Assembly (NCBI RefSeq): GCF_900177685.1
Contig: NZ_FXAY01000002.1
Span: 1-64,000, forward strand
Length of the DNA stretch: 64,000 nucleotides
Reading direction: 5' to 3'
Source: Agreia pratensis
Lineage (GTDB): Bacteria; Actinomycetota; Actinomycetes; Actinomycetales; Microbacteriaceae
Position 1 is the first letter of the stretch, and every line of letters starts with the position of its first letter. This document shows, one piece after another, positions 1 through 64,000 of the stretch. The notes beneath the pieces are model-generated. The model had not been told where the DNA came from, did no database searches, and saw only the letters and a list, made by a program, of their open reading frames with translations. The position numbers and the translations under genes are program-made.

Positions 1-77
1 ACAAGACCTTCAAGACCGACGCCGTCAAGGCCGGCCTCCTCGTCGGAATCGCCAAGATCACCGTCAACACCAAGTAA
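1..77 (+). CDS. C-terminal end of an unidentified protein
   Basis: An open frame enters from the left edge and ends at TAA 75-77. Only about 24 residues are visible, lysine- and valine-rich, ending in ITVNTK. This is too little to assign a family. It is followed by a strong hairpin terminator, which supports it being a genuine gene end. Confidence 0.5.
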   Translation, partial: KTFKTDAVKAGLLVGIAKITVNTK

Positions 78-111
78 CACCCCAGCACAACCAGACCAGC
101 ACAACCAGAAC

Positions 112-135
112 GGCCCGCCACAAACGTGGCGGGCC
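112..135. terminator. Bidirectional intrinsic terminator
   Basis: A perfect 10-bp stem (ggcccgccac at 112-121, gtggcgggcc at 126-135) closes on the loop aaac and is followed by attct. It lies between the gene tail ending at 77 and the convergent gene ending at 157, so it can serve both. The T-tract is weak, as is common in actinobacteria. Confidence 0.75.
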
Positions 136-156
136 ATTCTGCGTTCGTGGCGTGCT

Positions 157-645
157 CTAGTCGAGATCGACCTTCGCGTTCTCGCTGCCACCGCCAGCCG
201 AGCCCGTGACCTTCGACTTCACGAAGCTGATGACCGAGGCGATGCGGCCCCCGGGGCTGTCCCAATACTCCGCGCCGGAGGCGGAGAACTTGACGAGTGT
301 CACGTTCGGGTCTTCGGGGCCGTCAGGGAACCAGGCCTCCACAAAAGGATTCCAGTACTCCTTGACTCGTGCCTGGTCGTCGACCTGCTTGGCTGTGCCG
401 GTGAGTGAAACCCACGTGTCGTTCGATGCGAACGAGACTCCGGCGATCGGGTTGACGGCGAGTTCGGCGACCTCGTGCGAGTCACGGGCGACGATGAACC
501 ACAGGTCGCCGTCGAACTCGGCCTCCTGAACAGTGAGCGGGCGGGCGACGAGCTCGCCCAGGGTGTTGACGGTCGTGACCATCGCGAATCGGAACTCGCG
601 GACGAGTTCGGCGACCTTGGCGACGTCGGCTGAGGAATCAGACAT
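157..645 (-). CDS. Pyridoxamine 5'-phosphate oxidase family protein (general stress protein 26-like)
   Basis: The product has 162 residues and resembles the small split-barrel flavin/F420-binding proteins of the GSP26 type, with a FAMVTTVN..ARPLTV start, a central LWFIVARDSHEV strand and a V-LTGTA segment. Such proteins are cytoplasmic and bind FMN or F420; the substrate cannot be read from sequence. The ATG at 643-645 was chosen because a strong Shine-Dalgarno (agaaggag) lies just upstream and the family similarity begins shortly after it. The frame stays open for a further 49 codons upstream, but that part has no family similarity. It is transcribed away from the TerC gene. Confidence 0.85.
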   Translation of the reverse strand: MSDSSADVAKVAELVREFRFAMVTTVNTLGELVARPLTVQEAEFDGDLWFIVARDSHEVAELAVNPIAGVSFASNDTWVSLTGTAKQVDDQARVKEYWNPFVEAWFPDGPEDPNVTLVKFSASGAEYWDSPGGRIASVISFVKSKVTGSAGGGSENAKVDLD

Positions 646-719
646 TTCTTCTCCTTCTCTGGGTACTCTCAACCTTCGGGCAGCACGCTGGTCGGCGACA
701 GGGGATAGACTTGTGCGTG

Positions 720-816
720 CAAGGGGAGTATTCCCGCGCGGCTGACTCGTCAGTACGGACCCATCGACGGGTTCCGGGCAGCCGGCCTTCACATCGTGAG
801 GGTGGAAGAGACCTTG
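720..816 (+). promoter_or_regulatory. yybP-ykoY family manganese riboswitch upstream of the TerC gene
   Basis: The sequence has the two hallmark segments of this class: AAGGGGAGTA at 721-730 and GAGACCTT at 808-815. The closing P1 helix is formed by caagg 720-724 and ccttg 812-816. A GGGTGG segment before GAGACC matches actinobacterial members as I remember them. An alternative hairpin, gggtg/gaaga (800-809) with tcttc/caccc (819-830), would place the P1 3' strand in its loop and could be the expression switch. A possible -10 (TAGACT, 706-711) would start the RNA right at the aptamer. The downstream TerC gene is a known partner of this riboswitch class. Confidence 0.8.
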
Positions 817-848
817 GTTCTTCTACACCCGACCGTGGAGCAACCCCT

Positions 849-1862
849 ATGCAGATCACACCTCTCGTCTGGCTGATCACCATCGCCGTGACGATCGCCT
901 TCTTCGTCTTCGAGTTCTTCGTGCATGTGCGCAAGCCGCACGAACCGACCATCGCCGAATCGGCCCGTTGGTCGGTGTTCTACATCAGCCTCGCCCTGCT
1001 CTTCGGAGTCGGCATCGGCATGTTCTCCGGCTGGAATTTCGGCGGAGAGTACTTCGCCGGCTACCTCACCGAGAAGGCGCTGTCGATCGACAACCTCTTC
1101 GTCTTCCTGATCGTGATGACCGGATTCGCCGTTCCCAAGGCGTTCCAACAGAAGGTGCTGATGATCGGCATCATCATCGCGCTGATCATGCGCGGAGCCT
1201 TCATCGCCGTGGGTGCGACGCTGATCGACAACTTCTCGTGGATCTTCTACATCTTCGGCGCGCTGCTGCTGGTGCTGGCCTACCGCCAGGCGTTCTCGAA
1301 CCACGAGTCAGACCCGGCCAACGGCAAGATCGTGAAGTTCGCGCGCAGGGTGCTGCCGATCACGAACGACTACCACGAAGACAAGATCGCGGTGAAGATC
1401 GACGGCAAGCGCTTCTTCACCCCGATGCTTCTCACCATCGTGGCGATTGGCTTCATCGACCTGGTGTTCGCGGTCGACTCGATTCCTGCGATCTACGGTC
1501 TCACCAACGAGGCCTACATCGTCTTCACCGCCAACGCGTTCGCGCTCATGGGCCTGCGCCAGCTGTACTTCCTCATCGGCGGACTGCTCGAGCGCCTCGT
1601 CTACCTCGCTCAGGGCCTCGCGGTCATCCTCGCGTTCATCGGCGTGAAGCTCGTGTTCCATGCCCTGCACGTCAACGAACTGCCGTTCGTGAACGGCGGA
1701 GAGCCCCTGCTGTGGGTTCCCGAGATCCCGATCTGGTTCTCGCTCGTCTTCATCGGCCTCACTATCACGGTGGCAACCGTGCTCAGCCTGCGCAAGACGC
1801 GCGGCGACGCCCGCCGCGACGAGGTCGCCGTCGCCGAAGACGTCAAAGAGGGCAAGCTCTAA
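849..1862 (+). CDS. TerC family integral membrane protein (probable Mn2+ exporter)
   Basis: The protein has 337 residues with about eight to nine hydrophobic segments. The TerC signatures are clear: an acidic KALSIDNLFVFL motif around residues 75-90 and the second repeat DLVFAVDSIPA near residue 205. The paired aspartates in these motifs probably bind metal in the membrane. Relatives such as Alx and MeeF-type proteins export manganese, and the riboswitch just upstream fits that role. The ATG at 849 is preceded by GGAG at 837-840; upstream codons in the same frame overlap the riboswitch and are unlikely to be translated. It ends 4 bp into the convergent esterase remnant. Confidence 0.9.
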   Translation: MQITPLVWLITIAVTIAFFVFEFFVHVRKPHEPTIAESARWSVFYISLALLFGVGIGMFSGWNFGGEYFAGYLTEKALSIDNLFVFLIVMTGFAVPKAFQQKVLMIGIIIALIMRGAFIAVGATLIDNFSWIFYIFGALLLVLAYRQAFSNHESDPANGKIVKFARRVLPITNDYHEDKIAVKIDGKRFFTPMLLTIVAIGFIDLVFAVDSIPAIYGLTNEAYIVFTANAFALMGLRQLYFLIGGLLERLVYLAQGLAVILAFIGVKLVFHALHVNELPFVNGGEPLLWVPEIPIWFSLVFIGLTITVATVLSLRKTRGDARRDEVAVAEDVKEGKL

Positions 1863-2410
1863 GCGCTTAGCGAGCTCCGGATGCGTGACACGATGACCGC
1901 GCGCGCGTCACGCCCGATACGGGTCGGCAGCAACGGGAACACGTGCACCTGGCCGACGCCCTCGTGAAAATCGAGTTCGACCCCGGCGTCCGCCGCCTTC
2001 TCTACGAGTAGGTGGGCGTCGGGGTTGAGCACGTCGCGCGTTCCCGAGAAGAGGGTGATCGGCCCGAGCCCGGCGAGGTCTCCGAAGAGTGGGCTCACCA
2101 CGGGATCGAGCAGGTCGCTGTCGCCACGCCAGTACTCGGCGAAGACCTTGCCACCCGGCGTCGCCAGCCACGGATCGGTGGGCTGAACCCGCGGGATCTG
2201 CGGGTTGCTCCAGGTGAGGTCGAGCGCTGGAGAAATCAGCATCGTCTGCGGCAACACGATGCCGTGGGAGTCGCGTAGAGAGAGCGCCACCGACAACGAG
2301 ATCTGGCCGCCCGCCGAGTCTCCGCCGATGCCGGCGCTGCCGTAGCGATCGATGTTGTCTCGAACGAGGTCGCCGATGTGCGACGCCACCTCGAAGGCCG
2401 TGCCGAAGGG
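1859..2410 (-). pseudogene. 3' part of an alpha/beta hydrolase (acetyl-esterase/HSL-type) split by the mobile island
   Basis: This frame encodes the C-terminal two thirds of a hormone-sensitive-lipase-type esterase: the nucleophile elbow GGDSAGG, a DPWLA segment, the aspartate region (RDVLNPDA) and a histidine near the end (QVHVFP). It has no start of its own. The missing N-terminus with the HGGGW oxyanion motif is at 19602-19961. Removing the island and one copy of the 9-bp repeat restores a continuous reading frame (YPLIPFG joined to TAFEVASHIGDL) of about 300 codons. The gene is therefore interrupted and presumably inactive. Confidence 0.9.
2402..2410. repeat. Left copy of 9-bp target-site duplication
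   Basis: gccgaaggg directly precedes the TGTG terminus at 2411 and recurs immediately after the CACA terminus at 19602-19610. The uninterrupted esterase gene needs only one copy. Known Tn552 and Tn5053 relatives make shorter duplications (about 5-7 bp), so 9 bp is unusual for this family. Confidence 0.85.
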
Positions 2411-2458
2411 TGTGGATTTGATCGCTCGGTGGCGGTGTTCTGTGATCGCTTTGTGGCG
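2411..2458. repeat. Terminal repeat, element A left end
   Basis: The terminus reads TGTGGATTTGATCG and then the conserved core GGCGGTGTTCTGTGATCG. The unit GATCGCT-GTGGCG occurs twice, 24 bp apart, consistent with tandem transposase-binding sites. The ATPase stop codon lies immediately inside. Confidence 0.8.
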
Positions 2459-3268
2459 TTAGTTGCCGATGACGAGAATGCTGGCCGCGGCTTCGATGAC
2501 GTCGTCCGTGATGGTTTCGAGCTCGTTGATCTTGAGCACACGAGCGATCTGGGGGAAGAGTCGTTCGAGGAGGCGGAAGTTGCCGCGCGTGATGCGTTCG
2601 ATCGCGGCGATGGCCTGAGCATCGGTGAAGTCGTCGGGGTCGAGGGTTCGGCCGAGGCGTTTCCAGTGGCGGTCGAGCACAAAGAGGAGTTCGTCGCGGC
2701 CGAGGGTGCGATAGTGGTGGGAGAACCCGAGTCTGCTGTACAGCTGGGGGTAGTGCCGGAATCGTTGGTCGATGCCGGGCATGCCGATGAGGATCATCGA
2801 GAGGTGTTCGCGGTCGTGTCGGTCACGGAGCAGTTCAAGGGCCGTGGCGTTGAGTCTCTCTGCTTCATCGATGATGAGTAGTTCTACTAGACGGGTGACG
2901 GCGCCAGCTTTGGTGCGAGGCTCGGCCTCGAGTGTCCTGAGATGTTCGTCTGCGCAGAGACCGACCCTGATTATCCAATGGTCGATGTCGTGCATAAGTT
3001 CTTTGGGCCTGCTCAGCACTTCAGGTGTGTAGAAGACGGTGCGGGAACGATTAGCAAGAGCGTAGTGCTTGGCATCGTGATCGCCTCGAGGCCCCCATTC
3101 GTTGATGTATGGCTCGAGGCTGTCCCAGTTTGCGTAGCGGCGGGCGGAGTTGGTTTTGCCGACTCCGGCATCGCCGTGGCAGATGCCGATGGTTCGTTCC
3201 TTCCGGACGGCGTTGGCAAACTCGGTGAAGCGTCGGTGTTCTTTGGTCACGATGAATGTCTGGTTCAT
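2459..3268 (-). CDS. AAA ATPase of transposition (TniB/Tn552 p271-like), element A
   Basis: The 269-residue protein has a Walker A motif (GDAGVGKTNSAR, about residues 32-43), a Walker B (LLIIDEAERL) and a sensor region (LIGMPGIDQR). This matches the target-selection ATPases of Tn552, Tn5053 and Tn7-like systems (IstB/TniB/TnsC type). It would act with the DDE transposase to choose and hold target DNA. The ATG at 3266-3268 overlaps the transposase stop by one base (TGATG), so translation is coupled. A GTG lies one codon upstream. No TniQ-type targeting gene is present nearby. Confidence 0.85.
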   Translation of the reverse strand: MNQTFIVTKEHRRFTEFANAVRKERTIGICHGDAGVGKTNSARRYANWDSLEPYINEWGPRGDHDAKHYALANRSRTVFYTPEVLSRPKELMHDIDHWIIRVGLCADEHLRTLEAEPRTKAGAVTRLVELLIIDEAERLNATALELLRDRHDREHLSMILIGMPGIDQRFRHYPQLYSRLGFSHHYRTLGRDELLFVLDRHWKRLGRTLDPDDFTDAQAIAAIERITRGNFRLLERLFPQIARVLKINELETITDDVIEAAASILVIGN

Positions 3269-4653
3269 CACTCGTCCTCTTCATAGGTGCGGAGCCGGCG
3301 CCGGTGTGGAGTGGCCGCGGTGTCGCGCGGCTCGTCGCGAGTGACGGCTGTGGGGATGCGGTCGTTGATCGTGTGCCGGAGCTGTTTGCGGCGGGCCCGT
3401 CGGGCCGTTTCGATGTCGCGGAGGCTCATCCGGAGATTGGGGTGGGCTTCGTCGACGGCGACACACACGAAGGTGTTGCGGTCGTAGACGCGGATCTCGG
3501 AGATGTCGCGGGGGTCGTAGCGGATGGTAATGGTGTGCCCGACGAAGGGGGCCAGTGTCGGTGCGAGGTAGCGCTGGCCTTGGAAGTGGATGCCGTCTCG
3601 TTGCACGACGCGACTCTTGGGGACCGTGAGCAGGAGCCCGTCGAGTTCTTCGAGACTGTCGGGCATGCGCGGGAGCCAGCCTTCAGCGACCCAGGCATCC
3701 CGCGGCGAGAGGCCAAGTTCGCGGTGCGAGCGGGCGTTGTATGTCGAGATGAACGCGCCGATGGCCTGGTCGAGGGTGGCGAGATCGAGTACGGGCTGAG
3801 GTTTTCTGTCGCCGGGGCGGGTGTGTCCCGGGAGGGTGACGAGGAGTTCGGTGTTGATCGTTCGGAAGAAGCGCTCGATCTTGCCTCGGCCCTGGGGTCG
3901 CCCGACTGTGGAATGGATGATACGGATGCGCAGCTCGATGGCGGTGCGTTCGAGGTGGTGGCTGGTGAAGTCTGATCCATGGTCGACGTGGAGGATGTCG
4001 GGGATGCCGCACATCGCCCACGCCGGGTCGGTCTTTCGCCAGATCGCTTGGCGCAGAGCAAGGGCCGTGTTGAGCGCTGAGGGTGCGCCGGTGAAGACTG
4101 TGTATCCGCAAATTGCCCTTGAGCAGTCATCCATCACGATCGTCAGCCAGGGCCGGTCCGGCTTTCCGCCGACGCCGGTGATCAGGACGTCGAGTTCGGT
4201 ATGGTCCGCCTGCCAGATTTGATTCGGACGTTCAGCTCGGCGACGAAAGACGAGCTCATGCTTGTCGCGATATGAGGTCGGGCCTTCCAGCGCGAGGGTG
4301 ACGAGGGCCGGATCCAGTGCCTGGACGATTTGCCGGACGGTGGCATAGCTCGGCGCCGGTTTGCCGGCCCGTTCTGCTTCGTTGACGGAGAGGCGGTGCA
4401 GTGTCGCGAGGGCGGGGCGCGGCCTGGTCAGCGCGAGCCGTTCGATGAACTTCACTGTCTCGGGTGCAGTGCGGCGGGTGCCGGCGTCTGCTCGAGGGCG
4501 GGAATCGAAGGTGGCGCTGCCGCGGTCACGGTACAGCTGGTGCCAGCGCTGCAGCGTTCGAAGGGCGACTCCCGTATTTCGGGCGAGGACAGCGAGGGGT
4601 ATCTGGTCTTCGACGTGGAGCCGAAGAATCCGCCACCGCTCTTCGTCGTTCAT
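3268..4653 (-). CDS. DDE transposase with Mu-type C-terminal domain (TniA/Tn552 p480-like), element A
   Basis: The 461-residue protein has an N-terminal helix-turn-helix (TLQRWHQLYRDRG), then an rve/RNase-H-like catalytic core. The DDE residues are the Asp in WQADHTELD, the Asp in HVDHGSDF and, 35 residues later, the Glu in GRGKIERFF. A Mu-transposase-like C-terminal domain follows (GIHFQGQRYLAP). It is a divergent homologue of the 461-residue enzyme at 17356-18741, not an identical copy. ATG 4651-4653 is chosen because it aligns with the start of that homologue. The frame is open further upstream but antisense to the resolvase. Confidence 0.9.
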   Translation of the reverse strand: MNDEERWRILRLHVEDQIPLAVLARNTGVALRTLQRWHQLYRDRGSATFDSRPRADAGTRRTAPETVKFIERLALTRPRPALATLHRLSVNEAERAGKPAPSYATVRQIVQALDPALVTLALEGPTSYRDKHELVFRRRAERPNQIWQADHTELDVLITGVGGKPDRPWLTIVMDDCSRAICGYTVFTGAPSALNTALALRQAIWRKTDPAWAMCGIPDILHVDHGSDFTSHHLERTAIELRIRIIHSTVGRPQGRGKIERFFRTINTELLVTLPGHTRPGDRKPQPVLDLATLDQAIGAFISTYNARSHRELGLSPRDAWVAEGWLPRMPDSLEELDGLLLTVPKSRVVQRDGIHFQGQRYLAPTLAPFVGHTITIRYDPRDISEIRVYDRNTFVCVAVDEAHPNLRMSLRDIETARRARRKQLRHTINDRIPTAVTRDEPRDTAATPHRRRLRTYEEDE

Positions 4654-4660
4654 TTCATCT

Positions 4661-5257
4661 CTACACGACGGTGCTTTCGCGTCCGGCGACAACCTGCTGG
4701 TGGCGGTAGAGAGTTGCTCGACTCCAGCCGACAAGCCGGGCGGCGTCTTCGGCCGTGCGTCCTCTGGCTCGAGCGTCGGCTGCGATCGCGAGCTTGTCGG
4801 CGATGACGGCTGGGTCCGACAGAGGTCGGCCGAAGCGAGTCCCGTTCTGCCTGGCGGCAGCAATGCCGGCATTGACTCGTTCGACGATCAGTTCACGTTC
4901 GTACTCGGCGAGCGTGGCCAACATGTTGAGCATCAGCCGACCAGTCGATGTCGCGGGGTCGATGCCATCAGATATGGAGCGCACGTGGATACCGCGGTCT
5001 CGTAGCAAGTTCACTGTGTTTAGCACATCGATCAGGGAGCGACCGAGGCGATCGACCCGCCACACTACGACCGTGTCACCGGACTCTGCGTGCTCGAGGA
5101 GTTTCTTCATCCCGCGACGCTCGATCGCGGTCTTGCTCCCGGAGGTGACGTCGGCGAACACGTCTCGCTTCTGAACGCCAGCCTCGACGAGAGCATCGAG
5201 CTGCAGTTGCGCGTCCTGACTCGACGTACTCACCCGCGTGTACCCAAGAAGTCTCAT
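4661..5257 (-). CDS. Serine resolvase/invertase, element A
   Basis: This 198-residue small serine recombinase has the catalytic motif GYTRVSTSSQD near its N-terminus (nucleophile in RVS), the conserved VWRVDRLGRS segment, a LNMLATLAEYERELI E-helix and a C-terminal helix-turn-helix (RTAEDAARLVGWSRATLYRH). In Tn552/Tn5053 relatives it resolves the cointegrate made by replicative transposition. It is first in the three-gene module, 7 bp before the transposase. The start at 5257 aligns with the element B homologue; extra upstream codons are not conserved. Confidence 0.9.
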   Translation of the reverse strand: MRLLGYTRVSTSSQDAQLQLDALVEAGVQKRDVFADVTSGSKTAIERRGMKKLLEHAESGDTVVVWRVDRLGRSLIDVLNTVNLLRDRGIHVRSISDGIDPATSTGRLMLNMLATLAEYERELIVERVNAGIAAARQNGTRFGRPLSDPAVIADKLAIAADARARGRTAEDAARLVGWSRATLYRHQQVVAGRESTVV

Positions 5258-5299
5258 GCTTCCATTCTGACTCAAAAACCCCTGTCGGTCACTGCGCTG

Positions 5300-5320
5300 A
5301 GACACTGTGCGGCGAGACAT
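5300..5320 (-). promoter_or_regulatory. Putative res site motif upstream of resolvase A
   Basis: On the minus strand this reads ATGTCT, two variable bases, CCGCA, one variable base, AGTGTCT. The same arrangement occurs at 16689-16709, the same distance (about 42 bp) before the element B resolvase. The flanking DNA is otherwise diverged. TGTC half-sites are typical of res sites of small serine recombinases. It could also be a regulatory site. Confidence 0.5.
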
Positions 5321-5387
5321 CTTTCTAAGACAAAACCTGCCGCGAAAAGTCGCGCGATTAGTTTCGCCATTCGAGCACTCAATACAT

Positions 5388-5415
5388 GTCTCGAAAAGCT
5401 ATTGCTTTTCGAGAC
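5388..5415. repeat. Perfect 12-bp inverted repeat upstream of resolvase A
   Basis: gtctcgaaaagc at 5388-5399 and its complement at 5404-5415 flank the loop tatt, followed by gttttt on the plus strand. It may be a res accessory site or an intrinsic terminator. Position upstream of the resolvase favours the former; the T-run favours the latter. Confidence 0.55.
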
Positions 5416-5467
5416 GTTTTTGGACAGAGCTCTCCCCTCGCGGAGGAGGGTGCTTTTTCGAGTTGCG

Positions 5468-5659
5468 CTACGCCTTGGGCGTGCGGTTCCACGACTTGAT
5501 GAACTTCTCGATGCGCTTAGCCGGTTTGTTGCTCTTACCGAAGACGACGACATAGACAAGTGGGGCAAAGACAACAATCGTCAACAGCTGGGGAGTTGCG
5601 CTGACAAAAGCGATCAAAAGGTTCACCTCCTCCGTGGACTCGGGCAGCAGGTTCGTCAT
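5468..5659 (-). CDS. Small single-pass membrane protein of unknown function
   Basis: This frame encodes 63 residues: a short polar N-terminus, a hydrophobic stretch (LLTIVVFAPLVYVVVFG, about residues 25-41) and a basic C-terminal tail (KSNKPAKRIEKFIKSW). The ATG at 5657-5659 has a good Shine-Dalgarno (cggagg) in its leader, which is the main reason to believe it. The topology is that of a small phospholipase-D-N-like or toxin-like peptide, but I do not recognise a family. It lies at the left edge of the element A cargo. Confidence 0.5.
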   Translation of the reverse strand: MTNLLPESTEEVNLLIAFVSATPQLLTIVVFAPLVYVVVFGKSNKPAKRIEKFIKSWNRTPKA

Positions 5660-5811
5660 GCGAGACCTCCGCGAGAACGGACGCGCGAACGCGCCCTGAT
5701 GGCACCTCGCCGAGTGGCGAGGTGAGCTGAGAAGCCAACGACCAGAAAGGAGCGGTGGCTAGCAAGGAGGGGGCCAGGGAGCATCAGATTGCTCATAGCC
5801 CGGCCGGGCAC

Positions 5812-5833
5812 AAAAAAGCCGGCATCGGCCGGC
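5812..5833 (-). terminator. Intrinsic terminator on the minus strand
   Basis: Read on the minus strand, a GCCGGC/GCCGGC stem with loop cgat is followed by six T residues and GTGCC. It lies directly downstream of the possible gene remnant ending at 5859. The TTTTTTGTGCC tail is shared with the other minus-strand terminators of element A at 5945 and 12783. Confidence 0.7.
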
Positions 5834-5858
5834 GGGTGATCGTCGATGACCAATCGGC

Positions 5859-5936
5859 TCATTGTGGCTGGAGGGGTGGCAGCGCCGTGAAGTCAAACAT
5901 CTTGAGCAGGTTCTCTGCGCCGTCGACGTGCGGCCG
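5859..5936 (-). pseudogene. Possible 3' remnant of a lost gene
   Basis: A short minus-strand frame ends at TGA 5859-5861 with the C-terminal peptide ENLLKMFDFTALPPLQPQ and is followed 26 bp on by a terminator. Upstream it runs straight into the repeat unit at 5945-6029, so any 5' part has been lost. The family is not recognised. The same arrangement (repeat unit abutting a truncated gene) is seen at 7510. Confidence 0.3.
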
Positions 5937-5944
5937 GGAGGGCA

Positions 5945-6029
5945 CAAAAAAGGCCGGCACGATGGCCGACCAGGTTTTTCCACGCACAAAAGGCGTGACA
6001 CCAGTATGCGTCCCTTTCTGGTCTCACGC
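5945..6029 (-). repeat. Hairpin-plus-terminator repeat unit, copy 1
   Basis: On the minus strand there is first a 12-bp hairpin (GCGTGAGACCAG 6029-6018 with CTGGTGTCACGC 6004-5993, one mismatch). After a short A-rich spacer comes a GGTCGGC/GCCGGCC terminator stem with a T6 run. Copy 2 at 7526-7612 has the same layout and much of the same sequence. It lies downstream of lgt and may be that gene's terminator. The hairpin arm GACCAG could alternatively pair with CTGGTC of the terminator stem. Confidence 0.7.
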
Positions 6030-6168
6030 AATAGCCGATTCAAACTCGCCCGACCCGAGCGAGTCGGTGAACCTCCGCCCCATGCGCACCACCGGCTGGG
6101 GCAGACATCGAACGCATCTACCAGGCGGGAGTTGCCACAGGAGATACTCCGTCACTTGGGTATGCGGT

Positions 6169-7131
6169 TTAGGGCCTGAGGATGTGAGTGTCAGTGCCGA
6201 ATTTTCGCGGTGAGGCTTCTGCGGCGGGGTCCGTGTCGCTTGTAGCCAGCGCGGGTTCAACTCGGAAGATGGACTTTTCGGTCTCGGGGTGGCGTCGGCC
6301 TTGGATGATGAAGATGATCGTGCCGACAGCGATGGCAGCGAAGGATGCCCAGATGTTTGCAGGGATCCCAAGGAACCCATCGCTGGTCGGGTCGATGCGA
6401 ATCGCTTCGAGCCAGCTGCGGCCGAGTCCATACCAGACGAGGTAAAGGCCGAGAGTGCGGCCCCAGCGGAGGGCAAGTCGGCGCTCAAGCAGGAGGAGGA
6501 CGGCGAATCCGGTCAGGTTCCAGATGATCTCGTAGAGGAACAGCGGGTGGAACAGGGTCCCGGCCGGCAGACCGTCCGGGAACATTGTGTCGGTCGGCAA
6601 GATTTCTAGCCCCCACGGCAGCGTGGTCGGGAGCCCGAACAATTCGTGGTTGAAGTAGTTTCCGATGCGTCCCAACGACTGGGCTACGAGCAAAGCCGGG
6701 GCGACGGCGTCGGCGAAAGACCAGAAGCGGATGTTGTGTCGCCGACACCCGATGTAGGCGCCGACTGCCCCGCCCAGCAGCGAACCGTAGAGGGCGTTGC
6801 CGCCGTCCCAGATGGCGAATACCAACCACAAGTTCGCGTCCGGGTAGAAGTAGTCGCCGAGGTGAGTGAACACATGGTAAAAACGTGCACCCACAATGCC
6901 GATCGGTACGGCCCACATGATGATGTCGAGCACGACCCCGTTCCCTGCACCTCGGGCAGAGAGCCGCCGCTGGGTAATAAATAGGGCAGCCACAATGCCG
7001 CTGAGAATGCACAGCGCGTACACGTGAACGGTCAACGGGCCCAAAGAGAACGAGGCCCATTCCGGCGGCGGGCTTGGAATCGACGCTGGGACCAGTCCCA
7101 GCACGTTGGTGGTCATCACGAGAGGCAGCAT
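6169..7131 (-). CDS. lgt: Prolipoprotein diacylglyceryl transferase (Lgt)
   Basis: The 320-residue membrane protein has about seven transmembrane segments. It carries the Lgt signature GRIGNYFNHELFG (near residue 155), the earlier IVGARFYHVF segment and a late YGLGRSWLEAIR motif. It transfers a diacylglyceryl group from phosphatidylglycerol to the lipobox cysteine of prelipoproteins at the cytoplasmic membrane. Accessory lgt copies are common on actinobacterial metal-resistance islands. Here a lipoprotein gene is present in element B (16067), but no dedicated substrate lies beside it. ATG 7131 has a GAGG leader. A chromosomal copy elsewhere is expected. Confidence 0.93.
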   Translation of the reverse strand: MLPLVMTTNVLGLVPASIPSPPPEWASFSLGPLTVHVYALCILSGIVAALFITQRRLSARGAGNGVVLDIIMWAVPIGIVGARFYHVFTHLGDYFYPDANLWLVFAIWDGGNALYGSLLGGAVGAYIGCRRHNIRFWSFADAVAPALLVAQSLGRIGNYFNHELFGLPTTLPWGLEILPTDTMFPDGLPAGTLFHPLFLYEIIWNLTGFAVLLLLERRLALRWGRTLGLYLVWYGLGRSWLEAIRIDPTSDGFLGIPANIWASFAAIAVGTIIFIIQGRRHPETEKSIFRVEPALATSDTDPAAEASPRKFGTDTHILRP

Positions 7132-7215
7132 AATCGCCTCAAATGTGAGACTGAGACCGCAGCAGGACGCTGCTGGCTGCGCTGAGGGCTATCGACCAAA
7201 TTGGATCCACGAACC

Positions 7216-7510
7216 TTACCTCGTGATCTCCACTGTCGTCGAGATGGTCAGATGATCCAGGTTCGGAAGGGTATGTGAGATCTCGTGCCTGATGTCGTGC
7301 ACGATCGTTTCGGCGGCTGAGATCGGCATGTCAGCGACAGCTATCGTGGCAGCGCCCTGGAGTCGGTGGCCGACCCATCGCAGCTGCAATGAAGGCACGG
7401 CAAGAAACCCCGGGGTGTGTTCGATCGTGTGCCGCGCTCGCTCGACGAGCTCGGGTTCGATGCCATCCATGAGGCGGCGCCCGATACTGCGAACGGTTCT
7501 CCGCTGATCT
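7216..7510 (-). pseudogene. C-terminal fragment of a CDF-family metal efflux transporter
   Basis: About 95 codons match the cytoplasmic dimerisation domain of cation diffusion facilitators: IGRRLMDGIEPELVERARHT, then a TPGF..LQLRWVGHRL strand, the I-VADMPI helix start and an HLTISTTVE end. The entire membrane domain is missing. The frame runs upstream into the repeat unit at 7526-7612, whose codons show no CDF similarity. This is a decayed Zn/Co/Cd exporter gene, probably truncated when neighbouring DNA was inserted. It stops 84 bp before lgt on the same strand. Confidence 0.75.
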
Positions 7511-7525
7511 GTGGTTGAGCCGGGA

Positions 7526-7612
7526 ACAAAAAAGGCCGGCTCGATGGCCGACCAAGGTTTTTCCGCGCAACAAAGGCGCAGGACCAGTATCCGGCTTCCT
7601 CTGGTCCTGCGC
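7526..7612 (-). repeat. Hairpin-plus-terminator repeat unit, copy 2
   Basis: On the minus strand a perfect 12-bp hairpin (GCGCAGGACCAG 7612-7601 with CTGGTCCTGCGC 7587-7576) is followed by a GGTCGGCC/GCCGGCC stem and T6. It begins 28 bp after the stop of the flavin reductase gene and ends against the truncated CDF gene. It closely resembles copy 1 at 5945-6029. It is at least a terminator; the paired copies and truncation junctions suggest more. Confidence 0.7.
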
Positions 7613-7639
7613 AATATCGGGGGTTTCTGACTGCCGCTG

Positions 7640-9034
7640 TTAGGTCCGGGCTAGGGTCGTGGCTCGGAGCTCTCGGGTCCATGCTTGGGTGGCGACCTGG
7701 ACGGCATCCCATGGTGAGCCGAGCGGGGGCGTGTAGGAGAGGTCGAGGTCGCTCATCGCGTCGACGGTCATGCTGTGGTGCAGGGCGGTGGCGTAGGTGT
7801 CGACGCGTTTGGCGATTTCGGCGCCGCGCGCTCCGACGAGTTGCGCCCCGAGCAGGAGCCCGGTGTCAGCGTCGCCGGTGATGCGGATGCTGAGCGGTTT
7901 CGATCCCGGGTAGTACGCCTTGTGGTCATCCGCGATTGCGGTGCCACTGAGAGGTGTGAAGCCGGCAGCGATGGCCTCATGGTCCCGGAGGCCGGTACGG
8001 GCGGCTACGAGGTCGAAGACTTTCACCACCTGAGTTCCGAGGCTGCCAGCAAAACGCGTGTTGCCGCCGATCGCGTTTTCTCCGGCGACGCGGCCCTGCT
8101 TGTGCGCGGTTGTGCCGAGCGGGAGGTAGGTGATACCGAGAAGACGGTGGTGGGTGACCACACCGTCACCTGCAGCAAACACGTGGGGCAGGCCGGTGCG
8201 CATCTGCTCGTCGACGACGACAGCGCCCCCGGGCCCGGTGGTAGCTCCGGCGCCGGTAAGCAGGCTGGTGTTCGGGCGGACGCCGACGACCAGGAGAACA
8301 ACGTCCGCGTTACGGGCGTAGCCCTGGCCGTTTTCGGAGCCGGTCACGGTGAGGCGGCCGTCCGTGCGGGTGATGGCTTCGACGCGGGCGTTGGTGACGA
8401 CGTCGACGCCGTGTCGGGCGAGTTCGTCGTGGACGAGGGAGCCGAGTTCGGGGTCGAGGGTGGAGAGCACTTCGGGGCCGCGCTGTAGCTGTGTCACGCG
8501 GAGGCCGCGGATGGTGAGGGCTTCGGCCATTTCGAGGCCGACGTAGCCGGCGCCGACGATGATCGCGGTTTCGGGCTGGTGCCCGTCGAGGTAGCGCTCG
8601 AGGGTGAAGGTGTCGCCCATTGAGTGCAGCACGTGCACACCGTCGTCTGGGCCGAGCCCGCCGGGGCCGACGCCGGCGATGCCCGCGGTCGACGGGGATG
8701 CTCCGGTGCCGACCATCAGCTCGTCGTACGCGATGGTCGATTCCTGCCCGTTCGCGTCCCGAACGGTGAGCTGTTGGCCGGCGACGTCGATGCCGGTGGC
8801 GAGGGTGTCGAGCCGGAGCTGCATACCGGTCGCTTCCAGGTCCGCGTGGGTGCGGTGTGCGAGGGACTGCCACGGGTTCACCTCGCGGGAGAAGTAGTAC
8901 GGAATCCCGCAGATGGAGAAGTTGGGGTAGGAGTCCGCGACGACGACGGTCACGTCAACGCTGGGGTCAAGTTCGCGGGCGCGGAGTGCGGTGGAGATTC
9001 CGGCGTCGCTTCCGCCGATTGCTACAAGATGCAT
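7640..9034 (-). CDS. FAD-dependent pyridine nucleotide-disulfide oxidoreductase (CoA-disulfide reductase/NADH oxidase type)
   Basis: The 464-residue protein has an N-terminal FAD-binding segment (AIGGSDAGISTALRA), the single-cysteine motif NFSICGIPYY (Cys about residue 42) typical of CoA-disulfide reductases, an NAD(P)-binding GAGYVGLEMAEAL, the FAD motif VFAAGD and a C-terminal dimerisation domain. It probably reduces a thiol disulfide or a metalloid-thiol adduct in the cytoplasm. It lies 15 bp downstream of the aquaporin gene and so is in an arsenic operon; related enzymes recur in actinobacterial ars clusters. The exact substrate cannot be inferred. Confidence 0.85.
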   Translation of the reverse strand: MHLVAIGGSDAGISTALRARELDPSVDVTVVVADSYPNFSICGIPYYFSREVNPWQSLAHRTHADLEATGMQLRLDTLATGIDVAGQQLTVRDANGQESTIAYDELMVGTGASPSTAGIAGVGPGGLGPDDGVHVLHSMGDTFTLERYLDGHQPETAIIVGAGYVGLEMAEALTIRGLRVTQLQRGPEVLSTLDPELGSLVHDELARHGVDVVTNARVEAITRTDGRLTVTGSENGQGYARNADVVLLVVGVRPNTSLLTGAGATTGPGGAVVVDEQMRTGLPHVFAAGDGVVTHHRLLGITYLPLGTTAHKQGRVAGENAIGGNTRFAGSLGTQVVKVFDLVAARTGLRDHEAIAAGFTPLSGTAIADDHKAYYPGSKPLSIRITGDADTGLLLGAQLVGARGAEIAKRVDTYATALHHSMTVDAMSDLDLSYTPPLGSPWDAVQVATQAWTRELRATTLART

Positions 9035-9049
9035 GAGGATGGGTGCCTT

Positions 9050-9805
9050 TCAGTGGGCTTTGACAGGATGAGTAACAACGACATCGCGAGCGGTGTGGGT
9101 GGCGGCCGGGTAGAACACAAACAGCAGACCGAGCCCCAGGGCTCCGCCGAGCAGCTGCGCCAGGATGAACGGGGCGACGGATGCCGGAGCGATGCCGGCA
9201 AAGGTGTCGGTGAACATGCGGGCGATCGTCACGGCGGGGTTCGCGAACGACGTCGAGCTGGTGAACCAGTACGCCGCCCCGATATACACACCGACCGCGG
9301 CCGCGGTGACGTGACCCTTACCGGTGTGGGCGAGAGCGAAGATCAGCAGCACCAAGCCCGCCGTGGCCACGACCTCGCCCACCAGGTGCCCGCCCGATGC
9401 CCGGACGGTGGTCGAGAAGGCGGGCGCGGTGTCGAACATGATGCCGGCCAAAAGTGTGCCCGTGATGCTTCCTCCGATCTGCGCCAACAGATACGGGGCA
9501 AGGTCTCTGGTCGGTAATCCGGTCTTCGTGCGGCGACCGATGAGCCAATCAACCAGCGAGACGACGGGGTTGAAGTGCGCACCCGACGCCGGGCCGAGCA
9601 TCAGGATCAATACGGCCAGGCCGAGGGCGGTCGCGATGCTGTTCTCGAGCAGCTGCAGGCCGACGTCGCGGGGCGAGAGTTGCTGCGCGGCGATCCCGGA
9701 TCCCACAACCACGGTCACCAGCAGCGCGGTGCCCACGAATTCGGCAGCGACCCGGCGCGCCAGATGCGGCCGAAAGTGCGGGGTGTGGGTCTGAGAGGTT
9801 TTCAT
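9050..9805 (-). CDS. MIP-family aquaporin, probable arsenite channel (AqpS-like)
   Basis: The 251-residue membrane protein has six predicted transmembrane segments and the two half-helix motifs of aquaporins: SGAHFNPVVS (NPV variant of NPA) and SFANPAVT. In Sinorhizobium meliloti an aquaglyceroporin, AqpS, replaces the ArsB pump and lets ArsC-generated arsenite leave down its gradient. The context here (divergent arsRC and arsC, no pump) fits that model. ATG 9805 is chosen because a GAGGT lies just upstream and the longer frame runs through the divergent promoter. It is the first gene of the operon with the flavin reductase. Confidence 0.88.
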   Translation of the reverse strand: MKTSQTHTPHFRPHLARRVAAEFVGTALLVTVVVGSGIAAQQLSPRDVGLQLLENSIATALGLAVLILMLGPASGAHFNPVVSLVDWLIGRRTKTGLPTRDLAPYLLAQIGGSITGTLLAGIMFDTAPAFSTTVRASGGHLVGEVVATAGLVLLIFALAHTGKGHVTAAAVGVYIGAAYWFTSSTSFANPAVTIARMFTDTFAGIAPASVAPFILAQLLGGALGLGLLFVFYPAATHTARDVVVTHPVKAH

Positions 9806-9814
9806 GTCGACCTC

Positions 9815-9847
9815 ATCTTGACTCGCGCAGGGTAGTTCAGTCAAGAT
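9815..9847. promoter_or_regulatory. ArsR-type operator and overlapping divergent promoters
   Basis: A perfect 9-bp inverted repeat (atcttgact 9815-9823, agtcaagat 9839-9847) is spaced by 15 bases between aqp and arsRC. Each arm contains TTGACT, a good -35, and a TCAAGA spaced 17 bases away that can serve as -10 for the opposite direction. The two promoters are thus superimposed face to face. One dimeric repressor could block both. The predicted arsRC start site falls next to its ATG, suggesting a leaderless mRNA. Confidence 0.65.
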
Positions 9848-9854
9848 TGAAACA

Positions 9855-10529
9855 ATGAATATTGAGCGAAATGACGAGTTGCAGTGGCGTGCTGCGAAGC
9901 ACGCCGCGCTCAGCGATCCTGCGCGCCTCCGCATCGTCGACCTGCTGACCGTCGGCGAGCTGGCCCCATCGGAAATCAGCGACTCGTTGACCATGCGCTC
10001 GAACCTCGTCACCCACCACCTGAACGTGCTCGAGTCGGTGGGTATGCTCACCCGGCACCGCTCCGAGGCGGACAAGCGGCGCTCCTATGTGCGGCTGACC
10101 GAGCACGCTCTGGAGGGGCTCGTGCCTGGTGCGGTGGGGTCAGCGCGGAGGGTGCTGTTCGTCTGCACCGCGAACTCGGCCCGCTCGCAACTCGCCGTTG
10201 CCCTGTGGAACAGGGTCAGCAGCATCCCCGCCGCATCGGCCGGCACTCACCCGGCCGAGCAGATCGCGTCGGGCGCGATCGCCACAGCCGCCCGCCACTC
10301 ATTGACCCTTCCCGGCGTACGTCCCCAAGCTTTGCCCGATGTGCTCGCTGCCGGCGACTTCGTGGTGACCGTGTGCGACAACGCGCACGAAGAATTGGGC
10401 CTGCGCGAGGGGGCGCATTGGTCGATCCCTGACCCTGTTCGGATCGGCACCGATGCCGCATTCGACGCCGTCCTCGATGACTTGCAGCACCGAATTGACG
10501 ACCTGGCGCCCCGCCTGGTCGCATCCTAA
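9855..10529 (+). CDS. ArsR regulator fused to a low-molecular-weight-phosphatase-type arsenate reductase
   Basis: Residues 1-90 form an ArsR-type winged helix (KHAALSDPARLRIVDLL, recognition helix SNLVTHHLNVLES). Residues 95-224 are an LMW-PTP/ArsC domain with the P-loop VCTANSARS (Cys-X5-Arg) and a late DP motif (SIPDPV). The fusion links arsenic sensing or promoter binding with arsenate reduction. ArsR-ArsC fusions are known from Microbacterium ars clusters. There is no obvious Shine-Dalgarno before ATG 9855, consistent with leaderless translation from the overlapping promoter. It is followed by a separate arsC 13 bp later. Confidence 0.9.
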   Translation: MNIERNDELQWRAAKHAALSDPARLRIVDLLTVGELAPSEISDSLTMRSNLVTHHLNVLESVGMLTRHRSEADKRRSYVRLTEHALEGLVPGAVGSARRVLFVCTANSARSQLAVALWNRVSSIPAASAGTHPAEQIASGAIATAARHSLTLPGVRPQALPDVLAAGDFVVTVCDNAHEELGLREGAHWSIPDPVRIGTDAAFDAVLDDLQHRIDDLAPRLVAS

Positions 10530-10542
10530 CCCGGAAGAAATC

Positions 10543-10938
10543 ATGACCGCCACACCCACCGTCTTGTTCATCTGCCAGCACAATGCCGGCCGCTCCCAAC
10601 TCGGCGCAGCCCTTCTCGGGCACCTCGGCAGCGACCGGTTCAACGCGAGCTCAGCTGGACTTGCGCCGGCTGACGTCGTCAACCCGGCGGTGGCCGCGAC
10701 GGTCGCGGAGCTCGGAGTCGATATCTCCGGCAACGTGCCGCGCGCCGTCACGCCGGCCGACCTTGACGAGGCAGACATTGTGGTGCTCATGAAGCCCGGA
10801 CTGGCGCTGCCGTCGACGCCCCGCGGTGAAGTGCTGGAGTGGTCTTTCGCCAATCCCGAATCCTGGGATGCCGAGGCGGTGCGCCCGATGCGCGAGGCGG
10901 TCGCGGCGCGCATCGAGGCGGAACTGCTGACCCGCTAG
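10543..10938 (+). CDS. arsC: Arsenate reductase ArsC, low-molecular-weight phosphatase family
   Basis: The 131-residue protein has the P-loop FICQHNAGRS (Cys-X5-Arg) at residues 9-18 and the usual order of LMW-PTP secondary elements (SAGLAP, DEADIVVLM, NPESWD). It reduces As(V) to As(III); actinobacterial members of this length usually couple to mycothiol/mycoredoxin or thioredoxin, which is not decidable here. ATG 10543 follows a GGAAGAA leader, 13 bp after arsRC. It ends 4 bp into the convergent flavoprotein gene. With arsRC it gives the operon two reductase domains. Confidence 0.9.
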   Translation: MTATPTVLFICQHNAGRSQLGAALLGHLGSDRFNASSAGLAPADVVNPAVAATVAELGVDISGNVPRAVTPADLDEADIVVLMKPGLALPSTPRGEVLEWSFANPESWDAEAVRPMREAVAARIEAELLTR

Positions 10939-12263
10939 ACGGATGCCGGGGCGCGGCCGAGCTGGATCAATTGCTTCTCCGGCAGGGCGCAGCAGCTCCC
11001 GCCGATTCCGGTGCCGGCTGAGTCGAACAAGCCCGCCCCGCCACAGACCCCGGTATCCGGGAGCTGCAGCTCGACCCGGGCGGCCGCTTCATGGTCACCG
11101 GCCAGCGCGGCCACGACGGAGCGCACCTGCTCGTACCCGGTCATGGCCAAGAAGGTCGGGGCGCGCCCATAAGACTTTGCACCGACCAGGTAGAAGTCGG
11201 GTTCGGGCTGAGCGAGGTCACGGGCCCCGGTCGCTGCGACTGAACCGCACGAGTGAAGATTCGGGTCAATTTCTGCCGCGATCCGGATCGGTGCCTGCAG
11301 GGTCGCATCCAGCTCGAGGCGAAGTTCCGATAGGAACGAGAGGTCTGGGCGGAAACCGGTGAGCACGGCGACGTGATCGGCTGCGGCCAGGCTGCGGCCG
11401 TCCTCGCTGGTGAGTACCGCCTGGTCACCGTCACGGGCGATCTGTTCGACGCGGAAGCCGGTCACCATGTCGATCAGGCCGGCGTCGACGAACTCTTTCG
11501 CCGTGATGCCCAGCTGACCCCGGGCCGGCAGTTCGTCAGCCGCACCACCGCCGAAGGTGTTCCCGACCACCCCTCGGCGTAGAACCCACGTGACCTTCGT
11601 CGCCGGGTCGCGACGGGCGATCCGGCCGAGCGCGATTACCGAGGTGACTGCCGAGTGGCCAGATCCAACGACGACACTGTGTCGGCCCTCGTACTCCGTC
11701 CGCATTCGGTAGTCCGGGATGCGGTAGTCAAGCAGATCTGCGGCCGCTTTCTCTCCGAGCGCGGGCAATCCATCGGCCCCGGCGGGGTTCGGACTTGACC
11801 AGGTGCCGGATGCGTCGATCACCGCACGTGCATCCACCCGGTACTCGGTGCCATCGGCAGCTTCGATATGCACGGTGAAGGGCTGCTCTGCCCGGCCCGC
11901 GTCGACCAAACGGTCGCGGCCACGACGAGATACGCCAACCACGCGAGAGTCGTATCGGATGTGCTCGCCGAGGACCGCGGCAAGAGGGGCGAGGTACCCG
12001 CTGATCCACTGCGCACCCGTGGGATATCCCGCCGTCGGAGTCTGCCAGCCGGTGGGCCCGAGCAACCGTGCCGCTGCCGCGTCAACAAGCTCACCCCACT
12101 CCGAGAACAATCGCACGTGCCCCCACTCCGAAACCCCTGCAGCTGCGGTTTTGCCTGCTTCGAAGAGCAGCACGGCCTGGCCGCGATCGACCAGGTGCGC
12201 GGCGGCGGCGAGACCCTGGGGGCCTGCCCCGATGACGACGACGGGCAGCTCGTTCTTCTGCAT
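10935..12263 (-). CDS. NAD(P)/FAD-binding flavoprotein of arsenic clusters (ArsO-like)
   Basis: The 442-residue protein has an N-terminal FAD Rossmann motif (VVIGAGPQGLAAAAHL), a second nucleotide-binding motif (VVVGSGHSAVTSV) and an FMO/thioredoxin-reductase-like layout. Its C-terminus has an unusual glycine-rich stretch with a Cys pair (GIGGSCCALPEKQ) plus nearby cysteines, possibly for metalloid or thiol binding. It is transcribed divergently from arsR through a shared operator, which ties it to arsenic control. ArsO-type flavin monooxygenases are described in actinobacterial ars operons, but the reaction is not settled. ATG 12263 has the leader AGGAG; upstream extension runs into arsR. 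Confidence 0.75.
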   Translation of the reverse strand: MQKNELPVVVIGAGPQGLAAAAHLVDRGQAVLLFEAGKTAAAGVSEWGHVRLFSEWGELVDAAAARLLGPTGWQTPTAGYPTGAQWISGYLAPLAAVLGEHIRYDSRVVGVSRRGRDRLVDAGRAEQPFTVHIEAADGTEYRVDARAVIDASGTWSSPNPAGADGLPALGEKAAADLLDYRIPDYRMRTEYEGRHSVVVGSGHSAVTSVIALGRIARRDPATKVTWVLRRGVVGNTFGGGAADELPARGQLGITAKEFVDAGLIDMVTGFRVEQIARDGDQAVLTSEDGRSLAAADHVAVLTGFRPDLSFLSELRLELDATLQAPIRIAAEIDPNLHSCGSVAATGARDLAQPEPDFYLVGAKSYGRAPTFLAMTGYEQVRSVVAALAGDHEAAARVELQLPDTGVCGGAGLFDSAGTGIGGSCCALPEKQLIQLGRAPASV

Positions 12264-12273
12264 GACAACTCCT

Positions 12274-12317
12274 GATAGATCGACAATGTTCGATGCATCG
12301 AGACTGATCGATCTATC
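12274..12317. promoter_or_regulatory. ArsR operator between arsR and the flavoprotein gene
   Basis: A perfect 10-bp inverted repeat (gatagatcga 12274-12283, tcgatctatc 12308-12317) surrounds a second palindrome, cgatgcatcg at 12291-12300. The ATCGAT-rich pattern between two divergent ars genes suggests self-regulation by the adjacent ArsR. Confidence 0.65.
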
Positions 12318-12351
12318 GACAGATGTCAATACGACGTGAGAAGATCGGGTC

Positions 12352-12714
12352 ATGACGATCATTCTTCCCCTGCTGGCGACCGAGGCCGGCGCTGCGTGCT
12401 GCAGCCCGGTGACAGGCGGGGTGTTGAGTGCGGAAGAAGCTGAACAGCTCGCCCGCACATTTAAGGCCCTCGGTGACCCGACGCGCATCCGCCTGTTGTC
12501 CCTGATCGCTGCAAGCGAGGACGGGGAGGCCTGCATCTGCGATCTCACAGAACCGGTCGGACTGTCGCAGCCGACCGTCTCGCACCACATGAAGCAACTC
12601 GTCGACGCCGGCCTGGCCATGCGTGAGCAACGCGGTCGCTGGGCCTATTTCCGCGTCTTGGATGACGCTCTCGATCGAGCAGCACAAGCCCTACGTCCAG
12701 GACTCCCGGGATAG
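12352..12714 (+). CDS. arsR: ArsR/SmtB-family As(III) sensor repressor
   Basis: The 120-residue winged-helix repressor has a recognition helix around SQPTVSHHMKQL. An N-terminal adjacent Cys pair (residues 16-17, AACCSP) and cysteines at 61 and 63 (ACICDL) reproduce the Corynebacterium glutamicum ArsR1 layout, where C15, C16 and C55 of the dimer bind As(III). The E. coli-type CVCDL site in the recognition helix is only partly echoed. It is divergent from the flavoprotein gene with the palindromic operator between. It is the last gene of element A, followed by a terminator and the element end. Confidence 0.9.
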   Translation: MTIILPLLATEAGAACCSPVTGGVLSAEEAEQLARTFKALGDPTRIRLLSLIAASEDGEACICDLTEPVGLSQPTVSHHMKQLVDAGLAMREQRGRWAYFRVLDDALDRAAQALRPGLPG

Positions 12715-12782
12715 CCATCCGCCTCAGTCGGCCACAGCGCAGGTGAGGGCACTGTGCGCGCTCAGACCCATGAAATCGGCAC

Positions 12783-12806
12783 AAAAAAACCGAGCTTAGG
12801 GCTCGG
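12783..12806 (-). terminator. Intrinsic terminator, minus strand, near the element A right end
   Basis: On the minus strand CCGAGC/GCTCGG with a five-base loop is followed by seven T residues and GTGCC. It would stop transcription entering element A from the right, insulating the ars genes; on the plus strand it follows arsR but lacks a T-run. The rest of 12715-12978 shows no gene. Confidence 0.7.
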
Positions 12807-12978
12807 ATCCCGACAGTGGGACAGGAGTCTCACCGTATGTAAATAAATTGTCACGTTTGACACCTGACCGTCAAGTAGAAAATTGTTTTCCCACCAGGAC
12901 AGCTTCGCGTGGACGAAATGGCACGCGGGCAAGGCGACCACCCGTCACGAAGGACGACATGTAGTCACTGGCCCCACG

Positions 12979-13026
12979 CGCCAATTATCGATCACAGAAC
13001 ACCGCCACGTATCGATCAAATCCACA
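12979..13026. repeat. Terminal repeat, element A right end
   Basis: Read inward on the minus strand it starts TGTGGATTTGATCG and continues to the core GGCGGTGTTCTGTGATCG. It matches the A left end at all but a few of the first 40 positions. It is the inner border of element A. Confidence 0.8.
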
Positions 13027-13063
13027 GTCGCAGCGAGTTCGTGGAAACCGCTCCATCTAGCGG
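13027..13063. other. 37-bp spacer between the two transposon ends
   Basis: This short stretch separates the two inner TGTG termini. It ends in a small hairpin (ccgct/agcgg, 13048-13063) and encodes nothing visible. It matches neither copy of the 9-bp duplication and may be a scrap of an earlier host site. Confidence 0.6.
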
Positions 13064-13111
13064 TGTGGAGTTGATCGGTACAGGGCGGTGTTCTGTGGTC
13101 GCTCGGTGGCG
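13064..13111. repeat. Terminal repeat, element B left end
   Basis: It starts TGTGGAGTTGATCG and reaches the shared core GGCGGTGTTCTGTGGTCG at the same spacing as the other three ends. Two GTCGCT/GATCG-type half repeats are present. The following 150 bases to 13261 hold no recognisable gene. Confidence 0.8.
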
Positions 13112-13261
13112 GGGATCAGGAGTCGGGCTGTTTTGGATCGCATGCGTTTTGACACGCATTGGTTGAAGACATCTCGAGCGGGCGAGGGCGTCCGCGTTGG
13201 GTATCTCCGCGCGCCGCGCGACGACAGAAACCGAATCGTCAGCAGACCCGATGGCGTCGAC

Positions 13262-13876
13262 TCAGCGAAGTGATCGGCGCAGCGCGTTGACCGCGCGCAC
13301 GTGGTTCTCGGCCCGCCGGTGCCCGTTCGCGGGTGATGGGTGCGGCGCCGCCAACACGGGCACGATGACCGGTTGAGCATGCAGGGTGTAGTACCGCATG
13401 ATCCCGGTCAGCGCTGTCGCACCAAACGTCACGATCGAGGTCAGGCTCGGCATCAAAGCGATGATGGCAGCAAGAGCAGGTTGCGCGTCGTTGAGGTCGT
13501 CGGCGTTGGGTACGCGGCGCCCGCCGGCTGCGTCGAACAGTGGCCAAGGGACCACGTTCCACCGCACGTAGTCGCCACGCGACATTCCAGCCTCTAGACG
13601 CGCGGCTTTGAATGACCGCGACGTAGGGTTCACGTTGTCTTCTGAACTGAAAGCCGAAGAGTTGGCGCTCGCCGTCAGATTCGCCGGGCTCTCGAAGAGC
13701 ACCAGCACTCGTGCTTGCACTCCACCACTGTCGGGGTCGACCCATGGCACTACCCGGGCGCCGTGGTCGGCTGTGCGCAGCCGTCGAACGAGTGCGTTCA
13801 GGGCTGCCACATGCGGTTCTTCCAGGCGATCAAGCTTCGATGCTCTCCCCGCGACCCCTGTCGTTTCAGCGTGCAT
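13262..13876 (-). CDS. Uracil-DNA glycosylase family protein
   Basis: The 204-residue protein resembles actinobacterial UDG-superfamily proteins. It has an N-terminal strand-loop (VLVLFESPAN), the conserved SSEDNVNPTSRSF and RGDYVRWNVVPWPL segments and the late HPSPAN motif that contacts DNA in this superfamily. It may excise damaged bases, but the usual catalytic motif is altered, so activity is uncertain. Its start overlaps the LysR stop by 11 bp, suggesting coupled translation, an odd partner for a regulator. ATG 13876 was chosen for that overlap. Confidence 0.65.
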   Translation of the reverse strand: MHAETTGVAGRASKLDRLEEPHVAALNALVRRLRTADHGARVVPWVDPDSGGVQARVLVLFESPANLTASANSSAFSSEDNVNPTSRSFKAARLEAGMSRGDYVRWNVVPWPLFDAAGGRRVPNADDLNDAQPALAAIIALMPSLTSIVTFGATALTGIMRYYTLHAQPVIVPVLAAPHPSPANGHRRAENHVRAVNALRRSLR

Positions 13877-14786
13877 GCGTCCGGGCGATCAGAAGCAGTC
13901 GCTCGGCGTTCTCCGGCAGGCCGGTTGTGCTGCGCGCCCACACCGCCGTGAGCGGACGCTTCAGCGCCAGTCCCGCAATACGAACCCGAACGAGGCGACC
14001 GAGCGTCACGTCGTCGCGGATGGCGAGTGAGCTCAGCACCGCGGGCGCACTACCCGAGGCGGCGGTGGAACGGATCGCGGTCGTTGTTGGCAACACCAAA
14101 GCGGGAGCATCCGGAACCAGCGGTGACTCGAGCGCTCCGAGGGCGAGTTCGAGCGTGCGCCTCGTGCCGGAACCCTCTTCACGGACCACCAGGGCGGTCG
14201 AGGCGAGCTCTGCTGCGCTGACCGCGCGTCGACGCCGCGCCCATGGATGGTTCACCCCGACCACGACAACAAGCTCGTCGAACCCGATGACCCGCGATTC
14301 GAGGTCGGAAGGCACGTCGGGGGTCTCGATGAACCCGATGTCGCGGGCACCCGCGCGCACCTGCTCAACAACACTACGACTATTCGCCACGGCCAGATCG
14401 ACGGCAGCCGGATGCCCGCTCCCCGCCTGGAACGCAACCAACCACTCCGGCATGAGGTGCTCGGCGACCGTCAGACTCGCGCCGACCCGCAGCTGCAAAT
14501 GACGTGCGTCTCGGAGAGCTCTGACCGCCATCTCGAACCGGTCGGCAGCATCCAGCACATCCTGCGCCCAACCGGCCACCAGCATGCCCGCCTCGGTCAA
14601 CTGGGAACCACGGGCCGACCGGGTCACGAGCTCGGATCCGGTGCGGACTTCCAGGGCGCGGATGCGCGAGGAGACCGCCTGCTGGGTCACCCCGAGGTTC
14701 GTGCTAGCAGACGTGAGACTGCCGAACTCTGCCACGGCCGCGAGAGTCTGCAGACTTTTCAGATCAGGCAGTTCGAAGTCGCTCAC
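13866..14786 (-). CDS. LysR-family regulator of the adjacent TDT transporter
   Basis: The 306-residue protein has an N-terminal LysR winged helix (LQTLAAVAEFGSLTSASTNL, TQQAVSSRIRALE) and a periplasmic-binding-like effector domain. It starts with GTG at 14784-14786 and is divergent from the TDT transporter gene across an 86-bp region with LysR-type half-sites. LysR/TDT pairs are common in actinobacteria, where the transporter exports sulfite, a dicarboxylate or a tellurite-related anion. The inducer is unknown. Confidence 0.88.
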   Translation of the reverse strand: MSDFELPDLKSLQTLAAVAEFGSLTSASTNLGVTQQAVSSRIRALEVRTGSELVTRSARGSQLTEAGMLVAGWAQDVLDAADRFEMAVRALRDARHLQLRVGASLTVAEHLMPEWLVAFQAGSGHPAAVDLAVANSRSVVEQVRAGARDIGFIETPDVPSDLESRVIGFDELVVVVGVNHPWARRRRAVSAAELASTALVVREEGSGTRRTLELALGALESPLVPDAPALVLPTTTAIRSTAASGSAPAVLSSLAIRDDVTLGRLVRVRIAGLALKRPLTAVWARSTTGLPENAERLLLIARTHAR

Positions 14787-14800
14787 GATCGTCCCGTTCC

Positions 14801-14828
14801 CACAAGCTCTGCTTGTGACCCCACAAGC
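14801..14828. promoter_or_regulatory. Putative LysR binding site
   Basis: CACAAGC-tct-GCTTGTG (14801-14817) is a perfect 7-bp inverted repeat, followed by a third CACAAGC half-site at 14822-14828. It lies midway between the divergent lysR and TDT genes. Confidence 0.55.
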
Positions 14829-14872
14829 CTAACGGTCTTCTGCGGTCGCCCCGCGAAGAGGAGGGTTGAAGC

Positions 14873-16021
14873 ATGTCAACCGCCCAGGCCGTCCGACCCG
14901 CCACCCCGTCACGGATGCTTATGCGCGAGCTCGAACACCCGATGCACATGTTCCGGAACATCACGCCGAACTGGTACGCGTCGGTCATGGGCACAGGAAT
15001 CGTAGCCAACGCCGCCGCCACCCTCCCCCTGCAGTTCGCCGGCCTTCGCGCTGCGGCGACAGTGGTGTGGGTCATCGCCAGCGTGCTGCTCGTCGCGCTC
15101 ACCGCCGCGACGGTCATGCACTGGGTCACGAACAGGGAGACGGCCCGCACCCACCACTTGAACCCCGTCATGGCCCACTTCTACGGGGCGCCCGCGATGG
15201 CCCTCCTCACCGTCGGGGCCGGAACCATCCTCCTCGGCCGGGACGTTCTCGGCGAACAGACCGCCGTCGCCATCGACGCCGTGCTCTGGGCCCTCGGCAC
15301 GATCATGGGCCTGGCAACCGCTGTCGCGGTGCCGTACCTGACCTTCACGAAGTTCACGGTCTCGGCCGACAGCGCGTTTGGCGGCTGGCTGATGCCCATC
15401 GTGCCGCCCATGGTCTCTGCGTCGACAGGCGCCCTGCTCATCCCGTACCTGCCCGAGGGCCAGGCCAGGCTCACCATGCTGCTGGCCTGCTACGGGATGT
15501 TCGGCCTCAGCCTCCTCGCTTCTCTCATCGTCATCACCCTCATCTGGTCGCGCCTCACCACGCACAAGATCGGTGCGGCCGCGATGGTTCCGACGCTCTG
15601 GATCGTGCTTGGCCCGCTCGGCCAATCCGTCACCGCCGTGAACCTGCTCGGCGGCAACGCCCACCTCGCTACCACCACATCCCTCGCCGACGCCCTTCAG
15701 GCCTTCGGCGTGATCTACGGGGTACCCGTACTCGGTTTCGCAGCCCTCTGGGCAGCACTCGCCCTAGCGATCACCGTGCGAACCGCACGCGAACACCTCC
15801 CGTTCTCGTTGACATGGTGGTCGTTCACCTTTCCCGTCGGTACCTGCGTCACCGGCCTCACCGGGGTAGCCCTGCACACCGGATCAGTCGCGTTCCAGGT
15901 CGCCGCCGTATTCGCCTTCGCCGCACTTCTCACCGCCTGGGCAGTCGTGGCCGTCCGCACATTCCACGGCAGCGCCCTCACCGGCGTTCTCTTCATGCCC
16001 CCTGCAGCGAAGACCGTCTGA
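14873..16021 (+). CDS. TDT family transporter (tellurite-resistance/dicarboxylate, TehA-like)
   Basis: The 382-residue membrane protein has about ten hydrophobic segments and the TDT-type start (MHMFRNITPNWYASVMGTGI). TehA-like channels of this superfamily move anions such as sulfite, C4-dicarboxylates or tellurite-related species; Ssu1-type members export sulfite. The divergent LysR probably controls it. ATG 14873 has a strong gaggaggg Shine-Dalgarno. The substrate is not decidable, but carriage on a transposon suggests a protective export role. Confidence 0.85.
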   Translation: MSTAQAVRPATPSRMLMRELEHPMHMFRNITPNWYASVMGTGIVANAAATLPLQFAGLRAAATVVWVIASVLLVALTAATVMHWVTNRETARTHHLNPVMAHFYGAPAMALLTVGAGTILLGRDVLGEQTAVAIDAVLWALGTIMGLATAVAVPYLTFTKFTVSADSAFGGWLMPIVPPMVSASTGALLIPYLPEGQARLTMLLACYGMFGLSLLASLIVITLIWSRLTTHKIGAAAMVPTLWIVLGPLGQSVTAVNLLGGNAHLATTTSLADALQAFGVIYGVPVLGFAALWAALALAITVRTAREHLPFSLTWWSFTFPVGTCVTGLTGVALHTGSVAFQVAAVFAFAALLTAWAVVAVRTFHGSALTGVLFMPPAAKTV

Positions 16022-16066
16022 ACCACCCCGCACCACACCTCACCTCACTCTGAAAGAGACCTCCCG

Positions 16067-16573
16067 ATGAAATCGAAGATTGCCCTCACCCTTGCGGCAG
16101 CCACATTCGCCACGCTTGCACTGGCAGGTTGCTCGGCCAGCAATACCTCCGCGGCCTCAGGCTCGGCACCATCGAGCATCCCCACTTCATCTGTGCCGAC
16201 AGTGGCGGAGTCGGACGCTGCAACCGCGACAAGCAGCCTCGGCACGATCATCGTCAACGGCGAAGGACTCACCGCCTACGCCTTCGACACCGATGTACCC
16301 AATTCCGGAACCAGCAGCTGCACCGACGTGTGCGCAACTACCTGGCCCGCCATCACCACCACCTCAGCTACCCCGACCGTCACCGGCATCACCGGCACCA
16401 TAAGCACGATCACCGGCGTGAACGGTGCCAAACAGATCACCGTCAATGGCATGCCGATCTACACCTTCTCTAAAGACGCCGCCCCCGGCGACGTCGAAGG
16501 ACAAGGTGTCAAAGGCACCTGGCACGCGCTCACACCCGCGGGCGAAAAGGTAATCACACCCGCTGCAGGCTGA
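16067..16573 (+). CDS. Secreted repeat-containing lipoprotein (COG4315-like)
   Basis: The 168-residue protein starts with a lipoprotein signal peptide and the lipobox LAGC (Cys 22), then a Ser/Thr/Ala-rich linker. Two copies of a repeat typical of COG4315 proteins follow: a LTAYAFDTD / CTDVCATTWPAI unit and a MPIYTFSKDAAPGDVEGQG / GTWHAL unit. It would be anchored to the outer face of the membrane. The function of the family is unknown; it is often near redox or sigma-factor genes. It is 45 bp after the TDT transporter and probably co-transcribed. Confidence 0.85.
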   Translation: MKSKIALTLAAATFATLALAGCSASNTSAASGSAPSSIPTSSVPTVAESDAATATSSLGTIIVNGEGLTAYAFDTDVPNSGTSSCTDVCATTWPAITTTSATPTVTGITGTISTITGVNGAKQITVNGMPIYTFSKDAAPGDVEGQGVKGTWHALTPAGEKVITPAAG

Positions 16574-16688
16574 TATTCAGGCTTTGGCTTTGTGCCTCAT
16601 CTAACTAAAGCTTTCCGAGGCACGCGAAACCTCTCCCGAGCCGCGGGAAGAAGTGGCGGAGTTCCGGGGCACCATCTGTCCCGGAAAC

Positions 16689-16709
16689 ATGTCTTACCGC
16701 AAAGTGTCT
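16689..16709 (+). promoter_or_regulatory. Putative res site motif upstream of resolvase B
   Basis: This reads ATGTCT, two variable bases, CCGCA, one variable base, AGTGTCT, matching 5300-5320 of element A at 18 of 21 positions. An accessory dyad, ttccgggg / cccggaa, precedes it at about 16660-16686. The rest of 16574-16751 shows no gene. Confidence 0.5.
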
Positions 16710-16751
16710 TTCTTCCACCGCTTCTAGCAGTTTCTGAGGCACAATGGCCTA

Positions 16752-17348
16752 GTGAGACATCTCGGATACACACGGGTTAGCACCAAGAGCCAAGACGCGA
16801 AGCTGCAGGTCGACGCCCTCGTCAAATCCGGCGTGCAGGAGCGGGACATTTTCGCCGACGTCACCTCGGGCAGTCGGACCGCGATCTCGCGCCCCGGGAT
16901 GAAGAAGCTCCTGGAGTACGCCAAGCCAGGTGACACGGTCGTGGTGTGGCGGGTCGATCGTCTTGGACGATCCCTCATCGATGTTCTCAACACGGTGAAG
17001 TTGCTTCGAGAGCGGGACGTGCAGGTGAAGAGCATCTCGGATGGCATCGACCCGTCGACGACCTCGGGCCGGCTGATGTTGAACATGCTCGCCACATTGG
17101 CCGAGTACGAACGTGAGCTGATCACGGAACGCGTGAACGCCGGGATCACGGCTGCCCGGAAAGGCGGAACCAGGTTCGGGAGGCCGCTGTCGGACCCCGT
17201 CGTAGTTGCCGACAAGCTCAAGCTTGTTTCCGAAGCTCGAGCGAAGGGACGGACCGCTGAGGACGCGGCGAAACTCGTCGGGTGGAGCCGGGCCACTTTG
17301 TACCGCCACCAGCAGGCCTTCGCGGCTCGCGAGAGCGCGACCGTGTAG
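16752..17348 (+). CDS. Serine resolvase/invertase, element B
   Basis: The 198-residue protein is a close homologue of the element A resolvase (4661-5257) and of identical length. It has GYTRVSTKSQD with the catalytic serine, VVWRVDRLGRSLIDVLN, the E-helix LNMLATLAEYERELI and the C-terminal helix-turn-helix. It starts at GTG 16752. It resolves cointegrates at a res site that probably lies just upstream, and is followed 7 bp later by the transposase gene. Confidence 0.9.
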   Translation: MRHLGYTRVSTKSQDAKLQVDALVKSGVQERDIFADVTSGSRTAISRPGMKKLLEYAKPGDTVVVWRVDRLGRSLIDVLNTVKLLRERDVQVKSISDGIDPSTTSGRLMLNMLATLAEYERELITERVNAGITAARKGGTRFGRPLSDPVVVADKLKLVSEARAKGRTAEDAAKLVGWSRATLYRHQQAFAARESATV

Positions 17349-17355
17349 GTGACTC

Positions 17356-18741
17356 GTGGACGCAGCCGAGCGTTGGCGTGTTCTTCGGCTGCATGTCGAA
17401 GACCAGATCTCGCTAGTTGACCTCGCCCGAGAGACCGGGATTTCCGCACGGACACTGCAACGCTGGCACCAGCTCTACCGAGTAGGCGGCGTCGCAGCCC
17501 TCGATCCTCATCCACGCACAGACAAGGGTGTCCGCCGAACCTCGGCCGAGACAGTCCAGCTTGTCGAACGGTTGGCGCTCACCCGACCTCGCCCGAGTAT
17601 CGCCACGCTGCATCGCCTTGCCGTCATCGATGCGCGGGCACGAGAGCTGCCGGCGCCGAGCTATGCGACCGTCAGGCAGATCGTCCAAGCCCTCGATCCG
17701 GCGCTGGTCGCACTCGCTCTCGAGGGACCGGTCTCGTACCGGGACAAGCACGAGCTCGTGTTCCGCCGCCGTGCGGAACACCCCAACCAGACCTGGCAGT
17801 CCGACCACACCGAACTCGACATCCTCATCGCCGGCGCCGATGGGAAACCCGACCGGCCCTGGCTGACCACAGTGATGGACGACTACTCCCGCGCGATCTG
17901 CGGGTACATGGTCTTCACCGGCGCCCCCTCAGCAATCAACACTGCCCTGGCCCTTCGGCAGGCGATCTGGCGAAAAACAGACCCGGCGTGGGCGATGTGC
18001 GGCATCCCGGACATCCTGCACGTCGACCACGGCTCCGACTTCATCAGCCACCACCTCGAGCGGACCGCCATTGCCCTGCACGTCAGGATCATCCACTCGA
18101 CCGTCGGACGACCCCAGGGGCGGGGCAAGATCGAACGGTTTTTCGGCACTATCAACACCGAACTCCTCAGCACCCTCCCCGGACATCTCGGACCCGGCAG
18201 CCGGACACCACAACCAGTTCTCGACCTGGCAGGGCTCGATCGCGCGATCGGTGAATTCATCGGCACCTATAACGACAGAATCCATAGCGAGTTGGGGATC
18301 TCACCGAGGGACGCCTGGGTTGGCGACGGCTGGTTACCCCGAATGCCAGAGAGTCTCGAAGAACTCGACGGGCTGCTCCTTACTGTTCCGAAGAGCCGGG
18401 TGGTGCAACGTGATGGCATCCACTTCCAAGGCCAGCGTTACCTCGCCCCGACTCTTGCGCCTTTTGTTGGGCACACCATCACGATCCGGTACGATCCACG
18501 CGACATCTCCGAGATCCGCGTTTACGACCGTGACACGTTCATCTGCACCGCCATCGACGAAGCCCACCCCAACCTCCGACTCAGCCTCCGCGACATTGAA
18601 ACGGCCCGCCGCGCCCGCCGCAAGCAGCTGCGTCGCGTCATCAACGATCGCATCCCAACAGTTGCTACCCGCGAGGAACCGCGCACCCCCGAACCCACGA
18701 AGCAGCGGCCGCGGCTTCGCACCTACGAAGAGGACGAGTGA
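17356..18741 (+). CDS. DDE transposase with Mu-type C-terminal domain, element B
   Basis: The 461-residue protein starts at GTG 17356. It has a helix-turn-helix (ISARTLQRWHQLYRVGG), the catalytic Asp in WQSDHTELD, the second Asp in HVDHGSDF and the Glu 35 residues on in GRGKIERFF. The C-terminal half (GIHFQGQRYLAP onward) is almost the same as in element A, while the N-terminal half is more diverged. It would cut and join the TGTG ends. The stop overlaps the ATPase start (TGATG). Confidence 0.9.
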   Translation: MDAAERWRVLRLHVEDQISLVDLARETGISARTLQRWHQLYRVGGVAALDPHPRTDKGVRRTSAETVQLVERLALTRPRPSIATLHRLAVIDARARELPAPSYATVRQIVQALDPALVALALEGPVSYRDKHELVFRRRAEHPNQTWQSDHTELDILIAGADGKPDRPWLTTVMDDYSRAICGYMVFTGAPSAINTALALRQAIWRKTDPAWAMCGIPDILHVDHGSDFISHHLERTAIALHVRIIHSTVGRPQGRGKIERFFGTINTELLSTLPGHLGPGSRTPQPVLDLAGLDRAIGEFIGTYNDRIHSELGISPRDAWVGDGWLPRMPESLEELDGLLLTVPKSRVVQRDGIHFQGQRYLAPTLAPFVGHTITIRYDPRDISEIRVYDRDTFICTAIDEAHPNLRLSLRDIETARRARRKQLRRVINDRIPTVATREEPRTPEPTKQRPRLRTYEEDE

Positions 18742-19553
18742 TGAATCAAGCATTCATCGTCACCAAGGAACACCGGCGCTTCACCGAATTCGCCAACGCT
18801 GTCCGGAAGGAGAAGACCATCGGGATCTGCCACGGGGCCGCCGGCGTCGGCAAAACCAACTCCGCCCGCCGCTACGCGAACTGGGACGCCCTCGAGGCCT
18901 ACATCAATGATTGGGGACCCCGCGGCGACCAAGACGCTCCGCACTACGCTCTGGCGAACCGATCCCGAACCGTCTTCTACACACCCGAAGTGCTCTGCAG
19001 TCCCAAATCGCTGATGAACGAGATCATGCACTGGCAGATCAAAGTCGGGATCTGCGCCGACGAGCACCTCCGATCCCTGACCCCAGGGGCCGCGGCCGCA
19101 AAGCAGAAAGACGTCACTCGTTTTGTGGAGCTGCTGATCATCGACGAAGCCGAACGGCTCACTCCCACCGCCCTGGAACTGCTCCGCGACAAACACGACC
19201 GCACCCACCTTGCGATGATCCTGATCGGCATGCCCGGCATCGACGAACGATTTCGCCACTACCCCCAGCTCTACAGCCGGCTCGGGTTCTCACACCATTA
19301 CCGCACCCTCGGACGCGACGAGCTCCTCTTCGTTCTCGACCGCCATTGGAAGCGACTGGGCAGGACTCTCGACCCTGACGACTTCACCGACTCGCAAGCA
19401 ATCGCCGCCATCGAACGCATCACCCGCGGCAACTTCCGCCTCCTCGAAAGACTCTTCCCCCAAATCAACCGGGTACTCAAGATCAACCAGCTCGACACCA
19501 TCACCGACGACGTCGTCGAAGCCGCAGCCAGCATCCTCGTCATCGGCAACTAG
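18741..19553 (+). CDS. AAA ATPase of transposition (TniB-like), element B
   Basis: The 270-residue protein has Walker A GAAGVGKTNSARR, Walker B LLIIDEAERL and sensor LIGMPGIDER. It differs from its element A homologue mainly in an alanine-rich linker (TPGAAAAKQK). The ATG at 18741 overlaps the transposase stop, with an alternative GTG one codon earlier. It ends 48 bp from the right end of the island. As in element A, no TniQ partner follows. Confidence 0.85.
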   Translation: MNQAFIVTKEHRRFTEFANAVRKEKTIGICHGAAGVGKTNSARRYANWDALEAYINDWGPRGDQDAPHYALANRSRTVFYTPEVLCSPKSLMNEIMHWQIKVGICADEHLRSLTPGAAAAKQKDVTRFVELLIIDEAERLTPTALELLRDKHDRTHLAMILIGMPGIDERFRHYPQLYSRLGFSHHYRTLGRDELLFVLDRHWKRLGRTLDPDDFTDSQAIAAIERITRGNFRLLERLFPQINRVLKINQLDTITDDVVEAAASILVIGN

Positions 19554-19601
19554 CGACACGAAGCGATCACAGAACACCGCCATGAAGCGCTAACAGTCAC
19601 A
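19554..19601. repeat. Terminal repeat, element B right end
   Basis: Read inward on the minus strand it starts TGTGACTGTTAGCGCT and then has the invariant core GGCGGTGTTCTGTGATCG. About 17 of its first 25 bases match the A left end. It forms the outer border of the island and directly abuts the 9-bp duplication. Confidence 0.8.
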
Positions 19602-19610
19602 GCCGAAGGG
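19602..19610. repeat. Right copy of 9-bp target-site duplication
   Basis: gccgaaggg follows the CACA terminus at 19601 and is identical to 2402-2410. Confidence 0.85.
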
Positions 19611-19961
19611 AATCAGCGGGTAGATCGGCACGGTGACCGTGGTGTTGGCTTCTGCGGCGATCTGGGCTGCGAGGTGCCAGTGCTGGCTCACGATCTGGTT
19701 CACCCAGCCGCCACCGTGAACGTAGACGAGGCTGCCGACCGGCGTTCCGATGCGAGGCGCGACCGTATACACGGGCCAGCCGCCATGCTCGGCGACGTCG
19801 ACCCGAACATCCGGATGCAGCCGGCCGGGCGGTGCGTACGACGTCGGCCTGAGCGAGCGGGCCCGCACATGGCGTCGGGCCTCGTCTGCAGAGACGAAGG
19901 TGCGGTTGGCGCGCGCGAGTCGCAGCGCGGGAGCGACGATGCCGCTTGGAACGGTGACCAT
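19602..19961 (-). pseudogene. 5' part of the alpha/beta hydrolase split by the mobile island
   Basis: From ATG 19961 the frame encodes the N-terminal cap and the oxyanion-hole motif VYVHGGGWV of an HSL-type esterase. It continues through a TVTVPIYPLIPFG strand and then hits the island; read-through adds only two foreign residues before a stop. The catalytic serine, aspartate and histidine are all in the other half at 1859-2410. It is the third gene of an operon, 5 bp after the TPR gene. The truncated product cannot be catalytically complete. Confidence 0.9.
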
Positions 19962-19966
19962 GAGCA

Positions 19967-20497
19967 CTATTGTTGTGCGCGTTCCTGTGCTGCGGCGTCG
20001 AGGGTGCGCAGATAGTCGGCGTTGCCGCGAAGGGCCGGCTCGTAGCGATCGATATCGGGCGAGTGGATGCGGTCGGCCGCCAGGGTGAGCAGCTCGGCGA
20101 CCGCGGCATCGCTTCTCGACGCCGCATGCAGCGACAGTGCAAGGAACACCCGCAGCGAGTCGGAGTCGGGGTAGTCGGAGCACGCCTCGCGCAGAACCGC
20201 TATCGACTGATCGAAGAGGCCCAGGTTGCGCAGGGTGCTGCCGTATTGCAGCAGACACCGGCGCCGCGTGTCGCCCTGCAGACCCGCAGCGAGGGCACGT
20301 TCGTAGAAACCACGAGCGCGATCCTCTTCGCCAGCGGTGTCGTATGCGCCGCCGACCTCGTAGATGGCCTCGGGGTTGTCGGGAAATCGAGCGAGCAGCG
20401 CCGTGAAGTACTCGATCGTCGGGGCCATGTTGCTGCGGTCTCGGCGCGCGTACCCCTCGGCGATCGCCCCGTGAAGCTCTTCGTCAGTGGAAGGCAA
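19967..20497 (-). CDS. Tetratricopeptide-repeat protein
   Basis: The 176-residue cytoplasmic protein consists mostly of TPR-like helices: a YFTALLARFPDNPEAIYEVG repeat, then DRARGFYERALAAGL, QYGSTLRNLGLFDQSIAVL and a C-terminal helix (ADYLRTLDAAAQER). Such proteins mediate protein contacts. The start is probably TTG at 20497, which overlaps the upstream SRPBCC stop by 14 bp; an internal ATG sits 23 codons later. It lies in an operon with the SRPBCC gene and the esterase. Confidence 0.8.
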   Translation of the reverse strand: MPSTDEELHGAIAEGYARRDRSNMAPTIEYFTALLARFPDNPEAIYEVGGAYDTAGEEDRARGFYERALAAGLQGDTRRRCLLQYGSTLRNLGLFDQSIAVLREACSDYPDSDSLRVFLALSLHAASRSDAAVAELLTLAADRIHSPDIDRYEPALRGNADYLRTLDAAAQERAQQ

Positions 20498-20963
20498 GGG
20501 CCTGGCCCGTCTCGAGTAGTGATTTGAGACTCGAGAGCACCATCGGCCAGCCGTCGGTCACGCCGGCCAGAACCGCGCTGCCTGTCTCGAAGCCGGTGTG
20601 GGTGATCGTGAGCTTCGTCTGGGCTCCCGCGGGCTCGATGTCGAACGTCGCAGTCGAACGCTCTTCCGAGGCCAGCCTCGCGAGCAACTCGGGATCGTCT
20701 CCGACTGCCTCTCCGAACTCGGGGGTGAAGGTCTGCCAGGTGAACGAGAGCCGGCGGGGCTCGTCGAACACGAGAACCACCTGCTCCGCATCCACGATGT
20801 CGACGCCCGCGACGTGCCAGGTCATCGTCGACCCGACCGCCCAATCGGTGCTGTGGGTGAGGAACCAGAACTGGCTGGTCAGCGACGGATCGGTGAGCGC
20901 CTGCCAGATGCGCTCCGGCGTCGCGCGAATGTAGATCGTGTAGATGAAGGACGCATCGGGCAT
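20484..20963 (-). CDS. SRPBCC/AHSA1-domain protein
   Basis: The 159-residue protein matches the activator-of-Hsp90-type START fold: FIYTIYIRATPERIWQALTDP at the start, a WAVGSTMTW strand, LSFTWQTF and a final amphipathic helix (GWPMVLSSLKSLLETG). These proteins bind hydrophobic ligands in a deep cavity; the ligand is unknown. ATG 20963 is chosen as the first start before family similarity. It is first in an operon with the TPR and esterase genes. Confidence 0.85.
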   Translation of the reverse strand: MPDASFIYTIYIRATPERIWQALTDPSLTSQFWFLTHSTDWAVGSTMTWHVAGVDIVDAEQVVLVFDEPRRLSFTWQTFTPEFGEAVGDDPELLARLASEERSTATFDIEPAGAQTKLTITHTGFETGSAVLAGVTDGWPMVLSSLKSLLETGQALAFH

Positions 20964-21042
20964 GCTCTCGACGGTAGCGGATGCCCCCGGTTCCGACATC
21001 AAGGGATATCGCCGGCTGACGCCCGGCGATAAGCTGCCGCTC

Positions 21043-21447
21043 ATGACTGAAGACGCCTCGCCTGAGCAGATTCCCACTCGACGGTTGAATCTCATCACGA
21101 GGAAGCAACCGACCATCGCGACGAGCTGGGTTGCCCCCGTGGTGCTTCTCGACGGGCACCGGTTTTCTCTGGTGTGGGGACCGAATGAGCTCACGATTCC
21201 GGCCGACCGCCCTGTGCACGTGCAGTGCGAGATGCCATTCGTGCGCAGCTACGGCAGCGCGAGCACCGTGCTTCAGCCGAATCAGTTGCCCGAGCTGGAG
21301 TACAGCCCTCCCTCGTCGCAGTGGTTCGCGGGCGAGATCGGCGCGCCGGGAACCACAAAGACGAACGGCACGTGGTTCATCTGGGCGATTGTCGGAGTTC
21401 TGGTGATCGTCATCGGAACGGTGATTCTGCGGGTGTTCGCCGGGTAG
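21043..21447 (+). CDS. Hypothetical protein with a C-terminal membrane anchor
   Basis: The 134-residue protein has a soluble N-terminal part of beta-like character (LDGHRFSLVWGPNELTIPADRPVHVQCEM), a proline-rich linker and one C-terminal transmembrane helix (WFIWAIVGVLVIVIGTVILRVF). The soluble part would face the cytoplasm (tail-anchored) or the outside. No family is recognised. It is divergent from the SRPBCC operon. Confidence 0.65.
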   Translation: MTEDASPEQIPTRRLNLITRKQPTIATSWVAPVVLLDGHRFSLVWGPNELTIPADRPVHVQCEMPFVRSYGSASTVLQPNQLPELEYSPPSSQWFAGEIGAPGTTKTNGTWFIWAIVGVLVIVIGTVILRVFAG

Positions 21448-21479
21448 TGCGGTCGGCGCGAGCGACGTAGTCTTCCGCC

Positions 21480-21845
21480 ATGAGAATCACGAGTCTGCAG
21501 CCGGGCGAGATCTTCGTCTTCGGGTCCAACTCGAGCGGGCATCACGGCGCCGGCGCGGCGGCCCAGGCGCAGCGTGACTTCGGTGCGGTCTGGGGCGAGG
21601 GCCACGGGTTGCACGGGGAGTCGTACGCGATCGACACCATGAGCGGGCTCGAGGCGATGGGCGACGAGATCGCCATCTTCGTCGAGTTCGCCGAGATGCG
21701 CCCAGACCTCACCTTCTTGGTCACCGAGATCGGCTGCGGCATCGCCGGCTATGCGCCGACCGACGTCGCGCCCCTCTTCGCCCGTGTGCCGCTGAACGTT
21801 CGACTGCCCGAGTCGTTCATTCGTGAGCTGAACCCGGGTCGTTAG
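21480..21845 (+). CDS. A1S_2505-family phage-type protein
   Basis: The 121-residue protein begins with EIFVFGSNSSGHHGAGAAAQA, the hallmark of the A1S_2505 phage non-structural family, which is distantly macro-domain-like, and has the typical TEIGCGIAGYAPTDVAPLF block. Macro-type folds bind ADP-ribose or nucleotides; the biochemical role of this family is not established. It lies between the membrane protein and a toxin-antitoxin pair. Other phage genes are not visible nearby. Confidence 0.8.
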   Translation: MRITSLQPGEIFVFGSNSSGHHGAGAAAQAQRDFGAVWGEGHGLHGESYAIDTMSGLEAMGDEIAIFVEFAEMRPDLTFLVTEIGCGIAGYAPTDVAPLFARVPLNVRLPESFIRELNPGR

Positions 21846-21854
21846 ACCCGTGCG

Positions 21855-22241
21855 TCAGACCTCGATTGTCGACACTGGATAGCCGAGAATCCTGGTGTCG
21901 GCGGTAACCAGCGTGAGTCCCTCGGAAAGCGCTTGAGCGACGAGCATTCGGTCGAATGGATCGCGGTGCAGATCGGGCAGGCCCGCCAGCACGGCAGCGT
22001 GTTCGGCGGTGACGGGCAGGTCGACATATCCGTTTGCTCGCAGGCCTGCACGCAGTGCGACCAAGTCGACGTCGAAATCGGGTCGCCCGAGCGAATTCTT
22101 GATCGAGATCTCCCAGTGCGTGGCGGCGCTGACGACGAGGGTGTTCTCGGCGGACTGAAGCAGCGTGCGTAGTGGTGATGTCAGCCGAGGGCTGCCGGTC
22201 GCGGCCCAGAGCACCACATGCGTATCGAGGAGAAGTCTCAT
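21855..22241 (-). CDS. PIN-domain toxin (VapC-like)
   Basis: The 128-residue PIN-domain protein has the acidic active-site residues expected of an RNase: Asp in LLLDTHVVLW, Glu in HWEISIKNSLG, Asp in DPFDRMLVAQA and Asp in LVTADTRI. It would cleave tRNA or rRNA when free of antitoxin. The start codon overlaps the antitoxin stop by 4 bp (ATGA), so the two are coupled. Confidence 0.9.
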   Translation of the reverse strand: MRLLLDTHVVLWAATGSPRLTSPLRTLLQSAENTLVVSAATHWEISIKNSLGRPDFDVDLVALRAGLRANGYVDLPVTAEHAAVLAGLPDLHRDPFDRMLVAQALSEGLTLVTADTRILGYPVSTIEV

Positions 22242-22483
22242 TCGTCGGCTGAGAACATCGCTGCGATCTCGTCCGCGCGGAGAGTGTCGGTGTCGTCGGG
22301 GAATACGGCTGTTGAGGAAAGAAAACCGATGCGCTGCTTAATGACGTGCTCGGCGGGAGTCAATGCCACAAGCTTCGCGACAGGACGACCAGCCTTGGCG
22401 ATGATGATCGACTCGCCTGCTTCGGCCGCCGACACTAGGCGCGAGAAATGCGTTTTGGCATCGTGCATGTTCACGGTTCGCAT
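22238..22483 (-). CDS. Phd/YefM-type antitoxin
   Basis: The 81-residue protein has the Phd/YefM DNA-binding half (VNMHDAKTHFSRLVSAAEAGESIIIAKAG split over residues 4-32, then RPVAKLVAL) and an acidic C-terminus for toxin neutralisation. It precedes and overlaps the PIN toxin gene. A good AGGAG leader precedes ATG 22483. A direct-repeat operator lies just upstream. Confidence 0.9.
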   Translation of the reverse strand: MRTVNMHDAKTHFSRLVSAAEAGESIIIAKAGRPVAKLVALTPAEHVIKQRIGFLSSTAVFPDDTDTLRADEIAAMFSADE

Positions 22484-22502
22484 CTCACTCCTCTATTCAG
22501 GA

Positions 22503-22525
22503 CTTAGTCCGATTAGCTTAGTCCG
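22503..22525. promoter_or_regulatory. Direct-repeat operator of the toxin-antitoxin pair
   Basis: cttagtccg occurs twice, at 22503-22511 and 22517-22525, 20-42 bp before the antitoxin start. Fourteen-base spacing is suited to cooperative binding of antitoxin dimers. Confidence 0.55.
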
Positions 22526-22874
22526 TTCTGAGGACGGTTGGAGTACGAGTGAGACCGCCGCCGAGACCCACTGGGATGACATGCTCGATCGAGCCGGGCT
22601 CTGGCCCCCCTGGGCGAGCCCCCAGCCGGCGGCTACAGTGGATCTCGTGAGTCTCTCCTGTTCATCGGCGTCGCCCTTCGGGCGTGAGGGGGTTGTCGGC
22701 AGTTCTCTCGCCGGCATCAGATAACCCCGCTCTCCAGCCGCACGCGACCATCGCGCGCGGCCCAGCGGTGTGCGAGCCGGCCGACGCCGGGCACGTTCTG
22801 TGCGCGCACAACGTCCGAACCGACATCCGCCCGACGGCACCGAGCCGCGGGCCGACCCTGATTGGCGACTCACC
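22526..22874. other. Intergenic stretch without a recognised gene
   Basis: These 349 bases between the antitoxin operator and the FBP-type gene are GC-rich. I see no supported ORF, RNA gene or repeat. It probably holds the promoter of the downstream gene. Confidence 0.5.
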
Positions 22875-23366
22875 ATGTTTTCTCTGAACGACAAGACCAT
22901 CCGCGAATCCTTCGTGAACGCGTCCCGCAAAGAACTCTCCGACCTCACCCTGCCCGCCGGGTTCGCTGAGATCGACTGGCAGAAACTCGACTACGTCGGC
23001 TGGAACGACCCGAAGCGCCCCCGACGCGCGTACGTCGTCGTTCCGGTCGGCGACGTCGCGGTCGGCGTGCTGCTGCGGAGGGCCGACACGAAGCCCGCAT
23101 CCCGAGCCCAATGCTCGTGGTGCCAGGATGTGCAGCTGCCCAACGACGTGGTCTTCTTCAGTGCGCGTCGCGCGGGTGCGGCCGGGCGCAACGGCGACAC
23201 CGTCGGCACGCTCGTGTGTTCTGAGTTCGAGTGCTCGCGCAATGTGCGCAAGCTGCCCGCGATGGCGTATATCGGCTTCGATGTGGAGGCCGCGCGGCTC
23301 GAGCGCATCGCGTCGCTGCAGAAGCGCGCGGCCGCCTTCGCCGACGACATTCGCGCCGACGACTGA
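22875..23366 (+). CDS. EF-G-binding (FBP/FusB) C-terminal treble-clef zinc-finger protein
   Basis: The 163-residue protein has the FBP-type C-terminal treble clef: CSWCQDVQLPNDVVFFSARR with a first Cys pair, then TLVCSEFECSRNVRK with the second pair, and a short helical tail. Staphylococcal FusB/FBP proteins bind EF-G and rescue it from fusidic acid-stalled ribosomes. Actinobacterial members share the zinc domain, but their role is less clear. The N-terminal region (LNDKTIRESFVNASRKE) fits the family. ATG 22875 is used because longer frames lack similarity. Confidence 0.85.
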   Translation: MFSLNDKTIRESFVNASRKELSDLTLPAGFAEIDWQKLDYVGWNDPKRPRRAYVVVPVGDVAVGVLLRRADTKPASRAQCSWCQDVQLPNDVVFFSARRAGAAGRNGDTVGTLVCSEFECSRNVRKLPAMAYIGFDVEAARLERIASLQKRAAAFADDIRADD

Positions 23367-23386
23367 CGCGGCCCGGCGCATCCATG

Positions 23387-23432
23387 TGGCGGTAATCGAC
23401 CCATATTCGGCGAGGAGGGTCGATTACCGCCA
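23387..23432. repeat. Perfect 16-bp inverted repeat after the FBP-type gene
   Basis: tggcggtaatcgaccc at 23387-23402 and its exact complement at 23417-23432 surround a 14-base loop. It lies in a convergent gap, 20 bp after a stop codon, and has no T-tract. It may be a U-less terminator or a REP-like element. Confidence 0.75.
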
Positions 23433-23467
23433 AGTCGTGCGCGCTGGGTGCCAAGTTGCTGCGGAGA

Positions 23468-23788
23468 TCAGGCGCGGGTTTCACGCTCCTCGAGCATCTC
23501 GGCGATCATGCGGTCGTGCAGCTCGGATTCCGACGAGTCGTTCGGGTCCATGCCGAAGATCCAGGTGAGCCCGCGAAGCCCGCGGTTGTCGATGCCGATG
23601 AGGGCGATCGAGATGGTCTCGTTCTGCTTTGCCTTGCCGCGCGCCCAGGCGAGCGTCTCGGTGAACGTCGCATCCGACACATCGACCGTGCGCACCGCAC
23701 GATCAGGAACGGTCGCGAAGTAGACGCGGAAGTGCGAGGAATGCTGCTCCCAGGTGCTGTCGCGCTCGTCGGAATCCACGATATTCAT
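23468..23788 (-). CDS. Hypothetical conserved protein
   Basis: The 106-residue soluble protein begins MNIVDSDERDSTWEQHSSHF and has a central TISIALIGIDNRGLRGLTWIFGMD segment and an acidic helical end (ELHDRMIAEMLEERE). It looks like a small actinobacterial conserved protein, but I cannot name a domain. Convergent with the FBP gene and separated by the inverted repeat. Confidence 0.65.
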   Translation of the reverse strand: MNIVDSDERDSTWEQHSSHFRVYFATVPDRAVRTVDVSDATFTETLAWARGKAKQNETISIALIGIDNRGLRGLTWIFGMDPNDSSESELHDRMIAEMLEERETRA

Positions 23789-23854
23789 GCCCACGAGCCT
23801 AGAGCTTTGGCTGCCGCCAGACGTACCCTTGCTGCACGAGACAAGGAGGTCGCC

Positions 23855-24190
23855 GTGACGGTATCGCGCCTGCTCGCCCAGATGACGGTGAGCGATTCCG
23901 CGCAGTCCATTCCCTGGTATTCGCTGCTGTTCGGGCGCGGCCCCGACGCGCGTCCGATGGACGGCCTCGTGGAGTGGCATCTCGCCGACACGTTCGGCGT
24001 GCAGGTGTGGGTGGAGCCCGAGAGGGCCGGCACCTCGTGCATGGTGCTCGACGACGACGATCTGGATGCCCGGCTTCAGCTGCTCGACGGCGCCGGTATC
24101 GAGAACGGCGGCATCAGGGCGGCAACATCGTCTCGGATACTGCCGGTCGTCGACCCCGACGGCAACCGGATCGTGTTCACCGGCGCCTGA
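23855..24190 (+). CDS. VOC superfamily (glyoxalase/bleomycin-resistance fold) protein
   Basis: The 111-residue single-domain VOC protein starts SRLLAQMTVSDSAQSIPWYSLLFG and ends with the classical VVDPDGNRIVFTG strand, where the terminal metal ligand is usually Glu but is Val here. A very strong Shine-Dalgarno (aaggaggt) precedes the GTG start at 23855. Function may be binding rather than metal catalysis. It is divergent from the small gene at 23788. Confidence 0.82.
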   Translation: MTVSRLLAQMTVSDSAQSIPWYSLLFGRGPDARPMDGLVEWHLADTFGVQVWVEPERAGTSCMVLDDDDLDARLQLLDGAGIENGGIRAATSSRILPVVDPDGNRIVFTGA

Positions 24191-24220
24191 GTCGGGAGTT
24201 GCCGGGCGTCGCGTCGCTGA

Positions 24221-26572
24221 TCACTTCAGGCCACAGCGTGCGTCACTGCAGTTCAGCACGGTGCCGGCCCACCTCTGATCGTTCCTGGGTGGCCTGGCCT
24301 CGCCGGGTTCGTAGTCGAAGGTGTCGACGTCTGTTCTGACATCGCCCGCGAGTCTGTCGCCCACGGCGATGATCGGATTACCCCGCGAATCGAGGCTCAG
24401 GGCGAGTGCCTCGGTCGACGAGAGATCGTCATCCAGCGCCAGCTTCGCGATCGAACGCGACTCGAGATCGGAGCAGGCCGCGTCGAGGCAGTCGATCAGA
24501 TCGAGGGATGCGCGCCGCTTGTCGGCGACGGCGATGAGCGGGCGACCGCTCTCGTCGATGGCGAAGGCGGGAGTCCGCGACCACGAGTCGAAGCCCGTCA
24601 GATCACGTGTGCCCGCAGATGCGCATGATGCGTCTGCGCAGCTGATCAGTCGCAACTCGGAGCTTCCCTCGGGGCGGGACAGAAGGACGGGCAGCCCATC
24701 GGCGCCGAGCTCGATCCGCGCGCCGAACGTCTCGTCGTAGCCGCTGTAGCGGGCTTCGTCGGTCTCGGTGATGTCGGCCAGCAAGGGCGCCTCGACGCGG
24801 AACTCCGCACTATCGGCTTTCGTCGAGAACACTCGCAGGGCGGGAATCGGTTCCGGGCTTCGAGAGTCCTCACGGTCGGCCAGGGTCACGACCGCTGTGC
24901 CATCCTCGGTGACGACGAGGTCGATCGATGCGCTGCTCGGGCTTCCCCCGATCCACTCGAGCTGCGTCGTCTTCGTGGTCGCCGACGAGCAGGCGTCGTC
25001 GTCGCAGAAGACGATCCACATCGTCGCCTCGGGCGGGCCACCGGTTCGCCGTGCCACTGCGGCGATCACCGGATACTCGCCGTCGTTCGACACGGCCACG
25101 GCGCTGCGGTCGGTCACGGTTCGGGCGTCGACCTCGTCGTCTTCACTGAACGTCGAATCGAGCGTGGCGACCGTCGTGCGGTCTCCGGGGGGAATCGACG
25201 AGGACGGCCCACCGCTGCGGTTCGTGTCGTCCCATCGACGCAGTTCGTCGGCGCTCGTCGACACCGCGTCGAGCTCGAACCGATTGTCGGCGGTGTCCTC
25301 CTCGTCTCCGACGAACATCCACTGCGCGGTGAAGAGGCCGCCGTCGTCGGTCTCGACGGTGTCCGTCGACAGATACGACGACAGGGTGGAGATCGGCGAA
25401 CAGCTCGCGCCCTTGCAGAGTCGCATTGAGAACCGGTCGTAGCCGACGTTCGCGCTCAGCACCGCTGTGCCGTCATCGCCCACAGGCACGATGCTTGCCG
25501 AATCCTCGATCGTGGGCATGGTGACGGCCGAGTACGACGCGAATCCCCACGGGTTCACCAGCGCGAGCGGCGCCGCGAGCAGCGCGGGAACCAGCAACAC
25601 GGCAAGCCCGACGAGCGCGCCCCCGCGGGTTCCGGCATCCGATTCTTTCTCTGCCCACGAGGGCGCAGACATCGGAACGATGGGTTGGGTGGCGATGCGG
25701 GCGCGGGATTCCTCACGAACGACCACGGCGCGAACCGCAACGGCAGAGAGCACGAGAACGAACACGGCGGGAACGACGATGCCGAGCGCGACGGCGACCA
25801 TGGCGGAGAGCAGCGACTGGGGCATGAGCCCGGCGAGCAGCCTGAGACCCACGCCGAGACCGCCGACGACCACGGTCGCGATGATGAGGTTGACCCTGGG
25901 CGTGCGGTCTTCGGCCCGCCCAGAGACGACGACCTTGCCGGAGCGCCATGCGCGCGCCAGAGCCTGACCCCACGACGCGCTGCGCAGAAAGAGCTGCGGC
26001 CACGCCAGCAAGAGCGGCGCGACCACGATCAGAACGATGAGGGCTAGAACGAGGCCGCCGATCGCCCATAGCGGTGCGATGGCCAGCGCGACGGATGCGG
26101 CCACGGCCGCGACGAAGAGAGCGAGCGCGCCGACAAACGCCAGCACAACCAGGCCGGGGCGACGGGCGGCACGGCCCCACGCTGCGCGCGCCGGAAGGCT
26201 GGAGTCGGTGGTGTTCGCGATGAGGGAGTGTGTGGCCGCGGTGATACCGAACGCGTGGCCCGCGCACAGGAGGACAGCGGCGACCACTGCGGCCACGAGG
26301 CCTGCAGTCGACGAGGTCAGCTGGGTGAGGTTGCCATTCACGATCACCACCGCCTCGTTCGGCACGATCGTCAAGCCCACGACCGTGGCCACGACGGCGG
26401 CGAAGATCACGGGAACGCCGTAAGTCAGCAGTGGTGACGGTGACAGGAAGACCAGGGCCCATGCGCGGGGCGGACCGTACATGCGGCGAGCCGCGTCGCG
26501 AGCCGCCTCAGGGGAGCGTTCGGGCTGTGAAGTCTCGGCGGCGGGTGAGGTCTGCGAGGCTGAATCGGGCAC
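24221..26572 (-). CDS. Large membrane protein with an extracytoplasmic repeat domain
   Basis: The 783-residue protein has a disordered N-terminus, about seven to nine hydrophobic segments up to residue 350 (for example LVVLAFVGALALFVAAVAAS, GALVGLAVLLVPALLAAPLA) and a 430-residue extracytoplasmic part. That part contains repeated Asp/Gly-rich strands and recurring Cys pairs spaced as C-x4-5-C (CKGASC, CDDDAC, CADASC, CLDAAC, CSDARC), each preceded by a similar beta unit. This suggests a disulfide-stabilised beta-propeller. I do not recognise a named family. It is divergent from the UvrA-like gene. Confidence 0.75.
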   Translation of the reverse strand: MPDSASQTSPAAETSQPERSPEAARDAARRMYGPPRAWALVFLSPSPLLTYGVPVIFAAVVATVVGLTIVPNEAVVIVNGNLTQLTSSTAGLVAAVVAAVLLCAGHAFGITAATHSLIANTTDSSLPARAAWGRAARRPGLVVLAFVGALALFVAAVAASVALAIAPLWAIGGLVLALIVLIVVAPLLLAWPQLFLRSASWGQALARAWRSGKVVVSGRAEDRTPRVNLIIATVVVGGLGVGLRLLAGLMPQSLLSAMVAVALGIVVPAVFVLVLSAVAVRAVVVREESRARIATQPIVPMSAPSWAEKESDAGTRGGALVGLAVLLVPALLAAPLALVNPWGFASYSAVTMPTIEDSASIVPVGDDGTAVLSANVGYDRFSMRLCKGASCSPISTLSSYLSTDTVETDDGGLFTAQWMFVGDEEDTADNRFELDAVSTSADELRRWDDTNRSGGPSSSIPPGDRTTVATLDSTFSEDDEVDARTVTDRSAVAVSNDGEYPVIAAVARRTGGPPEATMWIVFCDDDACSSATTKTTQLEWIGGSPSSASIDLVVTEDGTAVVTLADREDSRSPEPIPALRVFSTKADSAEFRVEAPLLADITETDEARYSGYDETFGARIELGADGLPVLLSRPEGSSELRLISCADASCASAGTRDLTGFDSWSRTPAFAIDESGRPLIAVADKRRASLDLIDCLDAACSDLESRSIAKLALDDDLSSTEALALSLDSRGNPIIAVGDRLAGDVRTDVDTFDYEPGEARPPRNDQRWAGTVLNCSDARCGLK

Positions 26573-26609
26573 CTAAAGGACACTAACAGCGGTCGAAAAA
26601 GCTTCACAG

Positions 26610-26639
26610 GGGGAGAACTCCCCATACCCCGCATACGAT
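26610..26639 (+). promoter_or_regulatory. Promoter with a 14-bp palindrome before the UvrA-like gene
   Basis: ggggagaactcccc (26610-26623) is a perfect palindrome in the -35 region, and TACGAT (26634-26639) is a good -10. Transcription would begin at or within a base or two of ATG 26644, giving a leaderless mRNA. Confidence 0.5.
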
Positions 26640-26643
26640 TGAA

Positions 26644-29100
26644 ATGGTGCAGACAGAACCGAACCAGCCCATCGCATCCGCCGAACCCGGGTTCGTTCGC
26701 GTACGCGGCGCCCGCGAGAACAACCTGCGCGACGTCGACGTCGATGTGCCGCGCGACCGCATCGTCGCCTTCACCGGGGTCTCGGGATCGGGCAAGTCGT
26801 CGCTGGCGTTCGGCACCATCTTCGGTGAGGCGCAGCGCCGCTTTCTCGAATCGGTCGCTCCATACGCGCGACGTCTGATCGCGCAGGGCAGCACTCCTCA
26901 CGTCGATGAGATCACGGGTCTGCCTCCCGCCGTGGCTCTGCAGCAGCGGCGTGGCGCCCCCAGCTCGCGTTCGACCGTCGGCACTCTCACGACGCTGTCG
27001 AATCTGCTGCGCATGCTCTACTCCCGGGCTGGCAGCTACCCCTCGGATGCGACGGGCCGGCTCGATTCGGACTCGTTCTCTCCCAACACGGCGGCCGGCG
27101 CATGCCCGCGCTGCCACGGACTCGGCATCGCGCACGACGTGACCGAGGCGACGGCCGTGCACGACCCGGGCCTGAGCATCCGAGACGGAGCCATCACAGC
27201 CTGGCCCGGGGCCTGGCAGGGCAAGAACCTGCGCGACGTGACAGCGGGGCTCGGCTACGACATCGATCGGCCGTGGCGAGAACTGCCGCAGAAAGACAGA
27301 GACTGGCTGCTCTTCACCGACGAGCAGCCCGTGGTCGAGGTCACTCCGCAGCGCGATCGAGTGGCGAAGCCCTATAAGGGGCGCTTCTGGAGTGCCAAGA
27401 GCTTCATCATGCACACCCTCGCCGACTCGAAGAGCGAGGCCCAGCGCAACCGGGCACAGCGCTTCGTAGAGACGGCGCCCTGCTCGCTCTGCGGGGGCAG
27501 CGGCCTCACACGGGCGGCACTCGCGGTCACCTTCGCCGGGCACAGCATCGCAGAGCTGAACGACATGCCTTTCGCGGGTCTGGCCGACGTGCTGCGCCCC
27601 ACCGCTGAACTGAAGACGGCGGGTGCCGCACGGTCCGACCGCTCGTCGGGCGAACTCACCGAGGTCGCGGTAACGATCGCCTCAGACCTACTCGCTCGCA
27701 TCGAGGTGCTTGTGGGCCTCGGCCTCGACTACCTCGGCCTGAGCCGCGCTACTCCGACCCTGTCGCCCGGCGAGATGCAGCGTCTGCGCATCGCCACCCA
27801 GCTGCGGTCGGGGCTCTTCGGCGTGATCTATGTGCTCGACGAGCCGTCGGCCGGGCTGCACCCCGCCGACGCCGAACCTCTCATCACGGTGCTCGAACAG
27901 CTTCAGGCGTCGGGCAACTCGGTCTTCGTCGTCGAGCACAATATGGATGTCGTGCGCCGGGCCGACTGGGTCGTCGACGTCGGCCCCGGGGCCGGGTCGA
28001 ACGGCGGATGCGTTCTCTACAGCGGGCCCGTCGGCGGGCTTTCCGGCATCGAGGAATCGGTTACGCGACCGTTCCTCTTCGCCTCGTCGGCTGATGCGCC
28101 GCCGCGGCGGGTGGCACGCGACCCCCAGCGCTGGCTGGGCCTGCGCGCGGTCTCGCGGCACAACATCCAGAATCTGGATGTCGATGTGCCGCTGGGCGTG
28201 CTCACGGCGGTCACCGGGGTGTCGGGCTCGGGCAAGTCGAGTCTCGTGGGCGGCGTGCTTGCCGAAAAAGCGCTGCACGACGACGCCGTCGATCGCGTCG
28301 TGCAGGTCGATCAGAAGCCGATCGGGCGCACGCCGAGGTCGAACCTGGCCACTTACACGGGGTTGTTCGACGCCGTGCGCACGACCTTCGCCGCGACCGA
28401 CGAAGCGCGCGAACGCGGCTACGACGCCGGTCGCTTCTCGTTCAACGTCGACGGCGGGCGCTGCCCGACCTGCCTCGGAGAGGGCTTCGTCTCGGTCGAG
28501 CTGCTCTTTCTGCCGGGAAGCTACGCGCCCTGCCCAGACTGCGGCGGCACCCGGTACAACGCGGAGACCCTCGAGGTGCGGTACCGCGACGCGTCGATCG
28601 CCGATGTGCTGGCGATGACCGTCGACGAGGCGGCAGAGTTCCTCGGCGATGTCGCCGTCGCGGCGCGCAGTCTCGACACCCTGCGCAAGGTGGGGCTCGG
28701 GTATCTTCGCCTCGGCCAGCCGGCCACCGAGCTGTCGGGAGGCGAAGCTCAGCGCATCAAACTCGCGACCGAGTTGCAGCGTGCCCGGCGCGGCCACACG
28801 CTCTACGTTCTCGACGAGCCGACGACCGGGTTGCACCCGGCCGACGTGCGCTTGCTCGTGGCACAGCTCAACTCGCTCGTGGATGCCGGCAACACGGTCG
28901 TGCTCGTCGAGCACGAGATGAGCGTGGTCGCCGACGCAGACTGGGTGATCGACATGGGCCCGGCCGGAGGTGACAAGGGCGGGAGGGTCGTGGTGGCGGG
29001 AACTCCGGAGGTGGTCGCCGCAAACGGCGACAGCCGCACCGCGCCCTACTTGGCCGCGGCGCTCGGCTCGGTGCTGGCTTCGGCGATCTCCTCGGTCTGA
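26644..29100 (+). CDS. UvrA-like ABC ATPase (short UvrA2/DrrC-type)
   Basis: The 818-residue protein has two ABC domains, each with Walker A (GVSGSGKSSL, near residues 45 and 530). The signatures are LSPGEMQR in domain 1 (degenerate) and ELSGGEAQR in domain 2, with Walker B VLDEPSAGLHP and VLDEPTTGLHP. Zinc-ribbon Cys motifs are CPRCHGLG, CSLCGGSG and CPTCLGEG/CPDCGGT. Shorter than UvrA (about 950 residues), it belongs to the UvrA2/drug-resistance class, which lacks the UvrB-binding domain. It may protect DNA from intercalating drugs. The last 55 bp overlap the convergent regulator. Confidence 0.9.
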   Translation: MVQTEPNQPIASAEPGFVRVRGARENNLRDVDVDVPRDRIVAFTGVSGSGKSSLAFGTIFGEAQRRFLESVAPYARRLIAQGSTPHVDEITGLPPAVALQQRRGAPSSRSTVGTLTTLSNLLRMLYSRAGSYPSDATGRLDSDSFSPNTAAGACPRCHGLGIAHDVTEATAVHDPGLSIRDGAITAWPGAWQGKNLRDVTAGLGYDIDRPWRELPQKDRDWLLFTDEQPVVEVTPQRDRVAKPYKGRFWSAKSFIMHTLADSKSEAQRNRAQRFVETAPCSLCGGSGLTRAALAVTFAGHSIAELNDMPFAGLADVLRPTAELKTAGAARSDRSSGELTEVAVTIASDLLARIEVLVGLGLDYLGLSRATPTLSPGEMQRLRIATQLRSGLFGVIYVLDEPSAGLHPADAEPLITVLEQLQASGNSVFVVEHNMDVVRRADWVVDVGPGAGSNGGCVLYSGPVGGLSGIEESVTRPFLFASSADAPPRRVARDPQRWLGLRAVSRHNIQNLDVDVPLGVLTAVTGVSGSGKSSLVGGVLAEKALHDDAVDRVVQVDQKPIGRTPRSNLATYTGLFDAVRTTFAATDEARERGYDAGRFSFNVDGGRCPTCLGEGFVSVELLFLPGSYAPCPDCGGTRYNAETLEVRYRDASIADVLAMTVDEAAEFLGDVAVAARSLDTLRKVGLGYLRLGQPATELSGGEAQRIKLATELQRARRGHTLYVLDEPTTGLHPADVRLLVAQLNSLVDAGNTVVLVEHEMSVVADADWVIDMGPAGGDKGGRVVVAGTPEVVAANGDSRTAPYLAAALGSVLASAISSV

Positions 29101-29939
29101 GGCTCGTCGAGCTCGTTGGTGTCGTCGGGGGCACGCAGTCGGGCGAGGAGATGTTCGATGGCGAAGCCGGCGGGAGAGTCCGGCTCGCACACGATCACGT
29201 TCATAAAGAGGCCACCGGGCACATCGAGTACCTGGAACGGAAGCTCGACCCAGCCGTAGCCCTCAACGAAATTGGGAGCGAGTCCCGAGGAGAAGGGTCG
29301 CGCCTCGTGGGCCAGCCAGAGCTCGCGGAAGTCGGCGTCGGGCATGAGCTGGTCGACGATCTGCTGCAGACGAGGGTCATCGCAGTCGGCGTGGAAGCGG
29401 AGCGCCGCCACGGTGTCGCGAGCTGTGTCGCGCCAGCGTTCGTTCGTTCGATTCTCGACAGGAGTCGAGAACATGATCACGACGTAGTTGTTGCCGGGCA
29501 CGGCGTAGCCGGGCGACAGGGCGGCTGCGAGAGTGTTCACGAAGATGATGTCTTGATTGCGGTCGAAGATGACCGCTGCCGTTCCTGCCCACTGGTCGAG
29601 CAGTGTACGCAGGAGCTCGCCGACCTCGTGATGCGGTGTCTGTGGACGTGCATCGGAGGGTGACGGAAGAGCGAGTCTGTAGAGGTAGCTTCGACCGCTG
29701 TCGTCGAGGTCGAGCGCGCGGGCCAATGCCTCGAGCACTTGCTCGGACACGCGGTGGTTCTGCCCTTGCTCGAGCCGCACGTAGTACTCGAGACTGATTC
29801 CCGCTCGTTCGGCGACCTCTTCGCGCCGAAGACCTCGCACGCGGCGCTGAGGATCCGGCGGATATCCGACGTCTTCGGGCTTCAAGGCGGCGCGTCTCGC
29901 GCGGAGGTATTCCGCGAGAACCACCTGCTTTGCCGTCAT
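29046..29939 (-). CDS. XRE-family regulator with MmyB-like ligand-binding domain
   Basis: The 297-residue protein has an N-terminal helix-turn-helix (RGLRREEVAERAGISLEYYV) and the conserved LRARRAAL and GQNHRVSEQVLEALARAL segments. The MmyB-like PAS domain follows (AAVIFDRNQDIIFVN..A, LRFHADCDDPRLQQIV). Family members bind a fatty-acid-like ligand and often control a neighbouring oxidoreductase gene. ATG 29939 is used. The acidic C-terminal tail overlaps the UvrA-like gene end. Confidence 0.9.
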   Translation of the reverse strand: MTAKQVVLAEYLRARRAALKPEDVGYPPDPQRRVRGLRREEVAERAGISLEYYVRLEQGQNHRVSEQVLEALARALDLDDSGRSYLYRLALPSPSDARPQTPHHEVGELLRTLLDQWAGTAAVIFDRNQDIIFVNTLAAALSPGYAVPGNNYVVIMFSTPVENRTNERWRDTARDTVAALRFHADCDDPRLQQIVDQLMPDADFRELWLAHEARPFSSGLAPNFVEGYGWVELPFQVLDVPGGLFMNVIVCEPDSPAGFAIEHLLARLRAPDDTNELDEPQTEEIAEASTEPSAAAK

Positions 29940-30114
29940 GACTCCAGCATAGAAGAATTCTGGAGTCGTCATGCAAGAAATGTCGTTGTGCTCGTGCTGG
30001 TGATGAATGCAGGGTGGCATTCTCAGGGCCACCCGCGATCCACTTCGCCGGGCCTAGCCTGACCTGTGGACCCGGCCGTGGGCATCCCGCCGTGCTGATT
30101 CAGGAAGCGAAACC

Positions 30115-30579
30115 ATGTCACAGATCGACGAACGACTCACCGCCTTGGGTATTGAGATCCCCCAGCAAGCCGCGGCTCCCGCGGGTGCCTATGTTCCCGC
30201 CACCATCAGCGGAAACCTCGTGTACACGGCCGGCCAGCTGCCTTTCATCGACGGGAAGCTCCCGCTCACGGGCAAGGTCGGCGGGGCCGTGAGCGCTGAG
30301 GATGCGCAGGGCTTGGCCCGCACCAGCGCGATCAACGCGCTCGCGGCGATCGCCGCCGTGCTCGGTTCGCTCGACCGCATCACGCGGGTCGTGAAGGTGA
30401 CGGGATTCGTTGCATCCGACCCGTCGTTCACGGGGCAGGCAGGCGTGCTGAACGGCGCCTCGCACCTTCTCGGAGACATCTTCGGCGACGCCGGCGTGCA
30501 CTCGCGCAGTGCCGTGGGGGTAGCCGTGCTGCCGCTCGACTCGCCCATCGAGGTCGAGCTCATTGTCGAATTCCACTGA
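30115..30579 (+). CDS. RidA (YjgF/YER057c) family protein
   Basis: The 154-residue protein has the RidA fold: a VPATISGNLVYTAGQLPFIDG start, the central DAQGLARTSAINALAAIAAVLG helix, ITRVVKVTGFV and the late HSRSAVGVAVLPLDSPIEVEL strand. It lacks the full RidA catalytic arginine motif (R-x-x-V is present as RSAVGV), consistent with the Rid6-like actinobacterial class. It may hydrolyse reactive enamine/imine intermediates. It is followed 29 bp later by an esterase in the same direction. Confidence 0.88.
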   Translation: MSQIDERLTALGIEIPQQAAAPAGAYVPATISGNLVYTAGQLPFIDGKLPLTGKVGGAVSAEDAQGLARTSAINALAAIAAVLGSLDRITRVVKVTGFVASDPSFTGQAGVLNGASHLLGDIFGDAGVHSRSAVGVAVLPLDSPIEVELIVEFH

Positions 30580-30608
30580 CCACAACCCATCCACACAAAG
30601 GAGAAATC

Positions 30609-31325
30609 ATGACTGACAACCTGACTGTCGTACTCGTTCACGGAGCCTTCGCGGAATCCGCCAGTTGGAGCGGTGTCATCGCCGCCCTGCAGGCGAAGGG
30701 CGTCGACGCGTTCGCTACGCCCAACCCGCTGCGCAGCGTCACGACGGATGCCGACAACGTGCGCCGGGCCGTCGAATCCGTCGGGGGCCCGGTCGTTCTC
30801 GTGGGCCACTCGTACGGCGGAGCCGTGATCACCGAGGCGGCCGTCGGCACCGACGTGGTCAAGGGTCTCGTCTACGTCTCGGCGTTCGCTCCCGATCATG
30901 GCGAGAACTCGCTGCAACTCACCGGCCAGTTCCCCGGCTCGACCCTCGGTGAGACGGTTCGACCGTATCCTCTCGGCGACGGAACGAACGACCTCATCGT
31001 CGACCGAGAGCTGTTCCCGCAGCAGTTCGCCGGAGACGTGCCCCTCGACGTGGCGAAGATCTCTGCGGCGACGCAGCGCGCCATCCGTGACTTCGCACTG
31101 GGAGAGCCCCAGCCGGCCGAGACGCCCGCGTGGAAGACGCTGCCGTCGTGGTTCATCTTCGGTTCGGGTGACAAGAACATCCCCGTCGAGGGAATGCGCT
31201 TCATGGCCGAGCGTGCCGGTTCGCTGAAGACGGTCGAGCTCGACGGCGCATCGCACTCCAGCATGGTCTCGCACCCTGATGCCGTGGCCGAGCTGATCCT
31301 GGAAGCGGTCGCTCACCTCTCGTAG
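30609..31325 (+). CDS. Alpha/beta hydrolase (salicylate-esterase/HNL-like)
   Basis: The 238-residue protein has VLVHGAFAESASW (oxyanion strand), the nucleophile elbow GHSYGG (Ser near residue 68), an Asp in FGSGDKNIP and a His in GASHSSMVSHP. It belongs to the plant MES/HNL-like subfamily of alpha/beta hydrolases found in actinobacteria. The substrate is unknown. ATG 30609 follows a clear AAGGAGAAA leader. Probably co-transcribed with ridA; the next gene, hsp20, has its own regulatory region. Confidence 0.88.
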   Translation: MTDNLTVVLVHGAFAESASWSGVIAALQAKGVDAFATPNPLRSVTTDADNVRRAVESVGGPVVLVGHSYGGAVITEAAVGTDVVKGLVYVSAFAPDHGENSLQLTGQFPGSTLGETVRPYPLGDGTNDLIVDRELFPQQFAGDVPLDVAKISAATQRAIRDFALGEPQPAETPAWKTLPSWFIFGSGDKNIPVEGMRFMAERAGSLKTVELDGASHSSMVSHPDAVAELILEAVAHLS

Positions 31326-31356
31326 GCCGATGCCGAGAAATTTCCCGGCGAACTGG

Positions 31357-31383
31357 TTGGCACTCTCGGTGGTCGAGTGCTAA
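31357..31383 (+). promoter_or_regulatory. CIRCE element (HrcA operator) of hsp20
   Basis: ttggcactc (31357-31365), nine bases, gagtgctaa (31375-31383) matches the CIRCE consensus TTAGCACTC-N9-GAGTGCTAA with one mismatch. It lies 57 bp before the hsp20 start. Confidence 0.88.
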
Positions 31384-31397
31384 TTTAACTTTCACAA

Positions 31398-31418
31398 GTT
31401 GAGTCAAGTCGACTCAGG
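31398..31418 (+). promoter_or_regulatory. HAIR-like element (HspR operator) of hsp20
   Basis: gttgagt (31398-31404), seven bases, actcagg (31412-31418) resembles the HspR site CTTGAGT-N7-ACTCAAG, with mismatches at the first base and at the end. It lies 14 bp downstream of the CIRCE element. Confidence 0.6.
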
Positions 31419-31439
31419 TTCACAGAAAGGGGAATCCTC

Positions 31440-31871
31440 ATGGCAATGTCTTTCGATCCTTTCAGCGAGCTCGACCGCATCGCCGGCGACCTGCTCACGT
31501 TCCGTCCGGGGCCGAAGTTCATGCCCGTCGACCTGTATCGCGATGGTGATCAGTACGTACTCAGCGCTGACTTGCCAGGCATCGATCCGGGTTCTGTCGA
31601 TGTCGACGTCGACGGCCAGCTGCTCACCATCAGGGCCAAGCGAACCGGCGCGGCCCACGAGGGCGTCAAGTGGCTCGCCCAGGAGCGATCGAACGGTGAC
31701 TACCTGCGCCAGTTCAGCCTGGGCGACGGCGTCGACTCCGAGAAGATCTCGGCGAGCTACGACAACGGCGTGCTCTCCGTCATCATCCCGGTCAGCGAGA
31801 GGGCCAAGCCGCGCAAGATCGAGGTCAAGGCGGCACAGACTGCCGACGAGCAGAAGACTCTCACCGTCTGA
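31440..31871 (+). CDS. hsp20: Small heat-shock protein Hsp20 (alpha-crystallin)
   Basis: The 143-residue protein has the alpha-crystallin domain: MPVDLYRDGDQYVLSADLPG, the SVDVDVDGQLLTIRAKR core, FSLGDGVDSEKISASYDNGVL with A-x-x-x-n-G-V-L, and a short C-terminal tail. It holds unfolding proteins soluble in the cytoplasm. A strong AAAGGGG leader precedes ATG 31440. CIRCE and HAIR sites upstream indicate control by HrcA and HspR. A terminator follows. Confidence 0.92.
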   Translation: MAMSFDPFSELDRIAGDLLTFRPGPKFMPVDLYRDGDQYVLSADLPGIDPGSVDVDVDGQLLTIRAKRTGAAHEGVKWLAQERSNGDYLRQFSLGDGVDSEKISASYDNGVLSVIIPVSERAKPRKIEVKAAQTADEQKTLTV

Positions 31872-31886
31872 CAAGAACCGACGAGA

Positions 31887-31918
31887 AAAAGGGGCGGGCC
31901 TGAATGCCCGCCCCTTTT
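31887..31918. terminator. Bidirectional intrinsic terminator after hsp20
   Basis: A 9-bp stem (ggggcgggc 31891-31899, gcccgcccc 31906-31914) is flanked by aaaa and tttt. It lies between the convergent hsp20 and alsD. Confidence 0.9.
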
Positions 31919-31945
31919 CTGTGTCCTGCGCCTGCGAGGGCTGGG

Positions 31946-32695
31946 TCAGTTGGACGTTCCCTCTGCCGTGTGCTCCTGATTCTCGAGATCTGTGAGATCG
32001 AAGTGCGCATCGCGGAACGCTTGAGTATCAGGCAGAACCAGACGGAGCTCCGAGATGGGCGCGATGGAGACGTGGCCGGCCGTGAGACTGAGGTCGAGCA
32101 GGTGGCCGCCATTCTTCCGCGCGTCATCGACATAGTGCAGGTGGTAGCCGGCGACCGAGATCGCCGCCTCGAATTGCGGGGTGCGAAAACCCGCGATCGT
32201 GCCCTGAGTCGTCTCCAGCGTATTGATGGCCTCATGCGCCGTCGCATCCGTCAACGGCGGGTACGGCTTGTGCTGCTCGCCCACGGTGCGGGTTGTCAAC
32301 GACGTGAATCGTCCATCGATCCGAATGGCGACGGGAAGATTCTCACCTCCCGTCAGCTCGTCGATCTGATGCGTCACGTCGGCCAGGGTTGTGGTCTTGC
32401 TCACGTCGAAGCCTTGTGTGCCGACGAAGGTCATCACGGCAGCGAACGGGGTCTTGTCGGTGGCGGACGCGACCTCGACGCTCCCGTCGTCGCGGAGGTG
32501 GTAGCAGACGCCGTCGATGACGACCATTTCTCCGTCGAGGTGATTGAAGGTGCCGAGGCCGAAATCACCGTGGGTCAGGAGTTGGCCGATGGTGACGTCG
32601 CCATCGTAGAGGCCGGCGAGCAGGGCGGCCATGGTCGAGGTCTGGTAGACGGCGTAGTCGTCGTGGGTGTCGACCCGGTGAGTGGCGACGCTCAT
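31946..32695 (-). CDS. alsD: Alpha-acetolactate decarboxylase
   Basis: The 249-residue protein matches BudA/AlsD: the YQTSTMAALLAGLYDGDVTI start, LGTFNHLDGEMVVIDG, the PFAAVM block and a zinc site of histidines in AGYHLHYVDDARKNGGHLLD. It converts (S)-2-acetolactate to (R)-acetoin with loss of CO2. ATG 32695 overlaps the alsS stop by 4 bp, so both are translated together. With AlsS it diverts pyruvate to the neutral product acetoin, limiting acidification. Confidence 0.93.
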   Translation of the reverse strand: MSVATHRVDTHDDYAVYQTSTMAALLAGLYDGDVTIGQLLTHGDFGLGTFNHLDGEMVVIDGVCYHLRDDGSVEVASATDKTPFAAVMTFVGTQGFDVSKTTTLADVTHQIDELTGGENLPVAIRIDGRFTSLTTRTVGEQHKPYPPLTDATAHEAINTLETTQGTIAGFRTPQFEAAISVAGYHLHYVDDARKNGGHLLDLSLTAGHVSIAPISELRLVLPDTQAFRDAHFDLTDLENQEHTAEGTSN

Positions 32696-34371
32696 TCGAA
32701 CGAGTCCTCGTCGAGGTGAGCCGCGATATCCGCGTTACGGCTGTAGTCGACGGCGATGTCGATGATCGATACGCCGTCTTCGGCGAGCGACTCGCGCAGT
32801 GCCGCCTCGAATTCGTCGTAGCCGGTCACCCGTCGGCCTGTCGCTCCAAATGCCTTGGCGAAGCTCACGATGTCGTAGTCACCGAGTTCGATTCCCGAGG
32901 TGCGGCCGTACTTCAGCTGCTCCTGGAACGCGACCATGTTGTACGTGTTGTCGCGCATGATGATGTGCGTGAACGAGACGCCGAGGCGTTTCGCGGTCTC
33001 GAGCTCTTGGGCGGAGAACAGAAAGCCTCCGTCGCCCGAGACCGAGACCACCTGCGTGCCCGGTCGCACTAATGCCGCGGCGATCCCCCAGGGGAGGGCG
33101 ACACCGAGGGTCTGCTGGCCGTTCGAGAACAGAAGGTGCCGTGGCTCGTAGACCCTGAAGTGCCGTGCCATGAAGATGTAGTTCGATCCGATGTCGCACG
33201 CGACCGTGGCGTCGTCGTCGAGAATGTCGCGCAACAGCAGCACGAGGCGAGACGGATCGACCAACCCTGGGGCGGCCTCGGCATTGCGTGCACGCTCATC
33301 GATCGTCGCCAGTTCCCGGCGTTGCTCCTCGGCTCGGGCCGCCGCGGTCTCCGACAGCGTGAGGCCCGCGATCGTCGGGCGCAGCGCGTCGATCGTCGCA
33401 GCGACATCCCCACGGAGTTCCAGGGTCGGACGGTAGTGGTTGTCGTACTGGGCGGGCACGGAGTCGATGTGGATGATCCGCCGTTTCACGTCGGAGTTCC
33501 AGATCACCGGGTCGTACTCGACGGCGTCGTAGCCGACAGCGATGACCAGATCGGACTCGTCGAGCGCGAGGTCTGCAGGCTGGTTCTTGAACAGGCCGAC
33601 TCGACCGAGGTAGTGTTCCTCGAGTTCGTGCGACACGAGTCCCGCAGCCTGGAACGTCTCGATGACAGGAAGCTCGGTGTCGCTGAGCAAAGCCCGAAGA
33701 GCGCGGGTCTCCGCGATGTCCGCCCCGCGGAGGCCCACGAGCAGCACCGGACGTTCGGCAGACCTGATGAGCGCCGCCGCCAGATCGATGTCGGTCTGCG
33801 ACGCGGGTCCGAGTCTCGGCACGGGGAGGGCGCTTCCTCCGGCCGAGGCGGCGGATGTCGCCGCTGCCATGACGCTCGCCGACAACACGACCGCGGTAGC
33901 GCCTCGCGGGGCTGTCGTCGCAACTCTGAATGCGTTGACCACCGCCTCCGACACATCGTCGGGATCCGTCGATTCGACGGTCGACTTCGTCACTGTCGAG
34001 AGAAAGGCGGCTGCGTCCATCGACTGGTGCGTTCGCTTCAAGCGGTCGGAAAGCTGAACTGCTCCGGCAAGCGCGACCACCGGGTCCTGCTCGGTATTCG
34101 CCGTGAGCAGGCCCGTCGCCAGGTTGGTGGTGCCGGGCCCCGATGTGACGAGCACGACGCCGGGAACACCGGTCAGCCGGCCGATGGCAGCGGCCATGAA
34201 TGCCGCATTCTGTTCGTGACGGCACACGATGAGTTCGGGACCTTCGTCGTTCGTGGCATCGAAGACGGCATCGACCTTGGCGCCGGGGATGCCGAAGATG
34301 TACTCGACTCCGGCCGACGACACGATGTCCAGTACGTGATTGGCGCTTCGAGACTTCTCGATCGCGTTCAT
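32692..34371 (-). CDS. alsS: Catabolic acetolactate synthase
   Basis: The 559-residue TPP enzyme has the N-terminal FGIPGAKVDAV and catalytic Glu in CRHEQNAAFMA, and the C-terminal TPP/Mg2+ motif SGDGGFLFSAQELETA..DNTYN. It resembles AlsS/BudB (no FAD-binding insertion, KxxH-type RTHQSMDAAAF) rather than the biosynthetic IlvB. It joins two pyruvates to acetolactate. ATG 34371 has a GAGGAG leader. Coupled to alsD; together the acetoin pathway from pyruvate. Confidence 0.93.
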   Translation of the reverse strand: MNAIEKSRSANHVLDIVSSAGVEYIFGIPGAKVDAVFDATNDEGPELIVCRHEQNAAFMAAAIGRLTGVPGVVLVTSGPGTTNLATGLLTANTEQDPVVALAGAVQLSDRLKRTHQSMDAAAFLSTVTKSTVESTDPDDVSEAVVNAFRVATTAPRGATAVVLSASVMAAATSAASAGGSALPVPRLGPASQTDIDLAAALIRSAERPVLLVGLRGADIAETRALRALLSDTELPVIETFQAAGLVSHELEEHYLGRVGLFKNQPADLALDESDLVIAVGYDAVEYDPVIWNSDVKRRIIHIDSVPAQYDNHYRPTLELRGDVAATIDALRPTIAGLTLSETAAARAEEQRRELATIDERARNAEAAPGLVDPSRLVLLLRDILDDDATVACDIGSNYIFMARHFRVYEPRHLLFSNGQQTLGVALPWGIAAALVRPGTQVVSVSGDGGFLFSAQELETAKRLGVSFTHIIMRDNTYNMVAFQEQLKYGRTSGIELGDYDIVSFAKAFGATGRRVTGYDEFEAALRESLAEDGVSIIDIAVDYSRNADIAAHLDEDSFE

Positions 34372-34593
34372 GGGTGCTCTCCTCTTGCCTCGTCTGAATC
34401 GGGACGCCGACCGCCCGGATGCCAGAAAACTACCGGCGGTCCACCGCGGTGTCACTGGACGGATGATGCAAACGCATCCGTATCCTGTCGAGACCCACGA
34501 GCGTCGACCGGGGTTTCATCAGGCTTCTCAGGGGGCCTGCCCAGAGCAGTCGTGCATGCTGTGAGGCCAGACCGTTCTATTGAAAGGCCCGAG

Positions 34594-35490
34594 ATGAGCA
34601 CCCTCCAGCGACTGATGAAAATGGCGTCGAAGGCGCTCGACGCTTCGGGGCAGAGCAAGACCTCGGGCTCCGGTTCGACCGACTGGCGCGACCTCGTGCG
34701 CACCGCGGCCGACAAGGTGACAGGCGACGGCCGCAACGCATCCGCTCAGCCCGGCAACACGCATCCGACGCCGTCACGGGTTCAGGATGCGCCGGTGAGT
34801 GACGCGCCCGCGTCGCGCCCTCACGATGTTCCCGTCTACGGCACTCCGTCGGGCGCGCCCGTTCAGGATGCGGCCGGGTCGGCCGCGTCGACGCCCGAAG
34901 ACCGGGCCGCGATCGCGCGTTACGACTACCTGCTGAAGACCGCGATGCCGGAGCAGCTCGAGCAGGTGCATCGCGACGCTTTCGCGAGGCTGACGCCGGC
35001 GCAGCGCCAGCAGGTCGAGTCGCGTCTGCGCGATGAACTGCCCGCATCCGAGCAGCCGGTCTCGTCTTCGCCCGATGATTTGGCGCGTTCCGCCGTGCGC
35101 GGCGAGGCGCACAAGCCGGGCTTCTTGCGCGGACTCTTCTCGAAGCCCGCCGCGGCGGGTGCGGCGGGAGCTGCCGCCGGAGTCGGAGTGGGCGCCGTCG
35201 CGGGTGCAGGCATTGGCATGGCAGGAGGACTTCTCGCCGCCGTGGCAGGGGGAGCGGTGCTCAGCAGCGTCGCGGGACCTCTGCTCGAGCAGGCCTCGGG
35301 CATGGGTATCGACTTCGCCGCTCTGGGTGGTCTTGAGGGTGGTCTCGAAGGGCTCGAGGGCGGTCTCGGCGACGTGGCCTCCGGCGCAGGCGAGTACGCG
35401 AGCGGCATCGGCGAGCACCTCTCCGGGCTCGGCTCCAACATCGAGATTCCTGGCCTAGGCGATCTCGGAAGCCTCTTCGGGCGCGACTAG
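34594..35490 (+). CDS. Glycine-zipper hypothetical protein
   Basis: The 298-residue protein has an N-terminal helical region (STLQRLMKMASKALD), a Pro/Ala/Ser-rich disordered linker, an EQLEQVHRDAFARLTPAQRQQ helix and a highly glycine-rich hydrophobic section (AAAGVGVGAVAGAGIGMAGG). A C-terminal GGLEGGLEGLEGGLGD repeat follows. Proteins of this type in Microbacteriaceae are often mislabelled cation-transporting ATPase. The glycine zipper may insert into or associate with membrane. Function unknown. Confidence 0.7.
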   Translation: MSTLQRLMKMASKALDASGQSKTSGSGSTDWRDLVRTAADKVTGDGRNASAQPGNTHPTPSRVQDAPVSDAPASRPHDVPVYGTPSGAPVQDAAGSAASTPEDRAAIARYDYLLKTAMPEQLEQVHRDAFARLTPAQRQQVESRLRDELPASEQPVSSSPDDLARSAVRGEAHKPGFLRGLFSKPAAAGAAGAAAGVGVGAVAGAGIGMAGGLLAAVAGGAVLSSVAGPLLEQASGMGIDFAALGGLEGGLEGLEGGLGDVASGAGEYASGIGEHLSGLGSNIEIPGLGDLGSLFGRD

Positions 35491-35502
35491 CTTCAACTCC
35501 CT

Positions 35503-35579
35503 GCGCTGCAAGTCAGGAAAAATAGATGTGGCGCGGGCGAAAACCACTGATTTGGGCAGTTTGGCCTGAGTTGCAGCGC
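35503..35579. repeat. 15-bp inverted repeat before the antiporter gene
   Basis: gcgctgcaagtcagg (35503-35517) pairs with cctgagttgcagcgc (35565-35579), one mismatch, around 47 bases. It lies between two genes of the same direction, just upstream of the antiporter start at 35603. Confidence 0.65.
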
Positions 35580-35602
35580 GACCTCCGTGCCAATCTGGAG
35601 TC

Positions 35603-37267
35603 GTGACCGAACTTCTCGTCGTCTTGGTGCTCGCTTTCGCGGCAATCGCGGCCTCTACCGTGCTCGGACCGCGGCTGGGCGTGGCGTCTCCTCTGCTGCT
35701 CGTCGCGATCGGTGTGGGGGCGAGCTTCTTGCCTGTCTTCGCCGGCATCGAGATCGAACCGGAGTGGATTCTGGCGGGGGTGCTTCCCCCGCTGCTGTAC
35801 TCGTCGGCTGTGTCGATGCCGGCCATGAATTTCCGCCGTGAATTCGGTGCCATCAGCGGTCTGTCCGTGGCGCTGGTGGTAGCCAGTTCACTCGTACTCG
35901 GCGTGTTCTTTACACTCGTCGTCCCCGATCTCGGCTTTGCGTGGGGCGTGGCGCTCGGCGCGATCATCAGCCCGACCGACGCGGTGGCGACATCGATCGT
36001 CAAGCAGACGTCGGTGTCGAAGCGGGTCGTCGCGATGCTCGAGGGCGAGAGTCTGCTGAACGATGCCACCGCCTTGGTGCTGCTGCGCACAGCTATCGTC
36101 GCCACGGCGGCGTCGTTCTCGTTCTGGGGAGCGGTCGGCACCTTCGCCTACTCCGTCGTGGTCGCCGCCATCATCGGCATCCTCGTCGGGTGGGGCAACC
36201 TTGTCGTGCGCAAGCGGGTCACCGATCCCACAGTGAATACCGTGATCTCGTTTGTGGTTCCCTTCGTTGCGGCCGTTCCCGCCGAGCTGCTCGGCGCATC
36301 CGGTCTCGTGGCGGCCGTCGTCGCCGGACTCGTCACCGGCATCCGCGCCCCGCGCTATCTTTCGGCGCAGAACCGGCTGTCTGACTCGCAGAACTGGCGC
36401 ACGGTCGAGCTGGTTCTCGAGGGCGCCGTCTTTCTCACAATGGGGGTGCAGATCTCGTCGATCGTGGCGAACGTCGAGCGTGATCATGCCGGAGTCGGGC
36501 CTGCAGTTCTCATCGCGGCCGGCGCTCTGCTGCTGACGATCGTCGTTCGCGCGGCCTACGTGGCTCCGCTGCTGTGGTGGCTCTCGACCCTGCGCAACCG
36601 CAATGCGAAGATGCAGGACAGGCTGCTCGAGATGCACGAGAAGATGAGCACGCCCGAGGGGGCCGAGCAGATGTTCGGCGAGGCGAACGGGCGTCGACGC
36701 CGCGCATCCGACAATCAGATCGAGCGGCTGGGTCGCCGCATCGTGCAATCGCTCGCCGACATCACGTACTTTCGCAACGCGCCGCTCGGGTGGCGGGATG
36801 GCACGGCCGTCGTATGGGCCGGCATGCGTGGGGCCGTGACGGTGGCCGCGGCACAGACACTTCCCGAGGACACGCCGCAGCGGTCAGTGCTCGTGCTCAT
36901 CGCCTTCGCGGTGGCGGTCATGTCGCTGCTCGTGCAGGGCGGAACTATCGGACCGCTGTTGCGTGCCGTCGCGCCGAAGGTCGACCAGACGGCGATCGAT
37001 GAGCAGACGAACGCCGAGCGGACCCGACTGATGCAGTTGATGAGAACGAGTGCCGAGGCTGTTCCTCCGGCACCGCCGGTCGAACAGTCGATCAAGGGCT
37101 TCGTGTCTGCAAAGGAGCATGAGCTGGCGGTGATCGGTGCCCAAAGGGCGGCGCTGCTCGAGGCCAGAGACCACGGCACCTTCGACGCCGATGTGCTCGC
37201 TTACGCGCTGCAGATTCTCGACGCGTCGCAGATCGCTCTCGAACTGCGCGGCGGCCCGAAGGGCTGA
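35603..37267 (+). CDS. Na+/H+ antiporter, CPA1 (NhaP) family
   Basis: The 554-residue protein has 12 or so transmembrane segments and the CPA1 ion-site motif GAIISPTDAVATSIV, followed by EGESLLNDATALVL, where the paired Asp/Asn residues bind the ion. It exchanges Na+ (or K+) for H+ across the membrane. A hydrophilic C-terminal domain of about 150 residues follows, starting near the residues VRAAYVAPLLWWLSTLR. Start GTG 35603 is closest to the first membrane helix. Confidence 0.92.
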   Translation: MTELLVVLVLAFAAIAASTVLGPRLGVASPLLLVAIGVGASFLPVFAGIEIEPEWILAGVLPPLLYSSAVSMPAMNFRREFGAISGLSVALVVASSLVLGVFFTLVVPDLGFAWGVALGAIISPTDAVATSIVKQTSVSKRVVAMLEGESLLNDATALVLLRTAIVATAASFSFWGAVGTFAYSVVVAAIIGILVGWGNLVVRKRVTDPTVNTVISFVVPFVAAVPAELLGASGLVAAVVAGLVTGIRAPRYLSAQNRLSDSQNWRTVELVLEGAVFLTMGVQISSIVANVERDHAGVGPAVLIAAGALLLTIVVRAAYVAPLLWWLSTLRNRNAKMQDRLLEMHEKMSTPEGAEQMFGEANGRRRRASDNQIERLGRRIVQSLADITYFRNAPLGWRDGTAVVWAGMRGAVTVAAAQTLPEDTPQRSVLVLIAFAVAVMSLLVQGGTIGPLLRAVAPKVDQTAIDEQTNAERTRLMQLMRTSAEAVPPAPPVEQSIKGFVSAKEHELAVIGAQRAALLEARDHGTFDADVLAYALQILDASQIALELRGGPKG

Positions 37268-37279
37268 GTCGAGTTGACG

Positions 37280-37359
37280 CGTTCAACAGGATGGATTGGC
37301 GGCTCGCCGCGCGCGGGAGCCTGACACGTCGGCGATGACGCAATCCATCCTGTTGAACG
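37280..37359. repeat. Perfect 19-bp inverted repeat after the antiporter gene
   Basis: cgttcaacaggatggattg (37280-37298) and its exact complement (37341-37359) flank 42 GC-rich bases. It fills the convergent gap between the antiporter gene and the small gene ending at 37371. Confidence 0.8.
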
Positions 37360-37370
37360 AGAACCCGAAG

Positions 37371-37685
37371 CTAGCCGAGCTGCTTCAGGGCCTCGACGGT
37401 TCCACCCCAGTTGTGGCTCGAGATCGCGTCGGCGAAGGTCGAGTCTCCGCGCCCGGTTCCGAGCTTCTCGCCGGATACATCGTCGACCACATCGACGCGG
37501 TGGCCCTTCTCGGGCCCGTCTCCGCTGCCCTCCTCCACGAACTCGATGCGCAGAACGCGTCCGTCGAGTCGGCCAGTGACTACAGCTCCGGTCTCGCTGT
37601 CGGTCGAGCTGTCGGTCATGAAGGGACCTGCTCCGAGTGTGGCGAGAGATTCGTTGACCTGATTGATGAGTGACGACGTGTTCAT
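37371..37685 (-). CDS. Hypothetical small acidic protein
   Basis: The 104-residue acidic protein has a short helical start (NTSSLINQVNESLATLG), a beta-rich middle (VVTGRLDGRVLRIEFVEEG, HRVDVVDD) and a helical end (TFADAISSHNWGGTVEALKQLG). It has no signal or membrane segment. ATG 37685 has a GGAGAACC leader. No known domain is recognised. Confidence 0.6.
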   Translation of the reverse strand: MNTSSLINQVNESLATLGAGPFMTDSSTDSETGAVVTGRLDGRVLRIEFVEEGSGDGPEKGHRVDVVDDVSGEKLGTGRGDSTFADAISSHNWGGTVEALKQLG

Positions 37686-37836
37686 GGTTCTCCTTGTCGT
37701 GAACGAGGCCCCAGGCTAACGGCGCATATCGTCGCGTCGACAGGCCTTGACGCCAGCCGTACGGACGGTTGCAATCCTCTTGGCTGCGTCGTTGGACTAG
37801 GTCGGTTGTCATTGCCAGGCGTGTCACACTGACGGA

Positions 37837-38382
37837 ATGCGCGACTTATCTCCTGAGCTCTTCACCCTGCTCGCCGTCGTAATCGGCGGTGTGACGTCGT
37901 ACGTCGGCGGCGCGATGATGGAACGGAGTCGATGGAGGCGAGAGCGATCGGCCAGGTGGGATCAGAACCGTTTCAACTCGTATGTAGATTTTGCTCAAGC
38001 GCTCAAAGACGAGAGTCGAATCGCCATGAGAATCGCGGCAGGTCGAAAAGCGGGCCCGGCCACCGACCCGCTCGAACTGGCGGAAGGAAAGCGACTCTAT
38101 GTCGCCGCTGAGCATCGAAGGTCGACGCTATTCGAAGCGGTTCTACTTCTCGGTGACTCGGCTTCGATCGAGGCTGGAAGGCAGTGGGCGCAGGCCACCT
38201 GGAATGTGTACCTCTACGTATCCAAGAAGGCTGTCCCTACAACGACGACGTTCAACGATCTCTACAAGACGGCCGGAATGGCGCGGGAAGCTTTCTATGC
38301 CGCCTCGAGGAAGAGCCTTGAGATCAGGTCGATTGAGAGCTCATCCTGGCCGAGCGCCGAATCGAACAAGCCAAGGTTCTAA
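37837..38382 (+). CDS. Hypothetical protein with an N-terminal membrane anchor
   Basis: The 181-residue protein has one N-terminal hydrophobic helix (LFTLLAVVIGGVTSYVGGAMM) and then a charged helical cytoplasmic part (RSRWRRERSARWDQNRFNSYV). Its codon choice is less GC-biased than its neighbours, suggesting horizontal origin. No Shine-Dalgarno is apparent before ATG 37837. No family is recognised. Confidence 0.65.
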   Translation: MRDLSPELFTLLAVVIGGVTSYVGGAMMERSRWRRERSARWDQNRFNSYVDFAQALKDESRIAMRIAAGRKAGPATDPLELAEGKRLYVAAEHRRSTLFEAVLLLGDSASIEAGRQWAQATWNVYLYVSKKAVPTTTTFNDLYKTAGMAREAFYAASRKSLEIRSIESSSWPSAESNKPRF

Positions 38383-38392
38383 CGACTCTCGA

Positions 38393-38842
38393 TCAGTCCG
38401 CGTCACGCTTGTCGTAGGCGTCGAAGAGGCCTTTCATCGTCTCCATATCGAGGGGCATCGAGGTGTGCTCGTGGGTGATCTTCCACTCGCCGTCGCGCTT
38501 CTCGAGCACCACGGTCATGCGGTTCATCATGGAGTCGACCTGTTCGCCCTCCGCAGTGACCTCGGCGTAGCGAACGGCGGCGTGGGCGGTGGCGAGGTCA
38601 TCACGAACGGAGGTGACGACTTCGGTGAACCGCGCCTCGCACAGCTTGTCTCCCAAGCTCTCGAACCACATCGTCACCATTGGCCGCCACGCGTCGACGC
38701 CGGCGAACTCCCACATGCCCCACGCGTCGAAGACAAGGGTGTCGTCGGCGTAGAGGCTGAGGAAGCGCTCGACGTCTTTGGCCAGCACGGCCGACGTGTA
38801 GTTCTCGAACAGAGTGGTCACCGGGGTCGATTCGAGGGGCAT
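38393..38842 (-). CDS. SnoaL-like/NTF2-fold protein
   Basis: The 149-residue single-domain protein of the SnoaL/DUF4440 type has FENYTSAVLAKDVERFLSLYADDTLVFDAWG, VVTSVRDDLATAHAAVRYAEV, a WKITHEHTSMPLD strand and an acid end. Members bind small molecules or form multimers; enzymatic roles vary. It is divergent from a PadR regulator gene with a palindrome between, so probably under its control. Confidence 0.85.
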   Translation of the reverse strand: MPLESTPVTTLFENYTSAVLAKDVERFLSLYADDTLVFDAWGMWEFAGVDAWRPMVTMWFESLGDKLCEARFTEVVTSVRDDLATAHAAVRYAEVTAEGEQVDSMMNRMTVVLEKRDGEWKITHEHTSMPLDMETMKGLFDAYDKRDAD

Positions 38843-38871
38843 GTGCTGTCCTGCTTTCTCTCCGTCGAGAC

Positions 38872-38890
38872 ATATTCCTAGTAGGAATAT
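38872..38890. promoter_or_regulatory. Palindromic operator between the SnoaL and PadR genes
   Basis: atattccta-g-taggaatat is a perfect 9-bp palindrome around one base. A further TAGGTTCC-like half-site lies toward padR. It suits a PadR dimer controlling both genes. Confidence 0.7.
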
Positions 38891-38905
38891 ATCTACCAGG
38901 AACCT

Positions 38906-39466
38906 ATGGTTATGTCCATGGTGAATTCCGCTCTATCGACCACGGCGTACGCGCTGCTGGGCCTGCTCGTCTTCGACCGCGAGAACCCCGAGGGCATGAC
39001 GGGCTACGAACTCAAGCAGCGAGCCGACTTCACCCTTCGCTACTACTGGGTGAGCCCCGCCATGAGCCAGATCTACACCGAGCTCCGCAAGCTCTCCGAA
39101 GCGGAGTTCGTCGAGAGTGCGCCCTCCGACGGGCCTGCCCGCTACCGCGTCACCGAGCTCGGCGAGGAGCAGTTGCAGACATGGCTCTTTCATGGCGAGG
39201 TCGGCTTTCCCATCCTCAAACACCCCGTCGCACTGCGCCTCCTCATGGGTCGCCTGTCGACGCCCGAGCAGCTGGGCGGCATGCTCGAAGGGCATCTGGA
39301 TGACCTGGCGGCGCGCCGTGCCGATCTGCAGGGTGTGCGAGACATGCTCGGCGACGAGCACCAGGTTCGCTACGCTGCGATGGTCGCGGACTGGGGCCTC
39401 GCCTATTACGACAGCGAGGCGCAGATCGTGGCCGGACTGCGGGAGCGCCTCGACGGCATGGACTGA
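38906..39466 (+). CDS. PadR-family regulator
   Basis: The 186-residue protein has the PadR winged helix (AYALLGLLVFDRENPEGMTGYEL, YYWVSPAMSQIYTELRKL) and a C-terminal helical dimerisation domain (VALRLLMGRLSTPEQLGGML). The start is ambiguous between ATGs at 38906, 38912 and 38918; 38906 has a nearby aggaac leader. It probably represses the divergent SnoaL gene. Confidence 0.88.
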   Translation: MVMSMVNSALSTTAYALLGLLVFDRENPEGMTGYELKQRADFTLRYYWVSPAMSQIYTELRKLSEAEFVESAPSDGPARYRVTELGEEQLQTWLFHGEVGFPILKHPVALRLLMGRLSTPEQLGGMLEGHLDDLAARRADLQGVRDMLGDEHQVRYAAMVADWGLAYYDSEAQIVAGLRERLDGMD

Positions 39467-39546
39467 CCTCCGCCAACTGTGTCTGCTGTGGACAGTGTGC
39501 CCCGGTGCGCCAGTACCTCTTGTCTGCAGCGGGAACAACTACGGCG

Positions 39547-40590
39547 TCAGAACAGGGTCTGTTGCACGCGTTCCGGGGGAACAAGCGCGGTGAGCGTGGC
39601 CTTCACAGCGATGAGCCCGGGCTGTTGGGCGGCGGCCAGTAGTCGCAGCATCTCGGGGAGCCAGGCCCGCGGGTCTGACGTCGCCGACGGCATCCGGTGT
39701 TTGAGTATGACGGGCGCATCGCCGCCGTCGAAGCGCAGCGCGACCGTGAGGCCGCCCGCGGCGAGATCGGCCTTCGATGCTCGCCCGCAGACGCGGGTGA
39801 CGCAGGCTTCCAAGAGTTCGGAGGGAGTCCAGTCGGGGCGGTTGTAGCCCGAGATGGTTCCTTCGGAAGAGAGACTCGACCTCGTCTCGACCGGGTTGAG
39901 CGTCGCATCGTCGGTGCCAGCGCGGATGCGATCGAGTCGATGTGCCATGCCGGCTCCGCATACGCGGCGGAGTTCTTCGGGTGAGATGCGATCGAGATCT
40001 GCGAGGTGGGCGACCTCGATGAGACGCAATCGCTCGACGGTCTGCGCGCCGATTCCCCAGATATCGGAGATGGGCAGCGAGATGCGCAGTTCGGCCGCCT
40101 CGGCGTCGTCGATGACGTGCAGGCCGTCGGGCTTCGCGGCGCGCGAGGCGAGCTTCGCCATGAGTTTGGTGCGCCCGATTCCGACGCTGATGGGAATGCC
40201 GAGCTCTCTCGCCACGCGGCGCCGCAGCGATTGCGCGGCATCGACGGCGACCCGGATGTCGGTGGTGCCGATATCGAGGAAGGCCTCCTCCATCGACCCC
40301 GGCTCCACCGCGCGGGCGCTGTCTCGAAAGATGTCGAAGAGGGCGTCGCTGACCTCTTCTACCTCGTCGCGCGGAGTCTCGATCATGACGAGCTCGGGGC
40401 AGAGGTGCTGGGCCTCGTGCACCTGCATGCCTCCCCGAACGCCCCGCAACCGGGCCGGATAGTTGGCGCTGGCGATGAACACATGGGCGATCGCCGCCAT
40501 GGGCCTGTCGACGAGCTCGGGCCGATGGCGGAGGATCACCGAGGCGAAGAACGAGTCGGCGTCGACGTGCAGAAGGAGCGACGTGGCCAC
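39547..40590 (-). CDS. Y-family DNA polymerase (DinB/Pol IV-like)
   Basis: The 347-residue protein has the first metal motif HVDADSFFAS (Asp 10) and a second SMEEAFLD. In this second motif the usual SxDEA Asp-Glu pair is Glu-Glu. The palm (ISVGIGRTKLMAKLAS), helix-hairpin (IWGIGAQTVERLR) and little-finger domains are present. The C-terminus QQTLF is a beta-clamp binding motif. GTG 40590 is used; it has a LexA box just upstream. It performs translesion synthesis after DNA damage. Confidence 0.88.
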   Translation of the reverse strand: MATSLLLHVDADSFFASVILRHRPELVDRPMAAIAHVFIASANYPARLRGVRGGMQVHEAQHLCPELVMIETPRDEVEEVSDALFDIFRDSARAVEPGSMEEAFLDIGTTDIRVAVDAAQSLRRRVARELGIPISVGIGRTKLMAKLASRAAKPDGLHVIDDAEAAELRISLPISDIWGIGAQTVERLRLIEVAHLADLDRISPEELRRVCGAGMAHRLDRIRAGTDDATLNPVETRSSLSSEGTISGYNRPDWTPSELLEACVTRVCGRASKADLAAGGLTVALRFDGGDAPVILKHRMPSATSDPRAWLPEMLRLLAAAQQPGLIAVKATLTALVPPERVQQTLF

Positions 40591-40598
40591 GCGACTTA

Positions 40599-40614
40599 TC
40601 GTACTGGTGTTCGA
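40599..40614 (-). promoter_or_regulatory. LexA (SOS) box before the Y-family polymerase
   Basis: On the minus strand TCGAAC-acca-GTACGA matches the actinobacterial box TCGAAC-N4-GTTCGA at all but one base. The overlapping TACGAT would be a -10 placing the start site near GTG 40590, so the mRNA may be leaderless. Confidence 0.75.
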
Positions 40615-40677
40615 ATGTGTGAGTGAGAATCGCTCTCACGGGTTAGCCGCAAAAGTGACTTTGTTAGCGTGTTGAGT

Positions 40678-41106
40678 ATGGCTGCAAAGAGATTTCCGCT
40701 CCGTTGGTGGCTTACGACCGGACTCGCCGCGTCGTTCGTCGTGCTGTTCGTCATGGGCGCGTACCAAAACTGGCCGGGGCTCGTGACGATCTCCTTCGTC
40801 TTGGGTTTTTGCCTCATTCAGTTGGTCGTCGAGCGGCACAATGAACGAGAGGCAGACATCGACCAGATCTGGTGGGTTCCCTCGACCGTTCTGTGGGGCA
40901 GTCCGTCTCGAGTTGCTCTGTCTGTGGTTCTGATGCTTGCGATGGTCGCCGCTGTAGCCCTTACCGTGTTCGGCGGGGTCGGTCCGTGGCTTCTCTTCAT
41001 CGTCGTGGCGGTCGCCGCCATCTACCGAGTGACGCTCGGTCGAAAGTGGTTGAAACAAGACCGGGCCGCGCTCGCAGAGGCAGCGCCCGAGGGCGCGGCT
41101 TACTAG
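40678..41106 (+). CDS. Hypothetical four-helix membrane protein
   Basis: The 142-residue protein has four hydrophobic segments (LAASFVVLFVMGAY, LVTISFVLGFCLIQLVV, VALSVVLMLAMVAAVALTV, PWLLFIVVAVAAIYRV) and basic loops. ATG 40678 is preferred over the TTG three codons earlier. Divergent from the polymerase gene and 3 bp before a GNAT gene. Family not recognised. Confidence 0.65.
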   Translation: MAAKRFPLRWWLTTGLAASFVVLFVMGAYQNWPGLVTISFVLGFCLIQLVVERHNEREADIDQIWWVPSTVLWGSPSRVALSVVLMLAMVAAVALTVFGGVGPWLLFIVVAVAAIYRVTLGRKWLKQDRAALAEAAPEGAAY

Positions 41107-41109
41107 GGC

Positions 41110-41640
41110 GTGTTGCTAAAACCGTTCGGTTATCGTACTGAGGTGCTTCCTCGAGATACAGCAAGGCTTCGCTTCCGCCAGATGACGACCTCGGACCTCG
41201 ACGCCATGGCTGGCATGCTGGGCGACCCCGAAGTCATGCGCTACTACCCCGCGCCGAAGACTCGCGATCAGGCAGCCGCCTGGATCGCATGGAACCAGCG
41301 AAACTACGCCGAGCACGGCTACGGCCTCTGGATCGTCGAGACACTCGCGGGCGACTTCGTCGGAGACTGCGGGCTGACCTGGCAGGACGTCAACGCAGTC
41401 AGCAAGCTCGAGGTCGGTTACCACGTCGCCACTGCGTGGCAAGGCCACGGCATGGCAACCGAGGCTGCTGCGGCCTGTCGTGACTTCGCCCGCGAGCGCA
41501 TCGGCGCACAGGAACTGATTGCGATCATTCACCCGGACAATCGCGCATCCGAGCGGGTAGCCGAGAAGATCGGGATGCACCGAGTCGACGACGACCGCGG
41601 CGGAAGCATCCGCCGAATCGTCCTAAGCATGAACCTTTAG
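41110..41640 (+). CDS. GNAT-family N-acetyltransferase (RimJ/RimL-like)
   Basis: The 176-residue protein has the GNAT fold of the RimJ/RimL branch: LRFRQMTTSDLDAMAGMLGDPEVM, a GYGLWIVE strand, acetyl-CoA motif A around WQGHGMATEAAAACRDFA and ELIAIIHPDNRASERVAEKIG. It acetylates an amine of unknown identity. It begins with GTG 41110, 3 bp after the membrane protein stop; an internal GTG is an alternative start. Confidence 0.88.
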   Translation: MLLKPFGYRTEVLPRDTARLRFRQMTTSDLDAMAGMLGDPEVMRYYPAPKTRDQAAAWIAWNQRNYAEHGYGLWIVETLAGDFVGDCGLTWQDVNAVSKLEVGYHVATAWQGHGMATEAAAACRDFARERIGAQELIAIIHPDNRASERVAEKIGMHRVDDDRGGSIRRIVLSMNL

Positions 41641-41670
41641 CCAAAAGTCCTAGCCGTCGCTCCCGCTCTC

Positions 41671-42156
41671 TCAAACATCGAGCGGGGCACGCCTGCGAAC
41701 TTTGTAGATCCCCACTGTGACGATTCCGCCAACGGCTGCGAGGCTCGTGAGGTAGAGCACCCCCGCCCAGATCGTGTGCGCTCCGCCGCCGATGCCGTAG
41801 GTGTCGGCGATGTCCATGCCCAGACGGAAGCCGTCGAGGAATGCGGGCACTGCGCCCGCCGCGACGATGGCGAGAAAGATCATCGCCATCGTCGACAGCG
41901 AGAACCGCCGCCACAGCCCGATGATCGAGGCGCTCACAGCAAGTACCACGCCCACAGACGCCGTAACGATGACCCACGCGATATCGCTGGCGACGTCCTC
42001 GCCCGCAGCCGTGAGTCGCGCATGGATCTCACCGAGAGTCGCCCCGGGAACGGCGGCGAGCGGATCCAAGACGAGCGACTCCACGGCCATCAGAGCCGCG
42101 TAGGCCGAGACAAGAAGAACGCCGCCTACCGCGAGGGCTACGCGGCCTCGGTTCAC
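41671..42156 (-). CDS. Hypothetical four-helix membrane protein
   Basis: The 161-residue protein has four hydrophobic segments, beginning VALAVGGVLLVSAYAALMAV and ending AGVLYLTSLAAVGGIVTVGIY with a basic tail. It overlaps the stop of the upstream DoxX gene by 4 bp, so they form an operon. No domain is recognised. Confidence 0.7.
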   Translation of the reverse strand: MNRGRVALAVGGVLLVSAYAALMAVESLVLDPLAAVPGATLGEIHARLTAAGEDVASDIAWVIVTASVGVVLAVSASIIGLWRRFSLSTMAMIFLAIVAAGAVPAFLDGFRLGMDIADTYGIGGGAHTIWAGVLYLTSLAAVGGIVTVGIYKVRRRAPLDV

Positions 42157-42566
42157 TTCGCCGCGGTGCGGGTCGACCAGAGCGCCCAGGCCACCAGCAG
42201 GGGCTGGCCGAACAGACGCCCGACGCGCTTGGCGTCGGTGTCGAGACCGAACGCATCCCTGTGGTGAATCGCCTGCGCGATGTTGCCCGGGAAGATCGCG
42301 GTGAAGAATGCGGCGGCGAGGCCACCGACGCGCGCCCGCTGCGAGCGCGGGGCGAAGAGCAGCGAGGCACCGAGCGTGATCTCGGCGACGCCGCTCAACA
42401 GCACGGTGGTGTCTTCTTTCAGGGGAACGAACTCGGGTACCTGGGCCCGAAAGTCTTCGCGGCCGAAGGTGAGGTGGCTCGTTCCGGCGAGAACGAGGAT
42501 GGCGCCCAGAGCGATGCGTGCCGCCGTGCGACCCTTGGATGCGGGCTTGTCGAGCTGTTTCGTCAT
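42153..42566 (-). CDS. DoxX-family membrane protein
   Basis: The 137-residue protein has four transmembrane helices and the DoxX-type motifs: IALGAILVLAGTSHLTF near the start, LLSGVAEITLGASLLF and FFTAIFPGNIAQAIHHRDAFG. Members may act with thiol or quinone redox chemistry in the membrane. ATG 42566 follows a GAGCCGCC leader. First gene of a two-gene operon. Confidence 0.82.
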   Translation of the reverse strand: MTKQLDKPASKGRTAARIALGAILVLAGTSHLTFGREDFRAQVPEFVPLKEDTTVLLSGVAEITLGASLLFAPRSQRARVGGLAAAFFTAIFPGNIAQAIHHRDAFGLDTDAKRVGRLFGQPLLVAWALWSTRTAAK

Positions 42567-42668
42567 GGCGGCTCCTCGTGAGAATCGGATGGTGTGCTTC
42601 GACGATACGCCTCGCCAGCGACTCACGTCACACGTCGGCTGTCAGTGCGGAGCGATAGCCTGCGAAGC

Positions 42669-43607
42669 ATGAAAAACGTGACCCTCGGAACAACCGATCT
42701 GACTGTTTCGCAGCACATTCTGGGGCTGATGCGCATTACCGAGCTGTCGGCATCCGAGATTCGAACGCTGGTCGGCGATGCCCAGGCCGAAGGCATCACC
42801 TTCTTCGACCACGCCGATATCTACGGGTCGAGTGGCAGCCCCGAACATGTGTGCGAGAGCCTGTTCGCCGACGCTCTCAACTACACCTCTGCCGAGCGCG
42901 AGCAGATGATTCTGCAGACCAAGTGCGGAATCCGCCCCGGGTACTTCGACTTCTCTGCCGAGCACATCCTCGACTCGGTGAACGGCTCGCTGAAGGCGCT
43001 GAAGACCGATTATCTCGATCTTCTGCTTCTGCACCGGCCGGATGCGCTCGTCGAACCCGACGAGGTGGCTTCCGCCTTCGACCAGCTGCACTCCGAGGGC
43101 AAGGTTCGCCACTTCGGTGTCTCGAATCACACGCCCGGGCAGATCGAGCTGCTGAAGAGGTCGGTGCGTCAGCCTCTCGTGGTGAACCAGCTGCAACTGA
43201 GCATCACCCACGCTCCCTCGATCACCTCCGGCCTCGCCATGAACATGGCTCACGCTGAGCAGTCCGTCGACCGGCACAACGGTGTGCTCGACTACTGCCG
43301 CCTCAACGACATCACCGTGCAGGCGTGGTCTCCGTTCCAGTCGGGCGCGACAGGGGGCGTCTTCATCGGCGACCGCGAGAACTACGCCGAGCTGAACGAC
43401 ATTCTCGACGAGCTCGCGGCCAGCTACGGCGTGACGCCCACCGCGATCGCGGCGGCGTGGATCACTCGGCATCCGGCACGTATTCAGGTCGTGCTCGGAA
43501 CGACCAAGGGTTCGCGACTGCGTGAAGCGGCCGCAGGATCAGAGATCGAGCTCACCAGGCCGGAGTGGTACCGACTGCTGGTCGCGGGAGGTGCGCTACT
43601 TCCCTGA
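42669..43607 (+). CDS. Aldo/keto reductase (YdhF-like)
   Basis: The 312-residue AKR has the catalytic tetrad: Asp in FFDHADIYGSS (Asp and Tyr), Lys in LQTKCGIR and His in LLLHRPDAL. NADPH-binding residues lie in the C-terminal region (VVLGTTKGSRL). It resembles YcsN/YdhF-type reductases. Substrate unknown. ATG 42669 was chosen since upstream residues lack AKR similarity. Confidence 0.9.
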   Translation: MKNVTLGTTDLTVSQHILGLMRITELSASEIRTLVGDAQAEGITFFDHADIYGSSGSPEHVCESLFADALNYTSAEREQMILQTKCGIRPGYFDFSAEHILDSVNGSLKALKTDYLDLLLLHRPDALVEPDEVASAFDQLHSEGKVRHFGVSNHTPGQIELLKRSVRQPLVVNQLQLSITHAPSITSGLAMNMAHAEQSVDRHNGVLDYCRLNDITVQAWSPFQSGATGGVFIGDRENYAELNDILDELAASYGVTPTAIAAAWITRHPARIQVVLGTTKGSRLREAAAGSEIELTRPEWYRLLVAGGALLP

Positions 43608-43641
43608 GGTTGCGGTCCACCTTCGCGACTACGCTGGCCTG

Positions 43642-44397
43642 ATGCTCACTGCCGGGGTCGACCTTGCCGCCGAGAACAAGGGCACGGCGCTCGCGGTCGT
43701 CGACTGGTCTGGGCCTACTGCGACCCTGACAGACCTCCGACTCGGCGTGGGCGACGACGCCATTGCCGAGGCCGCCACGACGGTCGACAAGCTCGGAATC
43801 GACTGCGCCCTCGGCTGGCCCGACGAGTTCGTGAGCTTCGTCGTCGCCCACGCCGACCACGAGTCGATCGACGCGCTCTCCGTCGATGGCGGCATGGACT
43901 GGCGACGCACCCTCGCTTACCGCGAGACCGATCGCGACGTGCGGGCCAAGACAGGTCGCTGGCCGCTCAGCGTGTCGACCGATCGGCTCGGTCTCACTGC
44001 GATGCGCTGCGCCGGGTTGCTTGCACGCATTCAAGCGCGGGGCGTCGCGGTCGACCGCTCGGGCTCCGGCGTCGTCGTCGAGATCTATCCCGGCGCGAGC
44101 CTCCGACTGTGGGGGTTCGATACGACCGGTTATCGCGTGAGCGCGGCAGCGCGCGAGCTGCTTCTGACACGGGTTCTGGATGCCGCACCCTGGCTCGATC
44201 TGCAGGGTCACGCCGAGCTCATGGTGCGCTCGGGCGACGCGTTCGACGCGGTGATCGCCGCTCTCGCTTCGCGGAGTGCGGCTCTCGGCCACTACGAACC
44301 GCCGCCAGCACAGCACCTCGCCCGCGCGCGCCGCGAGGGCTGGACCGCCCTGCCGACGAACCCGCTCGCCGCGCTGATCTCTGCGCCGGTCGAGTAG
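43642..44397 (+). CDS. DUF429 family protein (predicted RNase-H-like nuclease)
   Basis: The 251-residue protein starts with TAGVDLAAENKGTALAVVDW, an RNase-H-like first strand with Asp, and contains GIDCALGWPDEFVSF, ETDRDVRAKTGRWPLSVSTDRLG and a VVEIYPGASLRLWG motif. These fit DUF429, predicted nucleases. The last codons and TAG stop (APVE-stop) come from a REP-like repeat at 44385-44402. ATG 43642 is used; the longer frame overlaps the AKR gene. Confidence 0.82.
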   Translation: MLTAGVDLAAENKGTALAVVDWSGPTATLTDLRLGVGDDAIAEAATTVDKLGIDCALGWPDEFVSFVVAHADHESIDALSVDGGMDWRRTLAYRETDRDVRAKTGRWPLSVSTDRLGLTAMRCAGLLARIQARGVAVDRSGSGVVVEIYPGASLRLWGFDTTGYRVSAAARELLLTRVLDAAPWLDLQGHAELMVRSGDAFDAVIAALASRSAALGHYEPPPAQHLARARREGWTALPTNPLAALISAPVE

Positions 44398-44519
44398 CCG
44401 CGCGCCTTCGCCGGTCGAGTAGCCGCGTCACTCCGCCGGTCGAGTAGCCGCGCGAGGAACGAGCCGGCGTATCGAGACCACCCGTGGCCTCGATACGGCC
44501 GCGGGCGGCCTACTCGACC
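44385..44519. repeat. Three 25-bp tandem units plus a REP-like palindrome
   Basis: gccggtcgagtagccgcg recurs at 44385, 44410 and 44435, exactly 25 bp apart. The last copy opens a long hairpin whose 3' arm (cctactcgacc) ends at 44519, with an inner stem cgtatcgag/ctcgatacg. A related single copy lies at 46854-46900. The repeat supplies the last codons and stop of the DUF429 gene. Confidence 0.8.
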
Positions 44520-44535
44520 AGCGCCATGTTGGTCC

Positions 44536-45396
44536 CTAGGGCACGACGGCCGCGGGAGCGGCCACGCGGAGGAAGTCGATCTTCGCGGCCGCCTCCGATG
44601 CTGCCGGAGCGGTATAGGCGACGATGCGCAAATCGGTGCCAGCAACGCTGAACACATCGCAGTCGAGCTCGATGTCGCCGACCAGCTCGTTGCTCACGAC
44701 TTTGCTCTCCGACTGGTGCTCGCCCACGATTCCGCTCTCCCACAGCACCCGGAACTCCTCGCTCGTCGAGAGGAGTTCGGCGAGGAGGGCCCGCACCCCG
44801 CGGTCGTCGGGATACCGGCCGACCACGCGACGGAGGTCGGCGACGAGAGATGCGCCGAAGGCATCCACGCTGCCGGACCGGCTGACGATGCGCCCGCCGC
44901 CATCGCCGAGCGAGAGGTTTCCGAAGTGCGCGCGCAGCAGATTGGGTCGGCCCGAGGCGGGCCGCACGGGCTCGCCGAGAAGCGCCACCCAGAGAGGGCT
45001 CCAACTCAGTAGATCCCATGATGCCGTGAAGACGGCGACCGGGATCTCGCCCAGTCGCGCGACCAGGCGCTGCACTCCGGGAGGAATGTGTGCGGGAACC
45101 TCGTGGGGCGACGGGGGAAGGAGGCCGGCGAGTACGAAGAGGTGATCACGTTCGGCATCGGTGAGCTGAAGCGCGCGGGCGAGAGCCGAGGCGACCTGCT
45201 CAGAGGGGTGACGGGCGCGGCCCTGCTCGAGGCGAACGATGTAGTCCACGCTGAGTCCGGCGAGAGCGGCCAGCTCTTCGCGTCGAAGCCCCGCGGCCCG
45301 GCGGGAGTCGCCGGCGGGAAAGCCGACGTCGAGCGGCGACAAGCGGTCGCGCCACGCCCGAAGGACCGTTCCGAGATCGCCGTGCGCATCCGTCAT
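44536..45396 (-). CDS. XRE-family regulator with MmyB-like domain
   Basis: The 286-residue protein has the RAGLRREELAALAGLSVDYIV helix-turn-helix (residues about 30-50), SEQVASALARALQLTDAERDHLF and an MmyB-like domain (VAVFTASWDLLSWSPLWVALL). It is divergent from the SDR gene at 45499 and probably controls it. It is similar in layout to the regulator at 29046-29939. Confidence 0.9.
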   Translation of the reverse strand: MTDAHGDLGTVLRAWRDRLSPLDVGFPAGDSRRAAGLRREELAALAGLSVDYIVRLEQGRARHPSEQVASALARALQLTDAERDHLFVLAGLLPPSPHEVPAHIPPGVQRLVARLGEIPVAVFTASWDLLSWSPLWVALLGEPVRPASGRPNLLRAHFGNLSLGDGGGRIVSRSGSVDAFGASLVADLRRVVGRYPDDRGVRALLAELLSTSEEFRVLWESGIVGEHQSESKVVSNELVGDIELDCDVFSVAGTDLRIVAYTAPAASEAAAKIDFLRVAAPAAVVP

Positions 45397-45498
45397 TCAT
45401 TCAGTGTGCCAGTGGCCGACGCGTCGTGGGTGGTACTGCGCGTCCATACGCCGAGGCGGGCCACGACAGCGCGCCGCGACCGCCGCAAACTTCTGAAC

Positions 45499-46191
45499 AT
45501 GACAACAACACTGATCAGCGGGGCCAACAAAGGCCTCGGCTATGAAACCGCCCGTCGACTCATCGAGGCCGGGCACACCGTGTGGATGGGCGCACGAGAC
45601 GAGACCCGCGGCCGAGCCGCCGCCGACGCGCTGGGCGGCCGGTTCGTTCAGCTCGACGTGACGAGCGATGATTCCGTCGCGGCCGCTGTCAAGGCCATCG
45701 AGGCCGCGGGTGGTCTGGACGTGCTCATCAACAACGCGGGAGTCAGCGGCCCCTTCGCTGCCGCCGAGGATCTCACCGCCGACGACGCCGCTTTCGTCTT
45801 CGGCACGAACGTGCTGGGGATCGTGCGCATGACGCTGGCGTTCCGCCCTGTGCTGCTGCGCTCGAACGAGGCGACGATCGTGAATGTGACGAGCGGAATG
45901 GGCTCGTTCTCGTTCGTGCTCGATCCGGAGCACGTCGAGTCGCAGATCGTCGCGCCTCTCTACCAAGCGTCGAAGTCGGCGGTGACCATGCTCACCGTTC
46001 AGTACGCCAAGGCGTTTCCCGAGATTCGTGTCAACGCCGCCGACCCCGGCTACACGGCCACCGAATTCAACAACCACAGAGGTCCGCAGACGGTGACCGA
46101 GGGCACGGATGCGATCGTCGAGCTCGCAACTCGGGGTGGCGCTGGGCCGACGGGCACATTCGTCAACCGCGACGGCGTCGCTCCCTTCTAG
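45499..46191 (+). CDS. Short-chain dehydrogenase/reductase
   Basis: The 230-residue SDR has the cofactor motif SGANKGLGYETARRL (TGxxxGxG variant), the LDVLINNAGVSG motif, VNVTSGMGSF with the catalytic Ser, and YQASKSAV with the catalytic Tyr-x-x-x-Lys. It uses NAD(P)H on an unknown carbonyl. ATG 45499. The divergent XRE/MmyB regulator is the typical partner of such reductases. Confidence 0.92.
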   Translation: MTTTLISGANKGLGYETARRLIEAGHTVWMGARDETRGRAAADALGGRFVQLDVTSDDSVAAAVKAIEAAGGLDVLINNAGVSGPFAAAEDLTADDAAFVFGTNVLGIVRMTLAFRPVLLRSNEATIVNVTSGMGSFSFVLDPEHVESQIVAPLYQASKSAVTMLTVQYAKAFPEIRVNAADPGYTATEFNNHRGPQTVTEGTDAIVELATRGGAGPTGTFVNRDGVAPF

Positions 46192-46211
46192 AAGACGGCC
46201 TTTTATCGCCG

Positions 46212-46276
46212 GAACGGGAGGAGATGTGGCACATCAATGCACTATTCGCGTCGGATGCGCGTATCTCCTCCCGTTC
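46212..46276. repeat. Perfect 14-bp inverted repeat after the SDR gene
   Basis: gaacgggaggagat (46212-46225) and its complement (46263-46276) surround 37 bases in the convergent gap before the VOC gene. The inner bases can pair further with G-T wobble. Confidence 0.7.
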
Positions 46277-46335
46277 GTACGGGCGGGACGAAGAATACCC
46301 TCGAATGCGGAGGCTGATGCCTCGCGAATAAGCGG

Positions 46336-46716
46336 TCAAGGCATCGACTGGCCGACATCGATGCGGTTGCCGTCGGGGTCGCAGAAGACGAATCCACGCA
46401 AGCCGTAGTCGGCATCGCGGAGCCCCTTGATCATGCGAACCCCCGCAGCATCCATCGTCGAATAGAGCGCAGCCGCGTCATCGACGAGCAGATGGGCGAC
46501 ATTGTGGCTGCCCCCGCGGTGGTTCTTGACGAGCGTGAGATGCAGCTCCGCAGGCCCGTTGCGCACGATCGCGAAGCCCGTGGGCTGGCCGTTCGTGAAG
46601 TGCACCTCGAGGGCGAGGAACTCTCGAAAGAACGAAATCGAACGATCGATGTCGGTGACAGCGAGTGTCGGCGCGAAACGGCCGAGTTGAGGGGTGCGGG
46701 TGTTGGAGTTAGTCAT
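46336..46716 (-). CDS. VOC superfamily protein
   Basis: The 126-residue VOC protein begins FAPTLAVTDIDRSISFFREFLAL and ends GFVFCDPDGNRIDVGQ. The His and Glu metal ligands of glyoxalases are only partly kept (H in ELHLTLVKNH). It is probably a ligand-binding or resistance-type protein. Single domain; ATG 46716. Confidence 0.85.
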   Translation of the reverse strand: MTNSNTRTPQLGRFAPTLAVTDIDRSISFFREFLALEVHFTNGQPTGFAIVRNGPAELHLTLVKNHRGGSHNVAHLLVDDAAALYSTMDAAGVRMIKGLRDADYGLRGFVFCDPDGNRIDVGQSMP

Positions 46717-46853
46717 GGGATGCCTCTCGTCGCGATCACTCCGAAGGCGGTGCTTCTCGGTGTAGTCGGCGCGGTGGCCCTCGGGAGCGAGGCTACCAGC
46801 GACGACGGGAGGAGAAGCTCACAGTTTCATGTGTGGGACGAAGCGGATGCGTC

Positions 46854-46900
46854 GGTCGAGTAGCCGCCTGAGGAACGAGTCGGCGTACCGAGACCACCCA
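46854..46900. repeat. REP-like element, single copy
   Basis: ggtcgagtagccgc, a short arm, then cggcgtaccgagaccaccc matches the last unit of 44435-44490. It lies just beyond the MarR stop at 46916. Confidence 0.65.
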
Positions 46901-46915
46901 CCCGGGGACTCCCTT

Positions 46916-47377
46916 CTAGGGGAGGCGCGCTCGAGAGGCCAGCTGCTGGAGACCGTCGGTGAGCGATTCGCGCTGAGTCGTAGTCAGCGCGGCGAAGTAC
47001 GCAGCGTCGGCGGACTCCACGTCGTGGGTGGCCTGGTTCGCCAGCTCGATGCCCTGGGCAGTGGGGTGCAACGCGATCGCCCGCCTGTCGTGAGGGTGGG
47101 GTTCGCGGCGAACGCAGCCCTTGGTTTCGAGAGTGCGGAGTACCTGCGAGGTCATCATCACGTCGAGTTCGGTGTGCCGCGCGAGATCGCGCTGGGTCAC
47201 CGGCTCGGTGCGATCCATCCACGTCAGCGAAGCCAGAAGCACGTACTGGACGTGCGTCAAGTCGTGAGGGGCGAGAGCTGCTCGGATCCGCCTCTGCCAC
47301 GCGTTGCTCGCGCGCCACAGAGCGAGCCCGGGACTCGATTGTGCATCCGGGTACTGGGTGTCGAGGTCGCCAGGCAT
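46916..47377 (-). CDS. MarR-family regulator
   Basis: The 153-residue protein has the MarR winged helix (VTQRDLARHTELDVMMTSQVLRTLE split over residues 62-86; KGCVRREPHPHDRRAIALHPT wing). It follows the SRPBCC gene by 4 bp. The palindromic site at 47835-47852 upstream of the pair suggests autoregulation. Ligand unknown. Confidence 0.9.
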   Translation of the reverse strand: MPGDLDTQYPDAQSSPGLALWRASNAWQRRIRAALAPHDLTHVQYVLLASLTWMDRTEPVTQRDLARHTELDVMMTSQVLRTLETKGCVRREPHPHDRRAIALHPTAQGIELANQATHDVESADAAYFAALTTTQRESLTDGLQQLASRARLP

Positions 47378-47381
47378 GTGA

Positions 47382-47807
47382 CTACTCTGCGGGATGTTCT
47401 GCCGCGGAGAGTAGCTCCGCCATTGCCACGGGGAAGTCGCCGCTGATCTGTGGCCCGAGCTCCGGTCCCACATCGTCGGAGCCGGGTCCATCGATGACGA
47501 GGGTGTGAGTGACCGTCGTTCCACCGTCTGCCGTCGGGGCGAGGTCGTGCCGGAAGGTCAGCTGCAGCTCGCCGAAGACAGTTCGGTCGGCGTACACGGC
47601 GTTGGGAACGAGTGCGACGATCGTCGACTGCATCGGTTCCTGGCCCTGCGGCGTGATCGTGAGCGTCGTGCCGACGGCGAACGGGCCGTGCAGCTCGAAA
47701 GCGTCAGAGGCGGGACCGAGCGGCGTGCCGGAGTGCAGCTTCTCCAGCGCACCCCAGACCGCCGATGGGCTGGCCGCGGTCGTCTGCTCGTAGTTGGTGG
47801 TCCACAT
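47382..47807 (-). CDS. SRPBCC family protein
   Basis: The 141-residue protein has a polyketide-cyclase/START fold: NYEQTTAASPSAVWGALEKLHSG split over residues 5-27, LHGPFAVGTTLTITPQG, FRHDLAPTADGGTTVTHTLV. It binds a small hydrophobic molecule. First gene of an operon with MarR; ATG 47807 follows a TAGGAGG leader. Confidence 0.85.
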   Translation of the reverse strand: MWTTNYEQTTAASPSAVWGALEKLHSGTPLGPASDAFELHGPFAVGTTLTITPQGQEPMQSTIVALVPNAVYADRTVFGELQLTFRHDLAPTADGGTTVTHTLVIDGPGSDDVGPELGPQISGDFPVAMAELLSAAEHPAE

Positions 47808-47834
47808 GGCAATCCTCCTAGTAGTAGGTGCAGG

Positions 47835-47852
47835 TAGTAAGTGCGCTTACTA
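47835..47852. promoter_or_regulatory. MarR operator of the SRPBCC-marR operon
   Basis: TAGTAAG-tgcg-CTTACTA is a perfect 7-bp inverted repeat 28 bp upstream of the SRPBCC start. It lies between this operon and the phosphoesterase gene and may act on both. Confidence 0.7.
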
Positions 47853-47910
47853 TATCACTCGAGAGCGTGCTTGCGCAGAGGTATTCTGGCGAGATCGGGA
47901 GGGGACCGAG

Positions 47911-49659
47911 ATGGCTGCCAGAAAGAACGAGAGCGACGGCGAGAAGGCCGCGCGCGGCGCTTCGCGACGCAACTTTCTGCGCACGGCCGGCATCGGGGTC
48001 GCAGGTCTTGCGGTGGGTGGCGCAGCGGTCGGCGGCGTGACCGCCGGCATCCGATCGTCTGACACCGATGACGACGAACTCGGCTTCTCGCCGCTGCCGG
48101 TGCGGCATGAGCCCGGCTTCGACCACGTGGTCGTGATCATGTTCGAGAACCGGTCGTTCGATCACATGCTGGGCTGGCTCTACGAGTCGGGGCAGGAACC
48201 CGCGGGGCAGACGTTCGACGGCCTGCATCAGGGGAAGTACAGCAACCCTGGGCCCTCGGGCGACACCGTGCCGGCTCATGTCTACAGCGGTGCGACGGAT
48301 CGCATCATGGCCCAGCCCGATCCCGACCCGGGCGAGTTCTATCCGCATGTGAACACGCAGCTGTTCGGAACGATCGACCCCGAGAGCAACTCCGATCTGA
48401 AGAACCCCCTGCAGGAGCCGTGGAACCTGCCGACAGATCCATCGAAGCCGAAGAATGACGGCTTCGTGAAGGACTACATCGTGAACTCCACGCTCTCTCG
48501 GGGGCGTGCGCCGACGCCCGAGGAGTATGCGGTGGTGATGGGCGGGTTCTCGCCCGCGATGCTTCCGGTGCTGTCGACCCTGGCGAAGAGCTTCGGTGTC
48601 TACGATCACTGGCACGCAGCGGTTCCGTCGCAGACGTTCTGCAATCGTTCGTTCTTTCACGCGAGCACCTCGCACGGCTTCGTCACGAACGTCGAGGGTG
48701 GCGGCATCGGCAAATGGCTGGATGCTCCGGCCGTGCCGACCGTGTTCAGTCGGCTCGAAGAGGCGGGCAAGTCGTGGCGCGTGTACTACGACGCCCAGCA
48801 GGTGGTCTCGCTCACCGGGCTGCTGAGTGCGCCGTCGCTGCAGAAGTACTGGAAGAGCAATTTCCGCAGCATGGAGCAGTTCCATGACGACGCGGCCAAG
48901 GGAAATCTGCCCGACTACGCCTTCGTCGAGCCGCGCATGGTTTTCGACCACAACGACATGCATCCGCCGGTCGTGCGGCCTGCGCGCGACAAGACCGACC
49001 CCGAGACGCCGGAGATGGAGTCTGCTTTTTCGGATATGCGGGCAGGCGAGCAGCTCCTCGGCGAGGTCTACACGTCGATCAAAGACGGGCCCTCGACCAC
49101 CGGATCGAACGCGATGAACACCGTGCTGCTCGTGACCTTCGACGAACACGGTGGCCTGTACGACCACGTTGCGCCGCCGGCTGCTGTTCCTCCCGTGAAG
49201 AATGAGGCTCCGGGTGAGATGGGCTTCGCGTTCGACCGTCTCGGTCTGCGGGTTCCCACCATCGTGGTGTCGGCCTACACGAAGGCCGGAACCGTCATCA
49301 ACGACGAGATGCACCACGGCTCTCTCGCCAAGACCATTGCCGAGCTGCACGGACTCGAGCCGCTGACCGAGCGCGACGCATCCGCGACCCCCATCTTCAA
49401 CGCCGTGAATCTCAAGAAGCCACGCCAGCCCGCGCTCTGGCCCACGGTCACGCCCGCATACGTTCCGCCCAATCCCGAGGCGAAGCCGCGCTCCGACAAA
49501 GAGAAGGACCGCAGGCGCCCCCTCACCCCGCCCGCCCTCGGACTCATCGGCATTCTGCTCGCCAAGTACGAGCCGGATGCCCCGGTGCCCGACAACTACG
49601 CCGACGCCTACGACGTGCTGGTGAAGCACGGCTACGGCCTGTTCGGGGTGCGCGACTGA
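47911..49659 (+). CDS. Tat-exported phosphoesterase (phospholipase C/acid phosphatase family)
   Basis: The 582-residue protein has a twin-arginine signal (SRRNFLRTAGIGVAGLAVGG, about residues 19-38) and the phosphoesterase family core: HVVVIMFENRSFDHMLGWL with catalytic Glu/Asn/Arg-Ser, VYDHWHAAVPSQTFCNRSFF, LVTFDEHGGLYDHVAPP. These enzymes cleave phospholipids or phosphomonoesters outside the cell and need metal. ATG 47911 follows GGGAGGGG. The C-terminus is Pro/Lys-rich. Confidence 0.9.
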   Translation: MAARKNESDGEKAARGASRRNFLRTAGIGVAGLAVGGAAVGGVTAGIRSSDTDDDELGFSPLPVRHEPGFDHVVVIMFENRSFDHMLGWLYESGQEPAGQTFDGLHQGKYSNPGPSGDTVPAHVYSGATDRIMAQPDPDPGEFYPHVNTQLFGTIDPESNSDLKNPLQEPWNLPTDPSKPKNDGFVKDYIVNSTLSRGRAPTPEEYAVVMGGFSPAMLPVLSTLAKSFGVYDHWHAAVPSQTFCNRSFFHASTSHGFVTNVEGGGIGKWLDAPAVPTVFSRLEEAGKSWRVYYDAQQVVSLTGLLSAPSLQKYWKSNFRSMEQFHDDAAKGNLPDYAFVEPRMVFDHNDMHPPVVRPARDKTDPETPEMESAFSDMRAGEQLLGEVYTSIKDGPSTTGSNAMNTVLLVTFDEHGGLYDHVAPPAAVPPVKNEAPGEMGFAFDRLGLRVPTIVVSAYTKAGTVINDEMHHGSLAKTIAELHGLEPLTERDASATPIFNAVNLKKPRQPALWPTVTPAYVPPNPEAKPRSDKEKDRRRPLTPPALGLIGILLAKYEPDAPVPDNYADAYDVLVKHGYGLFGVRD

Positions 49660-49705
49660 GCCTCGGTTCGCCCTGTCGAACGGCTGCTCGCTAATCTGAG
49701 GATCG

Positions 49706-50395
49706 ATGGACACTCTCACGAACTCCGGGTCCGATTCTCGTCCGACGACCATCGGAATCCTCGGTGCAGGTAAGGTCGGCACCGTGCTCGCCCGCCTCGC
49801 CGTCGCGTCCGGCTACCGCGTGCTCATCGCGAGCTCGCGGCCGCCCGCCGCGATCGCACTGACGATCGACGTGCTGGCGCACGGCGCCGAGGTGACCACG
49901 GCTTCGGATGCTGCGGGCCGGGCCGATCTCGTCATCCTGGCTCTTCCGCTGGGCAAGGCGGTGCCGCGGGATGGGCACCAGGCGCTGCCGGTTGGCGAAC
50001 TGCGCGACAAGATCGTGATCGACGCCATGAACTATTGGTGGGAGGTCGACGGAAAGCGCCCCGACCTCACCGACTCCGGGGCGACGACAAGCGAGCTCGT
50101 GGCCGCCCTGCTGCCCGGCTCTCGCGTGGTGAAGGCGTTCAATCACATGGGCTATCACGACCTCGACGAGGGGCCTCGCCCGTCAGGTGACCCGGATCGC
50201 AAGGCGATCGCCCTCTCGGGAGACGACGTCGCGGCGAACGAGGTGGCCGCCGACCTCATCGACTCTCTCGGTTTCGATGCTGTGGATCTGGGCCCGCTCG
50301 CGGAAGGCGCCGTGCTGCAGCCGGGTCGCGAGCTCTTCGGGGCGAACCTCAGCGCCGCCGAGATCAGAGACGTCGTGGAGCAGGCCGCCGCCTGA
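49706..50395 (+). CDS. NADPH-dependent F420 reductase-like oxidoreductase
   Basis: The 229-residue protein has a Rossmann motif (IGILGAGKVGTVLARLAVASG), a Ser-rich cofactor loop (IASSRPP), KIVIDAMNYWWEVDG and KAFNHMGYHDLDEGPRP, all typical of the Fno/YRPK reductase-like family. Actinobacterial members may transfer hydride between NADP and F420. ATG 49706 has a gagga leader. Downstream convergent AlkA gene. Confidence 0.85.
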   Translation: MDTLTNSGSDSRPTTIGILGAGKVGTVLARLAVASGYRVLIASSRPPAAIALTIDVLAHGAEVTTASDAAGRADLVILALPLGKAVPRDGHQALPVGELRDKIVIDAMNYWWEVDGKRPDLTDSGATTSELVAALLPGSRVVKAFNHMGYHDLDEGPRPSGDPDRKAIALSGDDVAANEVAADLIDSLGFDAVDLGPLAEGAVLQPGRELFGANLSAAEIRDVVEQAAA

Positions 50396-50415
50396 CGCGC
50401 GGGAGCGAAGCCCAG

Positions 50416-51255
50416 CTACTCCGCGATGCCCTGCAGTGCGCGCAGATGCACCGTTGCCCACGAACGGAACGGCTTCCACGCCTCGGCGATCTCGTCGATC
50501 GAGCGGTCGGAGCCGTAGCGCTTCGTGACTTCGTCGCTCAGTCGGCCCTCATTGCGCGGCAGCACATCGGCAAAGTTCGCACCGCGAATCACCACGAGCT
50601 CTGCCGAGAACGGTCCCATGCCCAGGATGCTCTGCACCTGGGTAAAAGCGTCGGTCGGCTGCAACGAGCGCAGGTAGGAGCCGGAGAGTCGGCCGTCGAG
50701 AGCAGCCTCGGCGACAGCACGCAGGTACTCCGCCTTGCGTCCGGGCAGACTGAGCTGAGCTCCGAGGAGGGTGGCCGGAGACGGAAAGGCTCCGTCATCG
50801 CCGAGCTGCTGAGTGAGCCGCGTCTTCATGGCTGCGGCCTGCCGCATGTTCGTGCGTTGCGACAGCAATGACCACACGGCTGCCTCATAGGGCGAGTAGA
50901 AGCCGCACGGTCGGAACCCCGGGAGCCGAGCCTGCGCATCCGCTATGACGTCATCGCGTTCCGCGACATCGGGCCAGCCGCGCCCGTCGATGTCTATCGA
51001 CAGCAGCCGGCGCACCTGCTCGGTCGCGGCATCCAGCTCGCCCGGGCCCTCGACCACGATGCGCACCGACGGCCCGTCTTGGGTGATGACGGCATCTACT
51101 CGCTGCCAGTCGGTGTCGCAGAGAAAGGCGGTGTGGATGCCCTCGGTCTGCGTCTGGGATGCAAGCCTGCCGGGGGCGAAACCCTCCCAGAATCGCTTGG
51201 TGGTGGCGAGCGACCAGGGCCCGACAACGTCGTGAACGGTCTCGAGTCGAGTCAT
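50416..51255 (-). CDS. DNA-3-methyladenine glycosylase II (AlkA-like)
   Basis: The 279-residue protein has the helix-hairpin-helix of the glycosylase superfamily (ILGMGPFSAELVVIRGANFAD) with the catalytic Asp expected 15-20 residues on (ADVLPRNEGRLSDEV), an N-terminal AlkA-like domain and SLLSQRTNMRQA. It excises alkylated purines. ATG 51255. It is in the same direction as a VOC gene 4 bp downstream-side (51259), so it follows that gene. Confidence 0.88.
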   Translation of the reverse strand: MTRLETVHDVVGPWSLATTKRFWEGFAPGRLASQTQTEGIHTAFLCDTDWQRVDAVITQDGPSVRIVVEGPGELDAATEQVRRLLSIDIDGRGWPDVAERDDVIADAQARLPGFRPCGFYSPYEAAVWSLLSQRTNMRQAAAMKTRLTQQLGDDGAFPSPATLLGAQLSLPGRKAEYLRAVAEAALDGRLSGSYLRSLQPTDAFTQVQSILGMGPFSAELVVIRGANFADVLPRNEGRLSDEVTKRYGSDRSIDEIAEAWKPFRSWATVHLRALQGIAE

Positions 51256-51258
51256 GGA

Positions 51259-51624
51259 TCAGACCTTATCGTGCAGGGTGATGGCGTAGCCGTCGGGGTC
51301 GGAGAAGGTGAACGTGCGGCCGAAGGGACCGTCGACGGGTGCCGAGGTGATGGTGAATCCGTCGGTCACGAGGGTGTCGTGGATCTGCTGTGCGTCGGGC
51401 GCGTGCATCCAGACGCCGATGCCGAGGCCGAGCTGGGCGCCCGAGTGCAGGTCGACGCCGGGCAGTGCGTCGCGTACCGCGAATGCAGCGGGAGTGGTGG
51501 CGAACACCACGGCATGGGGCGGGCCCGGCTGTCGGGTGAAGCCGAGGTACTTCTCGTAGAAGGCGGCAGATGCCTCGATGTCGCGGACCTGCACTGAGAT
51601 GAAGCCGGGGCCGGATGCGGTCAT
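51259..51624 (-). CDS. VOC superfamily protein
   Basis: The 121-residue single VOC domain: FISVQVRDIEASAAFYEKYLGF start, LGIGVWMHAPDAQQIHDTL, final TFSDPDGYAITLHD strand. It lies 3 bp before alkA and is divergent from a MarR gene that is likely its regulator. ATG 51624 follows a TCTCCT (AGGAGA) leader. Confidence 0.88.
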   Translation of the reverse strand: MTASGPGFISVQVRDIEASAAFYEKYLGFTRQPGPPHAVVFATTPAAFAVRDALPGVDLHSGAQLGLGIGVWMHAPDAQQIHDTLVTDGFTITSAPVDGPFGRTFTFSDPDGYAITLHDKV

Positions 51625-51652
51625 GAGATTCTCCTTGTCGATGTCAGTTAGT

Positions 51653-51671
51653 TGACATATCCAGTATGTCA
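51653..51671. promoter_or_regulatory. Operator between the VOC-alkA operon and marR
   Basis: TGACATA-tccag-TATGTCA is a perfect 7-bp inverted repeat, with another TTGACAT at 51676-51683 next to the marR start. It lies in the short divergent gap and suits a MarR dimer. Confidence 0.7.
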
Positions 51672-51681
51672 GAATATTGAC

Positions 51682-52125
51682 ATGAATCAAGGTGCGTCGG
51701 GAATCGAATTGGGCACGTCGTTGGGGTACCTGATGAAAGAGGTCGCCAGTGCCTTGCGCGCGGCGATGGAGGCCGTGCTGCGCCCGCTCGGGATGAGTGT
51801 GACCCACTACTCGTGCCTCGAACTGCTCGCCCAACGGCCCGGGCTCTCGAACTCCGAGCTCGCCCGCGGAACCTTCGTGACCCGTCAGGCGATGAACGTT
51901 CTGTTGCAGGCGCTCGAGGCTGACGGGCTCGTGACGCGTTCCGCGCAGCCCGCTTCCGGGCGAGCGCTGCCAACGCAGCTGACCGCAGCGGGTCGCGCCC
52001 AGCTCGCTACGGCGAGTGCCGCGGTCAAGGGGGTCGAAGACCGCATGAAGTCGCACCTGTCGCCGAAAGATCAAGACGCTCTTCGCGCGATGCTCTCGAC
52101 CTGTGCGGCGTCGTTGCGCGCCTAG
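51682..52125 (+). CDS. MarR-family regulator
   Basis: The 147-residue protein has the MarR winged helix (LSNSELARGTFVTRQAMNVLL, LEADGLVTRSAQPASGRALPT wing). Divergent from the VOC-alkA operon with a palindrome between. ATG 51682 is close to the predicted promoter and may be leaderless. Confidence 0.9.
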   Translation: MNQGASGIELGTSLGYLMKEVASALRAAMEAVLRPLGMSVTHYSCLELLAQRPGLSNSELARGTFVTRQAMNVLLQALEADGLVTRSAQPASGRALPTQLTAAGRAQLATASAAVKGVEDRMKSHLSPKDQDALRAMLSTCAASLRA

Positions 52126-52133
52126 CTCAGCGG

Positions 52134-52223
52134 GTTTCCGTATTACAGGACGATGTGGCCCGGTCGCGGCGTGTCACTAGAGGAAACGCCGCGACCGGGC
52201 CACATCGTCCTGTAATCAGAAAC
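52134..52223. repeat. Very long inverted repeat (31-bp perfect stem)
   Basis: Arms at 52142-52172 and 52186-52216 are perfect complements of 31 bp around a 13-base loop. After a small internal bulge the stem continues with gtttc 52134-52138 and gaaac 52219-52223. It fills the convergent gap between MarR and the membrane protein. Confidence 0.9.
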
Positions 52224-52228
52224 TGGGC

Positions 52229-52558
52229 CTAGGCCGGATCCGACAGCACACCTGAGATCAGCGCGATGCCGCCCGCGACGAACGCGACGAGAGCGACGGA
52301 TGCCAGCGCCGACGCTACCGCTGCCTGCAGGGCCCAGCCGCGCGCTCGTGGAACGAGACTGACGAGAAGCAGCGTCGCCGTGGGTGCGACCAGGCAGGCG
52401 ATGAGCCCGGTGTCAGAGATGGTGACTCCGAGTGCGCTGAGAATCAGGTAACAGAGAGGCACTCCGGCGACGCCGACGATGGCTCCCACGGCGATCGCAC
52501 CAGGCCGCAGTCGGCGCGGCGCGGGGCGGCTCTCGAAGGGCTGCGCGGTCGTGGGCAT
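52229..52558 (-). CDS. Hypothetical membrane protein
   Basis: The 109-residue protein has a basic N-terminus and three hydrophobic segments (GAIAVGAIVGVAGVPLCYLI, GLIACLVAPTATLLLVSLV, AALASVALVAFVAGGIALI in part). ATG 52558. No domain recognised. Convergent with MarR through the long palindrome. Confidence 0.65.
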   Translation of the reverse strand: MPTTAQPFESRPAPRRLRPGAIAVGAIVGVAGVPLCYLILSALGVTISDTGLIACLVAPTATLLLVSLVPRARGWALQAAVASALASVALVAFVAGGIALISGVLSDPA

Positions 52559-52713
52559 GCGCCCATCCTTCACCCATCGGTGGCGGAAGGGAACAGGCGT
52601 CACCCGCTGCGGCTGCCGTCGAGGATCGTTCGATACGATGCTGAGGCACGAGCAGAGCCGATCGTCACGGTCGGTGACTGTGCCCGAATCTCCGACAGAG
52701 AAGTAGACAGTAG

Positions 52714-53553
52714 ATGACCGCATCGACCATCGATCCCGCAATCGCCCGCTCCTGGCTGCTCGTCTCAGGCATCAGATCCGAAGAGTTCGATGCGGCCAGC
52801 GACTCTCGCGCCGACCAGATCATTCTCGACATCGAAGACGCCGTAGACCCCAAGCTCAAAGCGGATGCGCGCGGCTCGGTCATCGATTGGCTCACGGCCG
52901 GCGGTGTCGGCTGGGTGCGCATCAATGACCGCAGCACCGAGTTCTGGAGCGGCGACGTCGACGGCCTCAAAGGTGTCCCTGGCCTCTCCGGCGTGATGCT
53001 GGCCAAGACCGAATCGGCCGAGCACGTGACCGAGACGTTCGACCGCCTCGGCGGCACGGTGCCCGTTCTCGCCCTCGTCGAGTCGGCGCTCGGAATCGAA
53101 GAGGCGCCCTCGATCGCCCGCGCCCGAGGCGCCTTCCGCCTCGGCTTCGGCAGCGGCGACTACCGGCGCGACACCGGCACGAGCGCCGACGACCTCGCCA
53201 TGGCATACCCGCGATCACGCCTCGTCGTGGCCAGCCGCATCGGCAACCTGCCCGGCCCTATCGACGGCCCGACGGTCGGCAGCAGCCATCCGGTGCTGCG
53301 CCAGAAGTCGGAGCACGCTGTGGCCATGGGGCTCACGGGAAAGCTGTGCCTCGACCTCGACCAGCTCTCGGTGATCAACGAGACGATCAGCCCCACGGTG
53401 TCGGATGCCACGTGGGCGCGCGACTTTCTCGACGACTTCGAGTCGCGCGGCCGGGTCATCCGCGACGGCAGTGACCTGCCGAGGTTGGGACGCGCCGAGA
53501 AGATCGACCGTCTCGCCAAGGCATTCGGCATCCAGCCGATCGCGCGCCGCTAG
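52714..53553 (+). CDS. HpcH/HpaI aldolase/citrate-lyase beta-subunit-like protein (CitE)
   Basis: The 279-residue protein has the CitE-type TIM barrel: RADQIILDIEDAVDPKLK, WVRINDR, GVMLAKTESAEHV, PVLALVESALG (metal Glu) and FGSGDYRRDTG (metal Asp). It cleaves a 3-hydroxyacyl or citramalyl-type substrate; the standalone form lacks the rest of citrate lyase. ATG 52714. Confidence 0.88.
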   Translation: MTASTIDPAIARSWLLVSGIRSEEFDAASDSRADQIILDIEDAVDPKLKADARGSVIDWLTAGGVGWVRINDRSTEFWSGDVDGLKGVPGLSGVMLAKTESAEHVTETFDRLGGTVPVLALVESALGIEEAPSIARARGAFRLGFGSGDYRRDTGTSADDLAMAYPRSRLVVASRIGNLPGPIDGPTVGSSHPVLRQKSEHAVAMGLTGKLCLDLDQLSVINETISPTVSDATWARDFLDDFESRGRVIRDGSDLPRLGRAEKIDRLAKAFGIQPIARR

Positions 53554-53618
53554 CTAGAGGCGGAGTGCGGCGCGGCGCGCATGACTGTTGACTGATTCGG
53601 CGGTGAACCTTCGCCCAA

Positions 53619-54281
53619 TCAACTGAGGGCCCCTCTGCGGGGCGCGTCGTAGACCAATGAATACCGCCAAAACAGCCGCCGCCGAATTCGCGCCCCGGGA
53701 AGGAAGAGTGCAGCCTCAGCGGCTATTTCTGCGAGAGATTCGCGTGCCGGTGCGGTAGGAGCAGTCATGCCCTCCCGATCGGCAGGTGTGTCTCGAAGGG
53801 TCTTTATCAGCCCCATCATTGGGTTGAGCAAGAGCGCTCCGAATGAAACCAGGCGGTCAGCTCGCGTTGACTCGCGATAACACCCCACGATCACGAGACG
53901 TCCACCGGAGTCAAGAGCCGAAGCGAGGCCCTTCATCGATGCTTGAAGCGGTAAATGGTGCAGTACTGCGACGAGAGTGATGGCCTCGAATCTGTCGCCT
54001 GGATCTCTCTGTTCGAAGGGCTCCGGTCGAATCTCGACGGCTTCGTTGCTCGCAAAACGTTCGGCCGCGATTCTCGCGGTCGCTGTGTGAGGTTCCAAAC
54101 CCGTGATCGAATCTGCCCACGGAATCAGACGAGCCACAAGGTTTCCGGTTCCGCACCCCACGTCAAGGACTTTTCGAGCTCCTCTCGACCTCACCTGGCG
54201 GACAATCCAGGGGCCGTAGAAGTCGTTATGGCTCCAAGGATGAGTGGCATTGAATCGATTGAGCCAATCAATGAAGTGCAC
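53619..54281 (-). CDS. SAM-dependent methyltransferase
   Basis: The 220-residue class I methyltransferase has motif I (VLDVGCGTGNLVARL), TGLEPHTATARIAAERF, ITLVAVLHHLP and GGRLVIVGCYRE. The C-terminal helical part is Arg/Phe-rich. The start is taken as GTG 54281; TACACT upstream could be a -10, making it leaderless. Its less GC-biased codons hint at recent acquisition. Substrate unknown. Confidence 0.85.
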   Translation of the reverse strand: MHFIDWLNRFNATHPWSHNDFYGPWIVRQVRSRGARKVLDVGCGTGNLVARLIPWADSITGLEPHTATARIAAERFASNEAVEIRPEPFEQRDPGDRFEAITLVAVLHHLPLQASMKGLASALDSGGRLVIVGCYRESTRADRLVSFGALLLNPMMGLIKTLRDTPADREGMTAPTAPARESLAEIAAEAALFLPGARIRRRLFWRYSLVYDAPRRGALS

Positions 54282-54440
54282 CGTCGCAGTGTACCGAGAG
54301 GGTTCCGCTGGGGCGCCCTCCTGCAAGCCTCTCCGGCGGGCAGCCACCCGCAACTGGTGCCCGAAGCAGCGTTGCGCCGCTCTAGGGCATGACGAGCCAC
54401 CTGACGAGGGGCCTCGCCGGCGGCTGGCCTCGATGCAAGC

Positions 54441-55466
54441 TTAGACGGCGCTCGAGTTCGCCCAGAGGTTGATGTCGCGGTCGCCCGCGAGCTCGTCGAT
54501 GCGAGCCAGTTCGTCGTTCGTGAACGCGAGATTCTGCACCGCACCGAGATTGTCGTCGAGCTGCGCGACCGATGAAGCGCCGATCAGCACCGAGGTCACG
54601 CGCTCGTCGCGAAGCGCCCACGACAGCGCCAGCTGCGCGAGGGTCTGCCCGCGCTCTGAAGCGATCTCGTTGAGACCCCGAACCCGCGCGAGTGTCTCGT
54701 CGGTCAGCATCCGCTTCTGCATCGAGCCGCCTCGCGCGCCGCGCGAATCGGCCGGGATGCCGTCGAGGTAGCGGTCGGTGAGCAGGCCCTGAGCGAGCGG
54801 CGAGAACGCGATGCATCCCACGCCGAGGTCGCCGAGGGTGTCGAGCAGGCCGTCTTCGATCCAGCGGTTGAACATCGAATACGAGGGCTGGTGGATGAGC
54901 AGGGGAGTTCCGAGCTCGGCGAGAATACGGGCTGCCTCGACGGTGCGCTCGGGCGAGTAGCTCGAGATGCCGGCGTAGAGTGCGCGCCCCGACTGCACGG
55001 CCGTGTGCAGCGCGCCCATCGTCTCTTCGAGGGGAGTGTCGGGGTCTGCGCGGTGGCTGTAGAAGATGTCGACGTAGTCGACGCCCATGCGGGCCAGCGA
55101 CTGATCGAGCGAGGCGAGCAGGTACTTGCGCGATCCGTGGTCGCCGTAAGGCCCCGGCCACATGTCGTAGCCCGCCTTGGTCGAGAGAACGAGCTCGTCT
55201 CGGTAGCCGGCGAAGTCCTCTGCGAAGATACGGCCGAAGTTCGTCTCGGCGCTGCCATAGGGCGGGCCGTAGTTGTTCGCGAGGTCGAAGTGCGTGACTC
55301 CCGAGTCGAAGGCGCGGCGCAGAATCGCGCGCTGCGTCTCGATGGCCACGTCGTCACCGAAGTTCTGCCAGAGGCCAAGCGAGACGGCGGGCAGCTTGAG
55401 GCCGCTTCGGCCTGTGCGTCGGTAGGGGAAGCGGTCGTAACGGGCCGAGTCTGCGAGGTAGGTCAT
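54441..55466 (-). CDS. Aldo/keto reductase (YghZ/L-glyceraldehyde 3-phosphate reductase-like)
   Basis: The 341-residue AKR14-type protein has FDLANNYGPPYGSAE (Asp, Tyr), LSTKAGYDMWPGPYG (Lys), DIFYSHRADP (His) and a C-terminal LIGASSVAQLDDNL NADPH site. E. coli YghZ reduces methylglyoxal and L-GAP. ATG 55466 with gaggg; a GTG-like longer form exists at 55484. Confidence 0.92.
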   Translation of the reverse strand: MTYLADSARYDRFPYRRTGRSGLKLPAVSLGLWQNFGDDVAIETQRAILRRAFDSGVTHFDLANNYGPPYGSAETNFGRIFAEDFAGYRDELVLSTKAGYDMWPGPYGDHGSRKYLLASLDQSLARMGVDYVDIFYSHRADPDTPLEETMGALHTAVQSGRALYAGISSYSPERTVEAARILAELGTPLLIHQPSYSMFNRWIEDGLLDTLGDLGVGCIAFSPLAQGLLTDRYLDGIPADSRGARGGSMQKRMLTDETLARVRGLNEIASERGQTLAQLALSWALRDERVTSVLIGASSVAQLDDNLGAVQNLAFTNDELARIDELAGDRDINLWANSSAV

Positions 55467-55571
55467 CCCTCGATCATGGGTCACCGGGTGGATGCCGCGC
55501 TAGCCGGCAGCGGTGCCGATATGTCGCAGATGGCGACCTGGACACAGCGTCAGGTCGCCGACTGCGTCATC

Positions 55572-55835
55572 TCAGTCGTTGTCGCCGGTGCGCTCGACGT
55601 CGGAACTGTTCGAGATGTCGACGGCTCCGTCGGCTCCACTGCCGTTGCCCTCGGTGCGGGCGCGGTTCTTGCCCTCGTCGACGACGCGGATGCTGCGGAG
55701 ATCGTCGTCGAGTCCTCCGTCGCGGGCGTTGTCGGCCTTGATCTGGTCTTCGCGCCCAGCCTGCTTCTCTGCTTCGGTCGCTTCGTTCGCGCCGTCCATG
55801 ATGGGGGCGTCCTGGGTCTTGTCGTGTGAGCTCAT
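55572..55835 (-). CDS. Small acidic disordered protein
   Basis: The 87-residue highly charged protein starts MSSHDKTQDAPIMDGANEAT and is rich in Asp, Glu and Lys with no hydrophobic core. It resembles small stress-type multi-charge proteins of Microbacteriaceae. ATG 55835 is used; function unknown. Confidence 0.55.
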   Translation of the reverse strand: MSSHDKTQDAPIMDGANEATEAEKQAGREDQIKADNARDGGLDDDLRSIRVVDEGKNRARTEGNGSGADGAVDISNSSDVERTGDND

Positions 55836-55923
55836 GTCGGCATCGTACGGCGGGGGCGGCGTGGCCGACATCCCCTTGCGGTGCCGAGCCGAATCGTACG
55901 CGAGCCGACGTGGCCCGCGTGGA

Positions 55924-56547
55924 TCAGAAGTGCATCTGCTTCAGGGTGCCGTACTTGACGACGAGCTCCTCGAGCGCGTCGTTGCCGCCCTGCCCCAACG
56001 TGACGTGAATCATGCCCGTGTCGTTGGTGAGAATGAGGTCGGGTCCGTTAGAGAACAGCAGCGTCGACCACGGGCCCGAAAAAACACGGGTGCCGGATGC
56101 GTCGACCGCCGTTAGGCCCGCGTGGTCGAGACGTACTTCGACGACGCCGCGATCTGCCTTCACGGTGAAGGCGACAGGGAATTCGCTCATCTCGTACTCC
56201 TCGAAGTAGGCCGTGAAGCCCGCCTTCGCCAGAGGCCAGCCGGCGCGGAGGCCCTGCGACACCCTCGATATGTGGAGTGTGCGTGTCTCATCGCCGACGC
56301 GTATCGAGTCGACGGGCGATCCGATCGGGTAGCGCTCCTGAAACTGCTTCCATTGCCATGCATCGTTCAGGAGGGCATCGCTCGATGACAGGAGGGGCTG
56401 GTCGCCGATCCAGTCGACCGTCACACTCCACGACGCAACGCCCGCCTTCTTCTTGCGCCGACCGGAAGTGATTCCGATCACCGCGATGAGCGCGAGCACG
56501 ACGACTCCTGCGCCGAGAAAGAGGAGGATTCCCTGATCGTCGGACAT
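55924..56547 (-). CDS. Hypothetical membrane-anchored protein
   Basis: The 207-residue protein has one N-terminal transmembrane helix (ILLFLGAGVVVLALIAVIGI) followed by RRKKK stop-transfer, so the C-terminal beta-rich part is probably cytoplasmic. The ATG overlaps the isochorismatase stop (ATGA), so it is in an operon with it. No family recognised. Confidence 0.7.
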   Translation of the reverse strand: MSDDQGILLFLGAGVVVLALIAVIGITSGRRKKKAGVASWSVTVDWIGDQPLLSSSDALLNDAWQWKQFQERYPIGSPVDSIRVGDETRTLHISRVSQGLRAGWPLAKAGFTAYFEEYEMSEFPVAFTVKADRGVVEVRLDHAGLTAVDASGTRVFSGPWSTLLFSNGPDLILTNDTGMIHVTLGQGGNDALEELVVKYGTLKQMHF

Positions 56548-57089
56548 CACTTCTCCAACTCGTCGCTTGCGAGCACCGTGGCGAAGCTGCCGTCGAGCGC
56601 GGCCATGAACGACGCGTGCACCATCGCGCCCGGGATCACGGTGTCACCGAAGCTGAGATCGGGTGCCGCGCAGGCGTCGCTCACGACGGTCACCTCGAAG
56701 CCCAACTCGCTGGCGGCGCGTGTCGTGGAGTCGATGCACATGCTGCTCATCATGCCGACGACGACCAATTCGGTCACTCCCTCGTCGGCGAGCACCTGCT
56801 GCAATCCCGTTCCGATGAAGCTGTTGGGCTCGTGCTTCTCCAGCACGATCTCGTCGCCGACCGGAGCGACGAGCGGGTGGATGCCGATGCCTGGCGTTCC
56901 CGGTGCGAAGAAAGTCGCGTCGGCATCGGTCGACACATGAAAGATGTGCACGACAGGCTCACCGGATGCGCGGAAGGCGTCGAGGACGGTGCGCGCCGCA
57001 GCGGCCGCAGCATCGGGCCCGACAAGGGGAAAGGCGCCCCCGTCGAAGTAGTCAAGTTGGATGTCGACGATGAGCAGCGCACGAGTCAT
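56547..57089 (-). CDS. Isochorismatase-family cysteine hydrolase
   Basis: The 180-residue protein has the catalytic Asp in LLIVDIQLDYFDGG, the Lys in VLEKHEPNSF and the nucleophile Cys in GMMSSMCIDSTTR. It probably hydrolyses an amide such as nicotinamide or a carbamoyl compound. ATG 57089. First gene of an operon with the membrane-anchored protein. Confidence 0.9.
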   Translation of the reverse strand: MTRALLIVDIQLDYFDGGAFPLVGPDAAAAAARTVLDAFRASGEPVVHIFHVSTDADATFFAPGTPGIGIHPLVAPVGDEIVLEKHEPNSFIGTGLQQVLADEGVTELVVVGMMSSMCIDSTTRAASELGFEVTVVSDACAAPDLSFGDTVIPGAMVHASFMAALDGSFATVLASDELEK

Positions 57090-57263
57090 TCGCCCAGTAT
57101 GCCGTTCTCGATGACATGACGGCAGGCGAGGGGGGGCATGCTCGAACCTGTCCCTTCCCTGTGACCCCGAGCTCTGACGGGTTAACCGCACCTGACTGTG
57201 GGGCCACTCTCAGTCTCCGCCCGAAGAATAGTTGTCATGACAACTAATAGAGGAACCCTCAGC

Positions 57264-58211
57264 ATGGTCACTCGGGTGGCGGCGGCCGTTGCGGGCGTCG
57301 CCATTCTTGCCGGATGCTCGACGGCCGGTTCGGCCTCATCGTCCGGCGATAAGGCATCCAGCCCGACAGCGGCTGCGGTGGTCGACACGACCTCAGCAGG
57401 CGGAACGAGCGCCGACCGCTCGAATTCGACCGTCGAAGCTGCCAATGAGAAGACGGTGCTCACCCTTCTCGCCGACGTCTTCCCCGATCCGACATCGGAG
57501 TCGGCCAAGACCGAAGCCGCAGCGGTGGTCGCCCCCGACGCGGTCGCGCACGGAACCGGCCTCGCAGCCGGACCGAGCGGCCTGCTCGATCAGTTCGCAG
57601 CGGCGCACACCCGCGTCGCCAACGCCCAGGCGGTTGTCAAGCACGCGGCTGCCGACGGTGACCTCGTGGCCGTGCACTGGCAGGTCGCTTCCGACCCGAA
57701 CGATGAGCGCACCGGGGAGGCCGCGGTCGACCTGTTCCGCGTGACCGACGGCAAGATCGTGGAGCGGTGGTCGTTCGCGCAGCCGATCCCGACGGGCACC
57801 CCGGCGAGCGGCAACACGAACACCATGTTCAGCGACCTCTACGCGAAGGCGGCCAAGCCGGGGTCGGTGACCGAGGCGCAGGAAGAGACCAATCGAACCT
57901 TCGCCGTCGGCGCTTACAACACGCTGTTCCGCGACCAGGACGTCTCGGTGCTCGACACCTCGTTCGATCCGAATTACCTACAGCACAACTCCGTGGCACC
58001 GAACGGCACGGCCGCGCTGAAGGGCTTCTTCTCGGGATCCACGAAGTTCCCGCCGCAGGAGTCCTCGATCTCGCTCTCGGACGGTGACCTCGTGTGGACT
58101 TTCTCGCAGAGCGTCGGGGCGAAGGCGAGCGATCCGTTCTTGGCTGTCGACATCTTCAGGGTCGATGACAAGCTCATCCGCGAGCACTGGGATGTGGTTC
58201 CGGCGAGCTGA
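57264..58211 (+). CDS. Lipoprotein with two SnoaL/NTF2-like domains
   Basis: The 315-residue protein has a lipoprotein signal with lipobox LAGC (RVAAAVAGVAILAGC), a Ser/Thr-rich linker and two homologous NTF2-like domains (VLTLLADVFP.., VAVHWQVASDP..DLFRVTDGKIVERW; AYNTLFRDQD.., VWTFSQSVGA..DIFRVDDKLIREHW). It would bind a ligand outside the membrane. ATG 57264 is preferred because an AGAGGAA leader is near; an upstream ATG lies at 57237. Confidence 0.85.
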   Translation: MVTRVAAAVAGVAILAGCSTAGSASSSGDKASSPTAAAVVDTTSAGGTSADRSNSTVEAANEKTVLTLLADVFPDPTSESAKTEAAAVVAPDAVAHGTGLAAGPSGLLDQFAAAHTRVANAQAVVKHAAADGDLVAVHWQVASDPNDERTGEAAVDLFRVTDGKIVERWSFAQPIPTGTPASGNTNTMFSDLYAKAAKPGSVTEAQEETNRTFAVGAYNTLFRDQDVSVLDTSFDPNYLQHNSVAPNGTAALKGFFSGSTKFPPQESSISLSDGDLVWTFSQSVGAKASDPFLAVDIFRVDDKLIREHWDVVPAS

Positions 58212-58251
58212 TCCCGTCGTCAGCGCGGTCCTTCTCGCCGAGCGCTCGGGT

Positions 58252-59562
58252 TCAACCACCGCGGTGGTCGTGAACTCCCGCGCTCGGCGAGGGCTGCCTC
58301 TCCATCTGTCGCCACGATCCGCCGAGCAGCGGGGTCAGGGTCACGAGCGTGTACGCGATCGCGATGATGCCGAATGCCCAGTTCACCCCGATGGTGTCCG
58401 CCGCGATTCCTCCGAGTAGCGCGCCGAACGGTACCCCCGCCCATGCTCCCGCGTTCACGAGGCCGAATACCCGGCCGCGCATGTGCTGGGGAACGCGCTC
58501 GAGCTGGACGGCGCCGAGAATCGGATTGATCGCTCCGGCGGCGAGTCCACCCAGGGCCGTCGCGGCCACGAGTACCGGAAGAGGCGCGCCGAGGGCGAAG
58601 GCCGCGCTGGATGGGCCTCCGGCCAGCGCGAAGCACACCACCAGCGTCACCCGGCGCCCGACCCGATGCGCCACGAATCCGAAACCCACGTTGCCGAGCA
58701 ACGCGCATCCGCCCATCACGGCGACGAGCAGGCCGAGCGCGGCCGCGCCGCCGAGCCGGTCGTTCGCATACAGAGGCAGCAGGCTCGAGCCTCGCGCGGC
58801 ATCCATGAGATTCGTGATGAGTACCAGGGCGACGATCAGCCGCATGAGCGGGTCGCGGATGACGAAGCGCAGGCCCGCGGCAAGGTCGCGCCAGTAGCCG
58901 CTCGGCTCATCGGGCCCGGTCGCGTCGGTGGGCGCGTTGTCGGCGGGCGCAACCGGAGCCGCGACGACGAACGCCCAGGTGAGCAGTGCCGAGACCACGA
59001 AGGTCGCTGCGTTCACATAGAGTGCGGCGATAGGCCCCATCAGCGCAACGAGTAACCCGGCGAGTGTGGCGCCCAACAATCGGGCCAGTCGATCCGATCC
59101 GTCGAGCAGGCCGACGCTGCGCTCGAGCGGGATGCCCGCCCGTTCCGTGATCCGCGGCAGCATCACGCGGCGCGCGGTCTGGCCGGGGGTGTCGAGCAGG
59201 CCGCCTGCGAAGACGAGGAGGAGAAGCGCCCAGAACGGCAGCCCGACCGTGAGCGCGAGCACGGGGATGGCGAGGACGGTGGCTCCGCTGATCGCGTCGG
59301 CGACGATGGCGGCGCGACGATGCCCGACGCGATCGACGACCACGCCTCCCAGTGCGCCGCCGATCACGATCGGAACCGTGGAGAAGAAGGCGGCGATTCC
59401 CACCTCGACGCCGGATCCCCCGAGACCGAGCACGTAGAAGGGGATCGCGAAGGTCGTAATGACGTTGCCGGTCTGCGAGATCGCGTGTGCAGCGAGCAGG
59501 GCCGACAGCGATCCGAATGCGCGGCGCCGTTCGAGTGATGTCAGCGGCGGCACAGCGGTCAC
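58252..59562 (-). CDS. MFS transporter (enterobactin/drug exporter-like)
   Basis: The 436-residue MFS protein has about twelve segments, including LSALLAAHAISQTGNVITTF, GALGGVVVDRVGHRRAAIVAD and QHMRGRVFGLVNAGAWAGVP. It resembles the enterobactin-exporter-like MFS group. GTG 59562 overlaps the regulator stop by 4 bp, so it is under that gene's control. Substrate unknown. Confidence 0.9.
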   Translation of the reverse strand: MTAVPPLTSLERRRAFGSLSALLAAHAISQTGNVITTFAIPFYVLGLGGSGVEVGIAAFFSTVPIVIGGALGGVVVDRVGHRRAAIVADAISGATVLAIPVLALTVGLPFWALLLLVFAGGLLDTPGQTARRVMLPRITERAGIPLERSVGLLDGSDRLARLLGATLAGLLVALMGPIAALYVNAATFVVSALLTWAFVVAAPVAPADNAPTDATGPDEPSGYWRDLAAGLRFVIRDPLMRLIVALVLITNLMDAARGSSLLPLYANDRLGGAAALGLLVAVMGGCALLGNVGFGFVAHRVGRRVTLVVCFALAGGPSSAAFALGAPLPVLVAATALGGLAAGAINPILGAVQLERVPQHMRGRVFGLVNAGAWAGVPFGALLGGIAADTIGVNWAFGIIAIAYTLVTLTPLLGGSWRQMERQPSPSAGVHDHRGG

Positions 59563-60143
59563 GGCCGGCGGTAGGCCTGGTACATCACCGACACGGGCGC
59601 GGTCTCGATATCGGAGTCGCCGCGGCCCGCGCTCGTCTCGGCATAGCGCGTGACCAGCGACTCGAGTTCGGTTGTCAGCGCGGCGAGCTCGTCGACCGTG
59701 AGCTGCAGCACGCGGTCGCCGGTCGCGCCGGCTTCGACCCACTCGCGCGGCATCGCCGGCGCGGCGTCGATGTAGTCGGAGAAGCGCGCGGCATAGGCCT
59801 GCCCGATCGACTTCTGCAGCGCCCACGAGGCCGCTGCCTTCTCGGGATCGTCGAGCAACTCGGCCATGTCCCAGCTGGTGAGCGGTGCCGTGGCTTTCCA
59901 CCACCGCTCCCGCTTGTCGGTGCTCTGCGGCACGGCCGGCTCGATGAGATCGATGGATGCCAGCTTGGCGAGGTGATAGCTCACCGTGCCCGGTGCCTCA
60001 TCAACGATGTCACCGAGTTGGGCGGCCGTCTGCGGGCCGCGTTCGCGCAGGAGGCTGAGCAATGTCAGGCGGGTGGGGTGTGCGAGAACTCGCATCGAGG
60101 CCGCCGATGTGAGGGGGCTGTGGCTTCGGTCTTTCGGGGTCAT
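59559..60143 (-). CDS. ArsR-like winged-helix regulator of the MFS exporter
   Basis: The 194-residue protein has the MRVLAHPTRLTLLSLLRERG helix, TVSYHLAKLASIDLIEPAVP recognition helix and wing (DKRERWWKATAPLTSW), and a helical C-terminal effector domain. It is the first gene of the operon with MFS. The palindrome upstream suggests it represses itself and the transporter. Confidence 0.88.
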   Translation of the reverse strand: MTPKDRSHSPLTSAASMRVLAHPTRLTLLSLLRERGPQTAAQLGDIVDEAPGTVSYHLAKLASIDLIEPAVPQSTDKRERWWKATAPLTSWDMAELLDDPEKAAASWALQKSIGQAYAARFSDYIDAAPAMPREWVEAGATGDRVLQLTVDELAALTTELESLVTRYAETSAGRGDSDIETAPVSVMYQAYRRP

Positions 60144-60171
60144 GCACCCACCGTAACTACACAAGAACCAT

Positions 60172-60191
60172 TGCGCAACAGTTATTGTGCA
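60172..60191. promoter_or_regulatory. Putative operator of the ArsR-like/MFS operon
   Basis: TGCGCAA-cagtta-TTGTGCA is an inverted repeat with one mismatch, 29 bp before the regulator start. Confidence 0.55.
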
Positions 60192-60364
60192 CAGTGAAGA
60201 CCGAGGCCCATCTCGCTCACATCGTAAGTACAGGCTTCGGCGCTTTCGGGTCGTCGCGAGTGATGTACGGTTCTGACTGGCCGCTGAGCCAGCTCGGCGC
60301 CGGCGTCGTCGCATGGCGCTGAGCCGGGCGCGAATGCCGCACGCTTCTAGAGATTGGACCCGAG

Positions 60365-61354
60365 ATGAGTGACCTGTTCCAGCGCGTGGGTCGTACCGCG
60401 CCCCCGGCCCCGCTGTCGCAGATCGGCCTCGGTGGCGGGCCGCTCGGCAACTTCGGATCCGCCATCAGCGATGAGGCGGCCGAGGCGACGATCGAGCGAG
60501 CGTGGGAGAGGGGCATCCGGTACTTCGACACGGCCCCGCACTATGGGCTCGGTCTCTCGGAGCGTCGTCTCGGGGCTGGTCTCGCCGGACGAAAGCGTGA
60601 GGACTTCGTGGTCTCGAGCAAGGTCGGCCGACTCGTCGTGCCGGCAGAGAATCCGCAGGAGTTCGACGATGACGGCTTCGCGGTGCCGGGCGACCTCGCC
60701 AGGCGCTGGGACTTCTCGTTCTCGGGTGTGGAGCGTTCGCTCGATGAGAGCCTCGAGCGCCTCGGGCTGGACTTCATCGATGTTCTGTTCGTGCACGACC
60801 CCGACCAGGCCTGGCCCGGTGCCGCGAACGAGGGCCTCGAGTCGCTCGCGGCACTGAAAGCAGACGGCCGGGTGAAGGCCGTCGGTGTCGGCACCAACTC
60901 CGCGGTGGGCCTCGATGCTCATATTGAGGCGGGCACCGTCGACGTGATCATGCTGGCGAACAGGTACAGCCTGCTGACCGAGGATGCCGTCGCGAGCGTT
61001 CTCGAGCCGGCCGAGGCTGCCGGAGTCGCCGTGGTCGCGGTGGGAGTGTTCGGCACGGGCCTGCTCGCATCGCCGAGGCCTCGGGCCGGGGCGACCCTGG
61101 AGTACCGCGCCGCTGATGCCGATGCTCTCGCTCGTGCGACCGCGATTGCAGACATCTGCGAGGCCCACGGGGTCGACCTGCCCACAGCGGCGATGGCGTA
61201 TCCGTTGCTGCACCCCGCGGTGACCGCAGTGGCGCTCGGCATGAGGTCGCCCGAGGAGGTCGAGCAGAACGTGGCGCGCGCCACGACGGAGGTGCCGCCC
61301 GCGTTGTGGACCGCGCTCGCGGAGGCGGGACTGGTGCCGGCTACGCTGCGCTGA
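60365..61354 (+). CDS. Aldo/keto reductase (L-fucose/D-threo-aldose dehydrogenase-like)
   Basis: The 329-residue AKR has YFDTAPHYGLGLSERRLG (Asp, Tyr), VVSSKVGRL (Lys), DVLFVHDPDQA (His) and ALGMRSPEEVEQNV. This matches the family of L-fucose and D-threo-aldose dehydrogenases, oxidising aldoses with NAD(P). ATG 60365. Its end overlaps the convergent VOC gene by 14 bp. Confidence 0.9.
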   Translation: MSDLFQRVGRTAPPAPLSQIGLGGGPLGNFGSAISDEAAEATIERAWERGIRYFDTAPHYGLGLSERRLGAGLAGRKREDFVVSSKVGRLVVPAENPQEFDDDGFAVPGDLARRWDFSFSGVERSLDESLERLGLDFIDVLFVHDPDQAWPGAANEGLESLAALKADGRVKAVGVGTNSAVGLDAHIEAGTVDVIMLANRYSLLTEDAVASVLEPAEAAGVAVVAVGVFGTGLLASPRPRAGATLEYRAADADALARATAIADICEAHGVDLPTAAMAYPLLHPAVTAVALGMRSPEEVEQNVARATTEVPPALWTALAEAGLVPATLR

Positions 61355-61793
61355 CGCGCAGCGGGCGGCGGCCCAGCGACGACTGGAAACGCACGAGGTA
61401 GCCGTCGGGATCGGTGACGATGAACTGAGTCACGCCGGTCTCCTCGTCGCCGACGCGATACCAGGTGGTCTCGAGCGGCAGAAAGAACGGGATGTCCGCC
61501 GCGGACATCGAGGCGGCGAGGCCTTCGGCATCCGGAACGCTGATCTGGAAGTTGATGCCTCGACCGAACGGCAGCTCGAGCGGGGCGGTAATCCAGTGTC
61601 GACCGTCGCCGATCTCTTCGAGCATGAGGTGGGCGGAGCCGAGCGTTAGGTAGGCGAAGCGCTCCTCTGGCCGGTCGTACAAGACGGTGAAGCCGCACAG
61701 ATCGCGCCAGAAGGCGAGGCTCGCGTCGAGGTTGGTGACGAGAAACTCGGGAACGAGGGCGGGTTCGAGCGCGGAGTCGGCGGAGTCGGGCAT
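61341..61793 (-). CDS. VOC superfamily protein (bleomycin-resistance-like)
   Basis: The 150-residue protein begins PEFLVTNLDASLAFWRDLCGF, contains YLTLGSAHLMLEE with a His, GINFQISVPD, and ends FIVTDPDGYLVRFQ. It matches the bleomycin-resistance branch of VOC proteins, which bind drug rather than catalyse. ATG 61793. It overlaps the AKR gene end by 14 bp. Confidence 0.88.
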   Translation of the reverse strand: MPDSADSALEPALVPEFLVTNLDASLAFWRDLCGFTVLYDRPEERFAYLTLGSAHLMLEEIGDGRHWITAPLELPFGRGINFQISVPDAEGLAASMSAADIPFFLPLETTWYRVGDEETGVTQFIVTDPDGYLVRFQSSLGRRPLRVSAA

Positions 61794-61833
61794 CGAGCCA
61801 TTGTGCCAGGCGAGCGCCGGAGGCACCGCGGCG

Positions 61834-61896
61834 AGCGCGCCGTTAGCGGGCGAGCGCGCCATGCAGGAAGGCGCGCTCGCCCGCTGGAGGCGCGCT
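61834..61896. repeat. 63-bp palindromic repeat, left of the glycosyltransferase gene
   Basis: Arms 61834-61860 and 61870-61896 pair (agcgcgcc...ggcgcgct) around the loop atgcaggaa. A second copy in the same orientation is at 63090-63152, so the pair brackets the glycosyltransferase gene. Confidence 0.8.
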
Positions 61897-61924
61897 CGGG
61901 TTACAACTCGGCCTCGGCGCGAGC

Positions 61925-63055
61925 TCAACCGGTCAGTGCCATGATCGCCGGCAGCAGAGACTCCGGACTCGGCAGGCAGAGCAGCTCGTCACGCAATGCT
62001 GCTGCTTTCGTTCGCTGGGCCGTGTCGGCCCGAAGCTGCTGAATGGCTCCCAGGATCTGCTCGGGAGTCGACGTCATCGCATCCATCGCCAGGCCGATGC
62101 CCAGCGCGGTGACTCTCTCTGCTGTGAACGGTTGATCGGCGCCCATCGGGAACGCGATCTGTGGCGCGCCGCCCAGAGCCGAGACGGTGAATACCCCGCT
62201 GCCGCCGTGATGGAGGACCACGCTCGCCCGCGGAATCAGTGTGGCCAGGTCGACGAACCGTTCGACGCGAATGCGTGCCGGCTGAGGGCCGAAGCGAGCG
62301 GGGTCGAGGTCTCGCCCGATAGCGACGACGGCGGGTGCTTCGATCGTGCTCAGTGCCGCCAGAATGCGGTCGAAGAGATCACCCGACTCCGTGTTGAACT
62401 CCGTGCCGAGGGTCACGACGATCGAGTCATCGGGTGCTGTGGCCGCACTGTCGATCTGCTGATTCGTGGCGCCCGGGCGCATCCAGAGCGTGTCGGGGCC
62501 GTCGGCCCATTCTTCGGATGCGGCCTGCCGCATCGAGGGTGCGAACGGAACCACGAACAGGTCGCCGCGGAGTCGGGGAGAGCCGGTGATGCCGTAAAGC
62601 TCCCGCAGCCGGAGCACGGACGGGGTGACGAGTGGCGGGCGCACCAGTGAACCCGTTGCGATAACCGAGACCACGACGACCGGAACACCGGCCAGATCTG
62701 CAGCAGCCATCGCGCCGAAGTCGAGCTCATCGCAGACGAGAAGCGAGGCTCCGACGAGGGCGGGTGCCACGGCTTGGAAGGACTGCTGTGCTGCGCGTGC
62801 GGCGAAGTGGTCTGCGACGACGGTCAACTCGGCATCGACGTCGACGCGCTTGAGGGGTGCGATGGCGGATGATGTCGCCGAGCGAGGATCGGGGCGTGCG
62901 ACCGCTGCTTCGAAGAGTTCGGCGGGCGCCGCGGCGAGCGCCGACTGCCGACCGATCACGGTGAGCTGGTGCCCCGCCTCGGCGAGGGCGCGGTGCAGAG
63001 GAAGCTGGGGCACCAGGTGCCCGGCGCCGCCCACGAACGAGCAGGCGATCTTCAC
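61925..63055 (-). CDS. UDP-glycosyltransferase-like GT1 enzyme
   Basis: The 376-residue GT-B protein has GGAGHLVPQLPLHRALAEAGH at the N-terminus and the donor-site motif RASVVLHHGGSGVFTVSALGGAPQIAFP with HHGG and the final PMGADQPFTAERV. It resembles macrolide/UGT-type glycosyltransferases of actinobacteria, possibly acting on a secondary metabolite or sterol-like acceptor. It starts at GTG 63055 and is flanked by two copies of the palindromic repeat. Confidence 0.88.
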   Translation of the reverse strand: MKIACSFVGGAGHLVPQLPLHRALAEAGHQLTVIGRQSALAAAPAELFEAAVARPDPRSATSSAIAPLKRVDVDAELTVVADHFAARAAQQSFQAVAPALVGASLLVCDELDFGAMAAADLAGVPVVVVSVIATGSLVRPPLVTPSVLRLRELYGITGSPRLRGDLFVVPFAPSMRQAASEEWADGPDTLWMRPGATNQQIDSAATAPDDSIVVTLGTEFNTESGDLFDRILAALSTIEAPAVVAIGRDLDPARFGPQPARIRVERFVDLATLIPRASVVLHHGGSGVFTVSALGGAPQIAFPMGADQPFTAERVTALGIGLAMDAMTSTPEQILGAIQQLRADTAQRTKAAALRDELLCLPSPESLLPAIMALTG

Positions 63056-63089
63056 TCGTCAAGCGTATGCCGACGCTCGCCCCGGGTCG

Positions 63090-63152
63090 AGCGCGCCCTT
63101 GGCGGGCACGCGCGCGGTGCAGAGTGGCGCGCTCGCCCGATAAGGGCGCGCT
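63090..63152. repeat. 63-bp palindromic repeat, right of the glycosyltransferase gene
   Basis: Arms 63090-63115 and 63127-63152 pair around ggtgcagagtg, with sequence similar to 61834-61896. The unit reads in the same orientation as the first copy. Confidence 0.8.
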
Positions 63153-63206
63153 CACATCTGGTCCGCTACTGGCGCGGGCCCGCAGCAGGAGGGCCGCTGT
63201 GAGGCG

Positions 63207-63515
63207 CTACTCCAGCCCGGCGATCTCGCGCAGCGTCGCGAGGTGTGCGTTCCACGCGGTGCGGCCCTGCTTGGTGAGCGTGAGCGAGGTGCGCGGCATT
63301 TTTCCCGCGAATGACTTGCCGACCGCCAGGTATCCGGCACCTTCGAGCAGGGAGACCTGCTTGCTCAGGGCCGAGTCTGTGATCTCGACGGCGTCGCGAA
63401 CCTCTTTGAACGAGAGGGTCGAGGCGCGATCGAGCGCGGCCACGATCGAGAAGCGCACGGGGTTCTGCAGCAGCTCGTCGAGGCGGTGACGCGGGTGCTG
63501 CTCAACGGCGGTCAC
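63207..63515 (-). CDS. Winged-helix transcriptional regulator
   Basis: The 102-residue protein begins HRLDELLQNPVRFSIVAALDR, has a recognition helix (EITDSALSKQVSLLEGAGYL) and a SFAGKMPRTSLTLTKQGRTAW wing. It matches the short MarR/ArsR-like winged-helix regulators that pair with a membrane protein. GTG 63515 overlaps the upstream gene stop by 4 bp. Confidence 0.88.
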   Translation of the reverse strand: MTAVEQHPRHRLDELLQNPVRFSIVAALDRASTLSFKEVRDAVEITDSALSKQVSLLEGAGYLAVGKSFAGKMPRTSLTLTKQGRTAWNAHLATLREIAGLE

Positions 63516-63943
63516 GGGCGGGCCTCGCGAGCAGCGCACGCCATGGTCACGAGCAGGATGAGCGCCGACGTAACGCCCGACCACAGCACCGAGCCGTGCG
63601 CCCAGATCACGACCGAGATGGCCGCGGCGTAGGTCACGAACCAGGCGGCGATGTAGCCGGTCCACCGACGGCCGCGCGAGAAGGCGGAGCGGCCGCGGAT
63701 CGAGATCATGAAGAACATGATCAGGGCGAAGGCTGCAGCGAGCGTGCCGAAGTAGGCCAGACCGAAGGCGTTGCCGGTCGTGAGGCCCATGGCGAGCGTG
63801 CCCATCGAGGTCGCTACTCCGAGCGACAGGATGAACGTGATGTACGGCCAGCGCGTGGCGTTGTGCGCCGATCTGCTGAGTTGGTCGGCCCGGTCGAGCA
63901 GCAGTTGCGCGTCGGCCGGGGCTACGGGTGTTCTGTTCTCCAT
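63512..63943 (-). CDS. Hypothetical membrane protein paired with the winged-helix regulator
   Basis: The 143-residue protein has four hydrophobic segments (YITFILSLGVATSMGTLAMGL, AYFGTLAAAFALIMFFMISI, WTGYIAAWFVTYAAAISVVIW, GVTSALILLVTMACA). ATG 63943 follows a GAGGAG leader. It is transcribed with the regulator downstream, a common pairing. No function is known. Confidence 0.75.
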   Translation of the reverse strand: MENRTPVAPADAQLLLDRADQLSRSAHNATRWPYITFILSLGVATSMGTLAMGLTTGNAFGLAYFGTLAAAFALIMFFMISIRGRSAFSRGRRWTGYIAAWFVTYAAAISVVIWAHGSVLWSGVTSALILLVTMACAAREARP

Positions 63944-63973
63944 GAGAGGTCTCCTCGTCGTTTCCTCAATCAT

Positions 63974-64000
63974 GGCAAGTACTTTCCAATTAGGCAAGTA
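63974..64000. promoter_or_regulatory. Direct-repeat site at the right edge
   Basis: ggcaagta occurs at 63974-63981 and 63993-64000, 19 bp apart, upstream of the membrane protein/regulator pair. Possible operator; it is cut off by the window edge. Confidence 0.35.

Follow-up and report, generated by a model that had tools for sequence, protein, structure and literature searches.

An esterase gene of Agreia pratensis is interrupted by a composite Tn552-group transposon that very probably moved as a unit, with modules and cargoes apparently re-paired at res site I

The window (the whole stretch of Agreia pratensis DNA that was analysed, 64,000 bp) contains an island of 17,191 bp (2411-19601) that interrupts an esterase gene and holds two outward-facing Tn552-type units, A and B. 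Judging from sequence comparisons, we consider it very probable that this island is a Tn552-group composite transposon, that it moved as a unit and that its modules and cargoes were re-paired at res site I, likely by the resolvase. Composites are a known kind of element, to which the island adds a modular twist.

At its left end (2411) the island begins with TGTGGATTT, immediately preceded by GCCGAAGGG (2402-2410), and at its right end (19601) it closes with TCACA, followed by a second copy of the same 9-mer (19602-19610). Fusing the flanks with a single 9-mer yields an open Abhydrolase_3 frame (Pfam PF07859), and an uninterrupted esterase with one 9-mer is present in six of the seven other genomes of the genus that were searched; there it reads gccgaacgg and tccgaaggg (two genomes each) or gccgaaggg and tccgaacgg (one each), and the match in the seventh congener (G343) spans only 36 bp and is uninformative on the site. 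In a chance control that paired flanks across different elements, at least five matching bases were obtained in 1 of 5388 pairs and at least six in 0 of 5388. The outermost duplication is perfect, GCCGAAGGG is absent from both inner flanks, and related mobile units lie on both sides, the arrangement by which a composite is recognised. The original prediction of an island with a 9-bp repeat at its outermost ends only, lying in an esterase that rejoins in frame, is borne out by the ends and the joined frame, and the search it proposed for an intact esterase with a single gccgaaggg yielded that 9-mer or a variant in the six congeners.

Each unit comprises a module of about 3 kb (half of res site I, resolvase, transposase, ATPase and end) and a cargo; the two are joined in a 28-bp site that lies about 144 bp ahead of the resolvase gene (Table 1). 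Each module consists of just three genes up to the element end, and the two transposases are 81% identical, as anticipated for two non-identical, outward-facing modules; the transposase residues D150, D224 and E260 are invariant across seven aligned rows. TniQ was absent from the Pfam matches of the module proteins and of 10 scanned cargo proteins. The inner ends, at 13026 (A) and 13064 (B), enclose a spacer of 37 bp. That each unit has a matching inner end holds for A and is weaker for B, whose two ends differ over much of the first 18 bp. The ends contain an internal 24-bp repeat (identity 0.52 at a shift of 24, mean 0.28 over shifts 12-39; 94 ends, duplicates kept). A source for the spacer did not emerge: the four plasmid records that blastn matched to its 37 bases are no better than chance would give (best E 0.4).

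Table 1. Features of the island and its target gene (window coordinates)
Feature	Position	Strand	Basis
Esterase 3' part (Abhydrolase_3), including left target duplication	1859..2410	-	Pfam PF07859; joined frame
Left 9-bp target duplication, GCCGAAGGG	2402..2410	.	comparison with right copy
Outer (ATPase-side) end of A, two 24-bp repeats	2411..2460	+	end comparison
ATPase of A, AAA_22, p271/TniB-like	2459..3271	-	Pfam
DDE transposase of A, HTH + rve + Mu-transpos_C, 461 aa; longer in-frame start at 4872	3268..4653	-	Pfam, alignment
Serine resolvase of A; start may be 5257	4661..5320	-	Pfam
res site I of A, 28 bp, centre 144 bp upstream of the 5257 start; left breakpoint of core shared with COWG	5388..5415	-	alignment
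Cargo A: Lgt, prolipoprotein diacylglyceryl transferase	6169..7131	-	profile scan
Cargo A: cation-efflux protein, C-terminal remnant, ZT_dimer	7216..7614	-	profile scan
Cargo A: pyridine nucleotide-disulphide oxidoreductase	7640..9034	-	profile scan
Cargo A: aquaporin (MIP), true start probably internal	9050..10075	-	profile scan
Cargo A: ArsR repressor fused to low-molecular-weight phosphatase domain	9855..10529	+	profile scans
Cargo A: low-molecular-weight phosphatase family, arsenate reductase-like, true start probably later	10453..10938	+	profile scan; pCOWG relative annotated low molecular weight phosphatase
Cargo A: ArsO-like flavin monooxygenase, far below NCBIfam cut-off, true start probably internal	10935..12620	-	profile scans
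Cargo A: ArsR-family repressor	12352..12714	+	profile scan
Inner end of A	12977..13026	-	end comparison, matrix scan
Spacer, 37 bp, identical in Agreia sp. COWG	13027..13063	.	alignment
Inner end of B; similarity to C. arcticum pP27867_1 unit starts within 3 bp	13064..13113	+	end comparison
Cargo B: uracil-DNA glycosylase superfamily protein	13262..13876	-	profile scan
Cargo B: LysR-family regulator	13866..14786	-	profile scan
Cargo B: TDT (tellurite-resistance/dicarboxylate) family transporter	14873..16021	+	below NCBIfam cut-off; annotated TDT family in L159
Cargo B: secreted lipoprotein-like protein	16067..16573	+	match below cut-off
res site I of B, 28 bp; right breakpoint of core shared with COWG	16594..16621	+	alignment
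Serine resolvase of B	16752..17348	+	Pfam
DDE transposase of B, 461 aa	17356..18741	+	Pfam, alignment
ATPase of B, 271 aa	18738..19553	+	Pfam, alignment
Outer (ATPase-side) end of B	19552..19601	-	end comparison
Right 9-bp target duplication, GCCGAAGGG	19602..19610	.	comparison with left copy
Esterase 5' part, open frame; true start probably internal	19602..20258	-	frame, Pfam, joined frame

Both modules display traits of the Tn552 group: a DDE transposase that combines HTH, rve and Mu-type C-terminal domains, a p271-type ATPase, a serine resolvase, the gene order, no TniQ and repeat-built inverted ends, the ends of Tn552 being likewise described as arrays of repeated sites. The Tn552-type element on S. 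shinii p14AME19-3 has the same resolvase-transposase-ATPase order, with 39% identity in the resolvase, 41% in the transposase and 42% in the ATPase (also 271 aa), and has no TniQ annotated. Unlike Tn552, the window elements belong to an actinobacterial clade with 9 bp as the commonest duplication length, carry metal cargo instead of bla and form a two-unit composite. The Tn5053/Tn402 (Tn5090) family likewise combines a DDE transposase, an ATPase and a serine resolvase; its compared record, however, has the order tniA-B-Q-R, with a tniQ that the window modules lack. Membership in that family was rejected on this absence, on 26% identity to TniA and on the lack of a meaningful alignment to TniB, both measured against one reference module. 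The proposed likeness to Tn552 and Tn5053 therefore stands for the former and falls for the latter, and the missing TniQ is no departure, since none is annotated in the S. shinii element either. Among solved structures, the transposase profile best matches TnsB of a Tn7-like/CAST system (7svw, E 1.4e-49), but the three-gene modules contain no TnsA, TniQ/TnsD or Cas genes. For the composite arrangement itself, the nearest parallels lie in the Tn3 family, where the consulted sections of PMC4133298 describe a composite made from two copies of the non-composite Tn3434 as well as TIME-COMP elements. There, as in the island, the outermost ends of two transposons or miniature derivatives mobilise the DNA between them; as described in the same sections, TIME-COMP elements differ in being of the Tn3 family with 5-bp duplications, whereas the island joins two different (81%) Tn552-type units.

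Among 39 distinct insertions with a duplication, its length was 9 bp in 18, 6 in nine, 8 in six, 7 in five and 10 in one, and with a Citricoccus insertion of 9 bp added, 9 bp remained the commonest length (19 of 40 readable duplications). Where several end pairs qualified, the longest duplication was kept. These statistics describe a subset, because a further 25 entries had an inverted-repeat pair and no duplication and 39 had no pair in the DNA examined. The 9-bp duplication had been thought out of range for relatives, which does not hold: PMC3276174 prints lengths of 6 and 10 bp for Tn552, and PMC12486829 gives a 7-bp target site for Tn552 or an element of its type. For one branch of the Tn552 group, the range measured here is 6-10 bp, with 9 bp commonest.

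Support for movement as a unit comes from Agreia sp. COWG, which carries the A-B core at another locus (11,228 bp, 98.8% identity, spacer identical) and whose own esterase is empty. The 141-bp junction of A end, spacer and B end is identical in the window and in this strain. Neither transposase module is present at this core, and the COWG genome gave zero transposase matches at E<=1e-80. An inverted 322-bp match (87%) to the cation-efflux remnant at 7216..7614 lies in COWG within a longer frame beside the core. pCOWG holds A-type cargo and an end, but the 19.9 kb examined there include no transposase; the COWG plasmid match and the match in genome G238 represent one strain. The search for B alone succeeded on plasmid pP27867_1 of C. 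arcticum (Cryobacterium), where a B-type unit (96% over 4,624 bp), internally deleted and without target duplication, has no A in the 22.8 kb around it. The search for the composite elsewhere succeeded in part: the A-B core was found in COWG, but the genomes and plasmids compared yielded no second composite complete with both modules.

The original prediction had offered two histories, assembly of A and B elsewhere followed by joint movement, or insertion of one beside the other with loss of a duplication. The former fits the shared core and spacer at another locus, the empty COWG esterase and the B-type unit without A nearby. The latter, in which A or B entered the esterase first and the other landed next to it, would have precedent in nested or adjacent elements of the Tn552-type group (for example, L154 and L056); yet side-by-side insertion at the esterase is unsupported because the A-spacer-B junction recurs unchanged at a different locus and the spacer lacks GCCGAAGGG, while the outermost duplication is perfect, and we regard it as highly improbable. 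In such joint movement, the DDE transposase and ATPase, supplied by A, by B or by both, would have paired the two outermost ends, both of them ATPase-side, skipped the two inner ends and inserted the whole island into the esterase. Because every end has the same simple build, two 24-bp repeats, such pairing is plausible. Internal ends were found within 5 of 22 scanned duplication-flanked elements and in L066, which had been noticed beforehand and was added by hand; they are clear in the window, L051, L110 and L066. It is also conceivable that the inner ends are dead relics and the island is one larger transposon with a single working end pair and a spare module, as the copy here is bounded solely by its outer ends and no inner-end duplication was seen. 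However, the scores of the inner ends (61.9 and 59.9) fall in the range of true ends (14.2-73.8), against a background maximum of 2.3, both inner ends being part of the matrix; and the C. arcticum similarity starts no more than 3 bp from the inner end of B, which indicates that this end was once a transposon terminus; we therefore find the relic reading unlikely. A solo end elsewhere in the same genome (C10:218541) consists of one end, the tail of an ATPase gene and a joined resolvase fragment, with no second end above threshold in the surrounding ~39 kb.

The res sites, and the junctions at site I, go beyond the original prediction. The COWG core diverges from the window inside both copies of res site I, and site I is where serine resolvases are expected to exchange strands, as established for the gamma-delta/Tn3 resolvases. 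In 74 of 120 regions (62 distinct), a site I could be recognised 143-145 bp ahead of the resolvase start. Putative accessory sites II and III, which a three-site res of the Tn3/gamma-delta type would have upstream of the resolvase besides its 28-bp crossover site, appear as conserved blocks in the res-region alignment. An initial breakpoint test, in which 16 of 16 steps fell at -10 to +16 of site I, was set aside as largely circular, the pairs having been preselected by windows around site I. The test was repeated with pairs chosen regardless of where similarity ends, among units filtered for a recognisable site I. Among the 62 distinct units, 54 alignments span the resolvase gene with >=88% identity; of these, 28 begin between -17 and +3 of the site I centre, 17 begin at +43 to +78 (all <=94.4% identity) and eight extend far into shared cargo. 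Nine alignments are 95-100% identical and do not extend far into shared cargo; eight of these begin at -14 to 0 (three being pairs within one trio) and one at -188. Several module pairs at 95-100% identity, some of them cross-genus, lose similarity inside site I, and pairs that are 98.6-100% identical on the resolvase side drop to ~20-30% inside or at the 28-bp site. The same cargo is, moreover, joined to different modules in the window and L159 versus COWG, in the window/L159, L161 and L079 versus L105, and in L081 versus L110 and L136.

Taken together, these junctions indicate that a module, with its half of site I, presumed sites II-III, resolvase, transposase, ATPase and end, is attached to a cargo at res site I, and that modules and cargoes have been re-paired there, likely by the resolvase. 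Homologous recombination or independent gain of cargo could in principle leave similar junctions: with conserved res sites, some similarity would stop nearby through selection alone, and the 17 alignments that begin further in, with the one at -188, fit such a process. Selection on function could not, however, produce so sharp a step in near-identical DNA, 28 bp offer little homology for general recombination, and the steps fall at the very site at which a serine resolvase is expected to act, which makes an origin without resolvase distinctly improbable. Resolvase action on both res sites would collapse two units of direct order into one hybrid unit, so that inverted pairs such as A-B would be the ones to persist.

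The idea of shuffling by resolvases at res sites predates our analysis and reportedly goes back to Kholodii 2001 (Gene 269:121). PMC9501444 cites that work. The common point is recombination of flanking DNA at res by the resolvase; our case differs in its base-level resolution, in concerning Tn552-type elements and in the exchanged part, a 3-kb transposition module. Among the titles and abstract beginnings listed by the literature searches, none dealt with an exchange of modules at site I of Tn552-type elements or with an Agreia composite, which is weak evidence of absence because subscription journals lie mostly outside the coverage.

The comparisons offer a base-level, cross-genus view of how resistance transposons may be assembled from interchangeable parts, of composites moving by the outermost pair of like ends, and of a testable system for resolvase-driven shuffling, which could account for the recurrence of related arsenic and other cargo beside different transposases. 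It is tempting to speculate, with the balance evenly poised, that actinobacterial Tn552-type transposons form a modular kit in which the resolvase mainly shuffles ~3-kb modules onto unrelated cargo at res site I and also creates joints of "wrong" polarity. Such joints would include, in Corynebacterium (L122/L124), two modules that stand head to head over one common site I and, in Agreia sp. COWG, two cargoes apparently fused over one site I. Symmetric ends would then allow arrays of several units to jump by their outermost ends, and composites like the present island would be assembly intermediates of metal-resistance islands.

The island lies in the 3.58-Mb genome that carries the window (contig C8, bases 1-64000), spans 17,191 bp (2411-19601, termini TGTG...CACA) and sits within an Abhydrolase_3 esterase gene, where GCCGAAGGG borders it on the left and on the right. 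Once the island is removed and both flanks are joined, the esterase frame is open, as the original prediction had stated together with the termini and the 9-bp direct repeat. It had also proposed looking for the intact esterase with a single 9-mer in related genomes, and we found this in six of the seven others searched within the genus: gccgaacgg in G313 and G077, the exact gccgaaggg in G238 (Agreia sp. COWG, an acid mine drainage strain), tccgaaggg in G140 and G278, and tccgaacgg in G192. In the seventh, G343, the esterase site matched over 36 bp only. Likewise, the two resolvase-transposase-ATPase modules proved to be outward facing and non-identical, with transposases of 81% identity and both frames open.

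Features of the island; cargo functions are inferred from family matches, several of which score under the curated cut-off
Feature	Coordinates	Content
Unit A	2411-13026	ATPase, transposase, resolvase on minus strand, cargo next
Site I of A	5388-5415	
A cargo 1	6169-7131	Lgt
A cargo 2	7216-7614	remnant of cation-efflux protein, truncated
A cargo 3		oxidoreductase
A cargo 4		aquaporin
A cargo 5		ArsR-phosphatase fusion
A cargo 6		arsenate-reductase-like phosphatase
A cargo 7		ArsO-like monooxygenase
A cargo 8		ArsR
Unit B	13064-19601	cargo first, then resolvase, transposase, ATPase on plus strand
B cargo 1		UDG-superfamily protein
B cargo 2		LysR regulator
B cargo 3		TDT-family transporter
B cargo 4		lipoprotein-like gene
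Site I of B	16594-16621	

Window positions 5388-16614 recur in the COWG chromosome as a single colinear block of 11,228 bp at 98.8% identity (99.9-100% except for 96.5% across 9100-12720), in which the A end, the spacer and the B end are identical to those of the window over 141 bp. This core lies near 2.53 Mb and the empty esterase near 3.03 Mb. The core identity of 98.8%, against only 79% for the esterase DNA across the matching 361 bp, indicates a recent transfer. With the core at another locus and the COWG esterase empty, these comparisons make the composite nature of the island, and the suggestion that A and B were assembled elsewhere and moved as one unit, well supported. The proposed searches for A alone, B alone and the composite were answered in part. 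A B-type unit without A is present on C. arcticum pP27867_1 (96% over 4,624 bp, starting within 3 bp of 13064), with a deletion inside its transposase and no duplication, and the 22.8 kb examined around it contains no A. The COWG plasmid pCOWG, letter-identical to the G238 plasmid stretch over 19,889 bases, carries A-type arsenic cargo (92%) plus an A-type end, with neither B nor a transposase in the 19.9 kb examined. The composite itself was found as the core only, in COWG, and no complete copy was found elsewhere among the relatives compared.

Several smaller features were also observed. In the window's own genome, C10:218541-218768 (L046:1542-1769) is a relic in which one end and an ATPase-gene tail are joined to a resolvase fragment. 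The G238 chromosome (reverse-complemented stretch 25929-28376, L202) holds a 2.4-kb unit with ends of this group, no transposase and no duplication, whose genes, read from translations, appear to be a different serine recombinase and ArsR-like, CadD-like and LspA-like genes; this lspA-like gene and the lgt of A are both lipoprotein-processing cargo beside metal genes. Immediately beyond the shared core, COWG also has an inverted match of 87% to A's cation-efflux remnant (window 7183-7502), in a frame that is longer there (346 aa).

Both site I copies of the window contain an end of the COWG core. On the A side, COWG retains A's cargo-side half of site I; on the B side, B's cargo-side half is followed by an A-like half and a resolvase that shares 79% with B's at the protein level and 84% with A's at the DNA level. 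In 74 of 120 regions, 62 of them distinct, site I could be recognised as a near-palindrome of 28 bp located 143-145 bp ahead of the resolvase start. Comparison among the 62 units with a recognisable site I gave 54 alignments that span the resolvase gene with at least 88% identity; relative to the site I centre, 28 start at -17 to +3, 17 at +43 to +78 and one at -188, while eight run far into shared cargo. Leaving aside those that extend deep into shared cargo, nine alignments have 95-100% identity; eight of these start at -14 to 0 (three being pairs of one trio) and one at -188. Among the pairs whose modules are near-identical but whose cargo is unrelated are two that align over 2,924 bp, Microbacterium/Corynebacterium (99.9%) and a Rhodococcus MAG/Kocuria (99.2%), and one that aligns over 2,988 bp, Sediminivirga/Brevibacterium (99.2%); the same cargo accompanies different modules in window/COWG, window/L159, L159/COWG, L161 and L079 versus L105, and L081 versus L110 and L136. 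At the sequence level, re-pairing of modules and cargo at site I is shown, and the resolvase is its probable agent.

The three loci with two site I-type resolvases (window, L051, L122/L124) are all inverted, which suggests that direct-order pairs may be removed by resolution; neighbours of unlike type do occur in direct order, in L102 and L113. In L122/L124, one site I (centre 9252, both strands) is common to two outward modules, 65 and 72% identical to B, for which no duplication was found. At ~6170-12245 of these two Corynebacterium genomes, the modules are fused head to head, with no cargo between. Shuffling by resolvases is reportedly an older idea (Kholodii, in 2001). A composite built from a pair of Tn3434 transposons has also been published (PMC4133298), so the island is a variant on known themes.

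The modules share their three-gene order with a Tn552-type element of Staphylococcus shinii, to which they are 41% (transposase), 42% (ATPase) and 39% (resolvase) identical, whereas comparison with one TniABQR module gave 26% identity for the transposase and no meaningful similarity for the ATPase. These values assign the modules to the Tn552 group, so that of the proposed Tn552/Tn5053 likeness the Tn552 half holds and the Tn5053 half does not. Nor is the missing TniQ a departure, its absence being normal in the Tn552 group (none is annotated in the S. shinii element). The best solved-structure match is CAST TnsB, and D150, D224 and E260, invariant in alignment A2, are presumably the DDE triad, as established knowledge of the enzyme class would have it.

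The 9-bp duplication had been described as longer than the 5-7 bp known for relatives. We located ends as inverted-repeat pairs (at least 27 of 50) and read duplications only afterwards; where several pairs qualified, the one with the longest duplication was chosen, which biases toward duplications. Once repeated-flank rows were removed, 103 entries were left (pairless ones kept without de-duplication): a duplication could be read in 39, a pair lacked one in 25, and for the other 39 the DNA examined contained no pair. The 39 duplications measured 9 bp in 18 cases, 6 in nine, 8 in six, 7 in five and 10 in one, and where the transposase shares 70% or more with that of B, 14 of 22 had 9 bp; a Citricoccus plasmid brings the 9-bp total to 19 of 40. 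In a control with mispaired flanks, one of 5388 pairs agreed at 5 or more bases and none at 6 or more. A 10,050-bp Curtobacterium-type element, inserted at eight separate places among Microbacteriaceae genomes (L058, L059, L060, L145-L148, L150), has duplications of 6 or 7 bp at seven and none at the eighth, L150; a ~5,760-bp element (Kocuria, Enemella, Demequina) has 9, 9, 9 and 8, and none in its L155 copy. PMC3276174 gives 6 bp for Tn552 and 10 bp in pIB485- and pMW2-like plasmids, and a target site of 7 bp is mentioned in PMC12486829. Given these lengths, 9 bp is the most frequent value in this Tn552 branch and no anomaly.

A 24-bp internal repeat lies within the first 50 bp of the ends; in a set of 94, which was not de-duplicated, identity is 0.52 at shift 24 versus a mean of 0.28 at shifts 12-39. 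Because far and ATPase-side ends have a common architecture and conservation drops past ~50 bp, no left-versus-right marker was seen on comparing them. A position matrix scored the window's two inner ends, which were among its training ends, at 61.9 and 59.9, with background scores peaking at 2.3. Internal ends occur within five of 22 duplication-flanked elements scanned, plus L066 (added by hand); the window, L051, L110 and L066 are clear cases, while that of L109 is weak (21.4) and that of L130 adjoins an unresolved base. Skipping of internal ends thus recurs. In L066:11771-16839, 5 bp separate the ends of a pair of short units and a single 8-bp duplication encloses both, a second, compact composite.
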